This document shows positions 1 through 64,000 of a stretch of DNA of 64,000 bases, in pieces. Positions within the stretch are counted from its first letter, which is position 1. Every line of letters starts with the position of its first letter. The notes under the pieces are model-generated. The model saw nothing but the letters and a program-made list of their open reading frames with translations, had not been told where the DNA came from and ran no database searches. The position numbers and the translations under genes are program-made. Source of the DNA: Scleromatobacter humisilvae (GTDB taxonomy: Bacteria; Pseudomonadota; Gammaproteobacteria; Burkholderiales; Burkholderiaceae_C); the NCBI RefSeq assembly GCF_023231945.1, contig NZ_JAJLJH010000003.1, forward strand, positions 496,001 to 560,000, given 5' to 3'.

Positions 1-1100
1 TGCACGTCGACCGGGTAGGTGCCCAGGATCTTGAAGAACCCGCAGGCCTTGCGCAGTTTGTCGAGGGCGTGGCGGACGTTGTCGGTGTCGGGGTGGCCCT
101 CGATGTCGATGTAGAAGTAGTACTCCCACTGGCCCGACCGCGCGGGGCGCGATTCGAACTTCGTCATCGACACGCCGTTGGCCTTCAGCGGCACGAGCAT
201 GTCGTGCAGCGCGCCGGGGCGGTTCGATACGGTGACCACGAGGCTGGTGCAGTCGTGGCCGGACGCCTTCGGCGCGGGATGGCGCTCGGGATGCGTGATG
301 ATCGCGAAGCGCGTGCGGTTGTTGGCGTCGTCCTGGATCGCGGGCGAGACCACGTGCAAGCCGTATTCGCTGCCCGCGCGCGTGCTCGCGACGGCCGCGA
401 GCGTCGGGTCCAGCGACGCGAGGCGCGCGCCTTCGGCGTTGCTGGCGACGGGCCGGCGCTCGGCGTGCGGCAGGTGGTCGTTGAGCCACATGTGGCATTG
501 CGCGAGCGCCTGCGGATGTGCGCAGACGGCCGAGATGCCCGCCAGCGAGTTCGTCTTGCGCAGCAGGTTGTGGCGCACGAACAGGCTGGTCTCGCCGATG
601 ATGAACAGCGGCGTCACGAGGAACTGGTCGAGCGAGCGCGCGACCATGCCTTCGGTGGAGTTCTCGACCGGCACGACGCCGAAGTCGGCTGCGCCGGCGG
701 TGGTCGTGCGGAAGACCTCGTCGACGCTCGCGCACGGCACGCGCACGATGGACGAGCCGAAGAAGCCGAGCGCGGCTTCCTCGCTGAACGTGCCGGCCGG
801 GCCGAGGTAGGCGACGCGCGTGGGCGTCTCCAGCGCGCGGCACGCGGACATGATCTCGCGCCAGATCGGCGCCACGCTCTCGGTCATCAGCGGGCCGGTG
901 TTCTCGGCCTTCAATCCATCGATGACCTGCGCCTCGCGCTCGGGCCGGAAGGCGACCGAACCCTCGCGCTTCTTGACCTCGCCCACCGTCTGCGCCAGCG
1001 TGGCGCGGCGGTTCAGCGCGGCGAGCAGCTCGCGATCGAGCGCGTCGATCTGCACGCGCAGCGCGAGCAGCTCGGGATTCGGGGCGTCTTTCTCAGCCAT
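1..1100 (-). CDS. pheA: Bifunctional chorismate mutase / prephenate dehydratase (P-protein), C-terminal end cut by window
   Basis: Phenylalanine biosynthesis: chorismate to prephenate to phenylpyruvate, cytoplasmic. The reverse strand from the ATG at 1100 reads [20 protein letters not shown], a typical AroQ chorismate mutase helix (about residues 1-90). A prephenate dehydratase domain follows, then an ACT regulatory domain with the ESRP phenylalanine-binding motif near 150 and GTYPVD at the window edge. About 366 residues are visible and the family is about 360, so only the last few residues are likely missing. Its start overlaps the end of serC by 8 bp, so the two are probably translated from one transcript with gyrA upstream. 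Confidence 0.95.
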
Positions 1101-2193
1101 GGGTCTTCTCGAATTCCTGCAGCCAGGCGACCAGCGCGCGCACGCCGGCGACGGGCATCGCGTTGTAGATCGAGGCGCGCATGCCGCCCACGCTCTTGTG
1201 GCCCTTGAGCGCGAGCAGGCCGCGCTCCTTCGCGCCGGCGAGGAAGGCGTCGTTGAGCGACTCGTCGCGCAGCCAGAACGGCACGTTCATCCGCGAACGC
1301 GACGCGGCCGCGACGCGGTTGACGTAGAAGCCGGTGGCGTCGAGCGCCTCGTACAGCAGCGCCGACTTCTCGGCCGCGCGCGCATCCATCGCCGCGACGC
1401 CGCCGTTGGCCTTGATCCACTTGAAGGTGAGGCCGGCGACGTAGATCGCCCACGTCGGCGGCGTGTTGAACATCGAGCCGTTGTCGGCGACGATCCTGTA
1501 GTCGAACGCGGACGGCGTGATCGGCAGCGCGTGGCCCAGGAGGTCGTCGCGCACGATGACCATGGTCAGGCCGGCGGGGCCGACGTTCTTCTGCGCGCCG
1601 GCGAAGGCCAGGCCCACGCGCGACCAGTCGATCGGGCGCGACAGGATGTGCGAAGAGCAGTCGATCACCAGCGGCGCGTCCGTGCCGAGCGCGGCGAGGT
1701 CGGGAAGCGCGTGGAACTCGACGCCGTCGATCGTCTCGTTGGAGCAGATGTGCAGGTAGGACGCGCCCTTGCGCAGCGCCCATGTCGACGGATCGGGGAT
1801 CGCGCTGTCGGCGCTGCCCGAGTTCGTCGCGACGACGGCGACGTCCGCATAGCGGCGCGCCTCGGCGATCGACTTCTTCGACCAGCTGCCCGTCTGCACG
1901 AAGTCGACCTGCCCGCCGCGCGACAGGTTCATCGGCACGATGGCGTTCTCGCCGAGCCCGCCGCCCTGCAGGAACAGGATGCGAAAGCCGGCCGGCACGG
2001 CCAGCAGCTCGCGCAGGTCGGCCTCGGCCTCGGCCGCGATCTGCATGAACTCCTTGCCGCGATGGCTCATCTCCATCACGCCGACGCCGCAGCCGTGCCA
2101 GTCGAGCATCTCGGCGGCGGCCTCGCGCAATACCTCATCGGGTATCGCCGCGGGGCCGGGCGCGAAGTTGTACGGACGCGTCCGATCCGTCAT
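1093..2193 (-). CDS. serC: Phosphoserine aminotransferase
   Basis: PLP enzyme of serine and pyridoxal phosphate synthesis, converting 3-phosphohydroxypyruvate with glutamate to phosphoserine. 366 residues from the ATG at 2193 ([18 protein letters not shown]), which matches the usual SerC N terminus. An in-frame ATG at 2244 would add 17 unrelated residues and overlap gyrA, so it is not used. The PLP lysine lies in the motif [11 protein letters not shown]. The gene starts 4 nt after the gyrA stop and overlaps pheA by 8 bp. The order gyrA-serC-pheA is a known Burkholderiales arrangement. Confidence 0.96.
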
Positions 2194-2197
2194 CGCT

Positions 2198-4852
<2,655 letters not shown>

Positions 4853-4910
4853 GGCCTACAGACAGACGCACTGCGTTCCCGGGTGAATCCCGGCGCAGGC
4901 GGAATATGGG

Positions 4911-4916
4911 ATTCTA
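4911..4916 (-). promoter_or_regulatory. Possible -10 box of gyrA
   Basis: On the minus strand the hexamer TAGAAT lies about 59 nt before the gyrA ATG inside the 267-bp divergent gyrA/ompA region. I see no good -35 at the standard spacing, so this is a weak call. I could not pick a convincing promoter for the ompA-like gene in the same gap. Confidence 0.3.
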
Positions 4917-5119
4917 CGGGCTGGCGCCTGTCGCTGGCGCACAACACTGGCGGGACGCATTCGAGGGCCAATGGCCAAAATCCGACCCGCGTCATACGCC
5001 GATGGCACAATGATTTTTGTCGTTGGTGCGTGCTGGCCCCAGGTGGGTGCGCGCCAACGTTACTCAGATCCGATTTGGACGTATCGCAGGCAACTGCGGC
5101 TTTCCTCGAGAGGAGAATC

Positions 5120-5806
5120 ATGAAGAAATTGAACAAGGTCGCGATGCTTGTCGCCGCCGTCGCGTTGGTTGCCCCGATGTCCAGCGTGTTCGCGCAGCCC
5201 GCGACGACCGCTCCCGGCCGCATCGACAACTGGCGCAACGTGGACGGCAACGTCTGGAAGAACGGCACGCGCGAACTCTGCTGGCGCGACAACTTCTGGA
5301 CCCCGGCCACCGCGATCGCCGACTGCGACGGCGCGCTGAAGCCGGTCGTGGCCGAAGTGGCCCCGCCGCCCCCGCCGCCGGCTCCCGCGCCGGTCGCGCC
5401 GCCGGCCCCGGCTCCTGCGCCCGTCGTCGCCCCGGTTCCGTCGAGCGAGAAGGTCACCTACGCCGCCGACGCGTTCTTCGATTTCGACAAGGCCATCCTG
5501 AAGCCGGAAGCCAAGACGAAGCTGGACGACCTGGTCAGCAAGACCAAGGAAATCAACCTGGAAGTGATCATCGCCGTCGGCCACACCGACAGCGTCGGCA
5601 CCGATGCGTACAACGACAAGCTGTCGGTCCGTCGCGCCGAGTCGATCAAGACCTACCTGACGTCCAAGGGCCTCGAAGCCAACCGTGTCTACACGGAAGG
5701 CAAGGGCAAGAAGCAGCCGGTCGCCGACAACAAGACCGCCGAAGGCCGCGCGAAGAACCGTCGCGTGGAAATCGAAGTGGTCGGCACGCGCGCCACTGGC
5801 AAGTAA
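5120..5806 (+). CDS. OmpA-family outer membrane / peptidoglycan-associated protein
   Basis: 228 residues. Signal peptide about residues 1-25 (cut after SSVFA), a short N-terminal segment, a Pro/Ala-rich linker (about 78-108), then an OmpA C-terminal domain that binds peptidoglycan, with GHTDSVG and the conserved LSVRRAESI segment. It lacks the long N-terminal beta-barrel of classical OmpA and resembles the short Burkholderiales OmpA-like proteins that sit between gyrA and ubiG. The ATG at 5120 has a strong Shine-Dalgarno (GAGAGGAG). Two hairpins follow the stop at 5806. Confidence 0.9.
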   Translation: MKKLNKVAMLVAAVALVAPMSSVFAQPATTAPGRIDNWRNVDGNVWKNGTRELCWRDNFWTPATAIADCDGALKPVVAEVAPPPPPPAPAPVAPPAPAPAPVVAPVPSSEKVTYAADAFFDFDKAILKPEAKTKLDDLVSKTKEINLEVIIAVGHTDSVGTDAYNDKLSVRRAESIKTYLTSKGLEANRVYTEGKGKKQPVADNKTAEGRAKNRRVEIEVVGTRATGK

Positions 5807-5814
5807 GAAACGCT

Positions 5815-5864
5815 GCGAAGCCGACCGGCTTCGCGCTTTCTGCGAGACCCGCTCCGGCGGGTCT
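5815..5864 (+). terminator. Double hairpin after the ompA-like gene
   Basis: Two perfect 8-bp stems in tandem: GCGAAGCC-GACC-GGCTTCGC (5815-5834) and AGACCCGC-TCCG-GCGGGTCT (5845-5864), the second followed by TCTCATTTC. Each has a 4-nt loop. The T-tracts are short but the position just after the stop supports termination before ubiG. Confidence 0.7.
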
Positions 5865-5926
5865 TCTCATTTCAAGGCCGCGGTTTTTCGCCGGGGCCGT
5901 GCCCGCGAGGCGCTAGCATTCGAGCC

Positions 5927-6631
5927 ATGACAAACGCCGACCCCCAGGAACTCGAGAAATTCGGTGAGCTGGCCCACAAGTGGTGGGACACCGAAGGCGA
6001 CTTCAAGCCGCTGCATCGCATCAACCCGCTGCGGCTGGACTGGATCGCCCAGCGCGCGCAGCTGCACGGCAAGACGGTGCTGGACGTCGGCTGCGGCGGC
6101 GGCATCCTGGCCGAAGCCATGGCGCAGCGCGGCGCCAACGTGCTGGGCATCGACCTGTCGGTCAAGCCGCTGAAGGTGGCGAGGCTGCACGCGATGGAGT
6201 CCGGCGTCAGCGGGCTGGACTACCGCGAGGTCGCCGTCGAGGCGCTGGCCGCCGAACGTCCCGCCAGCTTCGACACGGTCACCTGCATGGAAATGCTCGA
6301 GCACGTGCCCGATCCGTCGTCCGTCGTCGCCGCCTGCGCGCGGCTCGTGAAGCCGGGCGGCATGGTGTTCTTCAGCACGCTCAATCGCAACGCCAAGGCC
6401 TTCCTTTTTGCGATCGTCGGCGCCGAGCACGTGCTGAAGCTGCTGCCCAAAGGCACGCACGAATATGCGAAGTTCATCCGTCCGAGCGAGTTGTCCGGCT
6501 TCGCGCGCCAAGCGGGCCTCGAGACGCTCGAGCTGGTGGGCATGGAATACAACCCGCTGACGCAACGCTACTGGCTGTCGGGCGACACGTCCGTCAACTA
6601 CATGGTGGCGTGCCGCCGTCCGCAGGCCTGA
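5927..6631 (+). CDS. ubiG: Ubiquinone biosynthesis O-methyltransferase (3-demethylubiquinol 3-O-methyltransferase)
   Basis: SAM-dependent methyltransferase acting twice in ubiquinone synthesis. 234 residues, the usual length. The N-terminal [19 protein letters not shown] block is diagnostic of UbiG, and SAM motif I is [13 protein letters not shown] (about 51-63). The TGA shares its last base with the ATG of gph (TGATG), so translation is coupled. The pair follows the ompA-like terminator in the standard Burkholderiales order. The product is relevant to the window because several dehydrogenases and the bo oxidase further right use ubiquinone. Confidence 0.97.
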
Positions 6632-7314
6632 TGTCCGCGGGCACCGCAGCCGCCGTGCGCGGCGTGCTGTTCGATCTCGACGGCACCCTCATCGACAGCG
6701 CGCCCGACCTCGCCGGCGCCGCCAATCGGCTGCGCGCCGACCACGGCCTGGAGCCGCTGCCGCTGGAAATGCTGCGGCCGATGGTGGGCTCCGGCGCGCG
6801 CGGCATGGTGGGCGTCGCGTTCGGCGTCGTGCCGGGCGAGGCGCAGTTCGAGCCCTTGCGCGACGCCTTCCTGGCGCACTACGACGCCATGCTGCTGGAG
6901 ACCACTTCCGCGTTCGCTGGGGTCGACGAGATGCTGTCCGCGCTCGACGCCGCCGGCATCCCGTGGGGCATCGTCACGAACAAGGCGACCCGGTTCACCT
7001 CGAAGATCGTCGCGGGCCTGAAGCTCGACGAGCGCGCGGCCGTGGTCGTCTGCGGCGACACCACGCCGCACGCCAAGCCGCATCCCGAGCCGCTGCTGCA
7101 CGCGGCGCGCGCGATGGCGGTGGCGCCCGAGGCCGTGGTCTACGTCGGCGACGACCTGCGCGACGCGCAGGCCGCCCGGGCCGCGGGCATGGCCATGCTC
7201 GTGGCCACCTGGGGCTACCTGGGCCTGGGCGAGCCGGCGCACAGCTGGGGCGCGCACGCGCTCCTGGACGCGCCGGGCCAGCTGCTGGACTGGCTGGGCG
7301 TCCCATCGGTCTAA
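6631..7314 (+). CDS. gph: Phosphoglycolate phosphatase (HAD family)
   Basis: Dephosphorylates 2-phosphoglycolate formed in DNA repair. 227 residues. HAD motif I FDLDGTLID gives the nucleophile and acid/base aspartates (Asp15, Asp17), motif II is VTNK, and motifs III/IV are KPHPEPLL and YVGDDLRD. Starts at the ATG overlapping the ubiG stop by one base. Assignment to Gph rather than another HAD phosphatase rests on its position next to ubiG and on the family-specific motifs. Confidence 0.92.
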   Translation: MSAGTAAAVRGVLFDLDGTLIDSAPDLAGAANRLRADHGLEPLPLEMLRPMVGSGARGMVGVAFGVVPGEAQFEPLRDAFLAHYDAMLLETTSAFAGVDEMLSALDAAGIPWGIVTNKATRFTSKIVAGLKLDERAAVVVCGDTTPHAKPHPEPLLHAARAMAVAPEAVVYVGDDLRDAQAARAAGMAMLVATWGYLGLGEPAHSWGAHALLDAPGQLLDWLGVPSV

Positions 7315-7328
7315 GTCGACGCCCGCGG

Positions 7329-7352
7329 TGCGGCCATCATCGGTCGGCCGCA
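7329..7352 (+). terminator. Weak hairpin after gph
   Basis: 7-bp inverted repeat TGCGGCC/GGCCGCA with a 10-nt loop, 15 nt after the gph stop. It has no T-tract, so it may be an attenuating stem rather than a true intrinsic terminator. Confidence 0.35.
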
Positions 7353-7373
7353 GGTTCAGATTAGGGGGTATTT

Positions 7374-7406
7374 CTGTCGAGCGTGATTTCGGTCACATCT
7401 CGACAG
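7374..7406. promoter_or_regulatory. Nested palindrome with CRP/FNR-like core upstream of the PEP-CTERM gene
   Basis: Outer arms CTGTCGAG (7374-7381) and CTCGACAG (7399-7406) are a perfect 8-bp inverted repeat. Almost exactly centred inside is CGTGA-TTTCGG-TCACA (7382-7397), close to the CRP-family consensus TGTGA-N6-TCACA. It lies about 90 bp before the ATG at 7496, so it is likely an operator of that gene. Whether a CRP-family or another dimeric regulator binds is inference. Confidence 0.55.
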
Positions 7407-7495
7407 TGAAACCGCCCGATCTGGAAATCCCGCCGATAGGCAGCTGACAGCCGTTCCCAATAGCATTGGAACTGCCAATCTGGAGGGATAAGTCA

Positions 7496-8128
7496 ATGAA
7501 GAAGATCATCACGCTGGCCGCACTGGCGGCCGTTTCCGCCACGGCCTCGGCCGCCGGCAACCTGCTCGTCGACGGCAGCTTCGAGAGCATCGCCCAGCCC
7601 GCGGGCACCTGGAACACGTACACCAGCGTGCCGGGCTGGGTCGTCACGAAGGCCAACGGGACGGCGACGTCGACGGGGCTTGAGATTCGCGACAACATCG
7701 CTGGCACCGCCGAAAACGGCCACAACTTCGTCGAGCTCGACGGCTACGAGAACGACAAGATCACGCAGTCCTTCGCCACGACCATCGGCAAGGACTACGA
7801 GATCTCGTTCTGGTTCGCCGATCGTGCGGGCGTCGCCCCCGGCTCGCTGGGCTTCCTGGCAACCGTGGTTTCTGGCTCGGGCGTTTCGGCCACCGGGTTT
7901 GGTGCCGTCGGCGACAACGGTGCCGCCTGGCACCTGATCACGATGGACTTCACCGCCGAGAGCGCCAGCTCGGTGTTCTCGATCAAGGCGACCGGCACGT
8001 CCGACGGTTACGGCACGTCGTTCGACAACTTCCAGGCCGTCGCCGTCCCGGAACCCGCGTCGCTGGGGCTGTTCGCTGCCGGCATGGCCGTGCTCGGCTT
8101 CACCGCCCGCCGCCGCCGCGTCCAGTGA
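7496..8128 (+). CDS. PEP-CTERM sorting-domain protein (exosortase substrate)
   Basis: 210 residues. Signal peptide about 1-19. The mature region is rich in Gly/Ser/Thr, begins NLLVDGSFES and looks like a carbohydrate-binding-like jelly-roll of the DUF642 kind. The C terminus has the sorting signal VPEPASLGLF (from about 184), a hydrophobic segment and an RRRR tail, recognised by EpsH/XrtA-type exosortases and typical of biofilm-forming betaproteobacteria. No exosortase is in the window. The ATG at 7496 is preceded by GGAGGG; an in-frame ATG at 7466 lies before this Shine-Dalgarno and would break the signal peptide. Confidence 0.9.
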   Translation: MKKIITLAALAAVSATASAAGNLLVDGSFESIAQPAGTWNTYTSVPGWVVTKANGTATSTGLEIRDNIAGTAENGHNFVELDGYENDKITQSFATTIGKDYEISFWFADRAGVAPGSLGFLATVVSGSGVSATGFGAVGDNGAAWHLITMDFTAESASSVFSIKATGTSDGYGTSFDNFQAVAVPEPASLGLFAAGMAVLGFTARRRRVQ

Positions 8129-8134
8129 TCGCGC

Positions 8135-8153
8135 CAGGCCGCTGCGCGGCCTG
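8135..8153. terminator. Perfect short hairpin after the PEP-CTERM gene
   Basis: CAGGCCGC-TGC-GCGGCCTG, an 8-bp perfect stem 7 nt after the stop, without a T-run. It precedes the stronger terminator at 8165. Confidence 0.5.
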
Positions 8154-8164
8154 ACGCCCGGATC

Positions 8165-8205
8165 AAGGCGTTTCGCAGCAATGCGAGACGCCTTTTGTCT
8201 TTTTT
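8165..8205 (+). terminator. Rho-independent terminator before ssrA
   Basis: A 13-bp stem (AAGGCGTTTCGCA against TGCGAGACGCCTT, one G-U pair) with a 3-nt loop, followed by TTGTCTTTTTT. This is the clearest intrinsic terminator in the window and isolates ssrA from the PEP-CTERM gene. Confidence 0.85.
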
Positions 8206-8260
8206 CGGGCATGTTCACGCCTCAATCGCGGCGATTCGCCAGGGATCCGGAGCCGACGAC

Positions 8261-8287
8261 TTGAAGACGGGCCACTTGCCTTAAAAT
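8261..8287 (+). promoter_or_regulatory. Probable sigma-70 promoter of ssrA
   Basis: TTGAAG (8261-8266) and TAAAAT (8282-8287) lie 15 nt apart. The tmRNA 5' end follows 9 nt later at 8297. The spacer is a little short, but this is the only AT-rich hexamer pair between the terminator and the RNA. Confidence 0.55.
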
Positions 8288-8296
8288 GACAGTTCT

Positions 8297-8669
8297 GGGG
8301 CCGACCAGGTTTCGACGTGGGTACGGATCCGGCGCAGGGCATGCCGAGCACCAGTTCGCTCGTAAATCCACTGGAAACAAAGTAACTGCGAACGACTCTT
8401 CGTACGCTCTCGCGGCTTAAAACCCGTGAGCCTCTCAACGGTTGGCCGATGGGCCGGGTGAGGGATCGCAAGATTCTGAACTGAGAGGTCATTCACATTG
8501 GCTGGTCTCCTGCCGGGCTACTCGGCAGGGGATGAGATCAAGTAGCTGGCGTCACCGGTAGCGTGTTCCTGCGCGACCGGTGGTGCGAGACTCAAATCAG
8601 AGAACTACGCATGTAGAACTGTCCGGTGATGGCTGACGGACGGGGGTTCAATTCCCCCCGGCTCCACCA
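8297..8669 (+). ncRNA. ssrA: Transfer-messenger RNA (tmRNA), one-piece
   Basis: Rescues stalled ribosomes together with SmpB. The 5' end GGGGCCG pairs with CGGCTCC just before the 3' ACCA (one G-U pair), forming the tRNA-like acceptor stem. The T-arm is GGGGGTTCAATTCCCCC. The tag reading frame (8388-8420) encodes ANDSSYALAA followed by TAA, with the canonical ALAA degradation signal. Length 373 nt, not permuted. A strong terminator lies at 8704-8735. No integrase or duplicated 3' end was seen, although ssrA is a frequent integration site. Confidence 0.97.
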
Positions 8670-8703
8670 ATTGCCCGTGTGCATACGCCCGTATGCCGTC
8701 AAG

Positions 8704-8735
8704 GCGCCAAGTCGGTCGACGACTTGGCGCTTTTT
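8704..8735 (+). terminator. Rho-independent terminator of ssrA
   Basis: Perfect 11-bp stem GCGCCAAGTCG / CGACTTGGCGC, 5-nt loop, then TTTTT, 35 nt after the tmRNA 3' end. Confidence 0.88.
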
Positions 8736-9063
8736 CCTTGGGCGGACGCAAGTGCGTGAGGCCGCATGCGGCCGCTTGGCTGTCCTCGCACGGGCCTGGC
8801 ATCCAGATGGGCGGTCTGCAAAAAATGGCAAGACCCATCCGCACGCATGACGGGAAGAGGCGATCGCCGAGGCGAAGCGCCAGGGCCATCGCCCGCTGGT
8901 CGCCCGCGTGCGTCACCTCAACGACAAGGACAAGCCCGATCACTGGCGCGCAGCTTGACGCTTGGCGCAGGATTCGTCTGCCAGAGACGGCATGCACGGG
9001 TTGGTGAACGCCGGTCGTGCTTCCCCGGTTGCGCCGCCGGACGTGAAGATCAGGTGCGATCGC
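8736..9063. other. Non-coding gap after ssrA
   Basis: About 330 bp between the ssrA terminator and the next small gene. Open frames here show no conserved motif and have arginine-rich translations typical of non-coding GC-rich DNA. No RNA, repeat or promoter stands out. Confidence 0.5.
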
Positions 9064-9336
9064 TCAGTCCCGGGCGGCAGCGGAGGCGCAGCGGCAAGTC
9101 AGATTCGGGACGATGAGGCTGACAAGCATGGCCTCGGCCTCGCCCTGTATGGGGCCGACGCGAAGCATCTGCATGGAATCGTCGTCCTCCTTCCCCACGA
9201 TCAAATCGGCGTGGCTCGCCAGCAGGAAGGGAACGATCGGCTTGAGGGCACGCGTGAAGTCATCGCTGGCGCGGTAGAAACGGTAGATCCGTCCTTCGGG
9301 TGCCGACGTGCAGACGACGCGCATGTCCACCTCCAT
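9064..9336 (-). CDS. Small hypothetical protein
   Basis: 90 residues from the ATG at 9336 (MEVDMRVVCTSAPEGRIYRF). I recognise no family. Codon third positions are strongly G/C and the composition is balanced, with hydrophobic stretches (KPIVPFLLASHADLIV), unlike nearby spurious frames. A longer in-frame start at 9411 adds a Pro/Arg-rich stretch and is less likely. It lacks a clear Shine-Dalgarno. It lies downstream of the large kinase gene on the same strand but in a separate position (9337-9548 holds nothing I can name). Confidence 0.4.
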   Translation of the reverse strand: MEVDMRVVCTSAPEGRIYRFYRASDDFTRALKPIVPFLLASHADLIVGKEDDDSMQMLRVGPIQGEAEAMLVSLIVPNLTCRCASAAARD

Positions 9337-9548
9337 GATGATCGAGTCTAGCAACGATACGTCGATGGTGCGCCCGCGTGATGCGCCAGGCGGTGGTCTG
9401 CACGTCGGCATGGCTAGTCGTGCAAGTGCCGCACCGCCAGTTTCGTGTTCTTGTGCGCTCTTGGCTGTGCGCGAACTTTCATGCCATCTGATTCATTCTC
9501 CGAAGCGGCGGAGCCTCTGCCTGTCGGGCGGTTTCGAGGGCCTCAGGT

Positions 9549-12500
9549 TCAATCACCCCCAAGCAACCTCGCAAGACTCGTCGCCAGCGCATTCGCCCGC
9601 AACGGCTTCACGAGAATCTCGTTGGCTCGACCGACGTCCGAAGCCCACGCAGCGACATCGCCCACGTACCCGCTGACGAGAATCACCGGCATCGACGGCC
9701 GGACCAGCCGGATCTCGCGAATGAGCCTGTCACCCGCCATGTCCGGCATGCGCTGATCCGTGATCACGGCGTCGAATGCGTCGGGATCCGCGCGGAATTC
9801 GCGTAGCGCGGCGGTCGCGGAGCTGAATCCGATGGGCCGGTAGCCCAGGTCGCGCAGGGTGTCGGCGGTCAGTTCGAGCAGTGACTCTTCGTCGTCCACG
9901 ACGAGGATGCGCTGGCCCTGGCCCGCGGGCGACGAGGACTCCTTGTCGTGCAGTTCGTCCGAGGCATCGCCGGCGCGGGGAAGATGGACGGTGAACGTGG
10001 TGCCGATGCCGGGCTGGCTGTCCACGTCGATGACGCCGCTGACTTCCGCCACGATGCGCAGGACGAGCGCCAGGCCCAGGCCGGTGCCGACGTGGGCTTC
10101 CTTGGTCGTGAAGAACGGATCGAAGATCCGCGGGAGGATCTCGGGCGGGATGCCGGTGCCTTCGTCGCTGACCCTCAGGACGATCCATGGGCCGGGTGCC
10201 ACCGTGCCGGTCGTGGCATGCAGCCTGTCCACGACCTCGATGGCATCGAGCGCCACGGACAGCACGCCGCCCTCCGGCATGGCGTGTACCGCGTTCGTCC
10301 CGAGGTTCATCAGGAGCTGATGGATCTGGGTCGCGTCCCCCTGGACGGCGGCGTGCCCGGCGTGCAGCCGGGCGTGCAGCGTGACCTTCGGCGGCAGGCT
10401 CGCCTGCAGGTGGTCGAGCGCCTCGCGCACGACCTTCTCCACGTGGACGGGCACGCGCTCGCCGGCGCCCCGGCTGAACGACAGGATGCGCTCCACCAGC
10501 GTGCGTCCGCGTTCGCCGGCGACGATGACGTTGGCGATGTCGTGATGCAGGCGGCTGCCTTCCGCCACGGCGCGCAGCGCCCGCTCCCCGAAGCCGAGGA
10601 TCGCGCCGAGGATGTTGTTGAAGTCATGCGCGATGCCGCCTGCGAGCGTGCCCATCGCCTCGAAGCGCTCCGCCTGGCGCAACCGGCTCTCGAGACGCTG
10701 CATTTCCTCCTGCTCGCGCTTGCGCTCGGTGATGTCGCCGACCGAGCCCACGACGCGATACGCGCGCCCGTCGGCATCGCGCAAGGCGCGGCCGCGCTGG
10801 TGCAGCCAGCGCACGCCGCCGGGAACGAGGATGCGCACTTCGATGTCGTACTTCGGCGTCTTGCCGGCGATGTGCGCCTCCATCGCCGCACGTCGTCCCG
10901 GCGCATCGTCCGGGTGATAACGCATGACAAGCGCCCACTCGGCGCGGTCGCGCCAGACCTCGCCGATGGGAAGGCCGAGCAACTCCTGCGTGCGGGGAGC
11001 GATGTAGAGCCGATTGGTCTTCAGGTCCCAGTCGTAGATGCTTTCGTCGGAGCCGGCCAGCGCCAGGGCATAGCGCTCTTCGGAGAGCCTTCGTTCCTCT
11101 TCTGCCTGGCGACGCGCCGTGATGTCGGTCGTCGCGGTGCTCGATCGCACGATCTTGCCTGAGGCGTCGCGCACGTACAGCGTGGTCGCGTGCATCCACC
11201 GCACCTCGCCGCGGACGACGACGCGCGTCTCGAACTCCAGCCGCTTCGCCCCGCTGGCGCGGTGCCGTTCGTGCAGCGCCACGATGGTCGCGCGATCGTC
11301 CGGATGCCACGGAAACAGCTCGAACATCTGTTGCCGCGTCGCCTTGGGCGGGGCGGGAGGCATGTTCCATTGCTCGATCCAGCGAGGAGAACAGTAGTAC
11401 TCGTCCGTCTCCGCACTCCAGTAGCCGTGGCCGTCCGCCGCGGCCTCGATGGCCAGGGCGTAGCGCGCCTCCGACTCGCGCAGCGCGGCCTCCGACTGCT
11501 TGCGCTCCGCGACCTCCTGTTCCAGCGTCGCCACCAGGTCCGCGTTCTGCAGCGAGATCACGGCCTGCGACGACAGCATGTCCAGCACCGCCTGGCGCAC
11601 CGGCGTGAACACGTGCGATGCCAGGTTGTTCTCGAAGTACAGGGCGCCGATCAGCTGACCCTGCTTGACGAGCGGCAGGCAGAGCACGGAGCGCGGCCTC
11701 TTCTGGCGAACGTACTCGTCGCCGGAGAAGGCGTTGGGCTGGCGCGCGTCGTCCAGGATGACGCTGCCGCGCCGGCGGAACACGTGCTGGAGGATGGCGT
11801 CGGGCATGTCGGTGGGCGCGAGCGGCCGGTTCACCCTCTCGACGTGGACGCCGTCGCCTTTCGAGCCCGCGACGGCCTCGAGGAAGATCCCGTCCCTCCT
11901 GCGCAGGGCCAGCAGTCCTCGCTCCGCGGCGGCGTGTTCCAGCGAGATCGTCATCAGCCTCTCGATCAGACGGTCGTGCACGATCTCGCCGGACAGCGTC
12001 TGCGACAGCTTGACGATGGTCGCGAAGTCGACCTGCGCAAGCGGCGCCTCGATCGTGGGCGGATGCGCCGGGGGCGCGGCTTCCCCGAGGCCGGGATATC
12101 TGTCGTCGAGCAGCGCCACCTTGCGGTGCGCGCCCCAGAGCAGGTAGCTCCGGCGCGCGTCGCGCAAGTGGGCGCGGCCGGCGCTTGCCAGTCCCTGCGA
12201 CAGGCAGAAGGCGCCCGCGAACTCGCAGGACAAGGCGCGATCCTGGACGAATCCGTTGTCGGTCGCCGCGCGGATCGCCTGCTCGTAGAGCCGCAGCGCT
12301 TCCATGCCGCGGCCATCGAGGCGAGCCAGTTCCGCGGCGACGAGGGCATGCCGGTGCGCGAAGCTCGACGGGCAGTTCCCGGCCCAGTGCGCGAGCACGG
12401 CGAGGTTGGCCTCGAGCGTGGCGCGCCACTCGAGCTGTCGGTCGCGGTCGGCCCCTGCATGCAGGGCCGCGATGGCAAGCGACTGGAACACGCAGTGGTG

Positions 12501-15500
12501 CACCGACTGGATATGGCAGCGCGCCGACCACAGGATCGGCGACAGCCTCTCCGCCCACGCCAACGCGCCGGCCGGATCCCCGAGCAGGAACAGGCGCTGC
12601 ATTTGCAGGATGCCGTGAAAGCAGGCCACGACGGGAATGCCGCTCGCCTGGATGCGCGCGTCGATCCGGCCATCGAGCGCCGACGCATCGTCGGGGTGGC
12701 CCTGCAGGGCCTGGATGAAGCCCTGCATGCTCGCGATGATGTCGCCGGCATGCCGGACGTTGCACTTCTCGGTGAACGCGAGTCCGGCCAGCGATTCGTG
12801 CCACATCGCGTCGAGAGGATCGCCCCGGAAGAGCATGTCCGTCAGCCGGTGCTCGACGGCGTAGCAGGCGAAGATGAGCGCGCCCGTCTCCTTCGCGAGC
12901 CGGATCGAGTCATCGAGCAGCGCCACCGCTTCCGCGACCGGGCGCCTCCAGAGGACGGCCTGCTGCAGCGCCACGTGCGCCCCGGCCCGGAACGCGAGGT
13001 GGCCACCCTTGTCCGCAATGGCGATGCCTGCCCGCGCGAACCGCACGGCGTCGTCGGGGCGATCGAAGACCGGGCCGAGGCACGAGCCCAGGCCTGCGCA
13101 GCCGTAGATGGAGGATTCGCACAGGCCGTGCGCCAGCGTCAGCCGGACCAGGCGGATCGCGATCGTCTGGTTGAGATTGCCGTCGGTGAAGTACGACGCC
13201 AACCCCAGCCGCACCATGACGCTCATGGCCGCCGCTGCTTCGGGGTCGTCCATCGGCGGCAGGTCGACCAGGCTCTCGATCGTCCGGTCGCCCAGCGCCT
13301 CGTACAAGCTCTCGCACTCGGCGCCCACGTCCGCCGCCGACGGCCGCTCGGGAACGACGTGCCCGAACTTGCCCAGGCACTCGATCGCCGTTCGCACGAC
13401 CTGGCCGACCTCGCCGCGCATCATCTGCACCGTCATCTGCAGCACGGTCGCCTGGGCGAAGGCGATCGTGGACCGGCTCCTGCGCAGCATCTCGTCGACG
13501 AGCGCGCCGGCCTCGTCGAGACGTCCCCTGCTGATCTCGCATTCGGCCAACTCGCAGCGCGTCGTGAAAGCCAGTTCGTAGGCGCGCTCCCAGCCCTCGG
13601 GGCCGAGCGCCGCGAGGCCGGCCCGCAGGTAGCTGCAGGCGCCTTCGTACGCCGTGGAGGCCTTCGCCCTGCGCGCGGCCTGGAGGTCGAGCTCCGCGAT
13701 CCGTGCGCGCTCCTCGTCGTCCGACACCAGGGCCAAGCCGAGGTTCAACTGGCTGGCGACGTCGAAGATCCGCTCGGCCAGCGCCTCGCGCGACATCGCC
13801 TTCGACAGCACCCGGCCGATCTTCAGGTGCAGCGCGCCGCGATCGCCTTCCGGCACGAGCGCATAGGCGCCTTCCTGGACGCGGTCGTGCAGGAAGCGGC
13901 AATGGGTCTCGTCCGCGATGACGATGCCGGCGTCGACGGCGTGGCCGATGTGCGCATGCAGGTCCGGCGCGGGCGCGCACAAGGTCGCCAGCGTCGCGAA
14001 ATCCGTGTGCCTCCCGAGGCATGACAGCACCCGCAGCACGTCCTGCGTCCGGCTCGGCAGCCGCCACAGCCGGCGCACCGTCAGGTCCAGCAGGTTGTCG
14101 GTCTGGCTCGTCGCCGCGATGGCCTGCGCGTCCCAGGTCCACAGCAGGGAGCCGGCGTCGAAGCGCACGAGGCCTTCTTCCTCGAGGTTTGCCAGGAACT
14201 GCCCGGCGAAGAACGGATTGCCGCCGGTCTTCTCGCGCACGAGCGCGGCGAGGGGGCGCGCCTGGTCGCAGGTCAGGCGCAAGGCGTCCGCGAGGAGAAG
14301 CGCCAGGTCCTCGACGTCCAGGGGGCCGAGCTCCAGGTTGTCGACCCTGCGGCCGCTCGCGCGGATCGCCGCGACGGCCTTCATCAACGGATGGCTGGCC
14401 TGCACGTCGTTGTCGCGATACGCGCCGATCAGGTGCACGTGATGCGTCTGCGGCGCCACGGCGATGTATTCGACGAGCGAGAGCGTTGCCGGATCCAGCC
14501 ATTGCAGGTCGTCGAGAAAGACCACGAGCGGCTGGTCCTCGCGTGCGAAGGCACCGATGAAGCGCTGGAACGCGGACTGGAAGCGCGTCGTCGCCTCCGC
14601 CGGGCTCAAGGCCGGCAACGGCGGCTGCGGCCCCATCAGCGCGACGAGTTCCGGCAGAAGCTCGAACAGCAGGCTGCAGTGATTGCCCACGGCCTCGTCG
14701 ATGCGTTGCCGCCAGCGCGCCACGCTGGCGGCGTCGCCGCCGAGGAACTGGCTGATCAGCCCCCGGAACGCTTCGGCGAGCGTCGAGTAGGGCGTGTCGC
14801 GCAGGCGCTGGTCGAACTTGCCCGAGACGAAGAGGCCGCGCGGCTGGACGACGGCCCGGTGCAACTCGTGGACGATGGAGGACTTGCCGATCCCCGCGTA
14901 ACCCGAAACGAGCGTGAACTCGAAGTCTCCGCGGGCGGCGACCCGCTCGAAGGCCTCCGACAGCGTCGCGATCGCGGCGTCGCGGCCGTAAAGCCTCTCG
15001 GGCATCGCGAGCCTGCTCGAGACGTCGTCCATGCCGAGACGGAAATCCGCGATCGCGGCGCGCGATGCCCATTCCTGCCGGCAGCGCCGCAGGTCGGCCT
15101 CGAGGCCCGCGGCCGTCTGGTAGCGATCCTCGCCCGTCTTCGCGAGCAGCTTCATCACGATGGCCGCCAGCGCTGGCGGAAGCGATGGCTGTCGCTCGCA
15201 CAGGTGCACGGCCTGCCGCGCGACGTGGCAATGGATCCATTCGAGCGGATCGGACGCGTTGAAAGGCAACACCCCAGCCAGCATCTCGTAGAACATCACG
15301 CCCAGCGCGTAGAGGTCGCTGCGCGAGTCCATCGAGCGGTTCATGCGTCCGGTCTGTTCGGGGGCCATGTAGGCCAGCGTGCCCGCGATGACCTCGGGCG
15401 GCCCCAGAGCCTGGCGCTCGCGCAGGAGTCGCGATGAGAAGCTGAAGCCGGTCAGCCACGCCGAGCCGGACTCGAGATCGGCCAGCACGTTGTCCGGCTT

Positions 15501-15884
15501 CAGGTCCCGGTGCATCAGGCCCGCCCGATGCACGCCGCCGAGCGCCGAGGCGATCCCCACGGCGACCCGCAGGAACGGCGAGATCTCCCAGGGACGACCG
15601 ATCCGGCCGCTCAGGAGCTCGCCCTGCGGATCGGTCAGCCACAGCGTCGGCGCACCGCCTTCCGCTTCGAGCGCGAGGGGCCGCGCCGCCCATCGGGCAT
15701 CGAGCAGGTCGCGTTGCGCGAATTCCCGCTCCAGTCGCTGCAGGAGCGATTTCCGGCCCGCGTCCGAGGCCACCAACGCCAGCATCGGTGCACCGTCGGC
15801 GCCTCGTGCGCCGCGGTACAAGGCCAACCCGTCGTCCTCTCGCAGGATATCGAGTGCCTTCATCGACGGGCTCGGCATGGACAT
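9549..15884 (-). CDS. Giant pseudokinase / AAA ATPase / GAF / PAS hybrid sensor histidine kinase
   Basis: 2111 residues, cytoplasmic. Order: Ser/Thr-kinase-like domain (about 10-270; HRDLKPDN near 124, MAPEQ near 171), predicted ATPase with Walker A GYAGIGKSS near 328, a long helical-repeat region (about 600-1250), GAF (about 1285-1450), two PAS/PAC domains (about 1470-1720), histidine kinase (H-box GIAHDFNN near 1750, ATP-binding GLGLAL near 1936) and a C-terminal receiver (Asp in ITDQRMPD near 2040). The kinase domain has TGFSF where DFG is expected and no evident VAIK lysine, so it is probably a pseudokinase. The C-terminal half is closely related to the kinase at 53896-55926. An alternative start is the ATG at 15863. 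Confidence 0.92.
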   Translation of the reverse strand: MSMPSPSMKALDILREDDGLALYRGARGADGAPMLALVASDAGRKSLLQRLEREFAQRDLLDARWAARPLALEAEGGAPTLWLTDPQGELLSGRIGRPWEISPFLRVAVGIASALGGVHRAGLMHRDLKPDNVLADLESGSAWLTGFSFSSRLLRERQALGPPEVIAGTLAYMAPEQTGRMNRSMDSRSDLYALGVMFYEMLAGVLPFNASDPLEWIHCHVARQAVHLCERQPSLPPALAAIVMKLLAKTGEDRYQTAAGLEADLRRCRQEWASRAAIADFRLGMDDVSSRLAMPERLYGRDAAIATLSEAFERVAARGDFEFTLVSGYAGIGKSSIVHELHRAVVQPRGLFVSGKFDQRLRDTPYSTLAEAFRGLISQFLGGDAASVARWRQRIDEAVGNHCSLLFELLPELVALMGPQPPLPALSPAEATTRFQSAFQRFIGAFAREDQPLVVFLDDLQWLDPATLSLVEYIAVAPQTHHVHLIGAYRDNDVQASHPLMKAVAAIRASGRRVDNLELGPLDVEDLALLLADALRLTCDQARPLAALVREKTGGNPFFAGQFLANLEEEGLVRFDAGSLLWTWDAQAIAATSQTDNLLDLTVRRLWRLPSRTQDVLRVLSCLGRHTDFATLATLCAPAPDLHAHIGHAVDAGIVIADETHCRFLHDRVQEGAYALVPEGDRGALHLKIGRVLSKAMSREALAERIFDVASQLNLGLALVSDDEERARIAELDLQAARRAKASTAYEGACSYLRAGLAALGPEGWERAYELAFTTRCELAECEISRGRLDEAGALVDEMLRRSRSTIAFAQATVLQMTVQMMRGEVGQVVRTAIECLGKFGHVVPERPSAADVGAECESLYEALGDRTIESLVDLPPMDDPEAAAAMSVMVRLGLASYFTDGNLNQTIAIRLVRLTLAHGLCESSIYGCAGLGSCLGPVFDRPDDAVRFARAGIAIADKGGHLAFRAGAHVALQQAVLWRRPVAEAVALLDDSIRLAKETGALIFACYAVEHRLTDMLFRGDPLDAMWHESLAGLAFTEKCNVRHAGDIIASMQGFIQALQGHPDDASALDGRIDARIQASGIPVVACFHGILQMQRLFLLGDPAGALAWAERLSPILWSARCHIQSVHHCVFQSLAIAALHAGADRDRQLEWRATLEANLAVLAHWAGNCPSSFAHRHALVAAELARLDGRGMEALRLYEQAIRAATDNGFVQDRALSCEFAGAFCLSQGLASAGRAHLRDARRSYLLWGAHRKVALLDDRYPGLGEAAPPAHPPTIEAPLAQVDFATIVKLSQTLSGEIVHDRLIERLMTISLEHAAAERGLLALRRRDGIFLEAVAGSKGDGVHVERVNRPLAPTDMPDAILQHVFRRRGSVILDDARQPNAFSGDEYVRQKRPRSVLCLPLVKQGQLIGALYFENNLASHVFTPVRQAVLDMLSSQAVISLQNADLVATLEQEVAERKQSEAALRESEARYALAIEAAADGHGYWSAETDEYYCSPRWIEQWNMPPAPPKATRQQMFELFPWHPDDRATIVALHERHRASGAKRLEFETRVVVRGEVRWMHATTLYVRDASGKIVRSSTATTDITARRQAEEERRLSEERYALALAGSDESIYDWDLKTNRLYIAPRTQELLGLPIGEVWRDRAEWALVMRYHPDDAPGRRAAMEAHIAGKTPKYDIEVRILVPGGVRWLHQRGRALRDADGRAYRVVGSVGDITERKREQEEMQRLESRLRQAERFEAMGTLAGGIAHDFNNILGAILGFGERALRAVAEGSRLHHDIANVIVAGERGRTLVERILSFSRGAGERVPVHVEKVVREALDHLQASLPPKVTLHARLHAGHAAVQGDATQIHQLLMNLGTNAVHAMPEGGVLSVALDAIEVVDRLHATTGTVAPGPWIVLRVSDEGTGIPPEILPRIFDPFFTTKEAHVGTGLGLALVLRIVAEVSGVIDVDSQPGIGTTFTVHLPRAGDASDELHDKESSSPAGQGQRILVVDDEESLLELTADTLRDLGYRPIGFSSATAALREFRADPDAFDAVITDQRMPDMAGDRLIREIRLVRPSMPVILVSGYVGDVAAWASDVGRANEILVKPLRANALATSLARLLGGD

Positions 15885-16050
15885 GGCGGAGGGCGGCGTG
15901 CTCGGGTTGGCGATGAACCGGGATCGGGCGCACCGGAGCGCCGATCATGTCCATGCCGCGGGCTGGCAACGAAAGCGATGTTACTGCGGCGATCCGAACC
16001 GCGCCCGCTTGCGCGGCCGCGCATGCCCTCGGTCGATGCGAGGCACGGCG

Positions 16051-16097
16051 GTAACCCATCGAGGGGATGCGTAGCCTGGGCACATGGCTCGCACACT
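16051..16097 (+). promoter_or_regulatory. CCCC/GGGG-element promoter, copy a
   Basis: Element GTAACCCATCGAGGGGATGC (16051-16070) points to the plus-strand gene. The -10-like block CACACT is at 16092-16097, giving a predicted transcript start near 16104. That lies after the first in-frame ATG (16084) and supports the GTG at 16180 as the true start of the downstream gene. Confidence 0.6.
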
Positions 16098-16179
16098 CGG
16101 GCCATGTCGCATTTCCTTCAACGAGGTGCTCGATGACATCAGCGATCGCGTCCTTCGCGGCGACGCTCCGGAGGTCGAG

Positions 16180-16563
16180 GTGACGATCCATCCGATCGTG
16201 CACGTGGCCGCCAGGCGTCCGCAACTGCTGGTCGAGCATGCGAAAGCCTATGGCGACCTGGTGCTGGAGGAAGGCCGGCGCACGCTCGCCTCGCTGGTCG
16301 TCCATGCCGTGCTCTACGCGGCAGCCGCCGTGCTGGGCGTGCTCGGGCTTGTTCTTGCAGGCGTCGCCGTGTTGCTCTACGCGGCGGTCCCCGGCGAACT
16401 GCGCGACGCCTGGCTGCTGGTCGCCTTGCCGTGCGCGACCATGGTCGCGGCGGGCGCCTGCGTGATCGTCGCCCGGGTGCTGCCGATCGACGTGAACCTG
16501 GATGTCCTGGGGCGACAGGTGAGGGCGGACATCGACATGATCCACCAGGCGGAGCAGCCATGA
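16180..16563 (+). CDS. Small inner-membrane protein, phage-holin-like (DUF1469-type)
   Basis: 127 residues from the GTG at 16180, which has a strong Shine-Dalgarno (GGAGG, 5 nt before it). It starts at VTIHPIVHVAARRPQLLVEH, like family members that begin with a short HP...QPQLLVEHAEAY-type helix. Two membrane segments (about 50-72 and 81-102) are followed by a soluble tail. An in-frame ATG at 16084 would add 32 residues but lacks a Shine-Dalgarno and precedes the transcript start predicted from copy a. The stop overlaps the next gene by 4 nt (ATGA). Function unknown; such proteins are often envelope-stress related. Confidence 0.65.
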   Translation: MTIHPIVHVAARRPQLLVEHAKAYGDLVLEEGRRTLASLVVHAVLYAAAAVLGVLGLVLAGVAVLLYAAVPGELRDAWLLVALPCATMVAAGACVIVARVLPIDVNLDVLGRQVRADIDMIHQAEQP

Positions 16564-16814
16564 ACGGCGCGCGGGAGGACCCTGAGGCGCCGGCCGCGGA
16601 GGGCGGGCCCGGGGAGGCCGCCGCACTTCATCGTCTCGTGGCCTCGCGGGCCCGGATCCGGATGGCGATGGAGGCCCACGTCCGCGAGAGCGCGCCGCCG
16701 CCGGGTCCGCCGCGCGGCGCGCCGAGGTCGCTGGCGGAGCGACTGCTGGAGCGGGCGCGACGGCTGCCGGTCGTCCGAGCCGTCCTCGCGATCCGGGACT
16801 TGCGGCGAAGCTAG
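16560..16814 (+). CDS. Small hypothetical protein coupled to the holin-like gene
   Basis: 84 residues, rich in Ala, Arg, Pro and Glu, with no membrane segment or recognised motif. The ATG overlaps the upstream stop (ATGA), an arrangement seen for partner proteins of small envelope proteins. The C-terminal half ([20 protein letters not shown]) could form an amphipathic helix. Confidence 0.6.
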
Positions 16815-16879
16815 TTCGCCGCAGCCTTCCTGTCGTCACGATCCATCCACCCGAGACCCCGCACCCAAGGAGGCCTGCC

Positions 16880-17878
16880 ATGTCGCAAGACCGCTTCCAC
16901 GACCTCGCCGAGATCAGCCGCCGCCAGATCCTCATTGCCGCTTCCGCCGGGACGGCATCGATGGCCCTTGCGGGCACGGCGTGGGCGCGCAAAGCGGCAG
17001 GCGCGGAAGACTCCTCTCCTTCTTCTTCAACCCGCAAAGGCAGGGACGCCATGAGCACCATCACGACCAGGGACGGCAACGAGATCTTCTACAAGGACTG
17101 GGGCGACAAGACGGCACAGCCGATCGTGTTTTCGCACGGTTGGCCGCTGAGCGCGGACGACTGGGACGGCCAGATGCTGTTCTTCCTCCAGCACGGCTAT
17201 CGCGTGATCGCCCACGACCGCCGCGGGCATGGCCGCTCCAGCCAGATCGCGACCGGCCATGACCTCGATCACTACGCCGACGACCTGGCCGCGGTGACCG
17301 AGCACCTGGACCTGCATCGCGCCATCCACGTCGGGCACTCCACGGGCGGCGGCGAGGTGACGCGCTACATCGCCCGCCACGGCGCCCGGCGCGTCGCCAA
17401 GGCCGTCCTCGTGAGCGCCGTGCCGCCGTTGATGCTGAAGACGCAGGGCAATCCCGGCGGCCTGCCGATCGACGTGTTCGACGGGATCCGCGCGGGCGTC
17501 GCTGCCAACCGCCCGCAGTTCTACCTGGACCTGACGATCCCGTTCTACGGCTTCAACCGGCCGAACGCCAAGGTCTCGGAAGGCATTCGCCAACACTGGT
17601 GGCTGCAGGGCATGATGGGCTCGATCCAGGCGCATTACCTGGGTGTCAAGGCCTTCTCCGAGACCGACTTCACCGAGGACCTGAAGAAGATCGAGGTGCC
17701 CACGCTGGTCATGCACGGGACCGACGACCAGATCGTTCCTTACGCCGACGCCGGCGTGCTGTCGGCGAAGCTGCTCAGGAACGCCACCCTCAAGCTCTAT
17801 GAGGGCTATCCGCACGGGATGTGCGCGACCAATCCGGACGTGATCAACGCCGACCTGCTGGCATTCTTCAAGGCCTGA
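16880..17878 (+). CDS. Alpha/beta hydrolase, non-heme chloroperoxidase family, with Tat-type leader
   Basis: 332 residues. The core (from MSTITTRDG) matches cofactor-free haloperoxidase/esterase enzymes: oxyanion-side HGWP, nucleophile Ser in GHSTGGGE, acid Asp in HGTDDQIVP, and the catalytic His near the C terminus (GYPHGM). Relatives usually start at the internal MSTITT (ATG at 17051, preceded by AGGCAGGGA). Here an in-frame 57-residue leader has a twin-arginine-like motif ([12 protein letters not shown]) and an AWA cleavage site, which suggests export. AAGGAGG precedes the ATG at 16880. Both starts may be used. Confidence 0.85.
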
Positions 17879-18176
17879 CTAGCCGCGGGAGATGAAGCGG
17901 TCCGCGCGGGCCGCCTGCAGCCGGATCTGGAAAGTGTTCATCGATCGTTCCAAGGTCGAGCGGTGGTCCGGAGACGACCGTGCGTGTCGCAGGCCGGTCG
18001 CGATACCTCCGGATGGCGGAGGCGGCCCTCGTCCCTCGGCCCTGACCTTGGGTATCCAGGCGACTGCCTCTCCAGAGGGATGCGCGAGCCTGTCTTGCGA
18101 GGCTAGGCGTTTCGATGGCCGCGCCGGATGCTGTCAGCACGCTGCCAGCCCCGGGGCGGTCAACAGGAGCACGATC

Positions 18177-18659
18177 ATGCAATTGAACGCTGCCGTATTC
18201 GAACCTGCGGCGACGACGCGGTCGGCCGTCGTTCCGCTGCGTCGCCGCGAGGACGCCGCCCTGGCCGAACTGATCGCCGGCTACGGCGCGCACGGCGGCC
18301 TCGCATCGACGGACGAACTCGTCGGCCTGATGCGGCCGCACTGGCGGCAGCCGATCTCGATCCTCGCCAAGTGGATCGTCGGCCGCAAGGTGGTGAGCTT
18401 CATGTCGCGCACCCAGTTCGTGCTGCCCGTGTTCCAGTTCGCTCGTCCGCAGATGACGCCGAACGAGGCCGTTGGCGACTGCTCGATCGCGCTGGCCGAT
18501 CTCCTCGGCGTCGAGGCCTTCGCGGCCTGGTTCGTCCGCCCTTGCGAATGGCTTGGCCGGAGAATGCCGGTCGACCTGCTGGCCAACGACCCGGGCGCGG
18601 TGGTCGACGCTGCCGGCCGGACTCGCCTTGCGCTGATGGCCTGTCGCCTGTCCGATTGA
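18177..18659 (+). CDS. Hypothetical protein with DUF2384/MbcA-ParS-like C terminus
   Basis: 160 residues from the ATG at 18177, preceded by CAGGAG. The C-terminal part (AWFVRPCEWLGRRMPVDLLAND) resembles the toxin-binding motif of Xre/MbcA/ParS antitoxins (W...P...LGG..P.DLL). No RES-domain toxin lies next to it, so it may be an orphan, or the resemblance may be superficial. The 298 bp before it hold no other gene. Confidence 0.55.
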   Translation: MQLNAAVFEPAATTRSAVVPLRRREDAALAELIAGYGAHGGLASTDELVGLMRPHWRQPISILAKWIVGRKVVSFMSRTQFVLPVFQFARPQMTPNEAVGDCSIALADLLGVEAFAAWFVRPCEWLGRRMPVDLLANDPGAVVDAAGRTRLALMACRLSD

Positions 18660-18775
18660 CGCGCTTGCATAGCCGCGGGTCTGTCCAACGGCTTAGTCCA
18701 GGACATGCCCAACGAGGTGCGCCAGGGCCGGGCCGCTCCGTCAAAGTGTGCAGACCTCTTGCACGGAGTTCCACC

Positions 18776-19330
18776 ATGAAAAAGCGTCTCTTCATCTCCC
18801 TGGCGGTCGTGGCCCTGATCGGCTCGGCGTGCGCGACCATCGACCCGGACAGCGCGGCGCAGCGCCGCAGCATCGATGCCCAGACAGACGCGGCACTCGC
18901 CACGCTGGGCGCGAAGGTGCCTGGCTCCAGCGAGCTGGTCGCCAAGGCCCGCGGGGTGCTGGTGTTCCCGTCGGTCATGACGGCCGGCCTCGTGATCGGC
19001 GGATCCTGGGGCGAAGGGGAGCTGCGCAGCGGCGGCGCCACGATCGGGTACTACAGCACCGGGCGCGCCTCGGCCGGCGTGATCGCGGGTGCCGACTCGA
19101 AGGCGATCTACGTGCTTTTCATGACGCAGGAGTCGCTGGACAAGTTCAAGAAGGGATACGGCTGGACCGTCGGCGCGGACGCCGCCATCACCGTGCTTCG
19201 CAACGGCGCCGATGCGAGCGTCGACACGCAGAGCGGCCAGCATCCCGTGGTCGCGTACGTGCTCGCCAAGAGCGGGCTGCTGGTGGACGTCAGCCTGGAA
19301 GGCGCGAAGGTCAGCCGGGTGGACATCTGA
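18776..19330 (+). CDS. SYLF/YSC84-domain lipid-binding envelope protein
   Basis: 184 residues. An N-terminal hydrophobic leader ends in IGSAC, a near-lipobox (Gly at -3 is atypical), so it is either a lipoprotein or a secreted protein. The rest is a SYLF domain: VAKARGVLVFPSV, GGSWGEGELRSGG and the YGWTVGADAAITVL block. This family binds phosphoinositides in eukaryotes and has no fixed bacterial role. It ends 138 bp before the kinase operon and is separated from it by promoter copy b. Confidence 0.85.
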   Translation: MKKRLFISLAVVALIGSACATIDPDSAAQRRSIDAQTDAALATLGAKVPGSSELVAKARGVLVFPSVMTAGLVIGGSWGEGELRSGGATIGYYSTGRASAGVIAGADSKAIYVLFMTQESLDKFKKGYGWTVGADAAITVLRNGADASVDTQSGQHPVVAYVLAKSGLLVDVSLEGAKVSRVDI

Positions 19331-19391
19331 GCGAGCCGGGCGGTGCGCCGTCCGATGCAGTCATCGGTTCGAATCGCGCGCCTGTGGGGCC

Positions 19392-19437
19392 GTGCCCCAT
19401 GCGGGGGATGCAACACGACTGGGCGACGCCGGATAGT
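19392..19437 (+). promoter_or_regulatory. CCCC/GGGG-element promoter, copy b
   Basis: Element GTGCCCCATGCGGGGGATGC (19392-19411), identical to copy d-plus. The -10-like GATAGT is at 19432-19437, inside GCCGGATAGTGCG, a block also shared with copy d-plus at the same spacing. It drives the kinase/regulator/hybrid-kinase operon starting at 19469. Confidence 0.7.
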
Positions 19438-19468
19438 GCGTGCCACGGCGTCATTCAAACGGTGATCC

Positions 19469-20956
19469 ATGATGCGATCGAACCTTCTCTTGTCGCAGAC
19501 AGGCAGTTTGATCCGCAACTACGGCTTCTCGTTCGTCGCGACCGCGGTCGCGCTCGGCTTGTCGCTCGCGACGCAGGGCCTGGGCATCGAGAAGCTCGGG
19601 TTCCCGCTGTTCCTGGCGACCATCGCCATGACGGTCTGGTACGCGGGCAACGGCCCCGGCGTGCTGGCCATCGTGCTGTCGACGCTGGCCTACGACTACT
19701 TCTTCACGCCGCCGCTCTACACCTTCGGCGTGGAGCAGGCCGATCGCCCCTACATCGTCGGCTTCGTCCTGTTCGGCGTGATCACGGCCGGCTTCAGTTC
19801 GAGGCGGCGCACCATCGAGCAGAACCTTCGCAAGGCGCGCGATGCGCTCGCCGCCGAAGTCGTCGAGCGGACGCGGCAGGCGAGCCTGCTCGACCTCACG
19901 CACGACACCATCTTCGTGCGCGACATGCACGACGTCATCACCTACTGGAACCGCGGGGCGCAGGAACTCTTCGGCTGGGCCGCGGGCCAGGCGATCGGTC
20001 GGCAAGCCCACGAGATGATGCGCACCATCTTTCCGATGCCGCTGCACGAGATCCATTCGGCATTGAACACCAGCGGTCGCTGGGAAGGCGAACTGGGAAA
20101 GACGACGTCCGACGGGACGCAGGTCGTCGTCGCCAGCCGTTGGTCCCTGCAGCGGGACGGGGCCGGCCAGCCGACCGCGATCCTGGAGACCAACAACGAC
20201 GTCACCGAGCGCAAGCGCCGCGAGGAAGAGATCCGCCGGCTGAACGCGGATCTCGAGCACCGGACGATCGAGCTGGAGGCGAGCAACAAGGAGCTGGAGG
20301 CCTTCTCCTATTCGACCGCCCACGACCTGCGCGCGCCGCTTCGCCACGTCGCGGGCTACACGGAACTGCTGCAGAAGAACGCCGCCGCGGTCCTCGACGA
20401 CAAGTGCCGGAGATACGTGTCGATGATCCTGGAATCGGCCTCGAGGATGGGCACGCTGATCGACGACCTCCTCGCCTTTTCGCGCATCGGGCGCGTCCAG
20501 ACCCACAACACGCTCGTCAGCATGACGCAGCTCGCGCAGGAGCTCCTGAGCGAATTCGAGCGCGAGACGGATGGACGCGACATCGCCTGGAAGCTCGGCG
20601 CGCTGCCGTGCGTGCATGGCGACCGGTCGCTGATGCGGATCGTGCTCGTCAACCTGCTCGAGAACGCCGTCAAGTTCACGCGCACACGCGAGAAGGCCGA
20701 GATCGAGATCGGATCCCGGCCCGGCCCGTCCGGCGAGGTGGTGATCTTCGTCAAGGACAACGGCGTCGGCTTCGACATGAAGTATGTCGGCAAGCTGTTC
20801 GGCGTCTTCCAGCGCCTGCACGGGCCCGAAGCGTTCGAGGGAACCGGCATCGGGCTCGCCACCGTGCAGCGCATCGTGGCCAGGCATGGCGGCAAGGCCT
20901 GGGCCGAGAGCGACGGCCGGGGCGCCACGTTCTACTTCTCCGCACCCAATCCCTAG
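19469..20956 (+). CDS. Membrane sensor histidine kinase with KdpD-like membrane domain and PAS
   Basis: 495 residues. Four closely spaced membrane helices (about 17-110) of the DUF4118/KdpD type, a coiled linker, PAS/PAC (about 140-255), then a phytochrome-style HisKA (H-box AFSYSTAHDLRAPLRH, His near 285) and an HATPase domain (GTGIGLATVQR near 457). This H-box class usually signals to short CheY-like regulators of the Rcp1 type, and one is encoded 11 nt downstream. The start is ambiguous between two adjacent ATGs. It is first in a three-gene operon behind promoter copy b. Confidence 0.93.
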   Translation: MMRSNLLLSQTGSLIRNYGFSFVATAVALGLSLATQGLGIEKLGFPLFLATIAMTVWYAGNGPGVLAIVLSTLAYDYFFTPPLYTFGVEQADRPYIVGFVLFGVITAGFSSRRRTIEQNLRKARDALAAEVVERTRQASLLDLTHDTIFVRDMHDVITYWNRGAQELFGWAAGQAIGRQAHEMMRTIFPMPLHEIHSALNTSGRWEGELGKTTSDGTQVVVASRWSLQRDGAGQPTAILETNNDVTERKRREEEIRRLNADLEHRTIELEASNKELEAFSYSTAHDLRAPLRHVAGYTELLQKNAAAVLDDKCRRYVSMILESASRMGTLIDDLLAFSRIGRVQTHNTLVSMTQLAQELLSEFERETDGRDIAWKLGALPCVHGDRSLMRIVLVNLLENAVKFTRTREKAEIEIGSRPGPSGEVVIFVKDNGVGFDMKYVGKLFGVFQRLHGPEAFEGTGIGLATVQRIVARHGGKAWAESDGRGATFYFSAPNP

Positions 20957-20967
20957 GAGGACGATCC

Positions 20968-21441
20968 ATGATCAATCTCGGACGCATCCTGCTCGTCGAG
21001 GACGACCCGAAGGACGTCGAGCTGACGCTGACGGCGCTCGACGAATTCAACCTCGCCAACGAGGTCCACGTCGCGCGCGACGGCGCGGAGGCGCTGGACT
21101 ACCTCTACTGCGCGGGGGCCTTCCAGCAACGTCCCCAGGGCCTTCCGGCGGTCATGCTGCTCGACCTCAAGCTGCCCAAGGTCGACGGCCTCGAGGTGCT
21201 CAAGCGCATCAAGGACGACGAGGCGATGCGGATGATTCCCGTCGTGGTGCTGACTTCCTCGAGAGAGGAGCGCGACATGGTGGCGAGCTACAAGCTGGGC
21301 GTGAACGCCTACGTCGTCAAGCCGGTCGATTTCCGCGAGTTCGTCAGCGCGATCAAGGAGCTCGGCGTCTTCTGGGCGATCATCAACGAGGCCCCTCCGG
21401 GCAGCGTCGGGAAGAAGAACAGGCTCGCCGGCGGGCAATAG
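20968..21441 (+). CDS. CheY-like response regulator, Rcp1 type
   Basis: 157 residues, a single receiver domain without output. Acidic pocket EDD (11-13), phospho-acceptor Asp66 in LLDLKLP, switch Thr/Ser in VVLTSS and Lys in VVKPVDF. The extended loop with CAGAFQQRPQG is typical of regulators paired with phytochrome-style kinases. Strong Shine-Dalgarno (TAGGAGGA) before the ATG. It lies between its likely kinase and a hybrid kinase, suggesting a phosphorelay. Confidence 0.92.
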   Translation: MINLGRILLVEDDPKDVELTLTALDEFNLANEVHVARDGAEALDYLYCAGAFQQRPQGLPAVMLLDLKLPKVDGLEVLKRIKDDEAMRMIPVVVLTSSREERDMVASYKLGVNAYVVKPVDFREFVSAIKELGVFWAIINEAPPGSVGKKNRLAGGQ

Positions 21442-21452
21442 GGGAGGCGGCC

Positions 21453-23810
21453 GTGCACTCACCTCTGCGAATCCTGCATCTCGAGGATGACAAGAACGAC
21501 GCGGAAATCGTGAAGGCCTTGCTCGAGGAGGGCGGCATCGTCTGCGATGTCGTGCGCGTGGAGTCGCGCGACGAATTCGTGGCGGCGCTCGACCAGGACT
21601 TCGACCTGGTGCTGGCGGACCTGACGCTGCCCTCGTTCGACGGCCTGGCCGCCTTGCAGATCACGCTGGAGAGGCGGCCTGAGCTGCCGTTCATCTTCGT
21701 CTCGGGCACGCTGGGCGAGGAGGTCGCGATCGATGCGTTGAAGATCGGCGCGACCGACTACATCCTGAAGGAACGCCTCTCGAGGATCGTGAGCTCCGTG
21801 CATCGCGCCACGCGCGAGTGCAGCGAGCGCGCCGAACGACGGGAAGCCGAGGAGCGCTTGCGGCGCAGCGAGGAATTCCTGGCCGAAGGACAGCGCATCA
21901 GCCACACGGGCAGCTGGGGCTGGACGCTTTCGACCGGAAAGCTGGTCTGGTCGGAGGAGCAATACCGCGTGCTCGGCTTCGAGCCGGGGCAGGTCGATCC
22001 CGCGATGGACGTCTTCATGAGCATCGTGCATCCGGATGACCGCCGCTCGGTCTGGCAGTCATTCGAGGAGACTCGCCGGTCCAGGCAGCCCTATGTGATG
22101 GACTACCGGATCGTCCTCGCGAACGGGAGCATCCGGCACCTTCGCGGCGTCGGTCGTCCGGTCGAGAACCCCGCGGGAGTGGTCGACGAATTCATCGGGA
22201 CGACCACGGACGTCTCCGACCGCGTGCAGGCGGATGCGGCCCTGCTCGCGCGCCAGCAGATGCTCGACCTGGCGCAGAAGGCGGCGCAGGCCGTGCCGTT
22301 CGAATGGCGCCTCGACGCCGGCGAGGACGGCAGCATCGGACTGGCGGACGCCGGGTCCCTGCCCGGGCAGCCCTCGACGGCGGCCGGCGCTCGCGAGTCC
22401 TGGCGAAGCCAGGTCCATCCCGAGGACTGGCCGATCCTGGAACAGGCCATCGCGCGCGCCGCCTCCGATTCCGGCGACTTCAGCGCGGAGTATCGCGCCG
22501 CGCATCCGGAACAGGGCGTGCGCTGGCTTCAGGCCCGGGGCCACATGTTCCTGGATGACGGGGGCACCCCCGTGCGCATCGTCGGCTTCCTGCTCGACGC
22601 GACGGAGCGCCGCTATGCCGAGGACGAACTGCGCCGCCTCGAAGCCCGCCTGCGCCGGGCGCGGCACCTCGAGGCGATCGGCGGCCTGGCCGGCGGGATC
22701 GCGCATGACTTCAACAACATCCTCGGCGCCATCCTCGGCTACGGCGAGATCGCGATGCGCGACGTCGTCGCGGGCAGCAGGCTTCACCACGCGATCGAGA
22801 ACATCGTGGTCGCCGGCGAACGGGGCCGCGCGCTGGTCAACCGGATACTCGCCTTCAGCCGCAGCGGCGTCAGCGAGCGCGTGGCCGTGCATGTGGAGAG
22901 CGTGGTGCGCGAGACGCTCGACCTCATCATCGCGCAACTGCCCGGCGGCATTGCCGTCGAGACGGCGCTGCGGGCGGGACTCTCGGGCATCCAGGGCGAT
23001 CCGACGCAAGTGCACCAGGTGCTGATGAACCTGGCGACCAACGCGATCTACGCGATGCCCGCGGGCGGCACGTTGCGGGTCTCGCTGAGCGCGATCCACG
23101 TCGACGCGCCGCGCATCGCGATGATCGGCGTCGTGGAGGCCGGCGACTACGTCTCATTGAAGGTGGCCGACACCGGGGTCGGCATCGCGCCGGAACTGGT
23201 GGAGCGCATCTTCGACCCCTTCGTCACGACCAAGGAAGTCGGCGTCGGCACCGGCCTCGGGCTGTCGCTGGTCCACGGGATCGTGATGGACCTCGGCGGC
23301 GCGATCGATGTCGAGACGGCGGTCGGCAAGGGAAGCACGTTCGTCATCCATCTGCCGCGCACCGGCGACGTGATCGACCCGTTCCGGAAAGAGGAGCTTG
23401 ACCTGCCGCGCGGCAACGGGGAGCACATCCTGGTCGTGGACGACGAGGAGGCGCTCGCCCGGCTGGCGGAGCAGAACCTGCTCGATCTCGGATACCTGCC
23501 GGAGGCCTACACGTCGAGCGAGGCGGCCCTCAAGGCGTTCGCCGCGGAGCCGGGCAGGTACCACGCCGTCGTCAGCGACGAGCGGATGCCCGGCCTGGCG
23601 GGGCTGGCGCTGTTGCGCAGGATGCGCGACATCCACCCGGCGATCGCGACGCTGCTGGTGAGCGGATACGTCAACGCGGACGTGATCGAACGCGCCAGGC
23701 TGGTCGGCGTGGACCAGGTGGTCAAGAAGCCGATGTCGGCACGCGACCTCGCGGTGACGCTTGCGCGCGCACTCCGGGATCACGCGGGCACGCCGGTCTC
23801 GCCACGCTGA
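21453..23810 (+). CDS. Hybrid histidine kinase with receivers at both ends
   Basis: 785 residues from a GTG at 21453 (Shine-Dalgarno GGGGAGG). N-terminal receiver (Asp56 in LADLTLP), two PAS/PAC domains (about 140-400), histidine kinase (H-box GIAHDFNNILG near 417, HATPase GTGLGLSLV near 605), C-terminal receiver (Asp in VVSDERMP near 708). No membrane segment, so it is a cytoplasmic relay element that may take phosphate from the upstream kinase through its first receiver. Its kinase-receiver half is paralogous to those at 9549-15884 and 53896-55926. Confidence 0.92.
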   Translation: MHSPLRILHLEDDKNDAEIVKALLEEGGIVCDVVRVESRDEFVAALDQDFDLVLADLTLPSFDGLAALQITLERRPELPFIFVSGTLGEEVAIDALKIGATDYILKERLSRIVSSVHRATRECSERAERREAEERLRRSEEFLAEGQRISHTGSWGWTLSTGKLVWSEEQYRVLGFEPGQVDPAMDVFMSIVHPDDRRSVWQSFEETRRSRQPYVMDYRIVLANGSIRHLRGVGRPVENPAGVVDEFIGTTTDVSDRVQADAALLARQQMLDLAQKAAQAVPFEWRLDAGEDGSIGLADAGSLPGQPSTAAGARESWRSQVHPEDWPILEQAIARAASDSGDFSAEYRAAHPEQGVRWLQARGHMFLDDGGTPVRIVGFLLDATERRYAEDELRRLEARLRRARHLEAIGGLAGGIAHDFNNILGAILGYGEIAMRDVVAGSRLHHAIENIVVAGERGRALVNRILAFSRSGVSERVAVHVESVVRETLDLIIAQLPGGIAVETALRAGLSGIQGDPTQVHQVLMNLATNAIYAMPAGGTLRVSLSAIHVDAPRIAMIGVVEAGDYVSLKVADTGVGIAPELVERIFDPFVTTKEVGVGTGLGLSLVHGIVMDLGGAIDVETAVGKGSTFVIHLPRTGDVIDPFRKEELDLPRGNGEHILVVDDEEALARLAEQNLLDLGYLPEAYTSSEAALKAFAAEPGRYHAVVSDERMPGLAGLALLRRMRDIHPAIATLLVSGYVNADVIERARLVGVDQVVKKPMSARDLAVTLARALRDHAGTPVSPR

Positions 23811-23843
23811 CCGCCGGCCATCGATCGCCCCGGATCGCGAAGC

Positions 23844-24683
23844 CTACTTCCGCGCCGCCGGCGAGAGCCTCGAGATGAACTCCAGCTCCAGCTCGCCTTC
23901 GTAGGTTTCGGCGCCGACCCTCAATGCCTCGGCCACGCGCGCCTGCGTCACGTCGCTGGCGACGCTCAGGTCGGACTCGTGCGCTTCCACCAGCAGCCCC
24001 TCCGCGAGGGAGCCGAAGGCGCCTGCATCCACGGCCGCCTTGAGATGCGCGACGGTATGCGCGGGAAACGAGGCGATGCGATGGGCCAGCCGCTCGACGA
24101 ACGGCGTCAGTTCGTCCGCCGGCAAGGCGCGATTGATGAAGCCGTAGCGTTCCGCCATCTCCGCCGTGAAGTCGTCGCAACCCACGAGGACTTCCAGCGC
24201 ACGGGCCCGCCCGACGAGCCGCGGCAGTCTCTGCGTGGAGCCGCCGCCCGGCACCAGGCCGACCGCGACCTCCGGCTGGCCGAAGATCGCCTTGCCGATG
24301 GCGGCGAAGCACATGTCCGCGGCCAGCGCGATCTCGTTGCCGCCACCCCGGGCACGTCCCTCGACCTTGGCGATGGTCACCTTGGGCATGTTCCTGAAGC
24401 GCTCGCCGATCATCTGCGTCAGGCGGAAGCTGCGCGTATGGGACGCCTTCTTGGGGGCGGCGCCAACCCGGCCGAGGCCGGAATGGGCGATGAAGAACTC
24501 GGGCAGCGCACTCTGCAGGACGACGACACGGATGCTGTCGTCGGCCTCGAGCTCCCGGCCCAGCCTGTCGAGCTCCGCCGACAGCACCTCGTCGAGCAGG
24601 TTGATCGGCGGGTGATCGATGCTGGCGAAGGCGACGCCGGAATCGAAGCGCAATTGGAAGCACTTGTAGTCGGCATAAGACAT
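23844..24683 (-). CDS. Enoyl-CoA hydratase/isomerase family protein
   Basis: 279 residues with the crotonase fold. Oxyanion-hole region GRARGGGNEIALAADMC and QPEVAVGLVPGGGSTQRLPRLVG carry the family signatures, the latter with the expected catalytic Glu. An exact substrate cannot be assigned. It lies 38 bp after the FAH-family gene on the same strand, in an operon driven by promoter copy c-minus. Together they suggest degradation of an acyl or aromatic ring-fission product. Confidence 0.88.
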   Translation of the reverse strand: MSYADYKCFQLRFDSGVAFASIDHPPINLLDEVLSAELDRLGRELEADDSIRVVVLQSALPEFFIAHSGLGRVGAAPKKASHTRSFRLTQMIGERFRNMPKVTIAKVEGRARGGGNEIALAADMCFAAIGKAIFGQPEVAVGLVPGGGSTQRLPRLVGRARALEVLVGCDDFTAEMAERYGFINRALPADELTPFVERLAHRIASFPAHTVAHLKAAVDAGAFGSLAEGLLVEAHESDLSVASDVTQARVAEALRVGAETYEGELELEFISRLSPAARK

Positions 24684-24721
24684 GGCAGCAGCTCCGTTTC
24701 GGTGGCCGTGCGAGGCGGCCG

Positions 24722-25585
24722 CTAGGTCGCGTCCGCCTCGTCCCGGACGACGTTGCTCAGCACGCCGATGCCCTCGATCTCCACCTCGAAGACATCGCCG
24801 GCCCGCATGTACACGGGCGGCTTGCGCGCCGCCCCGACGCCGCCGGGCGTGCCGGTGATGATCACGTCGCCGCGCTCCAGGCTCATGGCGACGCTGATCA
24901 TCTCGATCAATGCCGCAACGCCGAAGATCAGCTTGTCCGTGGACGATTGCTGCATCACCTGGCCGTTCAGGCGGCCCTCGATGCGCAACCCGTGGGCGCC
25001 CGGCGGAACGGCATCGGGCGTGACCAGCCAGGGGCCGAACGCGCCGCTGCCGTCGAAGTTCTTGCCCATCGTCCACTGCGGCGTGCGCAGCTGGAAGTCG
25101 CGGATCGTCGCATCGTTGAACAGGGAATAGCCCGCCACATGGGCGAGCGCCTGGTCGCGCGGGATGCGGCGCCCCGGCTTGCCGATCACGATGGCGAGTT
25201 CGGCCTCGTAGTCGAGCGCCGTCGACTCGGGCGGTCGCCGGATCGGCGCCCGATGCGCGATCAGGCTCGTCGCGAAGCGGGCGAAGATCTCCGGATAGAC
25301 GGGCCGGTTCAGGCCGCTTTCCTCCAGGTGGTCGTCGTAGTTGAGACCGACGCACAGGATCTTCGGCGGCGCGGGCACCGGCGGCAACAGCCGGACGGCG
25401 TCCAGGTCGATCGCCGGCGACTGCGCGAGGCTGGCACCGATGCGCACCAGGTCCGCGCCTTGTGCGATCAGCTCGGGCAGCGTGCCCGGAAATCCGCCGT
25501 CGCGTCGCGTCAGGCCATGCCAGCCCGAACCTGCATCCGCCGCGATTCCGACGGCCCCACCTGTCTCGAAGTGAACGATTCGCAT
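24722..25585 (-). CDS. Fumarylacetoacetate hydrolase (FAH) family protein
   Basis: 287 residues from the ATG at 25585 (MRIVHFETGG). Metal-dependent hydrolase or decarboxylase fold. The conserved KILCVGLNYDDHLEE, the metal-ligand segment LDYEAELAIVIGK and the late ITGTPGGVGAARKPP are all present. Members act on fumarylpyruvate, acylpyruvates or 2-oxo-hept-3-ene-dioate; the substrate here is unknown. An earlier in-frame start at 25675 would run across the regulatory element at 25672-25691, so it is rejected. Confidence 0.9.
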   Translation of the reverse strand: MRIVHFETGGAVGIAADAGSGWHGLTRRDGGFPGTLPELIAQGADLVRIGASLAQSPAIDLDAVRLLPPVPAPPKILCVGLNYDDHLEESGLNRPVYPEIFARFATSLIAHRAPIRRPPESTALDYEAELAIVIGKPGRRIPRDQALAHVAGYSLFNDATIRDFQLRTPQWTMGKNFDGSGAFGPWLVTPDAVPPGAHGLRIEGRLNGQVMQQSSTDKLIFGVAALIEMISVAMSLERGDVIITGTPGGVGAARKPPVYMRAGDVFEVEIEGIGVLSNVVRDEADAT

Positions 25586-25645
25586 GAGGTACCTGCTGGG
25601 CGCGGAACGGAACGCTTCGCGCCGGAAATTCCGCTGGGCAATGCG

Positions 25646-25691
25646 AGTCTCCTCGCCGCCCCTTGCCGGCGGCATCCCCCGGGTGGGTTAC
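25646..25691 (-). promoter_or_regulatory. CCCC/GGGG-element promoter, copy c-minus
   Basis: Minus-strand element GTAACCCACCCGGGGGATGC (25672-25691) with -10-like GAGACT at 25646-25651. Predicted transcript start near 25639, giving a 54-nt leader for the FAH-family gene. Confidence 0.68.
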
Positions 25692-25720
25692 CCGCCCTCG
25701 CGGAGGCGCCGGGCCTCCGC

Positions 25721-25767
25721 GTCACCCATCGGGGGGATGCCGCCGCACGCTCGCGCAGACGCACACT
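25721..25767 (+). promoter_or_regulatory. CCCC/GGGG-element promoter, copy c-plus
   Basis: Element GTCACCCATCGGGGGGATGC (25721-25740), 49 bp from and inverted relative to copy c-minus. The -10-like CACACT (25762-25767) is one base further away than in most copies. Predicted transcript start near 25773, before the dehydrogenase operon at 25817. Confidence 0.65.
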
Positions 25768-25816
25768 GCTTCGCATCGCCATGCAATTCGAAGCGCCGCG
25801 CGCGAGAGGTGTCCGC

Positions 25817-26518
25817 ATGAAATCGAAGGTGTCGATCGGCCGCCGCATGTTCCTGCTGAGGGCAGCCGCGCCGGTGGCGGGGGTCGCGGTTCCCGGCGTG
25901 TTGCGGCCGGATGCGGCGTCGGCCGCGGAGCCTCGTCGCGACTACACGCCGAGCTATTTCAACGCCGCGGAGTGGGCCTTCGTCAGTGCGGCCGTCGACA
26001 GGCTGATCCCCGCCGATCAATCGGGCCCCGGCGGCGTGGCGACCGGCGTCCCGGAGTTCATCGATCGCCAGATGGAGATGCCCTACGGCCATGGCGCGTA
26101 TGCCTACATGGCGGGCCCGTTCCAGACCGGCCTGGATCCGACGCTGGGATACCAGTTGCCGCATACGCCGAGGGACCTCTATCGCAAGGGCATCGCCGCG
26201 TCCAACGAGGCGTCCCGCAAGATGCATGGCGCGCCCTTCGACAAGCTGGCGAGCGCGCGGCAGGACGAGTTCCTCGGCTTGCTGGAGGGCGGACGCATCG
26301 CGGGCGACGATCCGCCGCTTGCGGCGTTCTTCGCGCAGTTGCTGGAGAACACCCGCGAGGGCTTCTTCGCCGACCCGATGTATGGCGGCAACCGCGGCAT
26401 GGCCGGCTGGAAGCTGATCGGCTTCCCCGGCGCCCGCGCGGACTTCACCGACTGGATCGACCAGGCCGGCCAGCGCTATCCGTTCGGGCCGGTCTCGATC
26501 AACGGCGAGAGGGCGTGA
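25817..26518 (+). CDS. Small (gamma) subunit of a membrane-bound FAD sugar/aldonate dehydrogenase, Tat-exported
   Basis: 233 residues, gluconate 2-dehydrogenase subunit 3 family. The twin-arginine leader (GRRMFLLRAAAPVAG) ends near ASAAEP. This hitch-hiker subunit carries the flavoprotein, which lacks its own signal, to the periplasm. Conserved segments are FNAAEWAFVSAAVDRLIPAD and GWKLIGFPGARADF. Gene order small-FAD-cytochrome matches gluconate 2-dehydrogenase and Burkholderia FAD-glucose dehydrogenase. The stop and the next ATG share one base (TGATG). Confidence 0.9.
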   Translation: MKSKVSIGRRMFLLRAAAPVAGVAVPGVLRPDAASAAEPRRDYTPSYFNAAEWAFVSAAVDRLIPADQSGPGGVATGVPEFIDRQMEMPYGHGAYAYMAGPFQTGLDPTLGYQLPHTPRDLYRKGIAASNEASRKMHGAPFDKLASARQDEFLGLLEGGRIAGDDPPLAAFFAQLLENTREGFFADPMYGGNRGMAGWKLIGFPGARADFTDWIDQAGQRYPFGPVSINGERA

Positions 26519-28296
26519 TGGCGGAACGCAGGAAGCCGGTGGACGCGGTCATCGTCGGCTACGGCTGGACGGGCGCCGTCATGGCCAAGACGCTGACGGA
26601 CGCGGGCCTGTCGGTCGTCGCGCTGGAGCGCGGGCCGGCGCGCGACACTTCGCCCGACTTCGAGTTCCCGCGCATCGCGGACGAACTCAGGCACGGCGTG
26701 CGCGGCGAGCTGTGGCAGCCGCTCGCCAAGGAGACCGTCACCATCCGCCATGGTCCGAACGACGTGGCGGCGCCGTATCGCCGCTACGGCTCCTTCGTGC
26801 TCGGCAACGGCGTCGGTGGCGCCGGTGTCCACTGGAACGGGCAGTTATGGCGGGCATCGCCGGAGGACCTGCGGCTGCGCAGCCACGTCGAGCAGCGCTA
26901 CGGCAAGAAGTTCATTCCGCCCGAGATGACCATCCAGGACTATCCGGTCACCTTCGAGGAACTCGAGCCGCACTTCGACCATTTCGAGAAGGTCTGCGGG
27001 ACGTCCGGCATCGCCGGCAACCTGCGCGGCACGCTGCGCGTCGGCGGCAATCCGTTCGAAGGGGCCCGCAGCGACGAGTTCCCGACGCCCGCGATGCCGG
27101 CGATCGAGAGCGCGCGCCGCTTCGAGAAGGCGGCGTCGGAGCTGGGCTACACGCCGTTCCCGGTGCCCGCCGCGAACAGCTCCGTCGCCTACACGAACCC
27201 GTACGGCGTGCGCATGGGCCCGTGCAACCTGTGCGGCTTCTGCGAGCGCTTCGGCTGCTACCTGTACTCGAAGGCCTCGCCGCAGACGTGCATCCTGCCC
27301 ATCCTGCGCGATCGGCCCAACCTCGAGGTGCGGACCGACTCATACGTCACCCGGATCCTGCTCGACCCGTCGGGAACGCGGGCGACCGGCGTGCGCTACA
27401 TCGACGCCAACGGCCGCGAGGTCGACCAGCCGGCCGATCTGGTCATGCTGTGCGCCTTCCAGATGCACAACGTGCGGCTGCTGCTGCTGTCCGGGATCGG
27501 CAAGCCCTACGATCCGGCGACGGGCGAGGGCCTGGTCGGGAAGAACTACGCGTACCAGATGTGCGCGCTCTCCAGCGCCCACTTCGGCGAGGACGCGCAG
27601 ATCAATCCCTTCATCGGCGCGGGCGGCGCCGGCCAGCGCGTGGTCGACGACTTCAACTCGGATCACTTCGACCATGCCAGGCACGGCTTCATCGGCGGCT
27701 CGCTGATCTTCTCGTCCGCGACGGGCGGCCGGCCGATCGCGCAGATGCTGCTGCCCTCCGGGACGCCGCACTGGGGCCCGGGCTGGAAAGATGCAGTGCG
27801 CAAGCACTATCGCCACTCGGCGCCGTACTCGACGCAGGGCTCGGTGATGTCCTACCGCGACAGCTACCTGTCGCTCGACCCGACCTACCGCGATTCGCAC
27901 GGCCTGCCGCTGCTGCGCATCACCTTCGACTGGCACGACAACGAGTACCGGATGGCCGCGTTCAGCGCGCAGAAGATGGACGAGATCGTCGCGGCGATGA
28001 AGCCCGAGAGCCGCTCGCTGCTGGTGATGCGTCCCGGCAACCACTGGGACACCCGCATCTACCAGTCCACGCACACGACCGGCGGCGCCATCATGGGGTC
28101 CAACCCGTCCAACAGCGTCGTCAATCGCTATTCGCAGAGCTGGCAGGTGCCCAACCTGTTCATCCACGGCGCCTCGGCCTTTCCGCAGAACATCGGCTAC
28201 AACCCGACCGGGCTGCTGGCCGGGCTGGCGTACTTCTCGGCGCAGGAGCTTCGCGGGACGTATCTCAAGTCGCCGCAGGCGCTGGTGCGGGCATGA
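26518..28296 (+). CDS. GMC-family flavoprotein subunit of membrane-bound FAD dehydrogenase
   Basis: 592 residues. FAD-binding VIVGYGWTGAVMAKTL (Gly14-Gly19), and a C-terminal GMC block GNHWDTRIYQSTHTTGG with the presumed catalytic His, ending in NPTGLLAGLAYFSAQEL. A cysteine cluster (GPCNLCGFCERFGC) resembles the segment that holds a [3Fe-4S] cluster in Burkholderia FAD-glucose dehydrogenase. It oxidises a sugar, aldonate or related alcohol in the periplasm and passes electrons to the cytochrome encoded 61 bp downstream. The substrate cannot be read from sequence. Confidence 0.92.
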   Translation: MAERRKPVDAVIVGYGWTGAVMAKTLTDAGLSVVALERGPARDTSPDFEFPRIADELRHGVRGELWQPLAKETVTIRHGPNDVAAPYRRYGSFVLGNGVGGAGVHWNGQLWRASPEDLRLRSHVEQRYGKKFIPPEMTIQDYPVTFEELEPHFDHFEKVCGTSGIAGNLRGTLRVGGNPFEGARSDEFPTPAMPAIESARRFEKAASELGYTPFPVPAANSSVAYTNPYGVRMGPCNLCGFCERFGCYLYSKASPQTCILPILRDRPNLEVRTDSYVTRILLDPSGTRATGVRYIDANGREVDQPADLVMLCAFQMHNVRLLLLSGIGKPYDPATGEGLVGKNYAYQMCALSSAHFGEDAQINPFIGAGGAGQRVVDDFNSDHFDHARHGFIGGSLIFSSATGGRPIAQMLLPSGTPHWGPGWKDAVRKHYRHSAPYSTQGSVMSYRDSYLSLDPTYRDSHGLPLLRITFDWHDNEYRMAAFSAQKMDEIVAAMKPESRSLLVMRPGNHWDTRIYQSTHTTGGAIMGSNPSNSVVNRYSQSWQVPNLFIHGASAFPQNIGYNPTGLLAGLAYFSAQELRGTYLKSPQALVRA

Positions 28297-28357
28297 GCGC
28301 ACGCACGGCCGCTCCGGACGGAGCTCGCACCGCAGGCCGCAGGCCGGAGGTTTCCTC

Positions 28358-29686
28358 ATGAAGGCGGCGCGCTGGGGAGTCATCGTCGCGGCCCTAGCGG
28401 TCGCGCTGGGACTGGTCGTGATCGTCGCGGCCTGGGGCGACTACGCGGTCGGCGAACCGCCCATGCCCGAACCGCAGGCGAGCTCCGAGATGATGGCGCG
28501 CGGCGCCTACCTGGCCTCGATGGGCGACTGCGCGGCCTGCCACAGCGTGCCCGGCCAGCCGGCGTTCTCGGGCGGGCTGCGGATGGCCATCCCGATCGGG
28601 GCGATCTACACCACCAACATCACGCCGGACCGGCAATACGGCATCGGCAGCCTCACCCTGGCCGACTTCGACCGCGCGCTGCGCTTCGGCGTCGCCGAAG
28701 GGCACACGCTCTATCCGGCGATGCCGTTCACGTCGTACGCCAACACGCGGCCGGAGGACGTCAAGGCGCTCTACGTCTACTTCAAGTACGCCGTCGCGCC
28801 AGCGGCCGTCCCGAACCGGCGCAACGACATCGTGTTCCCGCTGTCCATGCGCTGGCCGTTGACCTACTGGCGCTGGATGTTCGCGCCGCCGCCGCGCCAC
28901 GTCGTCGTCGCGGCCGATCTCGACCCGGCCATCGCACGCGGCGCGTACTTCGTCGACGGCCTGGGCCACTGCGGCGAGTGCCATACGCCGCGCGCGCTCA
29001 CCATGCAGATGAAGGCCACCAATGCGTCCGACGGCAGCGACTATCTCTCGGGCGCGGTGATCGAGGGCTACTTCGCGCCCAGCCTGCGCTCCGGCGGCAA
29101 GGGCACGCTGGTGGACTGGAGCGCGGACGACATCGCCGGGTTCCTGCGCACCGGCACCAACCCGCGCGGCACGGCCTTCGGCTCGATGACGGACGTCATC
29201 GTGCACAGCACCCGGCACATGACGCCCGACGACGCCGCCGACACGGCGAAGTACCTGAAGGCGCTCGCCGATCCCGCCGCGACGCAGGTCCGCTTCGCCT
29301 ACGACCAGGCCACGGAGGCCGCGCTGCACGGCGGCGCCGACCAGGCGCGCGGCGCTGCCCTCTACCTGGACAACTGCGCCGCCTGCCATCGCCCCGACGG
29401 CAAGGGCTATGACCGGGTGTTCCCGCCGCTCGCCGGCAACCCCGTCGTGACGGCGGCCAATCCCGACTCGGTCGTCTCCATCGTGCTGAAGGGCGCCGAG
29501 TCGCCGCGCACCGACTCGACGCCCGCGCAGTTCGCGATGCCCTCGTTCGCATGGCGCCTGTCGGACGAGCAGGTGGCCGACGTGGCGAGCTTCGTGCGCG
29601 GCAGCTGGGGCAACGGCGCCGGCCCGGTCGATGCCGCGACGGTGAAGCCGCTGCGGCCGCCCGCGCGGCGCGATGCCGCGAACTGA
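28358..29686 (+). CDS. Triheme cytochrome c subunit of the FAD dehydrogenase
   Basis: 442 residues. One N-terminal membrane helix/leader (about 5-26). Three c-type heme sites: CAACHS (Cys58), CGECHT and CAACHR. This layout matches the membrane-anchored cytochrome subunit of gluconate or sugar dehydrogenases, which reduces ubiquinone. Preceded by GGAGG. It ends 19 bp before the heme O synthase gene in the same operon. Confidence 0.93.
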
Positions 29687-29705
29687 TCGCCGGGAGACCC
29701 GCGCC

Positions 29706-30617
29706 ATGCCGCCGTCAGCCACCGGTGCGATCGCGCCCGCCGCGCCCGCGTCGCGCGTGCGGCAGTACTACGCGCTGACCAAGCCGCGCGTGGTGCAGCT
29801 CATCGTCTTCTGCGCCATGATCGGCATGCTGATGGCCGAGCCCTCGCTGCCGGACTGGCGGCGATTCGCCGCGGCCTCGGCGGGCATCTGGCTCGTCGCC
29901 GCCGCGGCCGCCGCGTTCAACTGCCTCGTCGAACGGCATGTCGATGCCCGGATGCAGCGGACCGCCTGGCGGCCCACCGCGCGCGGCGAACTCGCCCCAC
30001 GCGAGGCGCTCGCGTTCTCCGCGCTGCTGTGCGCGGCGGGCTGCGCGCTGTTGTGCGGCGAGGTCAATGCGCTGACGATGTGGCTGACGCTGGCGACCTT
30101 CGTGGGCTATGCCGTCGTCTACACGATCGTTCTCAAGCCGAGGACGCCGCAGAACATCGTGATCGGCGGCGCATCCGGCGCGATGCCTCCGCTGCTCGGA
30201 TGGGCGGCGATGCGCGACGACATCGCCGTGCCGGCCGTGCTCATGTGGCTGATCATCTTCCTGTGGACGCCGCCGCACTTCTGGTCGCTCGCGCTCTATC
30301 GCATCGACGACTATCGCCGCGCGGGCATCCCGATGCTGCCCGTCACGCACGGGGCGGCGAGTACCCGGCGCCACATCTTCGTGTACACGCTGCTGCTGTT
30401 CGTCTCGACGTTGTTGCCGGCGGCCGCCGGCATGTCGGGGACGATCTACCTGGCCGTCGCCCTCGGGCTCGGAATCTCATTCATCCTCAGGAGCTGGACG
30501 CTGCTGCGCCGCTACACGGACGCGCTGTCGCGTCGCACGTTCCGCTTCTCCATCGTCTATCTGGCGCTGCTGTTCCTCGGCCTGCTGGTGGATCACTACG
30601 CATCGGCCTGGCATTGA
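29706..30617 (+). CDS. cyoE: Protoheme IX farnesyltransferase (heme O synthase)
   Basis: 303 residues, UbiA-type membrane prenyltransferase making heme O for bo- or aa3-type oxidases. The first polyprenyl site is [15 protein letters not shown] (usually N..xD...D; the first Asp is Glu here) and the second is [12 protein letters not shown]. About nine membrane helices. The ATG at 29706 is preferred over the one at 29673, which overlaps the cytochrome gene. It is the last gene of the FAD-dehydrogenase operon. The bo oxidase operon at 44851-48763 lacks cyoE, and both operons start with the same type of promoter element. Confidence 0.93.
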
Positions 30618-30691
30618 ACGGCAGGGTCTCGGACTTTGGCGATCATGGCGCCGTCGATGCGCACGACCAAGCCCGTCATGCCGGCTTCCCT

Positions 30692-32029
30692 TCAATCGGC
30701 GCGCAGCTTCTCGACGTCCCTTCCCGTCACACGGGACGGCGCCGCGCCGAAGCGTTCGGTGACGTAGTTGGCGACTTCGGCGACCTCGGCATCGGAGAGC
30801 GACCCGGCGAAGCCGGGCATGGCGGGGCGGTCCGAGCCCGCGTCCGTCGAACCGGCCAGCACCACCTTGACGACGTTCATCGCCGACGGATCATTGACGG
30901 CACGCTTGCCCGTCAGCGTGGCCTGCGTCACGAGGGCGCCGGCGCCGTTCCAGGCGTGGCAGCTCGCGCAGGCGCCTTCGAAGATGCGCTTGCCGATCGG
31001 ATGATCCGGGGCGCCCGCCTGGGCGGATTCGGAGGCCGGACCGGCGGCCTTCGGCAACGTCGCGTCGCGGATCGCCGACACGGTGCGCAGGTACGCGACC
31101 ATGGCCTGGATGTCGGAGGGCGCCAGGCGGCTCAGGCTGAGCTCGACGGCCTCGGCCATCGGGCCCGACGCGATGCCCGCGGCCGATCCATGCGGAGACG
31201 AAAGATAGCCTGCCAGTTGATCGGCGGTCCAGGCACCGATGCCGGTGTCCGGATCGGCGGTGATGTTGTACGCGTTCCATCCTTCGGCCTGGCCGCCCGC
31301 GAACTTCCTGCGCGTGTCCATCGCGAACGCGATGTTGCGCGGCGTGTGGCATTCGCCGCAGTGCGCCGCGGCCTCGACGAGGTAGGCGCCGCGGTTCCAT
31401 TGCGCGGATTGCCGTGCCACGGGCTCGAAGCGAGAGCCGGGCACGAACATCGCCGACCAGAACGCCATCGTCCAGCGCTGGTTGAAGGGGAACGCGAACG
31501 TGTTGGGGCGCGCCTCGCGATGCACGGGGGCCAGCGAGAACAGGTAGGCCTTGATCGCGAGGACGTCGTCGTCGGTCAACAACGCGTAGGAGCCGTACGG
31601 GAACGCCGGATAGAGCCGCTGGCCGTCGCGGCCGATGCCGCGGTGGACGGCGCGCAGGAAGTCGGCGTCGCTCCAGGCGCCGATGCCCGTCGCCTTGTCC
31701 GGCGTGATGTTGGGCGTGTAGAGCGTGCCGAACGGCAGCGTGAAGGCGCGGCCGCCGGCGAACGCGGTGCCGCCCGGGACGGTGTGGCAGGCCTTGCAGT
31801 CCGCGGCGAGCGCGAGGTATTCGCCCTTCTGCACGAGGCTTGCGCCCGCGAGTTCGCGCGGCATGCCCGTGGGCGGCGCGCCGCCGTAGCTCGCCAGCGG
31901 AATCGGCGGCTCGCCCGCGATGAAGTCGGTGGCGCCGGGCGCCAGCGCGAGCCACCCGGCCAAGCCGGCTCCGCCCACGAACAGCACGAGCAGGATCAGC
32001 AGCACGGCGCGGACGAGGCGGCTCTTCAT
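30692..32029 (-). CDS. Triheme cytochrome c subunit of the molybdenum hydroxylase
   Basis: 445 residues. N-terminal membrane helix (about 8-30), hemes at CKACHT (Cys78), CGECHT and CASCHA. Same architecture as the cytochrome at 28358-29686, so the two are paralogues serving different dehydrogenases. The start overlaps the stop of the molybdopterin subunit by 4 nt (ATGA), so it is the electron acceptor of that enzyme. It ends 75 bp from the convergent heme O synthase gene. Confidence 0.92.
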   Translation of the reverse strand: MKSRLVRAVLLILLVLFVGGAGLAGWLALAPGATDFIAGEPPIPLASYGGAPPTGMPRELAGASLVQKGEYLALAADCKACHTVPGGTAFAGGRAFTLPFGTLYTPNITPDKATGIGAWSDADFLRAVHRGIGRDGQRLYPAFPYGSYALLTDDDVLAIKAYLFSLAPVHREARPNTFAFPFNQRWTMAFWSAMFVPGSRFEPVARQSAQWNRGAYLVEAAAHCGECHTPRNIAFAMDTRRKFAGGQAEGWNAYNITADPDTGIGAWTADQLAGYLSSPHGSAAGIASGPMAEAVELSLSRLAPSDIQAMVAYLRTVSAIRDATLPKAAGPASESAQAGAPDHPIGKRIFEGACASCHAWNGAGALVTQATLTGKRAVNDPSAMNVVKVVLAGSTDAGSDRPAMPGFAGSLSDAEVAEVANYVTERFGAAPSRVTGRDVEKLRAD

Positions 32030-34206
32030 GACGACTTGCGCGCCTGCTGGCTGCGGTCGATCGGCATGCGGGTCGGCTGGATGCCCGTCGCCGCGAAGAC
32101 GGCGTTGGCGATCGCCGGCTGCACGACCACCGTGCCGGGTTCGCCGATGCCGCCGGGCTTGTCGGTGCTGGGCACCAGGTGCGTCTCGATGGCCGGGATG
32201 TCGTCGATGCGCGGCAGCCGGAAGTCGTGGAAGTTGCTCTGCTGGACGCGGCCGTCGGCCACGGTGATCGCGTCGTAGAGGATGGTGCCGAGTCCGAAGA
32301 TCGTGCCGCCCTGGATCTGCGCGACCACCGTGTCGGGATTGACGACCACGCCCACGTCGGCCGCGCACACGATGCGGCGCACGCGCACGTCGCCGTCGTC
32401 CGCGACGGCCACTTCGACGACCGCCGCCAGGAAGCTGCCGAAGCCGGCGAGCAGGGCGATGCCCTGGCCGACGCGCTGGTCGTTGCCGGGCGCCTTCGCG
32501 GGCGTGCCCCAGCCGGCCTTGGCCGCCGCGAGATCCAGCACGCGCAGCGCGCGCGGATTGCCTTGCAGCATGTTGCGGCGGAACGCGAGCGGATCGACCT
32601 GGTTGCGGCGCGCCAGCAGGTCGAGGAAGCATTCGGCCGAGAACACGCTGCTGTTCGGTCCGACGCCGCGCCAGAACCCCACGGTCACGACAGGCGTCTC
32701 GTGGCGCACGTATTCCACGAGCACATTCGCGAAGTCGTACGGCGGCTTGACGGCGCCTTCGATCGCGTCCGGATCGATGCCGTCCTTGAAGCCGGGCGGC
32801 AGCCAGCGCGCGAGGATGGACGGCCCCGTCACGCGGTGGTGCCAGGCCGTCACGCGCCCGCCCTCGACGACGGCGCGCAGCCGGTCGTGGTACATCGGGC
32901 GATAGACGTCCTGGCGGATGTCCTCCTCGCGCGTCCACACGACCTTCACCGGCCCGTCGACGTGCTGCGCGATGCGCGTCGCCTTGATGACGCCGTCGAC
33001 CTCGAGGCGGCGGCCGAATCCGCCGCCGATCAGGTGGTTGTGGATCGTCACCTGCGCGGGCTGCAGCCCCAGCACGCTGGCGGCCCCGGCCTGGGCGAAG
33101 CCCGGCGCCTGCGTGCCGACCCAGATCTCGCAGGCGCCCGGCGTGGCGTGCACCGTGCAGTTCATCGGCTCCATCGCGGCGTGGGCCAGGAACGGCAACT
33201 CGTAGGCGGCCTCGACGACGTCGCCGCGCGCCAGCCTGGCCGCGGCGTCCCCCGTCTTCTGCGCCGTCACGCCCGGGCCGCGGGACGCCTCTTCCAGGCC
33301 GGCCCACAGCTGCGCCTGGCTCGCGTGCACATCGCCGCCGCCGTCCCACTCGACGTGCAGCGCCGCCAGCCCCTGCCTGGCCGCCCACATGTCGTCGCCG
33401 ACCACCGCCGCGATGTCGTCGAGCAGCACCACCTGGCGCACGCCGCGCACCTTGAGCGCGGCCGCCGAGTCGGCCTTGCGGAGCTTGCCGCCGATGACGG
33501 GCGAGGCGCTGAGCGTCGCGACCCTCATGCCGGGCAGCATCACGTCGATGCCGAAACGGGCCGTGCCGTCGACCTTGCCGGGCGCGTCCAGGCGCTTGAC
33601 GGCGTGGCCGATCAGCTTGAAGTCCCTGGCATCCTTCAGCGCCACCGTGGAGGGCGCCGGCTGGCGCGCGGCGTCCGCGGCCAGCGCGCCGTAGCGGGCC
33701 GAGCGGCCGCTGGCGGGATGCGCGACGGCGCCGTCGGCCGTCTGCAACGTCGACGCGTCGACGCGCCACCGCTGCGCCGCGGCCTGGACGAGCATCGCGC
33801 GCGCCGTCGCGCCCGCCTGGCGGATCGGGACGAACCAGACCATCGTCGTCGTGGAGCCGCCCGTGGCCTGGATGCCCAGCGCGGGATTGACGTACTTCGG
33901 ATCGGGCGGCGCAGGCTGCAGCGACACCGCGCCGAGCGGGACATCGAGCTCCTCGGCCAGCATCGCGGCCAGCGAGGTGTAGGCCCCCTGGCCCATCTCG
34001 ACCGCGGGCATGACCAGCGTGACCTTGTCGTCGGCCGAGATCGCGACGAACGCGTTCGGGGCGAACGTGGACGTGGCGGCCCGCGCGCCCGGCAGGCCTG
34101 ACAGCGGGATGCCGACCACCAGTTGCGCGCCGATCGCCGAGGCCGCACGCAGCAGCGCGCGCCGCGACATCCGCGGCGTGGCCAGTTCAGGCGCCTCTTG
34201 CGGCAT
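32026..34206 (-). CDS. Isoquinoline 1-oxidoreductase-like molybdopterin-binding subunit (periplasmic)
   Basis: 726 residues, xanthine dehydrogenase superfamily, IorB/aldehyde-oxidase branch. Twin-arginine leader [12 protein letters not shown] (from residue 13). Cofactor motifs include [12 protein letters not shown] and, near residue 685, [10 protein letters not shown] with the catalytic Glu that activates water. Relatives hydroxylate N-heterocycles or oxidise aldehydes in the periplasm and pass electrons to a membrane cytochrome c. It overlaps the Fe-S subunit gene by 20 bp and the cytochrome gene by 4 nt. Confidence 0.92.
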
Positions 34207-34642
34207 GCTTGATGCCCTCGCGGATCCGCACGTACGTGCCGCAGCGGCACAGGTTGCCCGCCATGGCGGCGTCGATGTCGGCGTCGCTCGGCGAAGGACT
34301 GTGCGACAGCAGCGCCGCCGCCGACATGACCTGGCCCGGCTGGCAGTAGCCGCACTGCACGACCTCGAGGTCCAGCCAGGCCTGCTGGATGCTCCGGCCC
34401 TGCGGCGTCTCGCCGACCGCCTCGATGGTCGTCACCTGGCGGGCGCCGATGACGCCGATCGGCAACTGGCACGAGCGCACGGCGGCGCCGTCGAGATGGA
34501 CGGTGCAGGCGCCGCACTGGGCGATCCCGCAGCCGAACTTCGTGCCGGTGAGGCCCAGGACGTCGCGCAACGCCCACAGCAGCGGCATCTCCGCCGGCGC
34601 GTCGAGGCTGCGCTCGCTGCCGTTGACGTGGAGCGTGATCAT
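34187..34642 (-). CDS. (2Fe-2S)-binding small subunit of the molybdenum hydroxylase
   Basis: 151 residues. An N-terminal plant-type ferredoxin domain (Cys38, 43, 46, 58: [13 protein letters not shown]...RSCQL) and a C-terminal helical 2Fe-2S domain (CGYCQPGQ...NLCRCGTY). It has no signal of its own and would be exported with the Tat-targeted large subunit. A very strong Shine-Dalgarno (AAGGAGG) precedes the ATG at 34642, which overlaps the stop of a small membrane protein gene. Confidence 0.94.
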
Positions 34643-34821
34643 GGGGTCGCCCTCCTTGCCGCGGGACGCGCCGGCCCGGGCGTCGCTGCCGCGCCTGGCA
34701 GGCGCGATCGGCAGATCGATCCAGGCGTATCCGGGTCGGCAGGGATCTGCCATCCCGCAACGACCAGCAGCAGCGTCGACGACAGCAGGACGAGCAGCGA
34801 GTTCCGGTCGAGGCGTTGCAC
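34639..34821 (-). CDS. Small single-pass membrane protein heading the molybdenum hydroxylase operon
   Basis: 60 residues from a GTG at 34821, with GGAGA 7 nt upstream. One membrane helix, [18 protein letters not shown] (about residues 7-24), then a Pro/Arg/Ala-rich tail. The TGA overlaps the ATG of the Fe-S subunit in an ATGA arrangement, and the predicted transcript start from copy d-minus (about 34854) lies just before it. I do not recognise a family; an anchor or assembly role is a guess. Confidence 0.6.
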
Positions 34822-34860
34822 GAAGGTCTCCGGGCGACGGTGTCGCCATGCAAGCGAACG

Positions 34861-34906
34861 AGTCTCGACGCCTCGCGCCGCGCCAGGCATCCCCCGGGCG
34901 GGGCAC
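34861..34906 (-). promoter_or_regulatory. CCCC/GGGG-element promoter, copy d-minus
   Basis: Minus-strand element GTGCCCCGCCCGGGGGATGC (34887-34906) with -10-like GAGACT at 34861-34866. Directs the molybdenum hydroxylase operon. Confidence 0.68.
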
Positions 34907-34936
34907 CGCCGGCGCGGAGGTCGGCAGGCTGACGCC

Positions 34937-34982
34937 GTGCCCCATGCGGGGGATGCTGCGCGCCATCGCGCCGCCGGATAGT
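34937..34982 (+). promoter_or_regulatory. CCCC/GGGG-element promoter, copy d-plus
   Basis: Element GTGCCCCATGCGGGGGATGC (34937-34956), -10-like GATAGT at 34977-34982. Inverted relative to d-minus with start-to-start spacing of 50 bp. Directs the decarboxylase-like/PoxB operon at 35058. Confidence 0.7.
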
Positions 34983-35057
34983 GCGGCCTTGGCATGCGCC
35001 GTCGCACGTCGTCCCCCGCCAGCCGGGCGGCGATCCATCACTGCCGGAGAAACGAAC

Positions 35058-35873
35058 ATGTTGAAGGGCTACACCGTCCCGCTGTCGCCGCTGGGCAAGG
35101 CCAACCTGGTGGCGGCGCCGCCCTGGCACTACTCGGGCGACGTCATCGCGCTCGAGTACTGGGCCGATCCGGCCGCCGCCAATGCGACGCTGCCGCCGGG
35201 CCTGTCGCCCGACCCGAAGTCGGCCGGCCACGTCCTGGCGCTTTTCGTCGACTGGCAGTTCACGGCGCAGGACGACGAGTACCTCGATCCGGCGCGCTAC
35301 CAGTACCGCGAGTTCTACTTCCTGGTCGATGCCGTCTACAAGGACCAGCCGGTCGCGTGGACGCCCTACATGTACGTCGACAACGACTCCGCGATGGCGC
35401 GGGGGCACGCGCAGGGCTATCCGAAGCGGCTCGGCACCGTGTTCCAGACGCGCAGCCACGCGGCGCCGAGCGCCGCCGCCGCGCCGATCGCAAGCGGCAC
35501 GAAGTTCGGCGCCAGCCTGTCCGTGCACGGGCAGCGGCTCGCCGAGGGCCGGCTCACGCTGAAGGAGGCGGTCGCCAGGCCACCTTCCGCGCTGCTGCGG
35601 CCGACCGTCAACCGCCGCTGGTTCCCGCGGCTGACGGCGGGCCGCCATGACGACCCCGCGGTCAACGAACTGGTGATGGCCGTCACGGACGACCTGCAGG
35701 CCGTGGGCACCTGGACGGGCGAGGCCGAGCTGAAGCTGCCCGAGGCGCGCGGCGAGGAACTGCACGCGCTCGCGCCGGTGCGCATGGGGCCGGGGTATCG
35801 CTTCTCGATGTCGTGCTCCATCAGCGACCTGAAGGTCCTCGAGGACTTCGCATCGAGCGCCCGCAAGGGCTGA
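35058..35873 (+). CDS. Acetoacetate decarboxylase-like protein, tandem paralogue 1
   Basis: 271 residues, ADC superfamily. The Schiff-base lysine position is Lys123 in [10 protein letters not shown], and [13 protein letters not shown] and FVDWQF are family-like. It is longer than, and clearly different from, the classical Adc at 62040. Members of this branch act on other 2- or 3-oxo acids or have aldolase-like activity, so the substrate is open. The N terminus MLKGY is shared with the next gene. First gene of an operon with poxB; GGAGA precedes the ATG. Confidence 0.85.
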
Positions 35874-35902
35874 ACCGCCGCCGCATCACGAGGAGAACCG
35901 AC

Positions 35903-36688
35903 ATGCTCAAGGGCTACTTCACCCCCCGCACGCCGCTGGGCCTCGCTTCGGCGGCGCCGCCGCCGCCGTGGCACTACTCCAGCGACATCATCGGCGTCGA
36001 GTACCAGGCCGACCCGAAGGCCACCGAAGCGCTGCTGCCGCCCGGCCTGTCGCCCGATCCGAAGACCAACGGACACGCCGCGCTGCTGTTCCTCGACTGG
36101 CAGTTCACCGCCCAGAACGACGAGCTGCTGGACCCGGCGCGCTACCAGTACCGCGAGGCCTTCGTGCTGATCGACGCGGTCTGGAAGGACACGCCCGTCA
36201 TGTTCTGCCCCTTCATCTACGTGGACAACGACGCGGCGTTCGCGCGCGGCTGGGCGCAGGGCTTCCCGAAGCGCATCGGCAGCGTCTTCCAGACCCGCAC
36301 GTTCGCCGCGGCCAGCGCGGCCGGCGGCCCGCTCGCGCGCGGCAGGCGCCTGGCGGGCAGCGTCTCCGCGCACGGCGCGCGCCTGGCCGAGGCGCGCATC
36401 GAGCTCGAGGCGCCGGAGCCCGACGTCACGAAGATCTTCAACCGCCCCACGGTCAACGTGCGCTGGTTCCCGCGGCTGGCGGCCGGCCAGCACGACAAGC
36501 CCGCCGTCAACGAGCTGGCGATGTCGATCACCGACAACCTGCGCATCGTGGAGATGTGGACGGGCAAGGGCGAGATCAGCATGCCCGAAGTGGCCGGCGA
36601 GGAGATGCACATGCTCGCGCCGGTGCGCACGGGGCTGGGCTTCCGCTGCTCGATGTCGTACTCCGTCACCGACCTGCGAATCCTGTAG
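35903..36688 (+). CDS. Acetoacetate decarboxylase-like protein, tandem paralogue 2
   Basis: 261 residues. Close paralogue of the upstream gene: identical MLKGY start, shared [24 protein letters not shown] and WAQGFPKRIG with the lysine again at residue 123. Differences concentrate in the middle (about 130-170). The pair probably arose by tandem duplication and may form a hetero-oligomer or split substrates. Shine-Dalgarno GAGGAGA. It ends 15 bp before poxB. Confidence 0.85.
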   Translation: MLKGYFTPRTPLGLASAAPPPPWHYSSDIIGVEYQADPKATEALLPPGLSPDPKTNGHAALLFLDWQFTAQNDELLDPARYQYREAFVLIDAVWKDTPVMFCPFIYVDNDAAFARGWAQGFPKRIGSVFQTRTFAAASAAGGPLARGRRLAGSVSAHGARLAEARIELEAPEPDVTKIFNRPTVNVRWFPRLAAGQHDKPAVNELAMSITDNLRIVEMWTGKGEISMPEVAGEEMHMLAPVRTGLGFRCSMSYSVTDLRIL

Positions 36689-36703
36689 CCGGAGGATCTC
36701 ATC

Positions 36704-38428
36704 ATGGCAAGAACGGCAGCCGCCTACATGGCGGAGACGCTGCGGCAGGCGGGCGTGAAGCGCGTCTATGGCGTCGTCGGCGACTCGCTCAACGGCTTCA
36801 CCGATGCGCTGCGCCGCATGGACGGCGAGATCGAGTGGGTGCACGTGCGGCACGAGGAAGGCGCGGCCTTCGCGGCCGGCGCCGAGGCACACGTGACGGG
36901 CCGGCTGGCGGTCTGCGCCGGCAGCTGCGGGCCGGGCAACCTGCACCTGATCAACGGCCTGTTCGACTGCCAGCGCAACGGCACGCCCGTGCTGGCCATC
37001 GCCGCGCACATCCCCAGCACGGAGATCGGCATCGACTACTTCCAGGCCACGCACCCCGAGAGCCTGTTCAAGGAGTGCAGCCACTACGTCGAGCTCGTCT
37101 CGCGGCCCGAGCAGCTGCCGCAGATCCTGCACCGCGCGATGCGGGTGGCCGTCGCCAGGCGCGGTGTCGCGGTGGTCGTGATGCCCGGCGACGTGGCGCT
37201 CAAGCCGCTGGCCGCCGAGATCCCCAACTGGCTGCTTCCGAACAAGCCGGTGCAGGTGCCCGACGCGGACGACCTGGCGCAGCTGGCGGCATTGCTGAAC
37301 GCCGGCGAGCGCGTGACGATGCTCTGCGGCGCCGGATGCGCGGGCGCGCACGACGAGGTCGTCGAGCTCGCGGCCAAGCTGAAGGCGCCGATCGTGCATG
37401 CGTTCCGCGGCAAGGAACACATCGAGTACGACAACCCGTACGACGTCGGCATGACGGGCCTGGTGGGCTTCGCCTCCGGCTACGCGGCGATGAAGGGCTG
37501 CGACACGCTGCTGCTGCTGGGCACCGACTTCCCCTATCGCCCGTTCTACCCGGAGAACGCGCGCATCCTGCAGGTCGACCTGCGGCCCGAGGCGCTGGGC
37601 AACCGCTGCCGGATCGACCTCGGCGTCATCGGCGACGTCAAGGACACGATCCGTGCGCTGCTGCCCGACATCCTCGAGAAGTCCGACACGCTGCACCTGA
37701 ACAGCGCGCTCCAGCACTACGGCTCGGCGCGCAGCGACCTCGACGCGCTGGCCGAGAGCGGGCCCAAGAGCAAGCAGATCCATCCGCAGTACGTGTCGCG
37801 GCTGGTGAGCGAGCTGGCGGACGACGACGCGATCTTCACCTGCGACGTCGGCACGCCCATCATCTGGGCCGCGCGCTACCTGCAGATGAACGGCAGGCGC
37901 CGCCTCATCGGCTCGTTCAACCACGGCTCGATGGCCAACGCGATGCTGCAGGCGATCGGCGCGCAGTGCGCGTTCCGCGACCGCCAGGTGATCTCGATGT
38001 CGGGCGACGGCGGCTTCACGATGATGATGGGCGAGTTCGTCACGCTGATCCAGGCGGGGCTCAAGGTCAAGGTCATCGTGCTGAACAACGGCACGCTGGG
38101 CTTCGTCGAGATGGAGATGAAGGCCAACGGATTCGTCGATGCGGGCTGCGACCTCAGGAACCCGAACTTCGCCGCGATGGCCGAGGCGATGGGCGTCAAG
38201 GGCATCCGCGTCGAGCAGCCGCAGAAGCTGCACCAGGCGCTGGCCGAGGCCTTCGCGCACGACGGGCCGGTGCTGGTCGACGTCGTCAGCGCGCGCCAGG
38301 AGCTCGCGATGCCGCCGAAGACGACGCTGGAGGAGGCGCATCACTTCGGCATGTTCCTGATGAAGGCCGTGCTCGATGGCCGCGGGTCCCAGCTGGTCGA
38401 CCTGGCGAAGACGAACCTGCTGCGTTGA
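36704..38428 (+). CDS. poxB: Pyruvate dehydrogenase (quinone), PoxB
   Basis: Peripheral membrane flavoenzyme: pyruvate to acetate + CO2, reducing ubiquinone. 574 residues, close to E. coli PoxB (572). Thiamine-diphosphate Glu in [17 protein letters not shown] region [17 protein letters not shown] motif [10 protein letters not shown] ... LNN. The C terminus ends in LAKTNLLR, the lipid-activated membrane-binding tail of PoxB (LAKTNWLR in E. coli). It is cotranscribed with two decarboxylase-like proteins behind copy d-plus. Electrons would reach the bo oxidase encoded 6 kb downstream. Confidence 0.93.
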
Positions 38429-38587
38429 CGCGCTGGACGTCCTGCGAGGTCTCGATTCCCGCGACGCGCCGGAGTCCGGCAGCGCGCGCCATGCCGTCTT
38501 CCACGCCGGGGCGTCGGCGAGGGGCGATCGATCGCTGGCCTGGGTGCCGCCCGCGCCCGGGCCGCTCGCGTTGGCGTGACGCGGCCG

Positions 38588-40012
38588 CTAGGTGCGGCTC
38601 GCCGACGCCTTCGGTGGCTCGCCTTCCAGCAGCGACTTGTCCCAGCCGCCGCCCAGCGCCTGGAACAGCGTCACGTAGGCGTTGAGTTCGTCGGCGCGCG
38701 CCTGTGCGATCGCGAGCTGCACCGACAGCAGGTTGCGCTGGGCGTCCAGCTGGTCGAGGAAGGGCGCGTAGCCCGACCTGTAGCGCGCCGAAGCGATCTG
38801 CAGCGTGCGCTCGAGGGCCGACTCCTGGGCCTGCAGCGAGGCCAGCTGCTCGTGCAGGCGCTGCGTCGCGGCGAGCGCGTCCTCGACCTGCCCGAATGCC
38901 TCCAGGGCCGCCTTGCGATAGGCGAAGGCCGCCTGGTCGCGGCGCGCGGCCGCCGCGTCCTGCTGCGCCTTGAGGCGCCCTGCATCGAGGATCGGAGCGA
39001 GGATGCTGGCGCCGATCGTGAACACGTCGACCGGATGGTTGTCGAGGATCGTGGACGTCACGTGGCCCCAGTCGCCGGACAGGCGCAGGTCCGGCATGAA
39101 CGCGGCACGCGAGGCGTCGAGGGCGCGGTCGGCGGCGACGACGCGCTCCTCGGCCTCCACGATGTCGGGGCGTCGCCGCAGCAGCGAGGACGGCAGCGCC
39201 GCGGGAGCGGGCGGCGGCGTCGCCTCGAGGGCGGGCCCGCCGCGTTCGATGGCGCCGGGGTTGCGCCCGAGCAGGATGCTCAAGGCATCCTCGGTGCGCC
39301 GGATGGCCAGCTCCGTCGCGGGGATCTGTTGCTCGGTCGCCCGGTACTCGGCCTCGGCCTGCGCCAGATCGAGCTGGGCGGCATAGCCCACCGAAACGCG
39401 CCGGCGCACGAGCCTGAGCGTCTGGTCGCGCGCGTCCAGTGTCTGGCGCAGGGTCGCCAGGCGCGCATCGAGCGACCGCAGCGTGAACCAGTCCCGCGCC
39501 GCGGTGGCCGCGACCAGCAGCCGCACATCGGCCTGCGCCGCGCGCGACCCGAGGAGGGTGGCGCGCGCCGCCGCGTCGGCCGCGCGCAGGCGGCCGAACA
39601 GGTCGGCGTCGAAAGAGAACGCGAGCACGGGCTCGGTGACGTTCTCGACCTGCGGCAGGCCGCGCGCCGGATTGATGCTGCGATCGCGCTGGTACACGAC
39701 GGTGCCGTCGAGCTCGGGCAGGCGCTGCGCCCGCGCGAACGCCGCCTGGCCCATCAGCTCCTCGACGCGCGCCGCGGCGATCCTGACGTCGTCGTTGTCG
39801 GCGAGCGCGGCGGTGACGATGCGCGTCAGGTCCGGGTCGCCGAAGCTGTCCCACCACGTCGCTGCAAGCCCCGGGCCGGGATGCTCCGGCACCGTGCGCC
39901 AGTCCGCCGGCGGCGTGACCTTCGCGTCCGGCGGCACGGCCGGCCGCGGGCCGGCGCATCCCGCCAGCAGCGCGAGCGCGGCCAGCGCGGCCCTAGTGCG
40001 CGGCGCCGACAT
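38588..40012 (-). CDS. NodT/TolC-family outer membrane efflux lipoprotein
   Basis: 474 residues. Lipobox LLAGC at the end of the leader (about residue 18), then two OEP repeats forming the trans-periplasmic tunnel. Typical pieces are TWWDSFGDPDL, VAATAARDWFTLRSLDARL and the LDLAQAEAEYRA region. It overlaps the upstream adaptor gene by 20 bp. Last gene of a TPP-enzyme/MFS/adaptor/OMF operon. It faces poxB end-to-end across 159 bp with no clear terminator. Confidence 0.92.
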   Translation of the reverse strand: MSAPRTRAALAALALLAGCAGPRPAVPPDAKVTPPADWRTVPEHPGPGLAATWWDSFGDPDLTRIVTAALADNDDVRIAAARVEELMGQAAFARAQRLPELDGTVVYQRDRSINPARGLPQVENVTEPVLAFSFDADLFGRLRAADAAARATLLGSRAAQADVRLLVAATAARDWFTLRSLDARLATLRQTLDARDQTLRLVRRRVSVGYAAQLDLAQAEAEYRATEQQIPATELAIRRTEDALSILLGRNPGAIERGGPALEATPPPAPAALPSSLLRRRPDIVEAEERVVAADRALDASRAAFMPDLRLSGDWGHVTSTILDNHPVDVFTIGASILAPILDAGRLKAQQDAAAARRDQAAFAYRKAALEAFGQVEDALAATQRLHEQLASLQAQESALERTLQIASARYRSGYAPFLDQLDAQRNLLSVQLAIAQARADELNAYVTLFQALGGGWDKSLLEGEPPKASASRT

Positions 40013-41108
40013 CGACGTGCGCCTCCACGGACATGCCCGGTCGCAGCGCCTGCAGCGCGTCGGCGGCGCCGTCGAGGCGCAGTCGCACGCCGATGCGCTG
40101 CGGGATCTTGACGAAGTTGCCGGTGCCGTTGTCCGGCTTGACGACGGAGAACTCGGAGCCGGCCGCCGGCGCGATGTCCTCGACGACGCCGTCCATGCGG
40201 CGCCCGCCAAGCGCGTCGACGGTGACCCAGGCCCGCATGTCCCGGTGCATGCCCGCCGTCTGGGTCTCCTTGTAGTTGGCGATGACCCAGCGATCCGCGG
40301 GCACCAGCGGCAGCAATTGCGTCCCGTTCGTGACGTACTGGCCCAGCCGCACGCCGACCTCGCCCAGGCGCCCGCTCTCGGGCGCGCGCACGACGGTGTT
40401 CTCGAGGTCGATCTCGGCCGTGCGCAATTGCGCGGCCGCGGCGTCGATCTGGGCCTGGATGCTCTCGCGGTTGACTTCGACGGTGCGGATGTCCTGGCGG
40501 GCGATCTCGTGCGCCGCCTGCGCCTGCTCGAGCTGGGCCTGCGACTGGGCGAGCGCGGCGCGGGTCTGGTCGCGTTCGCGGACGGAGACCGAGCCGTCGG
40601 TGACGAGGTCGTCGACGCGCCCGAGGTCGGCCTGCGACCGCAGCAGCTGCGCCCTGGCGTTGAGGATGCCGGCGGCCTGCGACGCCAGCGCCGCCACGCG
40701 CGACGCATGCGCCTGGTCGAGGTTGGCCAGCGCGGCCTTCTGCGCCTCGAGCGCGGCGCGCGCCTGGTCGACCTTCGCGTGGTACTGGCGATCGTCGATG
40801 CGCACCAGCACCTGGCCGGCCTTCACGTCGGCGAAGTCCGTCGCCTCGACCGCCACGACATAGCCGCTGACCTGCGGCGCGATGATGGTGGTGCGGCCGC
40901 GGACGTACGCGTTGTCGGTGACCTGCACGCCCGAGCGGAACGGCGGCAGCTCCCACGCCCGCAGCACCGCCAGCACCGCGATGGCCGCGAGCACGAGGAT
41001 GAGCACGACGAGCAGCGGACGCTTGGCGGGCAGGGGCCAGTGGCCGCGAGGAGCGGGCGCGGGCGCGGGCGCGGGCGAGGCGGCGTCGGTGGCGGTGGCG
41101 TCGGTCAT
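39993..41108 (-). CDS. HlyD/EmrA-type membrane fusion protein
   Basis: 371 residues. An Ala/Pro-rich cytoplasmic N terminus, one membrane helix (about 30-50), biotinyl-lipoyl halves (VTDNAYVRGRTTIIAPQVSG and VRAPESGRLGEVGVRLGQYV) flanking a long coiled-coil hairpin (about 105-210), and a beta-barrel domain. It links the MFS pump to the outer membrane channel. Overlaps the MFS gene by 4 nt (ATGA). Substrates are unknown; EmrA relatives export hydrophobic acids and drugs. Confidence 0.92.
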   Translation of the reverse strand: MTDATATDAASPAPAPAPAPRGHWPLPAKRPLLVVLILVLAAIAVLAVLRAWELPPFRSGVQVTDNAYVRGRTTIIAPQVSGYVVAVEATDFADVKAGQVLVRIDDRQYHAKVDQARAALEAQKAALANLDQAHASRVAALASQAAGILNARAQLLRSQADLGRVDDLVTDGSVSVRERDQTRAALAQSQAQLEQAQAAHEIARQDIRTVEVNRESIQAQIDAAAAQLRTAEIDLENTVVRAPESGRLGEVGVRLGQYVTNGTQLLPLVPADRWVIANYKETQTAGMHRDMRAWVTVDALGGRRMDGVVEDIAPAAGSEFSVVKPDNGTGNFVKIPQRIGVRLRLDGAADALQALRPGMSVEAHVDVGAAH

Positions 41109-42751
41109 GTGGGTTCGGTGCGGCGAATGGGCCGGACGGCGGCGAGCAGCAGCAGGACGACGACGAGCAGCGCCGTGGCGAGCGCGAGGCGCCAGACGAG
41201 GCGAAAGACGTCGTTGAAGGCGAGCACCGTGGCCTCGCGCGTCATCGATGCCACGAGCGCCGCGCCGCCCTGCTGGGCGCGCAGCGCCGGATCGGCAACG
41301 GTGCACGCGAGCGCTCGCGTCGAGCCCGCGACGCGATTGGCGACCTGGACGTCTCCCGCCGGCATGCGCTCCGCCAGCTCCTGGAAATGGGCCCGGGTCG
41401 CGATGGTCTGGTAGCTGCCCAGCAGCGCCGATCCGACGAGGCCGCCGATGTTCTGCGTCATGCTGAAGACGACGACGAGCGTCACGAAGTAGTCGGCGCC
41501 CAGGCGCATCACCTTGAGGATGCCGTGCGCCATCGTCGGCCCGATGAACAGGCAGGTGCCGAAGCCGATCAGCGACTGGCTCAGGTACAACTGCTCGGGC
41601 CGGGTGAGGTCGTTGGCGCGGCTGTCCATCCACGCGCCGGCGGCGATCGCGAGGCTGGCGACGATGACCTGCCTGGGAATCGCCCGTTCCGACACCGTCA
41701 GCACGCAGGCGACGATGCCCGCGAGCATCGAGACGATGACCCAGCAGAACAAGGTGCGAAGCTGGTCGTTGTCGAGGTTGCCGGCGGTCAGCAGCCCGAC
41801 GGCGCCATAGGTCTGCTCGGCGAGCGCCAGCCGCATCAGGAACGCGATCGCGATGAAGCCCAGGAAATCGCGCGTGCCGATCCAGCCGACCTGGATCAGC
41901 GGCCGTTCGCGCGACGCCTCGATCGCGATGGCGGCCGCGAGCAGCGGGATGGCGATCGCCAGGACGACGCCGAGCCAGGGCGTGTCGGTCCACCACGCCA
42001 GCCTGCCGCGATTGAGGACGCCGCAGATCATCAGCACGGCCGGCAGCAGCAGGGCGACCGTGACGAAGTCCAGCGGCTGGAACAGCTTCGATCGCGGCGT
42101 CGGCGGCAAGGGCAGGAGCGTGATGAGCGTGAGCGTCGTGATGCCCGTCGCCAGCTCGAGGCAATGCTGGCCGAACCAGCCGCCTTCCGACAGCAGGTCC
42201 ACCGGTATCAGCCTGGCCAGGGGCGTGCCGAGCTGGGTCATGCCCAGGCCCGTGACCATGGCGACGGCGCGCGCCTTGGGCGGCACGACCTGCAGCAGGT
42301 AGTAGATGCCCGTCGTGGTCATGCCGCCGGCCACGACGCCGCTGACGAAGCGCACGACGGCCTCGGCGGCGAAGCCCGTCAGGAAGAACTGCGCCGCGGC
42401 GATGGCGATGTAGACGAGCAGCAGCGCGCGCATCACGCCGGGCATGCTGAACTGCGCGCGGGCCTTCACCAGCATCGTGTTGGCGCACGAGTTCGCGGCG
42501 ACGTAGATCGCCGGCAACCAGCTCAGCTCCGCGACGTAGGCCGCATGTTCGCCGGACAGGTTGGGCACGTTGACCGTGACCGTCGCATTGACGAAGGTGG
42601 TCGTGGCGCCGATCCACAGGCCGATCGCGGCGTAGGCCAATCGACGCAGCGGCGGATGCGGCGGCGAGAACGGGCCGCCGGGAAAGCTCGGTCGGTCCTC
42701 GGGCCGGAACTCGTAGCCGCCGTCGGCCAGGGAGGGCGTTGTCGTGGTCAT
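41105..42751 (-). CDS. MFS efflux transporter, DHA2 (EmrB/QacA) family
   Basis: 548 residues, about 14 membrane helices. The N-terminal helix IGLWIGATTTFVNATVTVNVPNL carries the DHA2-type substrate/proton segment, and the WLPAIYVAAN region follows the family pattern. Inner-membrane pump of the tripartite system with the downstream EmrA-like and TolC-like proteins. It starts 45 bp after the PoxB-like gene, suggesting export linked to that enzyme's substrate or product. Confidence 0.92.
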   Translation of the reverse strand: MTTTTPSLADGGYEFRPEDRPSFPGGPFSPPHPPLRRLAYAAIGLWIGATTTFVNATVTVNVPNLSGEHAAYVAELSWLPAIYVAANSCANTMLVKARAQFSMPGVMRALLLVYIAIAAAQFFLTGFAAEAVVRFVSGVVAGGMTTTGIYYLLQVVPPKARAVAMVTGLGMTQLGTPLARLIPVDLLSEGGWFGQHCLELATGITTLTLITLLPLPPTPRSKLFQPLDFVTVALLLPAVLMICGVLNRGRLAWWTDTPWLGVVLAIAIPLLAAAIAIEASRERPLIQVGWIGTRDFLGFIAIAFLMRLALAEQTYGAVGLLTAGNLDNDQLRTLFCWVIVSMLAGIVACVLTVSERAIPRQVIVASLAIAAGAWMDSRANDLTRPEQLYLSQSLIGFGTCLFIGPTMAHGILKVMRLGADYFVTLVVVFSMTQNIGGLVGSALLGSYQTIATRAHFQELAERMPAGDVQVANRVAGSTRALACTVADPALRAQQGGAALVASMTREATVLAFNDVFRLVWRLALATALLVVVLLLLAAVRPIRRTEPT

Positions 42752-42796
42752 CGAGGCGTTCCCCGTCCGCGGCGGGCATGGCGTCCCGCACGGTCC

Positions 42797-44509
42797 TTAG
42801 AGGAAGTTCTCCTTGATCATCTCGAGCACGTCGCCGCCGCGGCCCGCCAGCACGGCTCGGGTGGAATAGAGCGCCATGCCCAGCACCGCCTTGGCCTCGA
42901 TGAAGGGCGGCATCACGAGCTGCTGCGGCTGGACGCGGACGTTGAGCAGCGCGGGCCCGGGTTGTGCGAGCCACGTCTGGATGGCCTCCTCGAGCTCCTC
43001 GCCCTTGTCGACGGTGCGGCCCCACAGGCCCATCGCCGCGGCGACCTTGCCGAAGTCGGGGTTCTTCAGGTCGGTGTAAAGGTCGACCATGCCCTCGGCG
43101 CGCTGCTCGATCTCCACGAAGCCCAGCTTGCGGTTGTCGTAGACGCAGATCTTGATCGGCAGGTCTTCCTGGATCGTCGTCATCAGGTCGCCGAACAGCA
43201 TCGCGATGCCGCCGTCGCCGCACATGCAGATCACCTGGCGTCCGGGCTGGCACTTCTTCATGCCGAGCGCCGCGGGCATCGCGTGGGCCATCGTCCCGTG
43301 CAGCAGGCTGGCGAACAGCCGCCGCTTGCCGTTCATGTCCAGCATGCGGTAGGCCCACACCGTGGGCGTGCCGTCGTCGGACGAGAACAGCGCGTCGTCG
43401 TCGGCGTACTGGTTGATCAGCCTGGTCACGTAGGTGCCGGGAATGCTGCCGTCGCGTCCCGGCACGGCCTTGTCGCGCATCGCCTGGAGGTCGTGCTCGT
43501 ACTTGCGGACCCAGTGGTCGCGGAACGACGTGTCGGAACGCTCCTGCAGCAGCGGCAGCAGCGCGGCCATGGTCGCCTTGATGTCGCCCACGACCCCCAG
43601 GTGCACGGGATGGCGCCGGCCCAGGTGCGTGGGATCGATGTCGACCTGGATGATCTTCGCGTTGTCCGGATAGAACTGGCGCCAGGCGAAGTCCGCGCCC
43701 AGCAGCAGCAAGGTGTCGCAGTCGAGGATCGCGTGATACCCCGCCTCGGTGCCGATGATCCCGGTCATGCCGATGTTGTACGGATTGCCCGGCTCGATGG
43801 CCTCCTTGCCGCGCGACGTGTGCGCGATGGGGCACTTCAGCTTCTCGGCGACCTGCAGGATCTGCGCCAGCGCGCCCTCGCAGCCGGAGCCGCCGTAGAT
43901 CGTGACCTTGCCGCCGGTGTTCAGCAGCGCGGCCATGTCGGCCAGTTCGCCGTCGCTCGGGCGCAGCACGGGCGACGGTGCGTGGAGCGAGAACGGGGTC
44001 TTGTCGTTCGACTGCGCGTGGGAGACGTCGACCGGCACGACCAGCACCGCCACGCCGCGCTTGTTGATGGCCGCCTGGCAGGCCGCGACCGTCTTGCGCC
44101 GGGCCTGGTCGGGCGTCAGGATCGTCTCGCAATACACGCTGCAGCTCTTGTAGATTCCCTGCAGGTCGACTTCCTGGATGAAGTCGAACCCGATCTCCTC
44201 GCGCGTGACCTGGCTGGCGATGAGGATCAGCGGCGCCCGGTTGCGGTTGGCCTCGAACACGCCGTTGATGAAGTGCAGGCTGCCCGGTCCGCAACTGCCC
44301 GCGATGGCGGTGAGCTTGCCGGTCACGAGGGATTCCGACTGGGCCGCGAACGCGCCCGCCTCTTCATGGCGCATGTGCACCCACTCGATCTCGCTCTTGT
44401 CGATCTCGAGGGCGATGCGATTGAGGGTGTCCCCGACGATGCCGTAGCAGCGCCGGACGCCGGCTTCGAACAGAGTCTCGACGATGATCTCGGCGACCGG
44501 TTGGCTCAT
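42797..44509 (-). CDS. PoxB-like thiamine-diphosphate enzyme (pyruvate oxidase family)
   Basis: 570 residues. TPP Glu in RHEEAGAFAAQSESLVTG and TPP motif GDGGIAMLFGDL ... YDN. Same three-domain layout as PoxB but more distant; it ends MIKENFL instead of the PoxB lipid-binding tail, so membrane activation may differ. It could act as pyruvate oxidase/dehydrogenase or on another 2-oxo acid. First gene of the efflux operon, with copy e-minus 117 bp upstream. Divergent from cyoABCD. Confidence 0.88.
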   Translation of the reverse strand: MSQPVAEIIVETLFEAGVRRCYGIVGDTLNRIALEIDKSEIEWVHMRHEEAGAFAAQSESLVTGKLTAIAGSCGPGSLHFINGVFEANRNRAPLILIASQVTREEIGFDFIQEVDLQGIYKSCSVYCETILTPDQARRKTVAACQAAINKRGVAVLVVPVDVSHAQSNDKTPFSLHAPSPVLRPSDGELADMAALLNTGGKVTIYGGSGCEGALAQILQVAEKLKCPIAHTSRGKEAIEPGNPYNIGMTGIIGTEAGYHAILDCDTLLLLGADFAWRQFYPDNAKIIQVDIDPTHLGRRHPVHLGVVGDIKATMAALLPLLQERSDTSFRDHWVRKYEHDLQAMRDKAVPGRDGSIPGTYVTRLINQYADDDALFSSDDGTPTVWAYRMLDMNGKRRLFASLLHGTMAHAMPAALGMKKCQPGRQVICMCGDGGIAMLFGDLMTTIQEDLPIKICVYDNRKLGFVEIEQRAEGMVDLYTDLKNPDFGKVAAAMGLWGRTVDKGEELEEAIQTWLAQPGPALLNVRVQPQQLVMPPFIEAKAVLGMALYSTRAVLAGRGGDVLEMIKENFL

Positions 44510-44599
44510 GGACGCTCTCCTGAAGTTGGGACGGCGGCTGCCTGACGGTGACTTGCGCGGGGACGTCCCGGTCCACGCGCGACGACAGCGCCTCGCCGC

Positions 44600-44645
44600 A
44601 GTCTGCTGACCCGCGGGCAGGCCTCACATCCCCCGGGCGGGGCAC
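44600..44645 (-). promoter_or_regulatory. CCCC/GGGG-element promoter, copy e-minus
   Basis: Minus-strand element GTGCCCCGCCCGGGGGATGT (44626-44645), -10-like CAGACT at 44600-44605. Directs the PoxB-like/efflux operon. Confidence 0.67.
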
Positions 44646-44699
44646 CGGCGCGCGCCGCGCCTGCGGCCCACGCAAGCTTGGCGCAGGGATGCCGCCGCC

Positions 44700-44745
44700 G
44701 TACCCCACGCGGGGGATATCCGGCCCGGCGGCCGGCCCCGAGCAT
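44700..44745 (+). promoter_or_regulatory. CCCC/GGGG-element promoter, copy e-plus
   Basis: Element GTACCCCACGCGGGGGATAT (44700-44719), -10-like GAGCAT at 44740-44745. Directs cyoABCD with a predicted leader of about 100 nt. The 341-bp divergent gap 44510-44850 holds these two copies and nothing else I can name. Confidence 0.65.
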
Positions 44746-44850
44746 GTCGTCCAACAGCCGCCGATCGATGCTCGGCGCGATGCATGGGCGGGGAGCCGAT
44801 CGGCCACCGCGTCTTGTCGGCAACCGTGTTCAGACGTCGAGGGGATTCCG

Positions 44851-45777
44851 ATGGCAACGCAGTGGCAAGCGCGTCTGGCAGGCCTCGTCGGAGCGATGCT
44901 CGGCGCGTTCGCGACGACGGCGCGGGCCACCAGCGTGCTCGACCCCTGGGGGGCCGTGGGCGCATCCGAACTGCAGCTGCTGTACGAGTCGCTGGGCGTG
45001 ATGCTGCTGGTCGTCGTGCCGGTGCTCGTGCTGACGCTCGCGTTCGCCTGGTGGTTCCGCGCGTCCAACAAGCGCGCCACCTACATGCCGGACTGGGAAT
45101 ACAGCGGCAAGATCGAGTTCACGGTCTGGATCATCCCGCTGCTGGTCGTGCTGTTCCTCGCGGCGATCGCCTGGGTCGGCGCGCACGAGCTCGACCCCTA
45201 CAAGCCGATCGCGAGCGCGAACAAGCGCGTGCGCGTCGAGGTCGTGTCGATGGACTGGAAGTGGCTGTTCATCTATCCCGAGCTGGGCGTGGCGAGCGTC
45301 AATGAAATGGCGCTTCCCGTCGACGTGCCGGTGAGCATGGACATCACGTCCGCGACGGTGATGAACGCGATCTTCATCCCCGGCCTGGCCGGGCAGATCT
45401 ACGCGATGAGCGGCATGTGCACGCAGATGTCCGTCATCGCGGCCAGGCCCGGGACCTATCGGGGCCTGGCGACGCAGTTCAGCGGCGAAGGCTTCTCCGA
45501 CATGCACTTCAAGGTGGTCGCGGCGGATCGCGCGGGCTTCGACCAGTGGATCGAGGGCCTGCGCCAGTCCGGGCGTTCTCTCGACAAGGCCGCCTACGAG
45601 CAGCTGATCGCCGCGCATGCCACCGGGAAGACGACGTTCTACTCGTACGCCGAGGACGGCCTGTTCGACTACGCGCTGCAGCGGGGAACGAAGCCCGCCT
45701 CCTCGGTGGTCGCGCGAACGACAGCCCCCGACGTGGGCGCCTGTCAGGACATGACCCTTTCCAATGGAGTCGACTGA
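44851..45777 (+). CDS. cyoA: Cytochrome bo-type ubiquinol oxidase subunit II
   Basis: 308 residues. Two membrane helices (about 47-69 and 92-113) and a periplasmic cupredoxin domain. The segment [18 protein letters not shown] replaces the CuA ligands of cytochrome c oxidases, so electrons come from quinol. CyoA is normally a lipoprotein, but the N-terminal leader here ([14 protein letters not shown]) has no lipobox Cys. First gene of cyoABCD behind promoter copy e-plus. Confidence 0.93.
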
Positions 45778-45779
45778 AG

Positions 45780-47750
45780 ATGTTCGGCAAACTCACGCTG
45801 GCGGCGATCCCGTTCGACCAGCCGATCGTGATGGTCACGTGCTCGGTCATCCTGATCGGGATCGCGGGAATCCTCGGGCTGCTGACGTTCCTGGGCCGCT
45901 GGAAGTGGCTGTGGGACGAGTGGCTCACCACCGTCGACCACAAGCGCGTCGGCATCATGTACGTCCTGCTCGCGCTCGTGATGCTGCTGCGCGGCTTCAG
46001 CGACGCGATCATGATGCGCTCGCAGCAGGCGCTGGCGTCCAATGACGGCCGCGGCTTCCTGCCGCCCGAGCACTACGACCAGATCTTCTCCGCGCACGGC
46101 ACCATCATGATCTTCTTCATGGCGATGCCCTTCGTCGTCGGGTTGATGAACTTCGTCGTCCCGCTGCAGATCGGCGCGCGCGACGTCGCCTTCCCGGTGA
46201 TGAACGCGCTGAGCTTCTGGCTCACCGCCGCCGGCGCGCTGCTCGTCAACATCTCGCTGGGCATCGGCGAATTCGCGCGCACGGGCTGGCTCGTCTACCC
46301 GCCGCTGTCCGAACTGGCCTACAGCCCCGGCGTCGGCGTCGACTACTACCTGTGGTCGCTGCAGATCTCGGGGATCGGCACGCTGTTGTCCGGCGTGAAC
46401 CTCGTCACCACCATCATGCGATGCCGCGCGCCCGGCATGACGCTCTCGTTCATGCCGATCTTCACGTGGACCGCGCTGGCAGCCAACATGCTGATCGTCG
46501 CGGCCTTCCCCGTGCTCACGGCCACCTTCGCGATGCTGCTGCTCGACCGCTACGCCGACATGCACTTCTTCACGACCGACGGCGGCGGCAACGCGATGAT
46601 GTTCATCAACCTGATCTGGACCTGGGGCCACCCCGAGGTCTACATCCTCGTCATCCCCGCATTCGGCGTGTTCTCGGAGGTCATCGCGACGTTCTCCGGC
46701 AAGCCGCTGTTCGGCTATCGGTCGATGGTCATCGCGACGATGGGCATCACGATCCTCGCGTTCACGACCTGGCTGCACCACTTCTTCACGATGGGCTCGG
46801 GGGCCGACGTCAACGCCTTCTTCGGGATCACGACCATGGTCATCTCGATTCCCACCGGCGTGAAGATCTTCAACTGGCTGTTCACGATGTACGGCGGCCG
46901 CGTGCGCTTCACGTCGCCGGTGCTGTGGACGATCGGCTTCATGGTCACGTTCACGATCGGCGGCATGACCGGCGTGCTGATGGCCGTGCCGCCCGTCGAC
47001 TTCGTGCTGCACAACAGCCTGTTCCTGGTCGCGCATTTCCACAACGTCGTCATCGGCGGCGTCGTCTTCGGCTGCATCGCGGGGCTGACGTACTGGTTCC
47101 CCAAGGCCTTCGGCTTCACGCTCGACGAGACGCTCGGCAAGGCGGTGTTCTGGTGCTGGTTCGTCGGCTTCTACCTCGCCTTCATGCCCTTGTACGTGCT
47201 GGGATTCCTCGGCATGCCGCGGCGCATCAACCACTACGACGATCCGGCGTGGACGCCGTATCTCTACGTCGCCGTCGCGGGCGCCGCGCTCATCATGCTG
47301 GGCATCTTCCTGCAGATCGTGCAACTGGTCGTCAGCATCCGCACGCGGCACCTGCGGCGCGACCTCACCGGCGACCCCTGGCACGGCCGCACGCTCGAAT
47401 GGGCCACGCCGTCGCCGCCGCCGGTCTACAACTTCGCCGTGCTGCCGGCCGTCAGTGGTGTCGATGCCTACTGGGCCGCGCGTCACGAGGGCCGGCTCGC
47501 GGAACCCGGCGCCATCGAAGACATCGAGATGCCCAAGCCATCGTCGCTCGGCTTCGTCACCGCGTTCTTCGCCGTCGCGGGGGGCTTCGGCATGGTCTGG
47601 CACATCTACTGGCTGGGCGCGGGATCGCTGGTCGCCGCGCTGGCGTACTGGATCTGGCTGTCGTGGGGCGATGACGACGAGACGACGCTGCGCGCGCACG
47701 AGGTCGAGAACATCGAACGCGCCGCGCACCTGCGCACCGCCCGGGCCTGA
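45780..47750 (+). CDS. cyoB: Cytochrome bo-type ubiquinol oxidase subunit I
   Basis: 656 residues, heme-copper oxidase catalytic subunit that pumps protons. Low-spin heme His in [10 protein letters not shown], CuB/cross-link site [12 protein letters not shown], CuB His pair WLHHFFTMG, and heme ligands [10 protein letters not shown]. The N-terminal extension before TTVDHKRVG and the long C-terminal part are typical of CyoB. It starts 2 nt after the cyoA stop. Confidence 0.97.
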
Positions 47751-47762
47751 GAGGAACCTTCG

Positions 47763-48377
47763 ATGCAAGCACATGTCGTCCCGAACGGCCGCCACGGCGA
47801 GGAGGCGAGCCATCCGAATCGTCGCGGCATGACCGGCTTCGGGTTCTACCTCTACCTCCTGAGCGACTGCATCCTGTTCGCCACGTTGTTTGCGGCCTTC
47901 GCGGTGCTGCATCGCTCGGTGGCGGACGGGCCCGACGGGCACCAGCTGTTCGGCCTGCGCAATGCGTTCATCGAGACGGCGTGCCTGCTGACCAGCAGCC
48001 TGACCTGCGGACTCGCGATGCTCGCCTGCGATCGCCGGGACGCGCCATCGGCGAAGGGCTTTCTCGCGATCACGTTCGCCCTCGGCGCCGTCTTCCTGGC
48101 GCTCGAGCTGACCGAGTTCCATCGAATGATCGCCGATGGCGCGGGGCCGGATCGCAGCGCGTTCCTGTCGGCCTTCTTCACGCTCGTGAGCACGCACGGC
48201 CTCCACGTCACGGCGGGCCTGGCGTGGATCCTCATCCTGCTGCTGCAGTTGCGCCAGAAGGGCTTCACCGAAGCCATGGTGCGCCGCCTGTTCTGCTTCA
48301 GCCTGTTCTGGCACGTGATCGACGTCGTGTGGATCGGCGTGTTCTCGTTCGTCTACCTGATCGGATCCGCATCATGA
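47763..48377 (+). CDS. cyoC: Cytochrome bo-type ubiquinol oxidase subunit III
   Basis: 204 residues, five membrane helices. GFGFYLYLLSDCILFATLFAAF and the late STHGLHVTAGLAWI are the CyoC signatures. GAGAGGAA precedes the ATG. Its stop overlaps the cyoD start by 4 nt. Confidence 0.95.
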   Translation: MQAHVVPNGRHGEEASHPNRRGMTGFGFYLYLLSDCILFATLFAAFAVLHRSVADGPDGHQLFGLRNAFIETACLLTSSLTCGLAMLACDRRDAPSAKGFLAITFALGAVFLALELTEFHRMIADGAGPDRSAFLSAFFTLVSTHGLHVTAGLAWILILLLQLRQKGFTEAMVRRLFCFSLFWHVIDVVWIGVFSFVYLIGSAS

Positions 48378-48763
48378 CCCAGGTTCCCACCGCCTCCCTC
48401 GAGACCGCCCGCGTCACGCCGGGCACCGAGAACGGCCAGCAGCACGGCTCGCTGCAGGGCTACCTGGTGGGGTATGCCGCCGCCGCCGTGCTCACCATCG
48501 CCGCGTTCGCCGCGGCGCGCACCGCCGCGCTGACGCCGGCCAGCGCGATCGCGGCGATCACCGTGCTCGCGATCGGCCAGATGCTCGTGCACCTGATCTT
48601 CTTCCTGCACATCAGCACGACGCCCAACCAGCGCACCAACATCCTCGCCTTCGCGATCACGATGCTGATCGTGGTGCTGATCGTCGGCGGGTCGCTGTGG
48701 ATCATGTCGCACCTGCAGTCCAACATGATGCCCACGAGCCAGCTGATGCGGATGCAGCGATAG
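48374..48763 (+). CDS. cyoD: Cytochrome bo-type ubiquinol oxidase subunit IV
   Basis: 129 residues, three membrane helices with the conserved QMLVHLIFFLHI segment. Last oxidase subunit in the operon. No cyoE follows; the only heme O synthase gene in view is at 29706-30617. Confidence 0.94.
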   Translation: MTQVPTASLETARVTPGTENGQQHGSLQGYLVGYAAAAVLTIAAFAAARTAALTPASAIAAITVLAIGQMLVHLIFFLHISTTPNQRTNILAFAITMLIVVLIVGGSLWIMSHLQSNMMPTSQLMRMQR

Positions 48764-48789
48764 CCGAAGCGTCCGGGAAGACCGTTCCG

Positions 48790-49650
48790 ATGAAGCACTT
48801 CGACTCCGATGCGGGCGGCAGCATCCCGGCGTCGCGTCTGGCCGCGCTGGTCCTGGCGAGCGGCTTGCGATGCGTGTTCGCGCAATCGGCGCCGGCCGGC
48901 GGCGCGGACAGCGAAGCAGCCGGAGCCGGCGCGCAGAGCGCCGCGGCGCAGGCGCAGAACCCGATCGCCCACGTCATCAGCGTGCCGTTCCAGAACAACA
49001 CGCTGACTCGAACAGGGCCTTGTCGCGGCACGGCCGACACGCTGCTCATCCAGCCGGTCGTCCCGATCCGGATCGACGCCAACTGGAGCGTGATCACCCG
49101 CACCATCGTGCCGGTCGTCCACCTGCCGCGGACAAGCCCGGAGCAGGGCGACGTGACGGGCCTGGGCAACATCGAGCCCCAGTTCTACTTCACGCCGGCG
49201 CACCCCGGCAAGTTCATCTGGGGCGCCGGCGCGCAGGCCTGGTTGCCCACCGCGAGCCAGGATGCGCTGGGCGTCGACAAATGGGGCGGCGGCCCGGCCG
49301 TGGTGGGCCTCGTGATCGACGGCCACTGGGTGGCCGGCGCGCTCCTCAACAACGTCTGGGCCGGGTCGGGCAAGGGCCGGGTCAACCAGATGACGCTCAA
49401 TCCCTTCGCGAACTACAACCTGGCCCAGGGCTGGTACCTCGCGTCGACGCCCGTCATCACCTCGAACTGGGACCGGGCGAGCTCGCAGCGCTGGACCGTG
49501 CCCGTCGGCGGCGGCTTCGGCCGGGTCTTCAAGATCGCGGGCCTGCACGTCAACGCGCGGCTCGAGGCCTTCAGGAACGTGGAGCGCCCGCGCTACGCCG
49601 CCGCGACCGACGTCCAGGCGCAGCTGCAGTTCCTGTTTCCCGAACACTGA
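48790..49650 (+). CDS. Predicted outer-membrane beta-barrel/transporter-like protein
   Basis: 286 residues. A hydrophobic leader (about 15-32, ending VFAQ), an Ala/Gln-rich spacer and a region of alternating beta strands: NWSVITRTIVPVVHLP, IEPQFYFTPAHPGKFIWGAGAQAWLPTA, ending in LQFLFPEH. The pattern resembles the neuromedin-U-like or MetA-pathway barrel group of no known substrate. It follows cyoD by 26 bp on the same strand and may be cotranscribed. Confidence 0.7.
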   Translation: MKHFDSDAGGSIPASRLAALVLASGLRCVFAQSAPAGGADSEAAGAGAQSAAAQAQNPIAHVISVPFQNNTLTRTGPCRGTADTLLIQPVVPIRIDANWSVITRTIVPVVHLPRTSPEQGDVTGLGNIEPQFYFTPAHPGKFIWGAGAQAWLPTASQDALGVDKWGGGPAVVGLVIDGHWVAGALLNNVWAGSGKGRVNQMTLNPFANYNLAQGWYLASTPVITSNWDRASSQRWTVPVGGGFGRVFKIAGLHVNARLEAFRNVERPRYAAATDVQAQLQFLFPEH

Positions 49651-49663
49651 TCGTCGAACGCGC

Positions 49664-50398
49664 TCACGCGTCCGCGGGAGCGAAGCGGGCAACGTCCGCG
49701 TCGACGAATGGGTTGCCGTGATGGATCCGCGGCCGGGGCAGCACCGGCGGCGCCTGCACCTGCGCGAGCGCGGGGGGCCTCCGCGCCGGACCCGGTTGAC
49801 GCAGCATCCCCCGGCGTTCGGCGATCAGGATCGCCTCGGTGCGGCTGTGGACGCCGAGCTTGTCGAAGGCCGACCGGAGATGGGCCTTGACCGTGCCCAC
49901 GGAGATGTCGAGCCGGGAGGCGATGTGCTTGTTGCAGAGACCGTCGGTCAACAACGCCAGCACCTGTCCTTCGCGTTCGGTCAGGGGCTCGGTGGCCAGG
50001 CTCGTGGCGAGCCTCGCGGCGATCGAAGGACTCAGGTGGCACTCGCCGCGGTGGACGGTGCGCACGGCCACGTAGAGCTCCTCGGCGGAGGAGCCGAGCG
50101 GCAGGAAGCCCGCGGCCCCGCGCTTGAGCGCATCGCGGATCTGCCATTCCCTTTCGGCGTTGGCGACGATCGCGACCTTGGTGCCGGCACGATCGAGCTG
50201 CAAGGCATGCATGGCCGCGAGGATCCGGATGCCGTTGTCGAAGTCGGTGACGACCACATCGCAGGACAGGAGTGCCGGGTCGTCCTGCGAAGTGGCCTGG
50301 ACTCGCATGTCGTCGCATTCGGCGAAGGCGGCCGTCAGGCCGGTGCGACACACATAGTCGTCATGGACGACGAACACTTGGATGGGTCGGTTGGACAT
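49664..50398 (-). CDS. NarL/FixJ-family response regulator (LuxR-type output)
   Basis: 244 residues. The receiver domain is somewhat degenerate: acidic pocket HDD (12-14), phospho-acceptor Asp52 in VVVTDFDNG, and Leu-Gly where the conserved Lys-Pro is usual (GFLPLGSS). LuxR-type HTH about 140-205 (LTEREGQVLALLTDGLCNKHIASRLDIS), followed by a Pro-rich tail. Its own promoter carries element copy f-minus, so it is the leading candidate for the protein that binds the CCCC/GGGG element, possibly autoregulated. No cognate kinase is adjacent; candidate kinases lie elsewhere in the window. Confidence 0.9.
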   Translation of the reverse strand: MSNRPIQVFVVHDDYVCRTGLTAAFAECDDMRVQATSQDDPALLSCDVVVTDFDNGIRILAAMHALQLDRAGTKVAIVANAEREWQIRDALKRGAAGFLPLGSSAEELYVAVRTVHRGECHLSPSIAARLATSLATEPLTEREGQVLALLTDGLCNKHIASRLDISVGTVKAHLRSAFDKLGVHSRTEAILIAERRGMLRQPGPARRPPALAQVQAPPVLPRPRIHHGNPFVDADVARFAPADA

Positions 50399-50456
50399 CG
50401 AACGGTTCTCCTGGCTCGGTTCGGGCAGTCAGCGGCGTGACCGCAGGCCTTGTCTC

Positions 50457-50502
50457 ACTATCGGACTCGACGCGGTCGGGCTCCATCCCCCGCATGGGGC
50501 AT
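50457..50502 (-). promoter_or_regulatory. CCCC/GGGG-element promoter, copy f-minus
   Basis: Minus-strand element ATGCCCCATGCGGGGGATGG (50483-50502), -10-like GATAGT at 50457-50462. Directs the NarL-family regulator with a leader of about 50 nt. Confidence 0.68.
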
Positions 50503-50560
50503 ACGTCGACCATCTCCTTTTGGCCGACTCGGGGCCGTGCCTTTCGCCTGGCGAGGCGCA

Positions 50561-50580
50561 GGCGCCTCACCGGGGGATGC
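50561..50580 (+). promoter_or_regulatory. Degenerate CCCC/GGGG element, copy f-plus
   Basis: GGCGCCTCACCGGGGGATGC keeps only the right half of the consensus and has no clear -10 block at the expected distance. It points to the OmpR-type regulator gene about 365 bp away. The rest of the 547-bp gap 50399-50945 contains an AT-richer stretch (50755-50800) that may hold an ordinary promoter, but I cannot define one. Confidence 0.3.
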
Positions 50581-50945
50581 CGGCGATCGGACGGCATGTC
50601 GTTCCAGCAGGATGCCCAGTCCGTACTACGGCCAGATTTCGCCGGGCACGGCCATCGCTACAGCTGAAACGTTGGCCAGCCCGTGAGGGCTTGCGCGATG
50701 CCCGCTGTCTCGGGCTTTCATCGACGCGCCTGGCCGTTGAACTGCCGCGCGATTCCCTTTCCTTGGTCATATGAATGCGATTTGCTGCGTGCTAATCTAG
50801 TCCGCGTCCGGCTGTCAGGCCCCTGGCGCGAACTCGCACGAACGCCGAGTCCGCCGCTCGAACTGGTTGCGATGTCGCAAGTCGAGGGGCTCGATTCTTG
50901 TCGGCAGCCATGTTGCTCATGAGAAAGTCGAGCGAGTCCTTCAGC

Positions 50946-51680
50946 ATGTCCTTGAACGCGCCCCACATCCTCGTCGTCGACGACGACCCTCTCATGAGGG
51001 ACCTGATCAGCGGATACCTGCTCGAGAGCGAGCTTCGCGTCTCGACCGCGGATGGCGGTGCGGACATGGACAGGATCCTGCGCGACCACGCCATCGACCT
51101 CGTGCTGCTCGACCTGCGCCTGGGCGGGGAGGACGGCATGCAGCTGGCTCGCAAGCTGCGCGAGGACACGGACATCCCCGTCATCATCGTGACGGCCCGC
51201 CGCGACGAGGCGGATCGCGTGATGGGGCTCGAGATGGCCGCCGACGACTACGTGACCAAGCCCTTCAGCAACCGCGAGCTGCTGGCTCGCGTGCGGGCCG
51301 TGCTTCGCCGCTACCAGGGCCGGCGCCCCGGCGATCAGCCCGCGCGTGGGACGCGCCGCCGCGCCTACCGCTTCGCGGGCTGGGAATTCAATACCTTGTC
51401 GCGGCGCCTGACGGATCCTCAAGGCCTTCAGGTTCCACTCAGCATCGGCGAGTTCAACCTCCTGCTGGCCTTCTGCGAGGCGCCGCAACGCGTCTTGTCG
51501 CGCGATCAATTGCTGGACCTGTCGCGCCTGCATGGCGACGAGATCTACGATCGTTCCATCGACGTCCAGATCTTCCGGCTGCGACGCAAGATCAGCGGTG
51601 ACGAGGAGTCGCAGAAGCTGATACGGACGGAGCGCGGCGTCGGCTACATGTTCGCCGTGCCGGTGGAGATGCTCGGCTGA
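50946..51680 (+). CDS. OmpR/PhoB-family response regulator
   Basis: 244 residues from the ATG at 50946 (MSLNAPHILVVDDDP). Receiver with VDDD pocket, Asp56 in LLDLRLGG, Thr in VTAR and Lys in VTKPFS; winged-helix output with the DVQIFRLRRKISGD and RTERGVGYMF blocks. Other in-frame starts exist at 50910 (ATG) and 50898 (TTG, which has GAGGGG upstream), so up to 16 extra residues are possible. No histidine kinase is adjacent. Confidence 0.92.
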   Translation: MSLNAPHILVVDDDPLMRDLISGYLLESELRVSTADGGADMDRILRDHAIDLVLLDLRLGGEDGMQLARKLREDTDIPVIIVTARRDEADRVMGLEMAADDYVTKPFSNRELLARVRAVLRRYQGRRPGDQPARGTRRRAYRFAGWEFNTLSRRLTDPQGLQVPLSIGEFNLLLAFCEAPQRVLSRDQLLDLSRLHGDEIYDRSIDVQIFRLRRKISGDEESQKLIRTERGVGYMFAVPVEMLG

Positions 51681-51712
51681 GATCCTGGCCTGGGCGAGCG
51701 GGTTACGTCCGA

Positions 51713-51740
51713 AATCTGGACTGTTCCGTCTGCAATCTGG
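51713..51740 (+). promoter_or_regulatory. Direct repeat AATCTGG upstream of the MalT-like regulator
   Basis: AATCTGG occurs at 51713-51719 and 51734-51740, 21 bp apart (two helical turns), inside similar flanks (TCCGAAATCTGG and TCTGCAATCTGG). It lies about 110 bp before the ATG at 51847. Possible operator for the LuxR or OmpR-type neighbour. Confidence 0.35.
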
Positions 51741-51846
51741 CCGCTCCTCGCGTAAGTGCCGGGTAGCGGTCGCGCCCTAGTCTGGGGGCCTGTCAATTGC
51801 GGAGCGGACTCGTCCAGGCTGCGTTCGACCTGGGGTCCGGTAAGGC

Positions 51847-53496
51847 ATGGCCCTCATGAATCTCGATCTTGATCCGGACGGTGAGTGCTGCGAGAGAGCA
51901 GGGGTCGCCTTCCTGATACGTGCGTCCGACTTCGGCCTGGACGCGTTCGAAACGACGCCCGACCCCGACGTGGGAGGCGAACCGGGATCGCGGGGGGAGA
52001 GCCGCGCCGCCGAGCCGGCGCCCGCTCCGGTGCGCGTGGCGCGCTCGAAGCGTGCGGCCCTGCAGGCGTGGGCCGCGCTCGCCGCGATGAAGCTGGCCGA
52101 GGGCCAGTCGCGCATCCGGTGCATGGCCGCCGGCACCGTTGCGTCGCCGGACGACGCCGTCGAACTGGAGTGCCGCCTGCTCGATGCCGCGCACGCGCTG
52201 CTCAATGACGACGCCGAAGCCGCCGTCGAGATCGTTGACGATGCCATCATGGTGCACGAAGGCGCGGCCGATCATCCGGCGACCCCGCTGCTTCTTCGGC
52301 TGGCGCATTGGAAGGGACGGCGCCTCTCGGCATTCTGCGAACTCGCGCGGCCGGTCGGTCCGGTGCCGACACGCCGCCGCGACGCGTTCTGCAGCATCCT
52401 GCACTTGTCGATGGAAGCCGCCGTCGAGGCCGAGCAACTGCGGCTGGCCACGGCCGGACGGCTGGCGCACGACGCGCTGGAGCTGTCGGCCCGCTTCTTC
52501 GGCCCGGACTTCCCGGCCAGCCGGATGGCGACCGCGTTGAGTGCCGCCATCCTCTACGAGCAGAACCACGTCGATGCGGCGGATCGCCTGATCCGCGACC
52601 GGCTGGTGTTGAGCGGATCGCAAGGCGGCATCGAGGGCGCGCTCCGCGCTTATGTCGTGGGGGCGCGGATCGCCGTGACGCGCCAGCAAGTGCCCTTCGC
52701 GATCCTGCTGTTGCGCGAGGCGGAGCTGCTCGGCGAGGCACGGAACTGGCCTCGTCTCGTCGCGCTCAGCCTGGCGGAGCGCGTGCGCCTGCTTGTCGAG
52801 GCCGGGCGCATCGGCGAGGCCGAGGACTGTTCGGCCCGCCTGCGAACGATGGCGGCGAAGTCGGACCGGCCAGGCGGGGAGGGCGTCCTGGCGCGCGAGG
52901 TGGCGATCTGTCGCGCCCGCCTGGAACTCGCCTCGGGCGAGGGGAGCGAACAGTCGGCGGCGTCCTTGAACCGCATCGTCTCGGAACACGTGTCGCGCCG
53001 GGAGCTCCAGCGCGCGACGGAGATGCGGATGCTGCTCGCATGCATCCTGCATCGATCCGGCCAGGATCGCGAGGCGGCCGCCGAGGCGGCGCGCGCGCTG
53101 GAGGATGGCGCGACGGCGGGCTTGTACCGGACCTTCCTCGACGCCGGCGAGGCGACCCGGCGCCTGCTCGAGTGGCTGTTCGAACACCGCGCCGGCGCGG
53201 CCGGCTTGCCGGACGAATTGCGGCCCTACGTCCGGAGCCTGCTGAAAGGCTTTCCGGAGCGCGCTCCGCAGGCAGGTTCCGCGCGGACGCGCCATCGCTC
53301 GGGCGAATCGCTGTCGCCACGCGAGCGCCACATCCTGACGCTGATGAGCCATGGCCTGTCGAACAAGCGCATCGCCAAGATGCTCGAGATCACGCCCGAG
53401 ACCGTCAAGTCGCACGCGAAGCACATCCTGTTGAAGCTCGCGGCCCAGACGCGCGTGGAGGCGGTGTCGCGCGCATGCAGCCTGGGCATCATCTGA
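51847..53496 (+). CDS. LuxR-family regulator with helical-repeat region (MalT-like, no ATPase)
   Basis: 549 residues. A long alpha-helical, TPR-like region (about 70-460) and a C-terminal LuxR HTH (about 480-545: LSPRERHILTLMSHGLSNKRIAKMLEIT). The helical part and HTH resemble MalT/LAL regulators, but the N-terminal NTPase is absent and replaced by a short low-complexity segment. It may sense a ligand or partner through its repeats. Downstream of the OmpR-type gene on the same strand. Confidence 0.85.
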   Translation: MALMNLDLDPDGECCERAGVAFLIRASDFGLDAFETTPDPDVGGEPGSRGESRAAEPAPAPVRVARSKRAALQAWAALAAMKLAEGQSRIRCMAAGTVASPDDAVELECRLLDAAHALLNDDAEAAVEIVDDAIMVHEGAADHPATPLLLRLAHWKGRRLSAFCELARPVGPVPTRRRDAFCSILHLSMEAAVEAEQLRLATAGRLAHDALELSARFFGPDFPASRMATALSAAILYEQNHVDAADRLIRDRLVLSGSQGGIEGALRAYVVGARIAVTRQQVPFAILLLREAELLGEARNWPRLVALSLAERVRLLVEAGRIGEAEDCSARLRTMAAKSDRPGGEGVLAREVAICRARLELASGEGSEQSAASLNRIVSEHVSRRELQRATEMRMLLACILHRSGQDREAAAEAARALEDGATAGLYRTFLDAGEATRRLLEWLFEHRAGAAGLPDELRPYVRSLLKGFPERAPQAGSARTRHRSGESLSPRERHILTLMSHGLSNKRIAKMLEITPETVKSHAKHILLKLAAQTRVEAVSRACSLGII

Positions 53497-53658
53497 GGCG
53501 TGCGGGTCGCAAGACAGGCGCGTTCCGGCGATGCCGCACGACGGCGCGGACTACCACCAAAGGCGAGGCCCGGGCTCTGTCCTGGTGGCGTGGCGAATCG
53601 CAGGCGCCGTCCCTAGCATGACATTCGACGATTTCGCTCATCCAACCATGGAAGTCCA

Positions 53659-53871
53659 ATGACGAAGATTCCCTTCATCGCAGTCCTGCTGTCCGCTGCC
53701 GCCGCAGCGTCCTTCGCGCAGACGGCGGCATCCGACAAGTCGGCGACTGCCCAGGCCGGTGCCGCCTCCGCGCCCGCGAAGCACAAGCCCGCCAGGAAGA
53801 TCAGGAGCCACAAGCCCGGCGCGTCCGCCGTGGATCCGGAAGACTCCCCGGACAAGAAGGGCGGTGCATGA
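53659..53871 (+). CDS. Small secreted Ala/Lys-rich protein
   Basis: 70 residues. Signal peptide about 1-20 (cut after AASFA). The mature part is rich in Ala, Lys, Ser and Pro with no fold evident. Similar small periplasmic proteins of unknown role occur widely in Burkholderiales. It ends 25 bp from the convergent kinase gene. Confidence 0.65.
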   Translation: MTKIPFIAVLLSAAAAASFAQTAASDKSATAQAGAASAPAKHKPARKIRSHKPGASAVDPEDSPDKKGGA

Positions 53872-53895
53872 GCACGCTGCCGCGGCCGGCAGGGC

Positions 53896-55926
53896 TCATC
53901 TGACGTCGAGGAGGCGGGCGAGACTCGTCGCGAGCGCATCGAGGCGCAGCGGCTTGGTGAGCACGTCGTCGGCCCAGCCGAAGCTGTCGAAGGCCGAGCG
54001 GGTGTTGTCGCCGGCGTAGCCGCTGATCAGGATGACGGGCAGCAGCGGCCGCACGGCGCGCACCTTCTGCACGAGTTCGCCACCCGACATGCCGGGCATC
54101 TGCAGGTCCGTGACAAGCGCGGCGAACGAGCCCGGGCTCATGGAGAATGACTTCAGCGCCGCCGGCGCCGAATCGTACGCCGCCGGCTCGTAACCCAGGT
54201 CCCTGAGCGCGTCGGCGGTGAGCTCCAGCAGCGCGAGTTCGTCTTCCACGATCATCACGCGCTGCCCCCGACCTTGCGGGGCCAGGGACTGATCGTCCGG
54301 GGACTCCTCGGGCGCCTCGCCCGCGTGCGGCAGGTACACGGTGAACGCGCTGCCCACGCCCGGCGTGCTCTCGACGTCGATGGCGCCCGCGAAGTGCGCC
54401 ACGATGCGCAGCACCATCGGCAGGCCCAGGCCCGTTCCCACGCCCATTTCCTTGGTGGTGAAGAACGGCTCGAAGATGTGCTCGAGGACGTCGGGCGTCA
54501 TCCCGCTGCCCTGGTCGGCGACGCGCAGGACGATCCACTGGCCGATCTCGACCGTGCCCACCTTGAGCTGGCGCGGTTGCAGGATCTCCACGGTCTCCAG
54601 CGACACGCTCAGCGAACCCGGCTGCGTCATCGCATGCGCCGCGTTCGTGCACAGGTTCATGACCAGCTGGTGCATCTGCACCCCGTCGCCGAGGATCGCG
54701 GCCCGGCCGGCGACGAGGCGGGTCCGCAGCTTCAGGTGCTTCGGCAGTTTCGCCTGCAGGAAGTCCAGCGCCTCGCGCACCACGCGTTCCGCGTCCACCG
54801 GCACCCGCTCTCCCGCCGTGCCGCGGCTGAACGACAGGATGCGGTCGACCAGCGTGCGGCCGCGCTCTCCGGCCAGCACCACGTTGCTCAGGTCGTGGTG
54901 CATGCGGCTGTCTGGCGGCGCCGCGCGCAGCGCCCGCTCGCCGAAGCCCAGGATCGCGCCGAGGATGTTGTTGAAGTCGTGGGCGATGCCCCCGGCCAGC
55001 GTCCCCATGGCTTCGAAGCGTTCGGCCTGCCGCAGGCGGCCTTCGAGCCGCGCCATCTCCTCCAGCTGCCGCTTGCGCTCGGTGATGTCGCCCAGCGAGC
55101 CGACGAAGCGATAGGGAGTCCCGTCGACGCCTCGGAGCGCGGTGCCCCGGGCTCGGAACCAGCGCACCTGGCCGCCGGGCATCACGAATCGCAGCTCGTG
55201 GTCGTAGGGCGTCCCGCTTGCGAAATGCGCCTGCAGCGCCGCCTGCATGCGCTCCCGCTCGTCGACGTGGTACGTGAGAAGGACGTCCCATTCCTCGTTG
55301 CTCCGCCAGGGTTCTCCCACGGGGATGCCGAGCAGTTCCTGGGTGCGGGGGTGGAGGTAGGTGCGGCCCGCCCGGAGATCCCAGTCGAAGACGCCTTCGT
55401 TCGATCCGACCAGGGCCAGCGCATAGCGCTCCTCCGAGAGCCGCAGTTCTTCCTCGCTCTTGCGCAGCTCCCGCGTGAGCTGCTCCTGCTCCGTGATGTC
55501 GACGTCCAGGCCGAAGAACTGCACCACGCGGCCCTCGGCGTTTCGCAACGGCTCGCCGCGTACCAGGAACCACCGGAATTCCCCGTCCGCGCGACGAAGT
55601 CGATGTTTCACGTGGTATGAACTGCCAGTCTCCACCGCGTGCGTCCAGGCCCGGATGGTGTCGTCGAGGTCGTCCGGATGAATGAGCTGGGTCCACCCGA
55701 GCTTCGCGAAATCCGCCAGCGACCGCCCGGTGTAGTCCACGACGCGCTGGTTGAGGTAGCTGGGCTCGCCGTCCGGGTTCGCCGACCACATCAGCACCGG
55801 GATGGTGTCGAGCAGCGCGTGGACGAGCGAGTCGCTTCCCAGCAGGACACCGGTGGCCTGCTCGATGGCGTCGGCATCGGCGATCGCGGTGAGCAGCCGG
55901 CTGGCGCTTCGTTCGGTCTCGGGCAT
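53896..55926 (-). CDS. Cytoplasmic PAS hybrid histidine kinase
   Basis: 676 residues from the ATG at 55926 (MPETERSASRLL). Two PAS/PAC domains (about 35-155 and 175-300), histidine kinase (H-box GIAHDFNNILGAILGFGE, His near 316; HATPase GTGLGLPMV near 495) and a C-terminal receiver (Asp in VTDLQMPG near 604, Lys-Pro in LTKPLR). From the second PAS on it is strikingly similar to the giant kinase at 9549-15884, down to the final [10 protein letters not shown]. No membrane segments. A longer start at 55986 adds 20 residues of poor quality. Confidence 0.9.
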   Translation of the reverse strand: MPETERSASRLLTAIADADAIEQATGVLLGSDSLVHALLDTIPVLMWSANPDGEPSYLNQRVVDYTGRSLADFAKLGWTQLIHPDDLDDTIRAWTHAVETGSSYHVKHRLRRADGEFRWFLVRGEPLRNAEGRVVQFFGLDVDITEQEQLTRELRKSEEELRLSEERYALALVGSNEGVFDWDLRAGRTYLHPRTQELLGIPVGEPWRSNEEWDVLLTYHVDERERMQAALQAHFASGTPYDHELRFVMPGGQVRWFRARGTALRGVDGTPYRFVGSLGDITERKRQLEEMARLEGRLRQAERFEAMGTLAGGIAHDFNNILGAILGFGERALRAAPPDSRMHHDLSNVVLAGERGRTLVDRILSFSRGTAGERVPVDAERVVREALDFLQAKLPKHLKLRTRLVAGRAAILGDGVQMHQLVMNLCTNAAHAMTQPGSLSVSLETVEILQPRQLKVGTVEIGQWIVLRVADQGSGMTPDVLEHIFEPFFTTKEMGVGTGLGLPMVLRIVAHFAGAIDVESTPGVGSAFTVYLPHAGEAPEESPDDQSLAPQGRGQRVMIVEDELALLELTADALRDLGYEPAAYDSAPAALKSFSMSPGSFAALVTDLQMPGMSGGELVQKVRAVRPLLPVILISGYAGDNTRSAFDSFGWADDVLTKPLRLDALATSLARLLDVR

Positions 55927-56022
55927 GCCCAGTGTCCTCAAGGTGGCGTTTCCGGCGACGATAGTCCAACCGGCCGCTCTCGTCACTGCCGGCCTGTCCG
56001 GTGCCTCGTCTCGCGGCGCGCC

Positions 56023-57429
56023 TCACCAGCTGACCTTGAACTCCACGCCCACGTACGTGCTGTCGTGGCCACCGGCATGGCGCAGCGTGTCGCCGACCTT
56101 GTAGTCCACGGCCTCGAGCGCCGTGCCGATGTTGCGATCGACCGCGTAGTCCATCCGCAGCTGCGCGTAGCTGCCCGTCCAGCGATGGCCGCCTCCGGCG
56201 GTGCCCGCGACCGGAATGTTGGGCTGCAGGTAGACCGCATCGGCCGTGGCCTCGCGCCAAAGCAAGCCGACGGCGCCGGCGACGCTGAAGTCATGGGCGG
56301 GCCGCAGCGTCACCGACGGCTTGAGATGCAGGAGGTTGGCGTCGCCCGTATAGCTGCCCAACGTGAAGTAGTAGCCGTTGGGAAAGAGCGGATTGAACGT
56401 CCCCTCGATGCGGTCGCCGTGGCGCCTGTCGCCGGAGGCGGCGTCGAACTGCAATCCGGCGCGGGGTTGCCAGGCGACGTCGGAGAGCGTGTAGCCCGTC
56501 CTCGCGCCGACGTTCCAGGCGCGGATCGTGCTCGCGCCGACGCGGCCCGCCTGCACCATGGCCTCGGCGTCCCAGTCGATGTCGCCCGCGCGGCCCGCGA
56601 ATCTGGCGTCCCAGGCATTGCGCCGCTCGTATCCGACGGCGTCGCCATAGCGCGCGCTGGCGCGCTCGTAGAGGGACCAGTACGCCGAGAGCTCGTTGTC
56701 CCCGAGCACGTGCCGTTCGACCCGCAGCGTGTGGAACCTGAACGTGCCGTTGGCGCTGTCGTCGAAGTCGTGCCCGTCCTTGTACTGCACCGGCTCGCTG
56801 ACGAACGCGATGAATCGCCAGTCCGCGGTCTCCCAGTCGGCCCACACGGCATCGAAGGACTGGCGCACGTTGGGGCCGTCGCGGGACGAGACGAAGCGCT
56901 GGATGTCGAAGGCGAAGTCCTGCCGTCCGACGCGCGCCTTCAAGGTGCCGCTGGAGAACCGGCCGACGTATTCGGCGAATGCCAGCCGGAGGTCGACACG
57001 ATCCTGGTCGGCGGACGAGCGGACCTGCTTGTCGAACGCGCGGTCGTCATCGAGCTGGGTGAAGATCCGCCAGTCGTGATCGAGATGCAGGTCGGCGTGC
57101 AGCTGCAGCCTCTGCAGCACGTACGAGTCGCGGCTCGTGCCGCCCGTCCCCAGTCCCGGCGCGTCATTCGTCTCGAATCGCTCGCGCAGGGTGAGGCCGA
57201 GCGACAGGTATCGCGCGGGATTCATGTCCGACAGCGCGATGTACTTCAGGCCGTCGAGCGGCTCCGTGCGCAGCGACGGGTCGCGCAGGGCCGACCAGTC
57301 CTCCTGCCAGCGATTCATCTTGATCGGGGGCCGACTGATCGTCTGGGCGCCCGCCGGTTCCTCCTGCGCGCGGGCATCCGCGAGGCCGAGCGCCGCAGCG
57401 ACTAGGGCGATGGCCAGCGGCGATTGCAC
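56023..57429 (-). CDS. Alginate-export-family outer membrane porin
   Basis: 468 residues from a GTG at 57429, with GAGAGG upstream and signal peptide VQSPLAIALVAAALGLADARA. The mature protein is a predicted beta-barrel (Alginate_exp family): RERFETNDAPGLGTGG, ARVGRQDFAFDIQRF, and ends in aromatic strands (YVGVEFKVSW with a terminal Trp). It probably takes up an anionic or organic substrate. Last gene of the six-gene minus-strand operon starting at 61613. Confidence 0.85.
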   Translation of the reverse strand: MQSPLAIALVAAALGLADARAQEEPAGAQTISRPPIKMNRWQEDWSALRDPSLRTEPLDGLKYIALSDMNPARYLSLGLTLRERFETNDAPGLGTGGTSRDSYVLQRLQLHADLHLDHDWRIFTQLDDDRAFDKQVRSSADQDRVDLRLAFAEYVGRFSSGTLKARVGRQDFAFDIQRFVSSRDGPNVRQSFDAVWADWETADWRFIAFVSEPVQYKDGHDFDDSANGTFRFHTLRVERHVLGDNELSAYWSLYERASARYGDAVGYERRNAWDARFAGRAGDIDWDAEAMVQAGRVGASTIRAWNVGARTGYTLSDVAWQPRAGLQFDAASGDRRHGDRIEGTFNPLFPNGYYFTLGSYTGDANLLHLKPSVTLRPAHDFSVAGAVGLLWREATADAVYLQPNIPVAGTAGGGHRWTGSYAQLRMDYAVDRNIGTALEAVDYKVGDTLRHAGGHDSTYVGVEFKVSW

Positions 57430-57466
57430 GGCGCGCCTCTCGCAGCCACGTCGTGTCGCGGCGCAG

Positions 57467-58378
57467 TCAATGGGCCGTGACGCGGTGGATCTCGGCGACG
57501 TAGCCGCCCGGGAACTCGACGAACGCAGCGGTGCGATCGTCCTGGGCCTCGGGCTCGCGCAGCACCTTGACGCCGGCCGCCCGGGCCTTGGCCAGGGTGT
57601 CGTCGAGATCGGCGACTTCGTAGCCCGTCGACTCGCGTCCGAACGGATACGGCAGGTGGCCGTCGCTGACGAGCACCAGCATCTTTCCGAACGTCGACTC
57701 GATGCGGACGCGCCGATACGACTCGCCGGGACGGCCGATCTCCGCGCCGGGCGCATTGGCGGCATCCGAGACCACCTTGCCCTGGGAGAACGCGACGAAC
57801 GACGCGACGAACGCCTTCACGCGGTCGGCGGAGACGTAGACCCGGTTCTCCGGGATGGTCGCGAACGGCGCATAGGCGGGCTTGGCCGTATGCCAGTAGA
57901 GCTGCATGTCGACGCCGCCGGGCCACTGGATGACGGCGTCGCGCCCGATCGGGTCGGGGAACGGCGCGACCAGCACGTCGGCGCCGGCCTGGCGCGCCGC
58001 CTTCACGGCGACATCGAGATCCGTGACGAGGTAGCCCGTCCTCTCGGCGCCGAACGGATAGGGCACGGGCGTCTGGAAGCCGAAGACGGAGACGGTGCCC
58101 ACGGGCGTCTGGACGAGCTGCGAGGTCGTGCTGCTTGGCGTGGGCGTCACCGTGGCGACCACCTGCTTCGTGCTCTGGCCTCCGAAGGTCGCCACGAAGC
58201 TCTGGACGAACCTGTCCACGTCGGCCGGCGCCACGTAGACGTGCGTGGTGTCGTATTGCGCGCCCACCGCGACCTTCGGCAAGGCCTCGGGCGGCCTGGC
58301 CTGCGCGGCGTCGACGACGAGAGCGAGGGCAAGGATCGCGCAAGAGCGGGCGAACGGACGGGCGCACGGCGAATGCAT
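57467..58378 (-). CDS. Secreted VOC (glyoxalase-like) protein with internal duplication
   Basis: 303 residues. Signal peptide about 1-27 (cut after AAQA). Two related halves, each with a Y-V-(A/S)-P/A-x-V-x-x-F-V-x-S-F-V start and a YPFG.E.TGY.V.DLD block, i.e. a duplicated vicinal-oxygen-chelate fold. VOC enzymes bind a metal and act on oxo compounds, but an exported form is unusual and its reaction is unknown. Confidence 0.82.
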   Translation of the reverse strand: MHSPCARPFARSCAILALALVVDAAQARPPEALPKVAVGAQYDTTHVYVAPADVDRFVQSFVATFGGQSTKQVVATVTPTPSSTTSQLVQTPVGTVSVFGFQTPVPYPFGAERTGYLVTDLDVAVKAARQAGADVLVAPFPDPIGRDAVIQWPGGVDMQLYWHTAKPAYAPFATIPENRVYVSADRVKAFVASFVAFSQGKVVSDAANAPGAEIGRPGESYRRVRIESTFGKMLVLVSDGHLPYPFGRESTGYEVADLDDTLAKARAAGVKVLREPEAQDDRTAAFVEFPGGYVAEIHRVTAH

Positions 58379-58412
58379 GGCGGTGTCTCCAATCAGGTTG
58401 CGTTGGGGGACT

Positions 58413-58808
58413 TCAGTGTCGAGCTGCCCGGCGCTGCGCCAGATCGTGCCACGCGACGAGCACGAAGCCGCCCACCAGGCCGATGTGCTCGAAGAACCCG
58501 TTCTCGGCCATGAAGCGCGCCGGCTGCGTCATTTCCCAGAAGCGGTTTGCCACGAACGTGGCCATCAGCGTGAATCCGGCGAGCACCAGCGCGCCGGCCC
58601 AGCGCTGGATGCCGCTCAGGACGAGGGCGGATGCGCCGAGTTCGACGACGATGGTCGCCACCGCCAGCGGCGCGGCGGGTTCCAGCCCGAAGTGCCGGTT
58701 CTCCGCGATGGCGCCCGCGAAGTCCGTGACCTTGTCGAAGCCGCCCTGCAGGTAGGCCGCGCACAGCGCCAGCAGCGCCAGCCAGCGGATGGTCACGCTG
58801 CCCAGCAT
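58413..58808 (-). CDS. DoxX-family membrane protein
   Basis: 131 residues, four membrane helices. GGFDKVTDFAGAIAENRHFGL and the late MTQPARFMAENGFFEHIGLVGGFVLVA are family-like. A GTG at 58814 would add two residues; the ATG at 58808 has GGGG at suitable spacing. It overlaps the amidohydrolase gene. DoxX proteins are linked to thiosulfate:quinone reductase or redox roles, unproven for this branch. Confidence 0.85.
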   Translation of the reverse strand: MLGSVTIRWLALLALCAAYLQGGFDKVTDFAGAIAENRHFGLEPAAPLAVATIVVELGASALVLSGIQRWAGALVLAGFTLMATFVANRFWEMTQPARFMAENGFFEHIGLVGGFVLVAWHDLAQRRAARH

Positions 58809-60685
58809 GCGCACCCCAGGGCTCCCCAGAAGCCTTGCAGATCGCCGGCGGGAATCGAGCGGCGCGCCGCGGCGAGGTGGTCATGCCCGTGGACGCGGCA
58901 GGCGCTCGCGCAGCCGCAGGCCGCGGCCATGCCGGGCCGCAGCGCGGCCTGCAGCGGCGCACCCTCCTTGTCGCCCCACGCACCGTAGCCGCCGAAGCGT
59001 CGCACCGGCGACCAGTCCGGCATCGCCGGCGGCGGGCCGGCATCGTCCCAGCCGGAGAACTCGCCCGCGCCATAGACCACCTTGCCGCCCACCACGGTGA
59101 GCAGGGCCGTGGTGTCGGCGATGTCGGATTCGGGGCACGCGAAGAAGTCCCGGTCGGGCACGGCCAGGTCCGCGAGCGCCCCCGCCTTGATCACGCCCTT
59201 GAGCCCCTCCTCGTCGGAGAACCAGGCGACCTTCTCGGTCCACATGCGCAGCGCGGTCTCCCGGTCGAGGCAGTTGCGTTGCGGCGTGATCGTCAGTCCG
59301 CTGACCGTCTTGCCCGTGACCAGCCACGCCAGCGAGACCCACGGGTTGTACGAGGCGACGCGGGTCGCGTCCGTGCCCGCCGAGACGTGGATGCCCTTGT
59401 CCAGCATCCGCGCCACCGGCGGCGTCGCCTCGGCCGCCGCGGCACCGTAGCGCTCGACGAAGTACTCGCCCTGGTAGGCCATTCGATGCTGGACGGCCAC
59501 GCCGCCGCCGAGCGCGGCGATGCGATCGATCGAGGCGTCGGAGATCGTCTCCGCGTGGTCGAAGAACCAGTGCAGGCCGGCGAACGGAACCTCGCGATTC
59601 ACGCGCTCGAAGACGTCGAGCGCGCGGCGGATGGTCTCGTCGTAGGTGGCGTGCATGCGCCACGGCCAGCGGTTCTGCGCGAGGATGCGGACCACGCCCT
59701 CGAGGTCGTCCTCCATGCCGGCGGGCATCTCGGGCCGGGGCTGGCGGAAGTCCTCGAAGTCGGCGGCCGAGAACACGAGCATCTCGCCGGCGCCGTTGTG
59801 GCGGAAGTAGTCGTTGCCCTGCTTGTAGCTCGAGCCCGCGGTCCAGCGCAGGAAGTCGTCCTTCTCCTGCTTCGGCTTCTGCGTGAAGAGGTTGTAGGCG
59901 ATGCGAACCGTCAGCTGGGACGAATCGGAGAGCTTCTGGATGACTTCGTAGTCCTCGGGATAGTTCTGGAAGCCGCCGCCCGCGTCGATCACGCTCGTGA
60001 CGCCGAGCCGGTTGAGTTCGCGCATGAAGTGGCGCGTGGAGTTGACCTGGTATTCGAGCGGCAGCTTCGGGCCCTTGGCGAGGGTCGCATAGAGGATGGC
60101 GGCATTCGGCTTGGCCAGCAGCAGGCCGGTGGGATTGCCTTGGCCGTCGCGCACGATCTGGCCGCCGGGCGGCTCGGGCGTCTCCCTGGTGTAGCCCACC
60201 GCGCGCAACGCGGCCGCGTTCAGCAATGCGCGGTCGTACAGGTGGAGGATGAAGACCGGCGTGTCCGGCGCGACGGCGTTGAGCTCGTCCAGCGTCGGCA
60301 GCCGCTTCTCGACGAATTGCTGCTCCGTGAATCCGCCGACGACGCGCACCCACTGCGGCGCCGGCGTCACCTGCACCTGGCGGCGAAGCATGCTCATCGC
60401 GTCGGCCAGGCTGCGCACGCCGTCCCAGCGGAGCTCCATGTTGAAGTTCAGTCCGCCCCGGATGACGTGCGTGTGGTTGTCGCACAGGCCGGGCAGGACG
60501 CGTCGGCCCTGCAGGTCGATGATGCGGGTCGACCGGCCGGCCAGGGGCACGATCTCCGCGTCGCTGCCGACCTGCCGAATGCGCCCGCCCTGGATGGCCA
60601 CCGCGGTGGCCACGGGGTTCGCGCGGTCGAGGGTGGTGACGGCGCCGTGATGGAGGATGAGATCGGGAGGGACTGTGTCAGCCAT
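58793..60685 (-). CDS. YtcJ-like metal-dependent amidohydrolase
   Basis: 630 residues. Metal-dependent hydrolase: CDNHTHVIRGG gives the HxH pair, further His in MHATYDET and WFFDHAE, and catalytic Asp in SAGTDATR. The composite beta-sandwich contributes N-terminal ILHHGAVTTLD and C-terminal VVGGKVVYGAGEF. It has an unusual tail of about 50 residues with CGCASACRVHGHDH and a final GCACWAA, which could bind a metal. Overlaps the XapX gene by 8 bp and the DoxX gene by 16 bp. Confidence 0.9.
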   Translation of the reverse strand: MADTVPPDLILHHGAVTTLDRANPVATAVAIQGGRIRQVGSDAEIVPLAGRSTRIIDLQGRRVLPGLCDNHTHVIRGGLNFNMELRWDGVRSLADAMSMLRRQVQVTPAPQWVRVVGGFTEQQFVEKRLPTLDELNAVAPDTPVFILHLYDRALLNAAALRAVGYTRETPEPPGGQIVRDGQGNPTGLLLAKPNAAILYATLAKGPKLPLEYQVNSTRHFMRELNRLGVTSVIDAGGGFQNYPEDYEVIQKLSDSSQLTVRIAYNLFTQKPKQEKDDFLRWTAGSSYKQGNDYFRHNGAGEMLVFSAADFEDFRQPRPEMPAGMEDDLEGVVRILAQNRWPWRMHATYDETIRRALDVFERVNREVPFAGLHWFFDHAETISDASIDRIAALGGGVAVQHRMAYQGEYFVERYGAAAAEATPPVARMLDKGIHVSAGTDATRVASYNPWVSLAWLVTGKTVSGLTITPQRNCLDRETALRMWTEKVAWFSDEEGLKGVIKAGALADLAVPDRDFFACPESDIADTTALLTVVGGKVVYGAGEFSGWDDAGPPPAMPDWSPVRRFGGYGAWGDKEGAPLQAALRPGMAAACGCASACRVHGHDHLAAARRSIPAGDLQGFWGALGCACWAA

Positions 60686-60938
60686 GCTGGTCTTCTCCGT
60701 CGGACTTGCACGAGGGTAACTGCCCGAACATGTGCGGCTTGACCTGGTCGTCCATCCACGAGGCCGTCGGCTGGATGCTCAGCGCCTGCTTGACGAGCGG
60801 CGGGATCTGCTCGCCCAGCAGGATGCCGAGCAGGCCGACGAGCGCGATGACGGGCGGCGCCGGAGAGCGCACGTTGAACAGCGCGTAGATCACGCCGACG
60901 AGCAGGCCGACGGCGAGCGAGACGATGTAGGGCTTCAT
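60678..60938 (-). CDS. XapX-domain small membrane protein
   Basis: 86 residues. Two membrane helices with the family pattern [38 protein letters not shown], followed by a polar tail. Function unknown; often found next to isochorismatase-like and amidohydrolase genes, as here. Shine-Dalgarno GGAGG before the ATG. Confidence 0.9.
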
Positions 60939-60959
60939 GGAGCGGCCTCCTCGGGACGA

Positions 60960-61613
60960 TCATCCTTCGTGCGCGCTGAACATCGTCTTGGCGTAGGTGA
61001 CGCCGAGCCCGTAGGCGCCGCCATGCGTCTTGGCGATGCCGGTCGTGAGCCCGTAGGTATCGCCGCGCGCCCAGTCGCGCTGCAGCTCCAGCAGGTACTG
61101 CAGGGCCGTCATCGGGCGCGCGCCGGCCTGCACCATGCGCGTCACGGCGCGTTCGTGCGCCTCCGTCGAGACGTCGCCGCACGCATCGGTCACGACGTAG
61201 ACCTCGTAGCCCTGGTCCAGCGCCGACAGCGTCGGGCCGACGATGCAGACCGAGGTCCACAGGCCGGCGAACACGAGCCTGTCCTTGCCGATCGCGTTGA
61301 GGGCCTTGATGACGTTGGCGTCCTCCCACGTGTTCATCGACGTCCGATCGATCAGCTTCTGGCCGGGGAAGGGTTCGGTGACCTCGGAGAACATGGGGCC
61401 CGAGAAGCTCTTCTCGGCCACCGTGGTCAGCACCGTCGGCACCTTGAATCCCGCCGCCGCCTGCGCGATCAAGCCCGCGTTGGTGCGAAGCACGACCATG
61501 TCGATGGACTTGGTGGCGAATGCCATCTGGGACTGGAAGTCGATCAGGACGAGCGCGTGGTCGGTGGGCGTGAGCAGCTTCGAGCCTGGCGTGGGTTTGG
61601 CGACGATGGACAT
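60960..61613 (-). CDS. Isochorismatase-family cysteine hydrolase (YcaC-like)
   Basis: 217 residues. Catalytic triad: Asp in ALVLIDFQ, Lys in TTVAEKSF, Cys in [12 protein letters not shown]. The YcaC branch hydrolyses amides or carbamates of unknown identity. First gene of the operon with XapX, amidohydrolase, DoxX, VOC protein and porin. GAGAGGAA precedes the ATG at 61613. I found no copy of the CCCC/GGGG element facing this gene. Confidence 0.9.
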
Positions 61614-61822
61614 GGGAGTTCCTCTCGGAAGGTGAGGCCGGGATGCACCGCGCATCAGCGGCTGCCAGGCAGTCTGGGCAATCGTCGACGACGTGGAAAT
61701 TGTCCAGAGGGCATATCGAGATTCGACCTTTCGATCGGCCGGCGACGCTGTGGGGCGGTGCCGATGCCTTGCATGTTCAAGCCAGACCAGCGGAGGGCGC
61801 GACGTCGCGTTCCGGCAACCGC

Positions 61823-61897
61823 CCGGCCGACGACGTCCTGGCCAGGCCACTGCGGGCGAAGGCGCTCGCGACGAGCCTCGCACGCTTGCTCGCAGCC
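61823..61897 (+). pseudogene. Remnant of a hybrid-kinase receiver C terminus
   Basis: The plus strand reads [25 protein letters not shown], matching the last residues of the receivers in the kinases at 53896-55926 ([22 protein letters not shown]) and 9549-15884. No start codon, upstream receiver sequence or stop fits a gene, so it is a decayed end of a former paralogue. The 426-bp gap 61614-62039 otherwise holds only promoter copy g. Confidence 0.7.
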
Positions 61898-61930
61898 GGG
61901 TGGGGCGTCCAGTCCCTTCGCCTCTCGCGA

Positions 61931-61976
61931 GTGCCCCGGCAGGGGGATGCCGCACGAGCGATCGCTCGAGCACGAT
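61931..61976 (+). promoter_or_regulatory. CCCC/GGGG-element promoter, copy g
   Basis: Element GTGCCCCGGCAGGGGGATGC (61931-61950), -10-like CACGAT at 61971-61976. Predicted transcript start near 61983, before the acetoacetate decarboxylase gene at 62040. Confidence 0.6.
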
Positions 61977-62039
61977 GGATGTCGTGCCAACGCATCGCGC
62001 CGCCGGCGCACGTCCGTGCCATCCATCGAGAAACATTTC

Positions 62040-62804
62040 ATGACCGAACAGGAAGTCCTCGACTCAGCGTATGCCATGCCTCTGACGAGGCCCGCCTATC
62101 CGAAGCCTCCGTACCGCTTCGTGGATCGCGAGTTTGTCATCATCACCTATCGCACCGACCCGGCTGCCCTGGCGCGGGTGGTCCCGGCCCCGCTGAAAGT
62201 GGCGGATCCCATCGTCAAGTACGAGTTCATCAAGATGCCGGATTCCTCGGGCTTCGGCTCCTACGTCGAATCGGGACAGGTGATCCCCGTGACGATGGAC
62301 GGCGAGCCCGGCTCGTATACGCACGCGATGTATCTCGACAACTTCGCCGGCACGGCCGCCGGACGCGAGGTGCTCGGCTATCCCAAGCTGATGGCCCAGC
62401 CCCGGCTCGACATCCAGAGCGACTGCCTGGTCGGAACGCTCGACTACAACGGCGTCCGTGTGGCGACCGCCACGATGACCTACAAGTACGACGCCGTCGA
62501 TCCGGCCAAGGTGGCGCGTTCGATGGAGGAGTCGGGCTACCTGCTGAAGATCATCCCGGATGTCGACGGCAGCTCGGCCCGGATCTGCGAGCTCGTGAAG
62601 TTCCGCGCGCAGGACGTGACGGTGAAGGGGGCGTGGACCGGGCCGGCAACCCTGGCCCTGCATCCTCATGTCCTGGCGCCCGTGGCGTTGCTGCCGGTGC
62701 TCGAGGTGGTGTCGGCGATGCATATCGTCGCGGACCTCACGCTCGACCGAGGTGCGGTCGTCCACGACTACCTGGCCGGCCGCACGCGACGCGGCACTCG
62801 TTGA
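62040..62804 (+). CDS. adc: Acetoacetate decarboxylase
   Basis: 254 residues, close in length and motifs to classical Adc: acetoacetate to acetone + CO2 via a lysine Schiff base. Lys116 lies in [14 protein letters not shown], and [21 protein letters not shown] is diagnostic. The second lysine next to the catalytic one in the clostridial enzyme (PKK) is Leu here. It is more classical than the two ADC-like proteins at 35058-36688. It is followed 263 bp later by a CoA-transferase, which could supply or remove CoA from the substrate. Confidence 0.9.
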
Positions 62805-62911
62805 GACGGCGTCGCTGGCGTTCCCGCAGGCGAGCGCGTTCCCTGGGCGCGCTCGAGCTCCGGGCGGCCCCGCGTGCGGCATTGCGCGCGCCGTGACGAC
62901 CTCGCCTGCCA

Positions 62912-62957
62912 GTAACCCATGCGGGGGATGCCTCGGCTGCGACGGGCCAGGGACGAT
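62912..62957 (+). promoter_or_regulatory. CCCC/GGGG-element promoter, copy h
   Basis: Element GTAACCCATGCGGGGGATGC (62912-62931), -10-like GACGAT at 62952-62957. It lies between two genes of the same orientation and points to the CoA-transferase gene at 63068. Confidence 0.65.
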
Positions 62958-63067
62958 GCCTTCGTCCATCGTCGCTTCGGCATTCGCCGATCCCGGATGA
63001 GTCGGCATGCCCGCACCGATTCGCCGGGCGCGTCGACGGCGCGAACAGGCCAACCTCAGGAAACCCA

Positions 63068-64000
63068 ATGACGCAAGAGCAGAGCATTTTCTCCGGGCTT
63101 CGGGTCGTCGACCTTGCGAGCTACATCGCCGGTCCCGCCGCCACGACCATCCTCTCGGACTTCGGCGCGGAGGTCATCAAGGTCGAGCCGCCAGGGCTCG
63201 GAGACCCGTATCGACTTTTCTACGCCACGCCGCCCAATCCCACCTGCGAGCGCAACTACGCGTGGCAGCTGACCAACCGCAACAAGCGCAGCATCGCCCT
63301 CGACCTCAAGGCACCGGGAGCCGCCGACGTGCTGGCCCGGCTGGTGAAGTGGGCGGACGTCCTCGTCACGAACTTCCCGCCCAACGTCAAGGCCAAGCTC
63401 GGCCTCGACTACGCGTCGCTGCAGCCGCTCAATCCGCGCCTGGTGTACGCGGACATCACCGGCTATGGCGCGGAGGGGCCCGAGGCCGACAAGCCCGGAT
63501 TCGACATCACCGCGTACTGGGCGCGCACGGGACTGATGCAGGTCACGCACGATGCGGGCAGCCCGCCCACGCTGCCCATTCCCGGGATCGGGGACCACGC
63601 GACGGCCAGCACGCTGTACTCGGCCATCGTCACGGGCCTCTATCGCCGCGAGAAGACCGGGCTGGGCAGCCATGTCACGACCTCGCTGATCGCCGAGGGC
63701 GCCTGGGCCGCCGCCGCGTGGATCGAAGGCGGCCTCAACGGTGCGAGGCTCCATGGCCAGCACGATCGCCAGAGCCCGCCCAACGCGCTGCTCAACCCGT
63801 ATCGCACCTCCGATGACCGCTGGCTGCTCCTCGTCGCGGTCCAGACCAAGGACTGGCCCGGCTTCGTCAAGGCGATGAACCTGCCTGCGCTGCTCGACGA
63901 CCCGCGCTTCTCCGACGGCAAGCTGCGCGCGGCGAACTCCGCGGCGCTGGTCGCGATCCTCGACCCCGTGTTCGCGAGCAAGCCGCTGGCGCACTGGAAG
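63068..64000 (+). CDS. CaiB/BaiF (family III) CoA-transferase, cut by window end
   Basis: 311 residues visible of about 400. Starts MTQEQSIFSGLRVVDLASYI; the GPAATTILSDFGAEVIKVEPPG and NRNKRSIALDLK blocks are the family III signatures, and the catalytic Asp is in IPGIGDHAT. It transfers CoA between acyl-CoA and a free acid; the substrate is unknown. The C-terminal quarter lies beyond the window. Confidence 0.93.
   Translation, partial: MTQEQSIFSGLRVVDLASYIAGPAATTILSDFGAEVIKVEPPGLGDPYRLFYATPPNPTCERNYAWQLTNRNKRSIALDLKAPGAADVLARLVKWADVLVTNFPPNVKAKLGLDYASLQPLNPRLVYADITGYGAEGPEADKPGFDITAYWARTGLMQVTHDAGSPPTLPIPGIGDHATASTLYSAIVTGLYRREKTGLGSHVTTSLIAEGAWAAAAWIEGGLNGARLHGQHDRQSPPNALLNPYRTSDDRWLLLVAVQTKDWPGFVKAMNLPALLDDPRFSDGKLRAANSAALVAILDPVFASKPLAHWK

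Follow-up and report, generated by a model that had tools for sequence, protein, structure and literature searches.

In Actinoplanes sp. SE50/110, a MalT-like LuxR regulator is reported to activate the large genomic region in which its own gene lies (51 genes, with a motif at 17 starts) (PMC7567727). The motif given there is a palindrome, TCATCC-5nt-GGATGA, that overlaps the -35 position and lies 34.4 ± 1.0 nt before the start (PMC7567727). For MalT of Escherichia coli, which is described as an ATP-dependent STAND protein (PMC4381067, PMC6468293, PMC10427625), the box is given as GGGGA(T/G)GAGG and is likewise placed over -35 (PMC7567727). We analyzed a 64,000-nucleotide stretch of Scleromatobacter humisilvae DNA (contig NZ_JAJLJH010000003.1, positions 496,001 to 560,000; here called the window), in which 11 copies of the 20-base element GTNMCCCNNNNRGGGGATGC occur together with a gene for a MalT-like TPR-LuxR protein, P0002.

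The original prediction for this window listed 11 good copies as intergenic and oriented towards the next gene, and our analysis bears this out at the same positions and on the same strands. When the consensus of that prediction is searched with ≤3 mismatches, 9 of the 11 copies are recovered in the window, compared with 0.02 expected from 100 shuffles; the copies at 44626 and 61931 have >3 mismatches to that consensus. A matrix built from the 11 copies gives them scores of 22.5 to 30.4 (17.0 to 29.2 when each copy is left out of its own matrix), and the next-best position in the window scores 10.0. Self-complementarity of the matrix is modest, with a correlation of 0.5 at best, and the element is an imperfect dyad that is present once per promoter. 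The degenerate copy that had been proposed at 50561 to 50580 (plus strand) did not hold up and was dropped as a site (matrix score, -0.6; no A....T box).

None of the 11 copies overlaps a gene, and all 11 face the next gene, on a gene list in which two starts were changed by hand relative to the automatic caller and in which predicted intergenic DNA amounts to 7.7% of the interval from 9.0 to 63.9 kb. The caller's start at 61947 overlaps the element at 61931 to 61950 by 4 bases, and the ATG at 62016 was used instead; the NCBIfam ADC model aligns with the open reading frame (ORF) from this ATG over positions 1 to 245 of 246. For the gene after 16051, a longer ORF with its start at 16084 was used in place of the caller's GTG at 16126, but 16126 is the likelier start because 16084 would put the -10 box inside the gene. 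Gene calls trained on short stretches placed some genes on the wrong strand and were left out.

The copy at 16051 to 16070 (plus strand; box CACACT at 16092 to 16097) precedes small ORFs at 16126 to 16814, and the copy at 19392 to 19411 (plus; GATAGT, 19432 to 19437) precedes genes for a histidine kinase (19469), a receiver protein (20968), and a hybrid kinase (21453). At 25672 to 25691 on the minus strand (GAGACT, 25646 to 25651), the element faces genes for an FAA hydrolase (24722 to 25585) and an enoyl-CoA hydratase (23844 to 24683), and at 25721 to 25740 on the plus strand (CACACT, 25762 to 25767), it faces genes for a gluconate-2-dehydrogenase subunit 3 (25799), a GMC oxidoreductase (26518), a cytochrome c (28358), and heme o synthase (29706). 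Next come a minus-strand copy at 34887 to 34906 (GAGACT, 34861 to 34866), before genes for a Fer2 protein (34187), a molybdopterin subunit (32026), and a cytochrome c (30692), and a plus-strand copy at 34937 to 34956 (GATAGT, 34977 to 34982), before two ADC genes (35058 and 35903) and a gene for a PoxB-type enzyme (36704). The minus-strand copy at 44626 to 44645 (CAGACT, 44600 to 44605) lies before a PoxB-like enzyme gene (42797 to 44509) and efflux genes (38588 to 42751); cyo-type quinol oxidase genes (44851 to 48763) follow the plus-strand copy at 44700 to 44719 (GAGCAT, 44740 to 44745). The remaining copies are at 50483 to 50502 (minus; GATAGT, 50457 to 50462), before the gene for the NarL-like protein P0001; at 61931 to 61950 (plus; CACGAT, 61971 to 61976), before a third ADC gene (62016 to 62804); and at 62912 to 62931 (plus; GACGAT, 62952 to 62957), before an ORF with no assigned family (63007 to 63816).

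A scan of relatives, as the original prediction had proposed, found that the congener G003 keeps the element at three orthologous promoters, those of the cyo, efflux, and ADC-ADC-PoxB operons (C6:6751-14809; copies 44700, 44626, and 34937 in the window). These three sites retain 18, 16, and 19 of the 20 bases, and their flanks have diverged. There are six further near matches in G003, of which the four scoring >11 lack the box and the other two score lower. In the family samples, orthologs of ADC and of P0002 occur in the same two genomes, that of the window (G000) and G003 (2/399; 2/299 at >50% identity). The putative link between the element and P0002 is supported by one congener only.

All 11 copies have the hexamer that had been predicted, with A in the second and T in the sixth position. 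The spacer is 20 nt in nine copies and one nucleotide longer in two, 16051 and 25721, as had been claimed. In an alignment of 14 copies (11 from the window and 3 from the congener), the spacer is 20 nt in 12 and 21 nt in 2, and the A and T of the -10 box are the only columns with >0.8 bit among 75 outside the element. Inspection of the same alignment by eye agrees with the earlier statement that there is no TTGACA-like -35. The element overlaps -35 at a fixed distance from the -10 box, relative to a predicted start that lies ~33 nt from the element. Together, the -10 geometry and the conservation in the congener support a predicted activator site centered at about -42.

The exact GTNMCCCNNNNRGGGGATGC pattern, which was drawn from these copies, has eight matches in the 6.27-Mb genome, and 8/8 are inside the window. 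With ≤2 mismatches, there are 44 matches in the genome, compared with 25 for the pattern read backwards as a control, and 11 of the 44 are in the window. A genome-wide scan had been set beforehand as a test that could refute the prediction, and its outcome points the other way: the sites cluster in this window, lie between genes, and are oriented. Outside the window, two to three further sites have the same box, one of which precedes a PQQ dehydrogenase gene; therefore, the part of the prediction that called the regulon regional stands for the concentration of sites, but the regulon would not be strictly regional. The PQQ dehydrogenase has no match in G003 or G002, and its homolog in G001 (50%) is in a 5.4-kb locus without a site over 7.9, so this site is unsupported by conservation. 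Positions 1 to 16000 of the window contain no site scoring ≥6, which agrees with the claim that the element is absent from the region from 0 to 9 kb. Single exact matches are found in G011, G017, and G034, all without a box. We also scanned distant loci: 10 ADC loci (G003 contig excluded), three plasmid loci, four MalT-like-protein loci (L016 to L019), and three stretches of relatives (L082 to L084). Eight sites in these loci score ≥9, and one of the eight (L034) has a box, which is about what is expected by chance; the best site of the 10 distant ADC loci scores 17.3 (L032) and lacks the box. Bradyrhizobium sp. 184 (L039) has a CCCCCCATTCGGGGGATGC site that is flanked by a MalT-like LuxR gene and the divergent gene next to it. 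This site is a weak lead, with a score of 11.6 that is reached by 3 of 30 shuffles and no box at the standard spacing.

P0002 (51847 to 53496, plus strand; 549 aa) is the sole regulator in the window with an ortholog adjoining the G003 sites. The two orthologs are 51% identical overall, and 27 contiguous residues around the recognition helix (517 to 543) are identical. The TPR region matches PF17874 (TPR_MalT) with 77.5 bits (cutoff, 45), and the C-terminal LuxR (GerE) domain matches PF00196 with 61.4 bits (cutoff, 23.5). For the predicted structural model, whose mean pLDDT is only 65.7, the first Foldseek match is MalT domain III (1hz4; E, 1.5e-6). We looked for an N-terminal STAND ATPase, and the Pfam matches of P0002 include no ATPase family; they include no receiver domain either. 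The NCBIfam MalT equivalog NF003420 gives 46.6 bits against a threshold of 537, over the GerE part only. Since it has no ATPase match, P0002 is designated MalT-like here and not MalT.

Based on these observations, we conclude that the element is probably the operator of a class II activator, most likely P0002, over a co-activated regulon. One point that counts against P0002 as the binder is that its own operon lacks the element, whereas the promoter of P0001 has one, with a GATAGT box. It is conceivable, though we think it unlikely, that the same operator is bound by P0001 (49664 to 50398, minus strand), which would then activate the cluster as well as its own gene. In P0001, the GerE domain scores 70 bits and the weak receiver domain (Response_reg) 19.7 bits, below the cutoff of 30.2. 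In G003, P0001 has two homologs (42% and 39%), at C6:64521 and C13:41292, away from the elements, which instead adjoin the P0002 ortholog; these homologs and the one in G001 (44%) accompany an amidohydrolase/isochorismatase module, and the stretches around them lack the element. We give an equally low probability to a binder encoded elsewhere, such as the LAL regulator (G000 C3 571747-574478), the MalT-type protein of C2, or another LuxR-type protein. Such a binder is suggested by the sites outside the cluster and by two other genes with a TPR_MalT match over the cutoff, including that of C2 (969-aa frame). The LAL regulator was set aside: its locus just beyond the window (L105) has no site scoring ≥6, and it has no match at E ≤ 1e-20 in G001 to G003 although G003 has sites, a search that had no positive control and shows little.

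We also considered a repressor site and an alternative-sigma promoter, since the distance to the -10 box would be fixed with any protein that is bound over -35. The A and T that are conserved are those of a sigma70-type -10 box, no TTGACA-like -35 is visible to the eye, and a 20-bp two-part element with a 20-nt spacer does not fit sigma54 or ECF promoters; we consider this reading very improbable. Many near-identical copies in one region could also represent a dispersed mobile or structural repeat, but conservation stops at the element except for the -10 columns, every copy points towards a gene, and orthologous promoters keep the element, so we give this idea almost no credence.

In the reading that we prefer, that of a class II activator, a GerE-domain (LuxR/NarL-type) protein, probably a dimer, would occupy about -52 to -33, where a -35 box would otherwise be, and bring sigma70 RNA polymerase to the -10 box, which is poor (NANNNT) and lies 20 nt further downstream. 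The original prediction had suggested a NarL/FixJ or CRP-type class II activator; the geometry at about -42 stands and a NarL/FixJ (GerE)-type DNA-binding domain appears likeliest, but a CRP-type protein does not, the candidate being the MalT-like TPR-LuxR protein. The regulon would include quinone- or cytochrome-linked dehydrogenases (GMC/cytochrome c, Mo-hydroxylase/cytochrome c, two of PoxB type, and the PQQ membrane dehydrogenase outside the window), as well as a bo3-type quinol oxidase, heme o synthase, ADC-type enzymes, an efflux system, and signaling proteins. We tentatively suggest, at somewhat less than even probability, that an ATPase-free MalT-like TPR-LuxR activator with its own signal runs an "electron-influx" regulon, in which one operator derived from the MalT box couples quinone-linked or periplasmic dehydrogenases (including the unlinked PQQ dehydrogenase) to decarboxylases and a dedicated bo3 quinol oxidase. 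The predicted regulon would bring together, in one co-regulated program, gene families whose joint purpose is unclear (ADC-like, PoxB-like, GMC, Mo-hydroxylase complexes, and quinol oxidase), and it is testable, with 11 sites plus 2 to 3 outside, predicted starts, and one named candidate activator. Literature searches found nothing on this gene combination, nor did literature searches on NarL structures; for the literal motif strings, every match listed came from the short string GGGGATGC and, to judge by its title, had no bearing on the element. The kind of control is familiar, and this case is apparently undescribed.

Like NarL/FixJ response regulators, P0002 has a GerE DNA-binding domain and its putative operator is centered near -42, but it differs from them in that it has no receiver match and carries a TPR domain. 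The NarL heptamer is TACYYMT, which is not the half-site of this element. The likeness to the reported Actinoplanes system lies in a regional regulon whose MalT-like regulator (here a candidate) has its gene within the region, in a motif that overlaps -35 and contains GGATG, and in the spacing (33 nt predicted here versus 34.4 ± 1.0 nt) (PMC7567727). Unlike the Actinoplanes palindrome, GTNMCCCNNNNRGGGGATGC has a left half, GTNMCCC, that does not match TCATCC; the gene content is also unrelated, and the candidate regulator here has no detectable ATPase (PMC7567727). The GGGGATG of the element fits the box reported for E. coli MalT, which has a similar position, but the remainder (C instead of AGG) does not (PMC7567727). 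P0002 and E. coli MalT both have TPR_MalT and GerE domains, and unlike MalT as it is described, P0002 has 549 aa and no detected ATPase (PMC4381067, PMC6468293, PMC10427625). Should P0002 prove to be the binder, this would be a MalT-type operator served by a regulator that lacks the ATPase module by which MalT is driven.

The 11 copies of the 20-bp element named in the original prediction are real and exceed chance: with up to 3 mismatches, the consensus has 9 matches in the window compared with 0.02 expected. All 11 copies have matrix scores of 22.5 to 30.4 (17.0 to 29.2 in leave-one-out scoring), and the next-best place in the window scores 10.0. As had been proposed, each of the 11 points at the next gene, and none overlaps any gene in the list used, in which two starts were set by hand, at 62016 (not 61947) and 16084 (not 16126); a start at 61947 gives a 4-base overlap of gene and element. 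The predicted intergenic share of positions 9.0 to 63.9 kb is 7.7%. The proposed degenerate twelfth copy at 50561 fails on both matrix score and -10 box.

Fourteen copies, the 11 from the window and 3 from the genome of a congener (G003), were aligned over the element together with 15 nt of upstream and 60 nt of downstream sequence. Among the 75 columns outside the element, only columns 42 and 46 exceed 0.8 bit; column 42 is A and column 46 is T in 12 of 14 copies each, and the remaining 2 copies have the same A....T shifted one base downstream. These columns are positions 2 and 6 of the hexamer, which upholds the claim of a -10 box. Transcription is predicted to start ~33 nt past the element, with a predicted operator center at about -42.

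G003, which is listed under the same genus, has a compact version of the region on contig C6: a cyo operon, a divergent element pair, an efflux operon, PoxB and two ADC genes preceded by an element, and then the ortholog of P0002, the candidate activator. Of the 20 element bases, 18, 16, and 19 are retained at the three orthologous promoters, while identity over the 100 nt downstream is 52, 52, and 46%, compared with shuffled means of 47, 48, and 46%. In the 60 nt upstream, 26/60 positions are identical (ungapped) at the ADC site and 14 and 16 at the other two. The pattern RTRMCCCNNNNRGGGGATKB (≤1 mismatch) has 9 matches in G003 (3 exact) versus 0 in the control; the box is absent from the four that score >11 among its other six matches. 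In the fragmented assemblies of two further relatives, G001 (88% complete) and G002, there are 8 matches versus 4 and 3 versus 2, respectively, with none exact.

Within its own genome, GTNMCCCNNNNRGGGGATGC, a pattern derived from the window copies themselves, has 8 exact matches, 8/8 inside the window. Exact matches occur in 4 of 60 genomes (8 in this genome and 1 in each of three others). Allowing ≤2 mismatches gives 44 genome matches, 11 of them in the window, versus 25 with a backwards-read control. All 33 matches outside the window were retrieved for box inspection: the box is present at a 20-nt spacer in 4 (~0.8 expected at p = 0.0256; P = 0.0097) and at a 21-nt spacer in 0 of the 33. Three of the four boxed sites rank among the top five by score, and these precede an M32 carboxypeptidase gene (L045), a small ORF with no Pfam match (L044), and a gene for a membrane-bound PQQ dehydrogenase of the glucose/quinate/shikimate family (L057; 1088 bits versus 832.65). 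The rest of the top five, L042 and L043, lack the box. The remaining boxed site (L100) has a score of -3.1 and was put down to chance.

Based on Pfam and NCBIfam assignments, with operon extents judged by gene order, the genes facing an element are small ORFs; a kinase, receiver, and hybrid-kinase set; FAA hydrolase and enoyl-CoA hydratase; gluconate-2-dehydrogenase subunit 3, GMC oxidoreductase, cytochrome c, and heme o synthase; a Mo-hydroxylase with cytochrome c; two ADC genes and a PoxB-type enzyme (979 bits versus 792); a second PoxB-like enzyme (686 bits, below 792) with efflux genes; a cyo-type quinol oxidase (CyoB, 1084.7 bits versus 1020.35); the NarL-like protein P0001; a third ADC; and an ORF without a family. 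We infer that their common theme is the entry of electrons into the quinone pool, drained via an oxidase. We conclude that this gene set is a real, well-delimited regulon of known kind, with predicted activation and a candidate binder. No published description of it was found in the literature searched by gene combinations, motif strings, and LuxR/MalT regulators.

ADC-type genes, here at 35058 to 38428 with cyo at 44851 to 48763, are repeatedly found near terminal quinol oxidases elsewhere (L039, L040, and L041). In Bradyrhizobium sp. 184 the neighbors are cyo and heme o synthase genes; in Rhizobium ruizarguesonis, cyd-type genes; and on Aminobacter sp. NyZ550 plasmids, poxB and cyd-type genes. 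This looks like a recurring module. The stretch also contains a tmRNA gene (8297 to 8669; tag ANDSSYALAA) and encodes a predicted 2111-aa signaling protein (9549 to 15884) with protein kinase, AAA ATPase, GAF, PAS, histidine kinase, and receiver domains. Alginate-export porin, amidohydrolase, and isochorismatase genes at 56023 to 61613 have no element and are partly kept, also without it, in G001, G003, and a gammaproteobacterial MAG (L025, L026, and L034).

P0002 (51847 to 53496, plus strand; TPR and GerE, 549 aa) has an ortholog adjoining the G003 sites that is identical at residues 517 to 543 and 51% identical overall. Six of 299 family genomes pass E 1e-25 in a P0002 search (its own, G003 at 54%, and four at 28 to 32%); among 369 class genomes, its own alone passes E 1e-40, and G003 is absent from that result. 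The ADC at 35903 to 36688 is present in 2/399 family genomes, its own and G003. The element might instead be bound by P0001 (49664 to 50398, minus strand), whose promoter carries it, whereas the P0002 operon does not, which also counts against P0002. However, the P0001-like genes of G001 and G003 (39 to 44%) occur with an amidohydrolase/isochorismatase module and have no element; on G003 C6, gene and module are 8 kb apart. A LAL regulator encoded beyond the window could also be the binder, but a search of G001 to G003, run without a positive control, gave no match to it. This LAL is a 910-aa MalT-type LuxR regulator encoded 12 kb past the window, near an acyl-CoA ligase gene (L105:11746-14478; C3 571747-574478). 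Another MalT-type protein, encoded on C2 of the same genome, is a further possible binder.

The candidate we favor, P0002, itself matches TPR_MalT at 77.5 bits; its family matches include no ATPase family. With a P0002 model built on a two-sequence alignment (mean pLDDT, 65.7), the first Foldseek match is MalT domain III (1hz4; E 1.5e-6), the sole match below 0.001. As a weak side lead, a CCCCCCATTCGGGGGATGC site (L039:22267-22286) was seen on a Bradyrhizobium plasmid, where it separates a MalT-like LuxR gene from the divergently oriented gene next to it. In the Actinoplanes MalT-activated region of 51 genes, TCATCC-5nt-GGATGA is reported at 17 starts, 34.4 ± 1.0 nt upstream, and the E. coli MalT box is quoted there as GGGGA(T/G)GAGG at -34.5 to -35.5 (PMC7567727). 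The left half of the element does not match; the GGGGATG of the element fits the MalT box in sequence and roughly in place, suggesting that the element and MalT operators may be akin.
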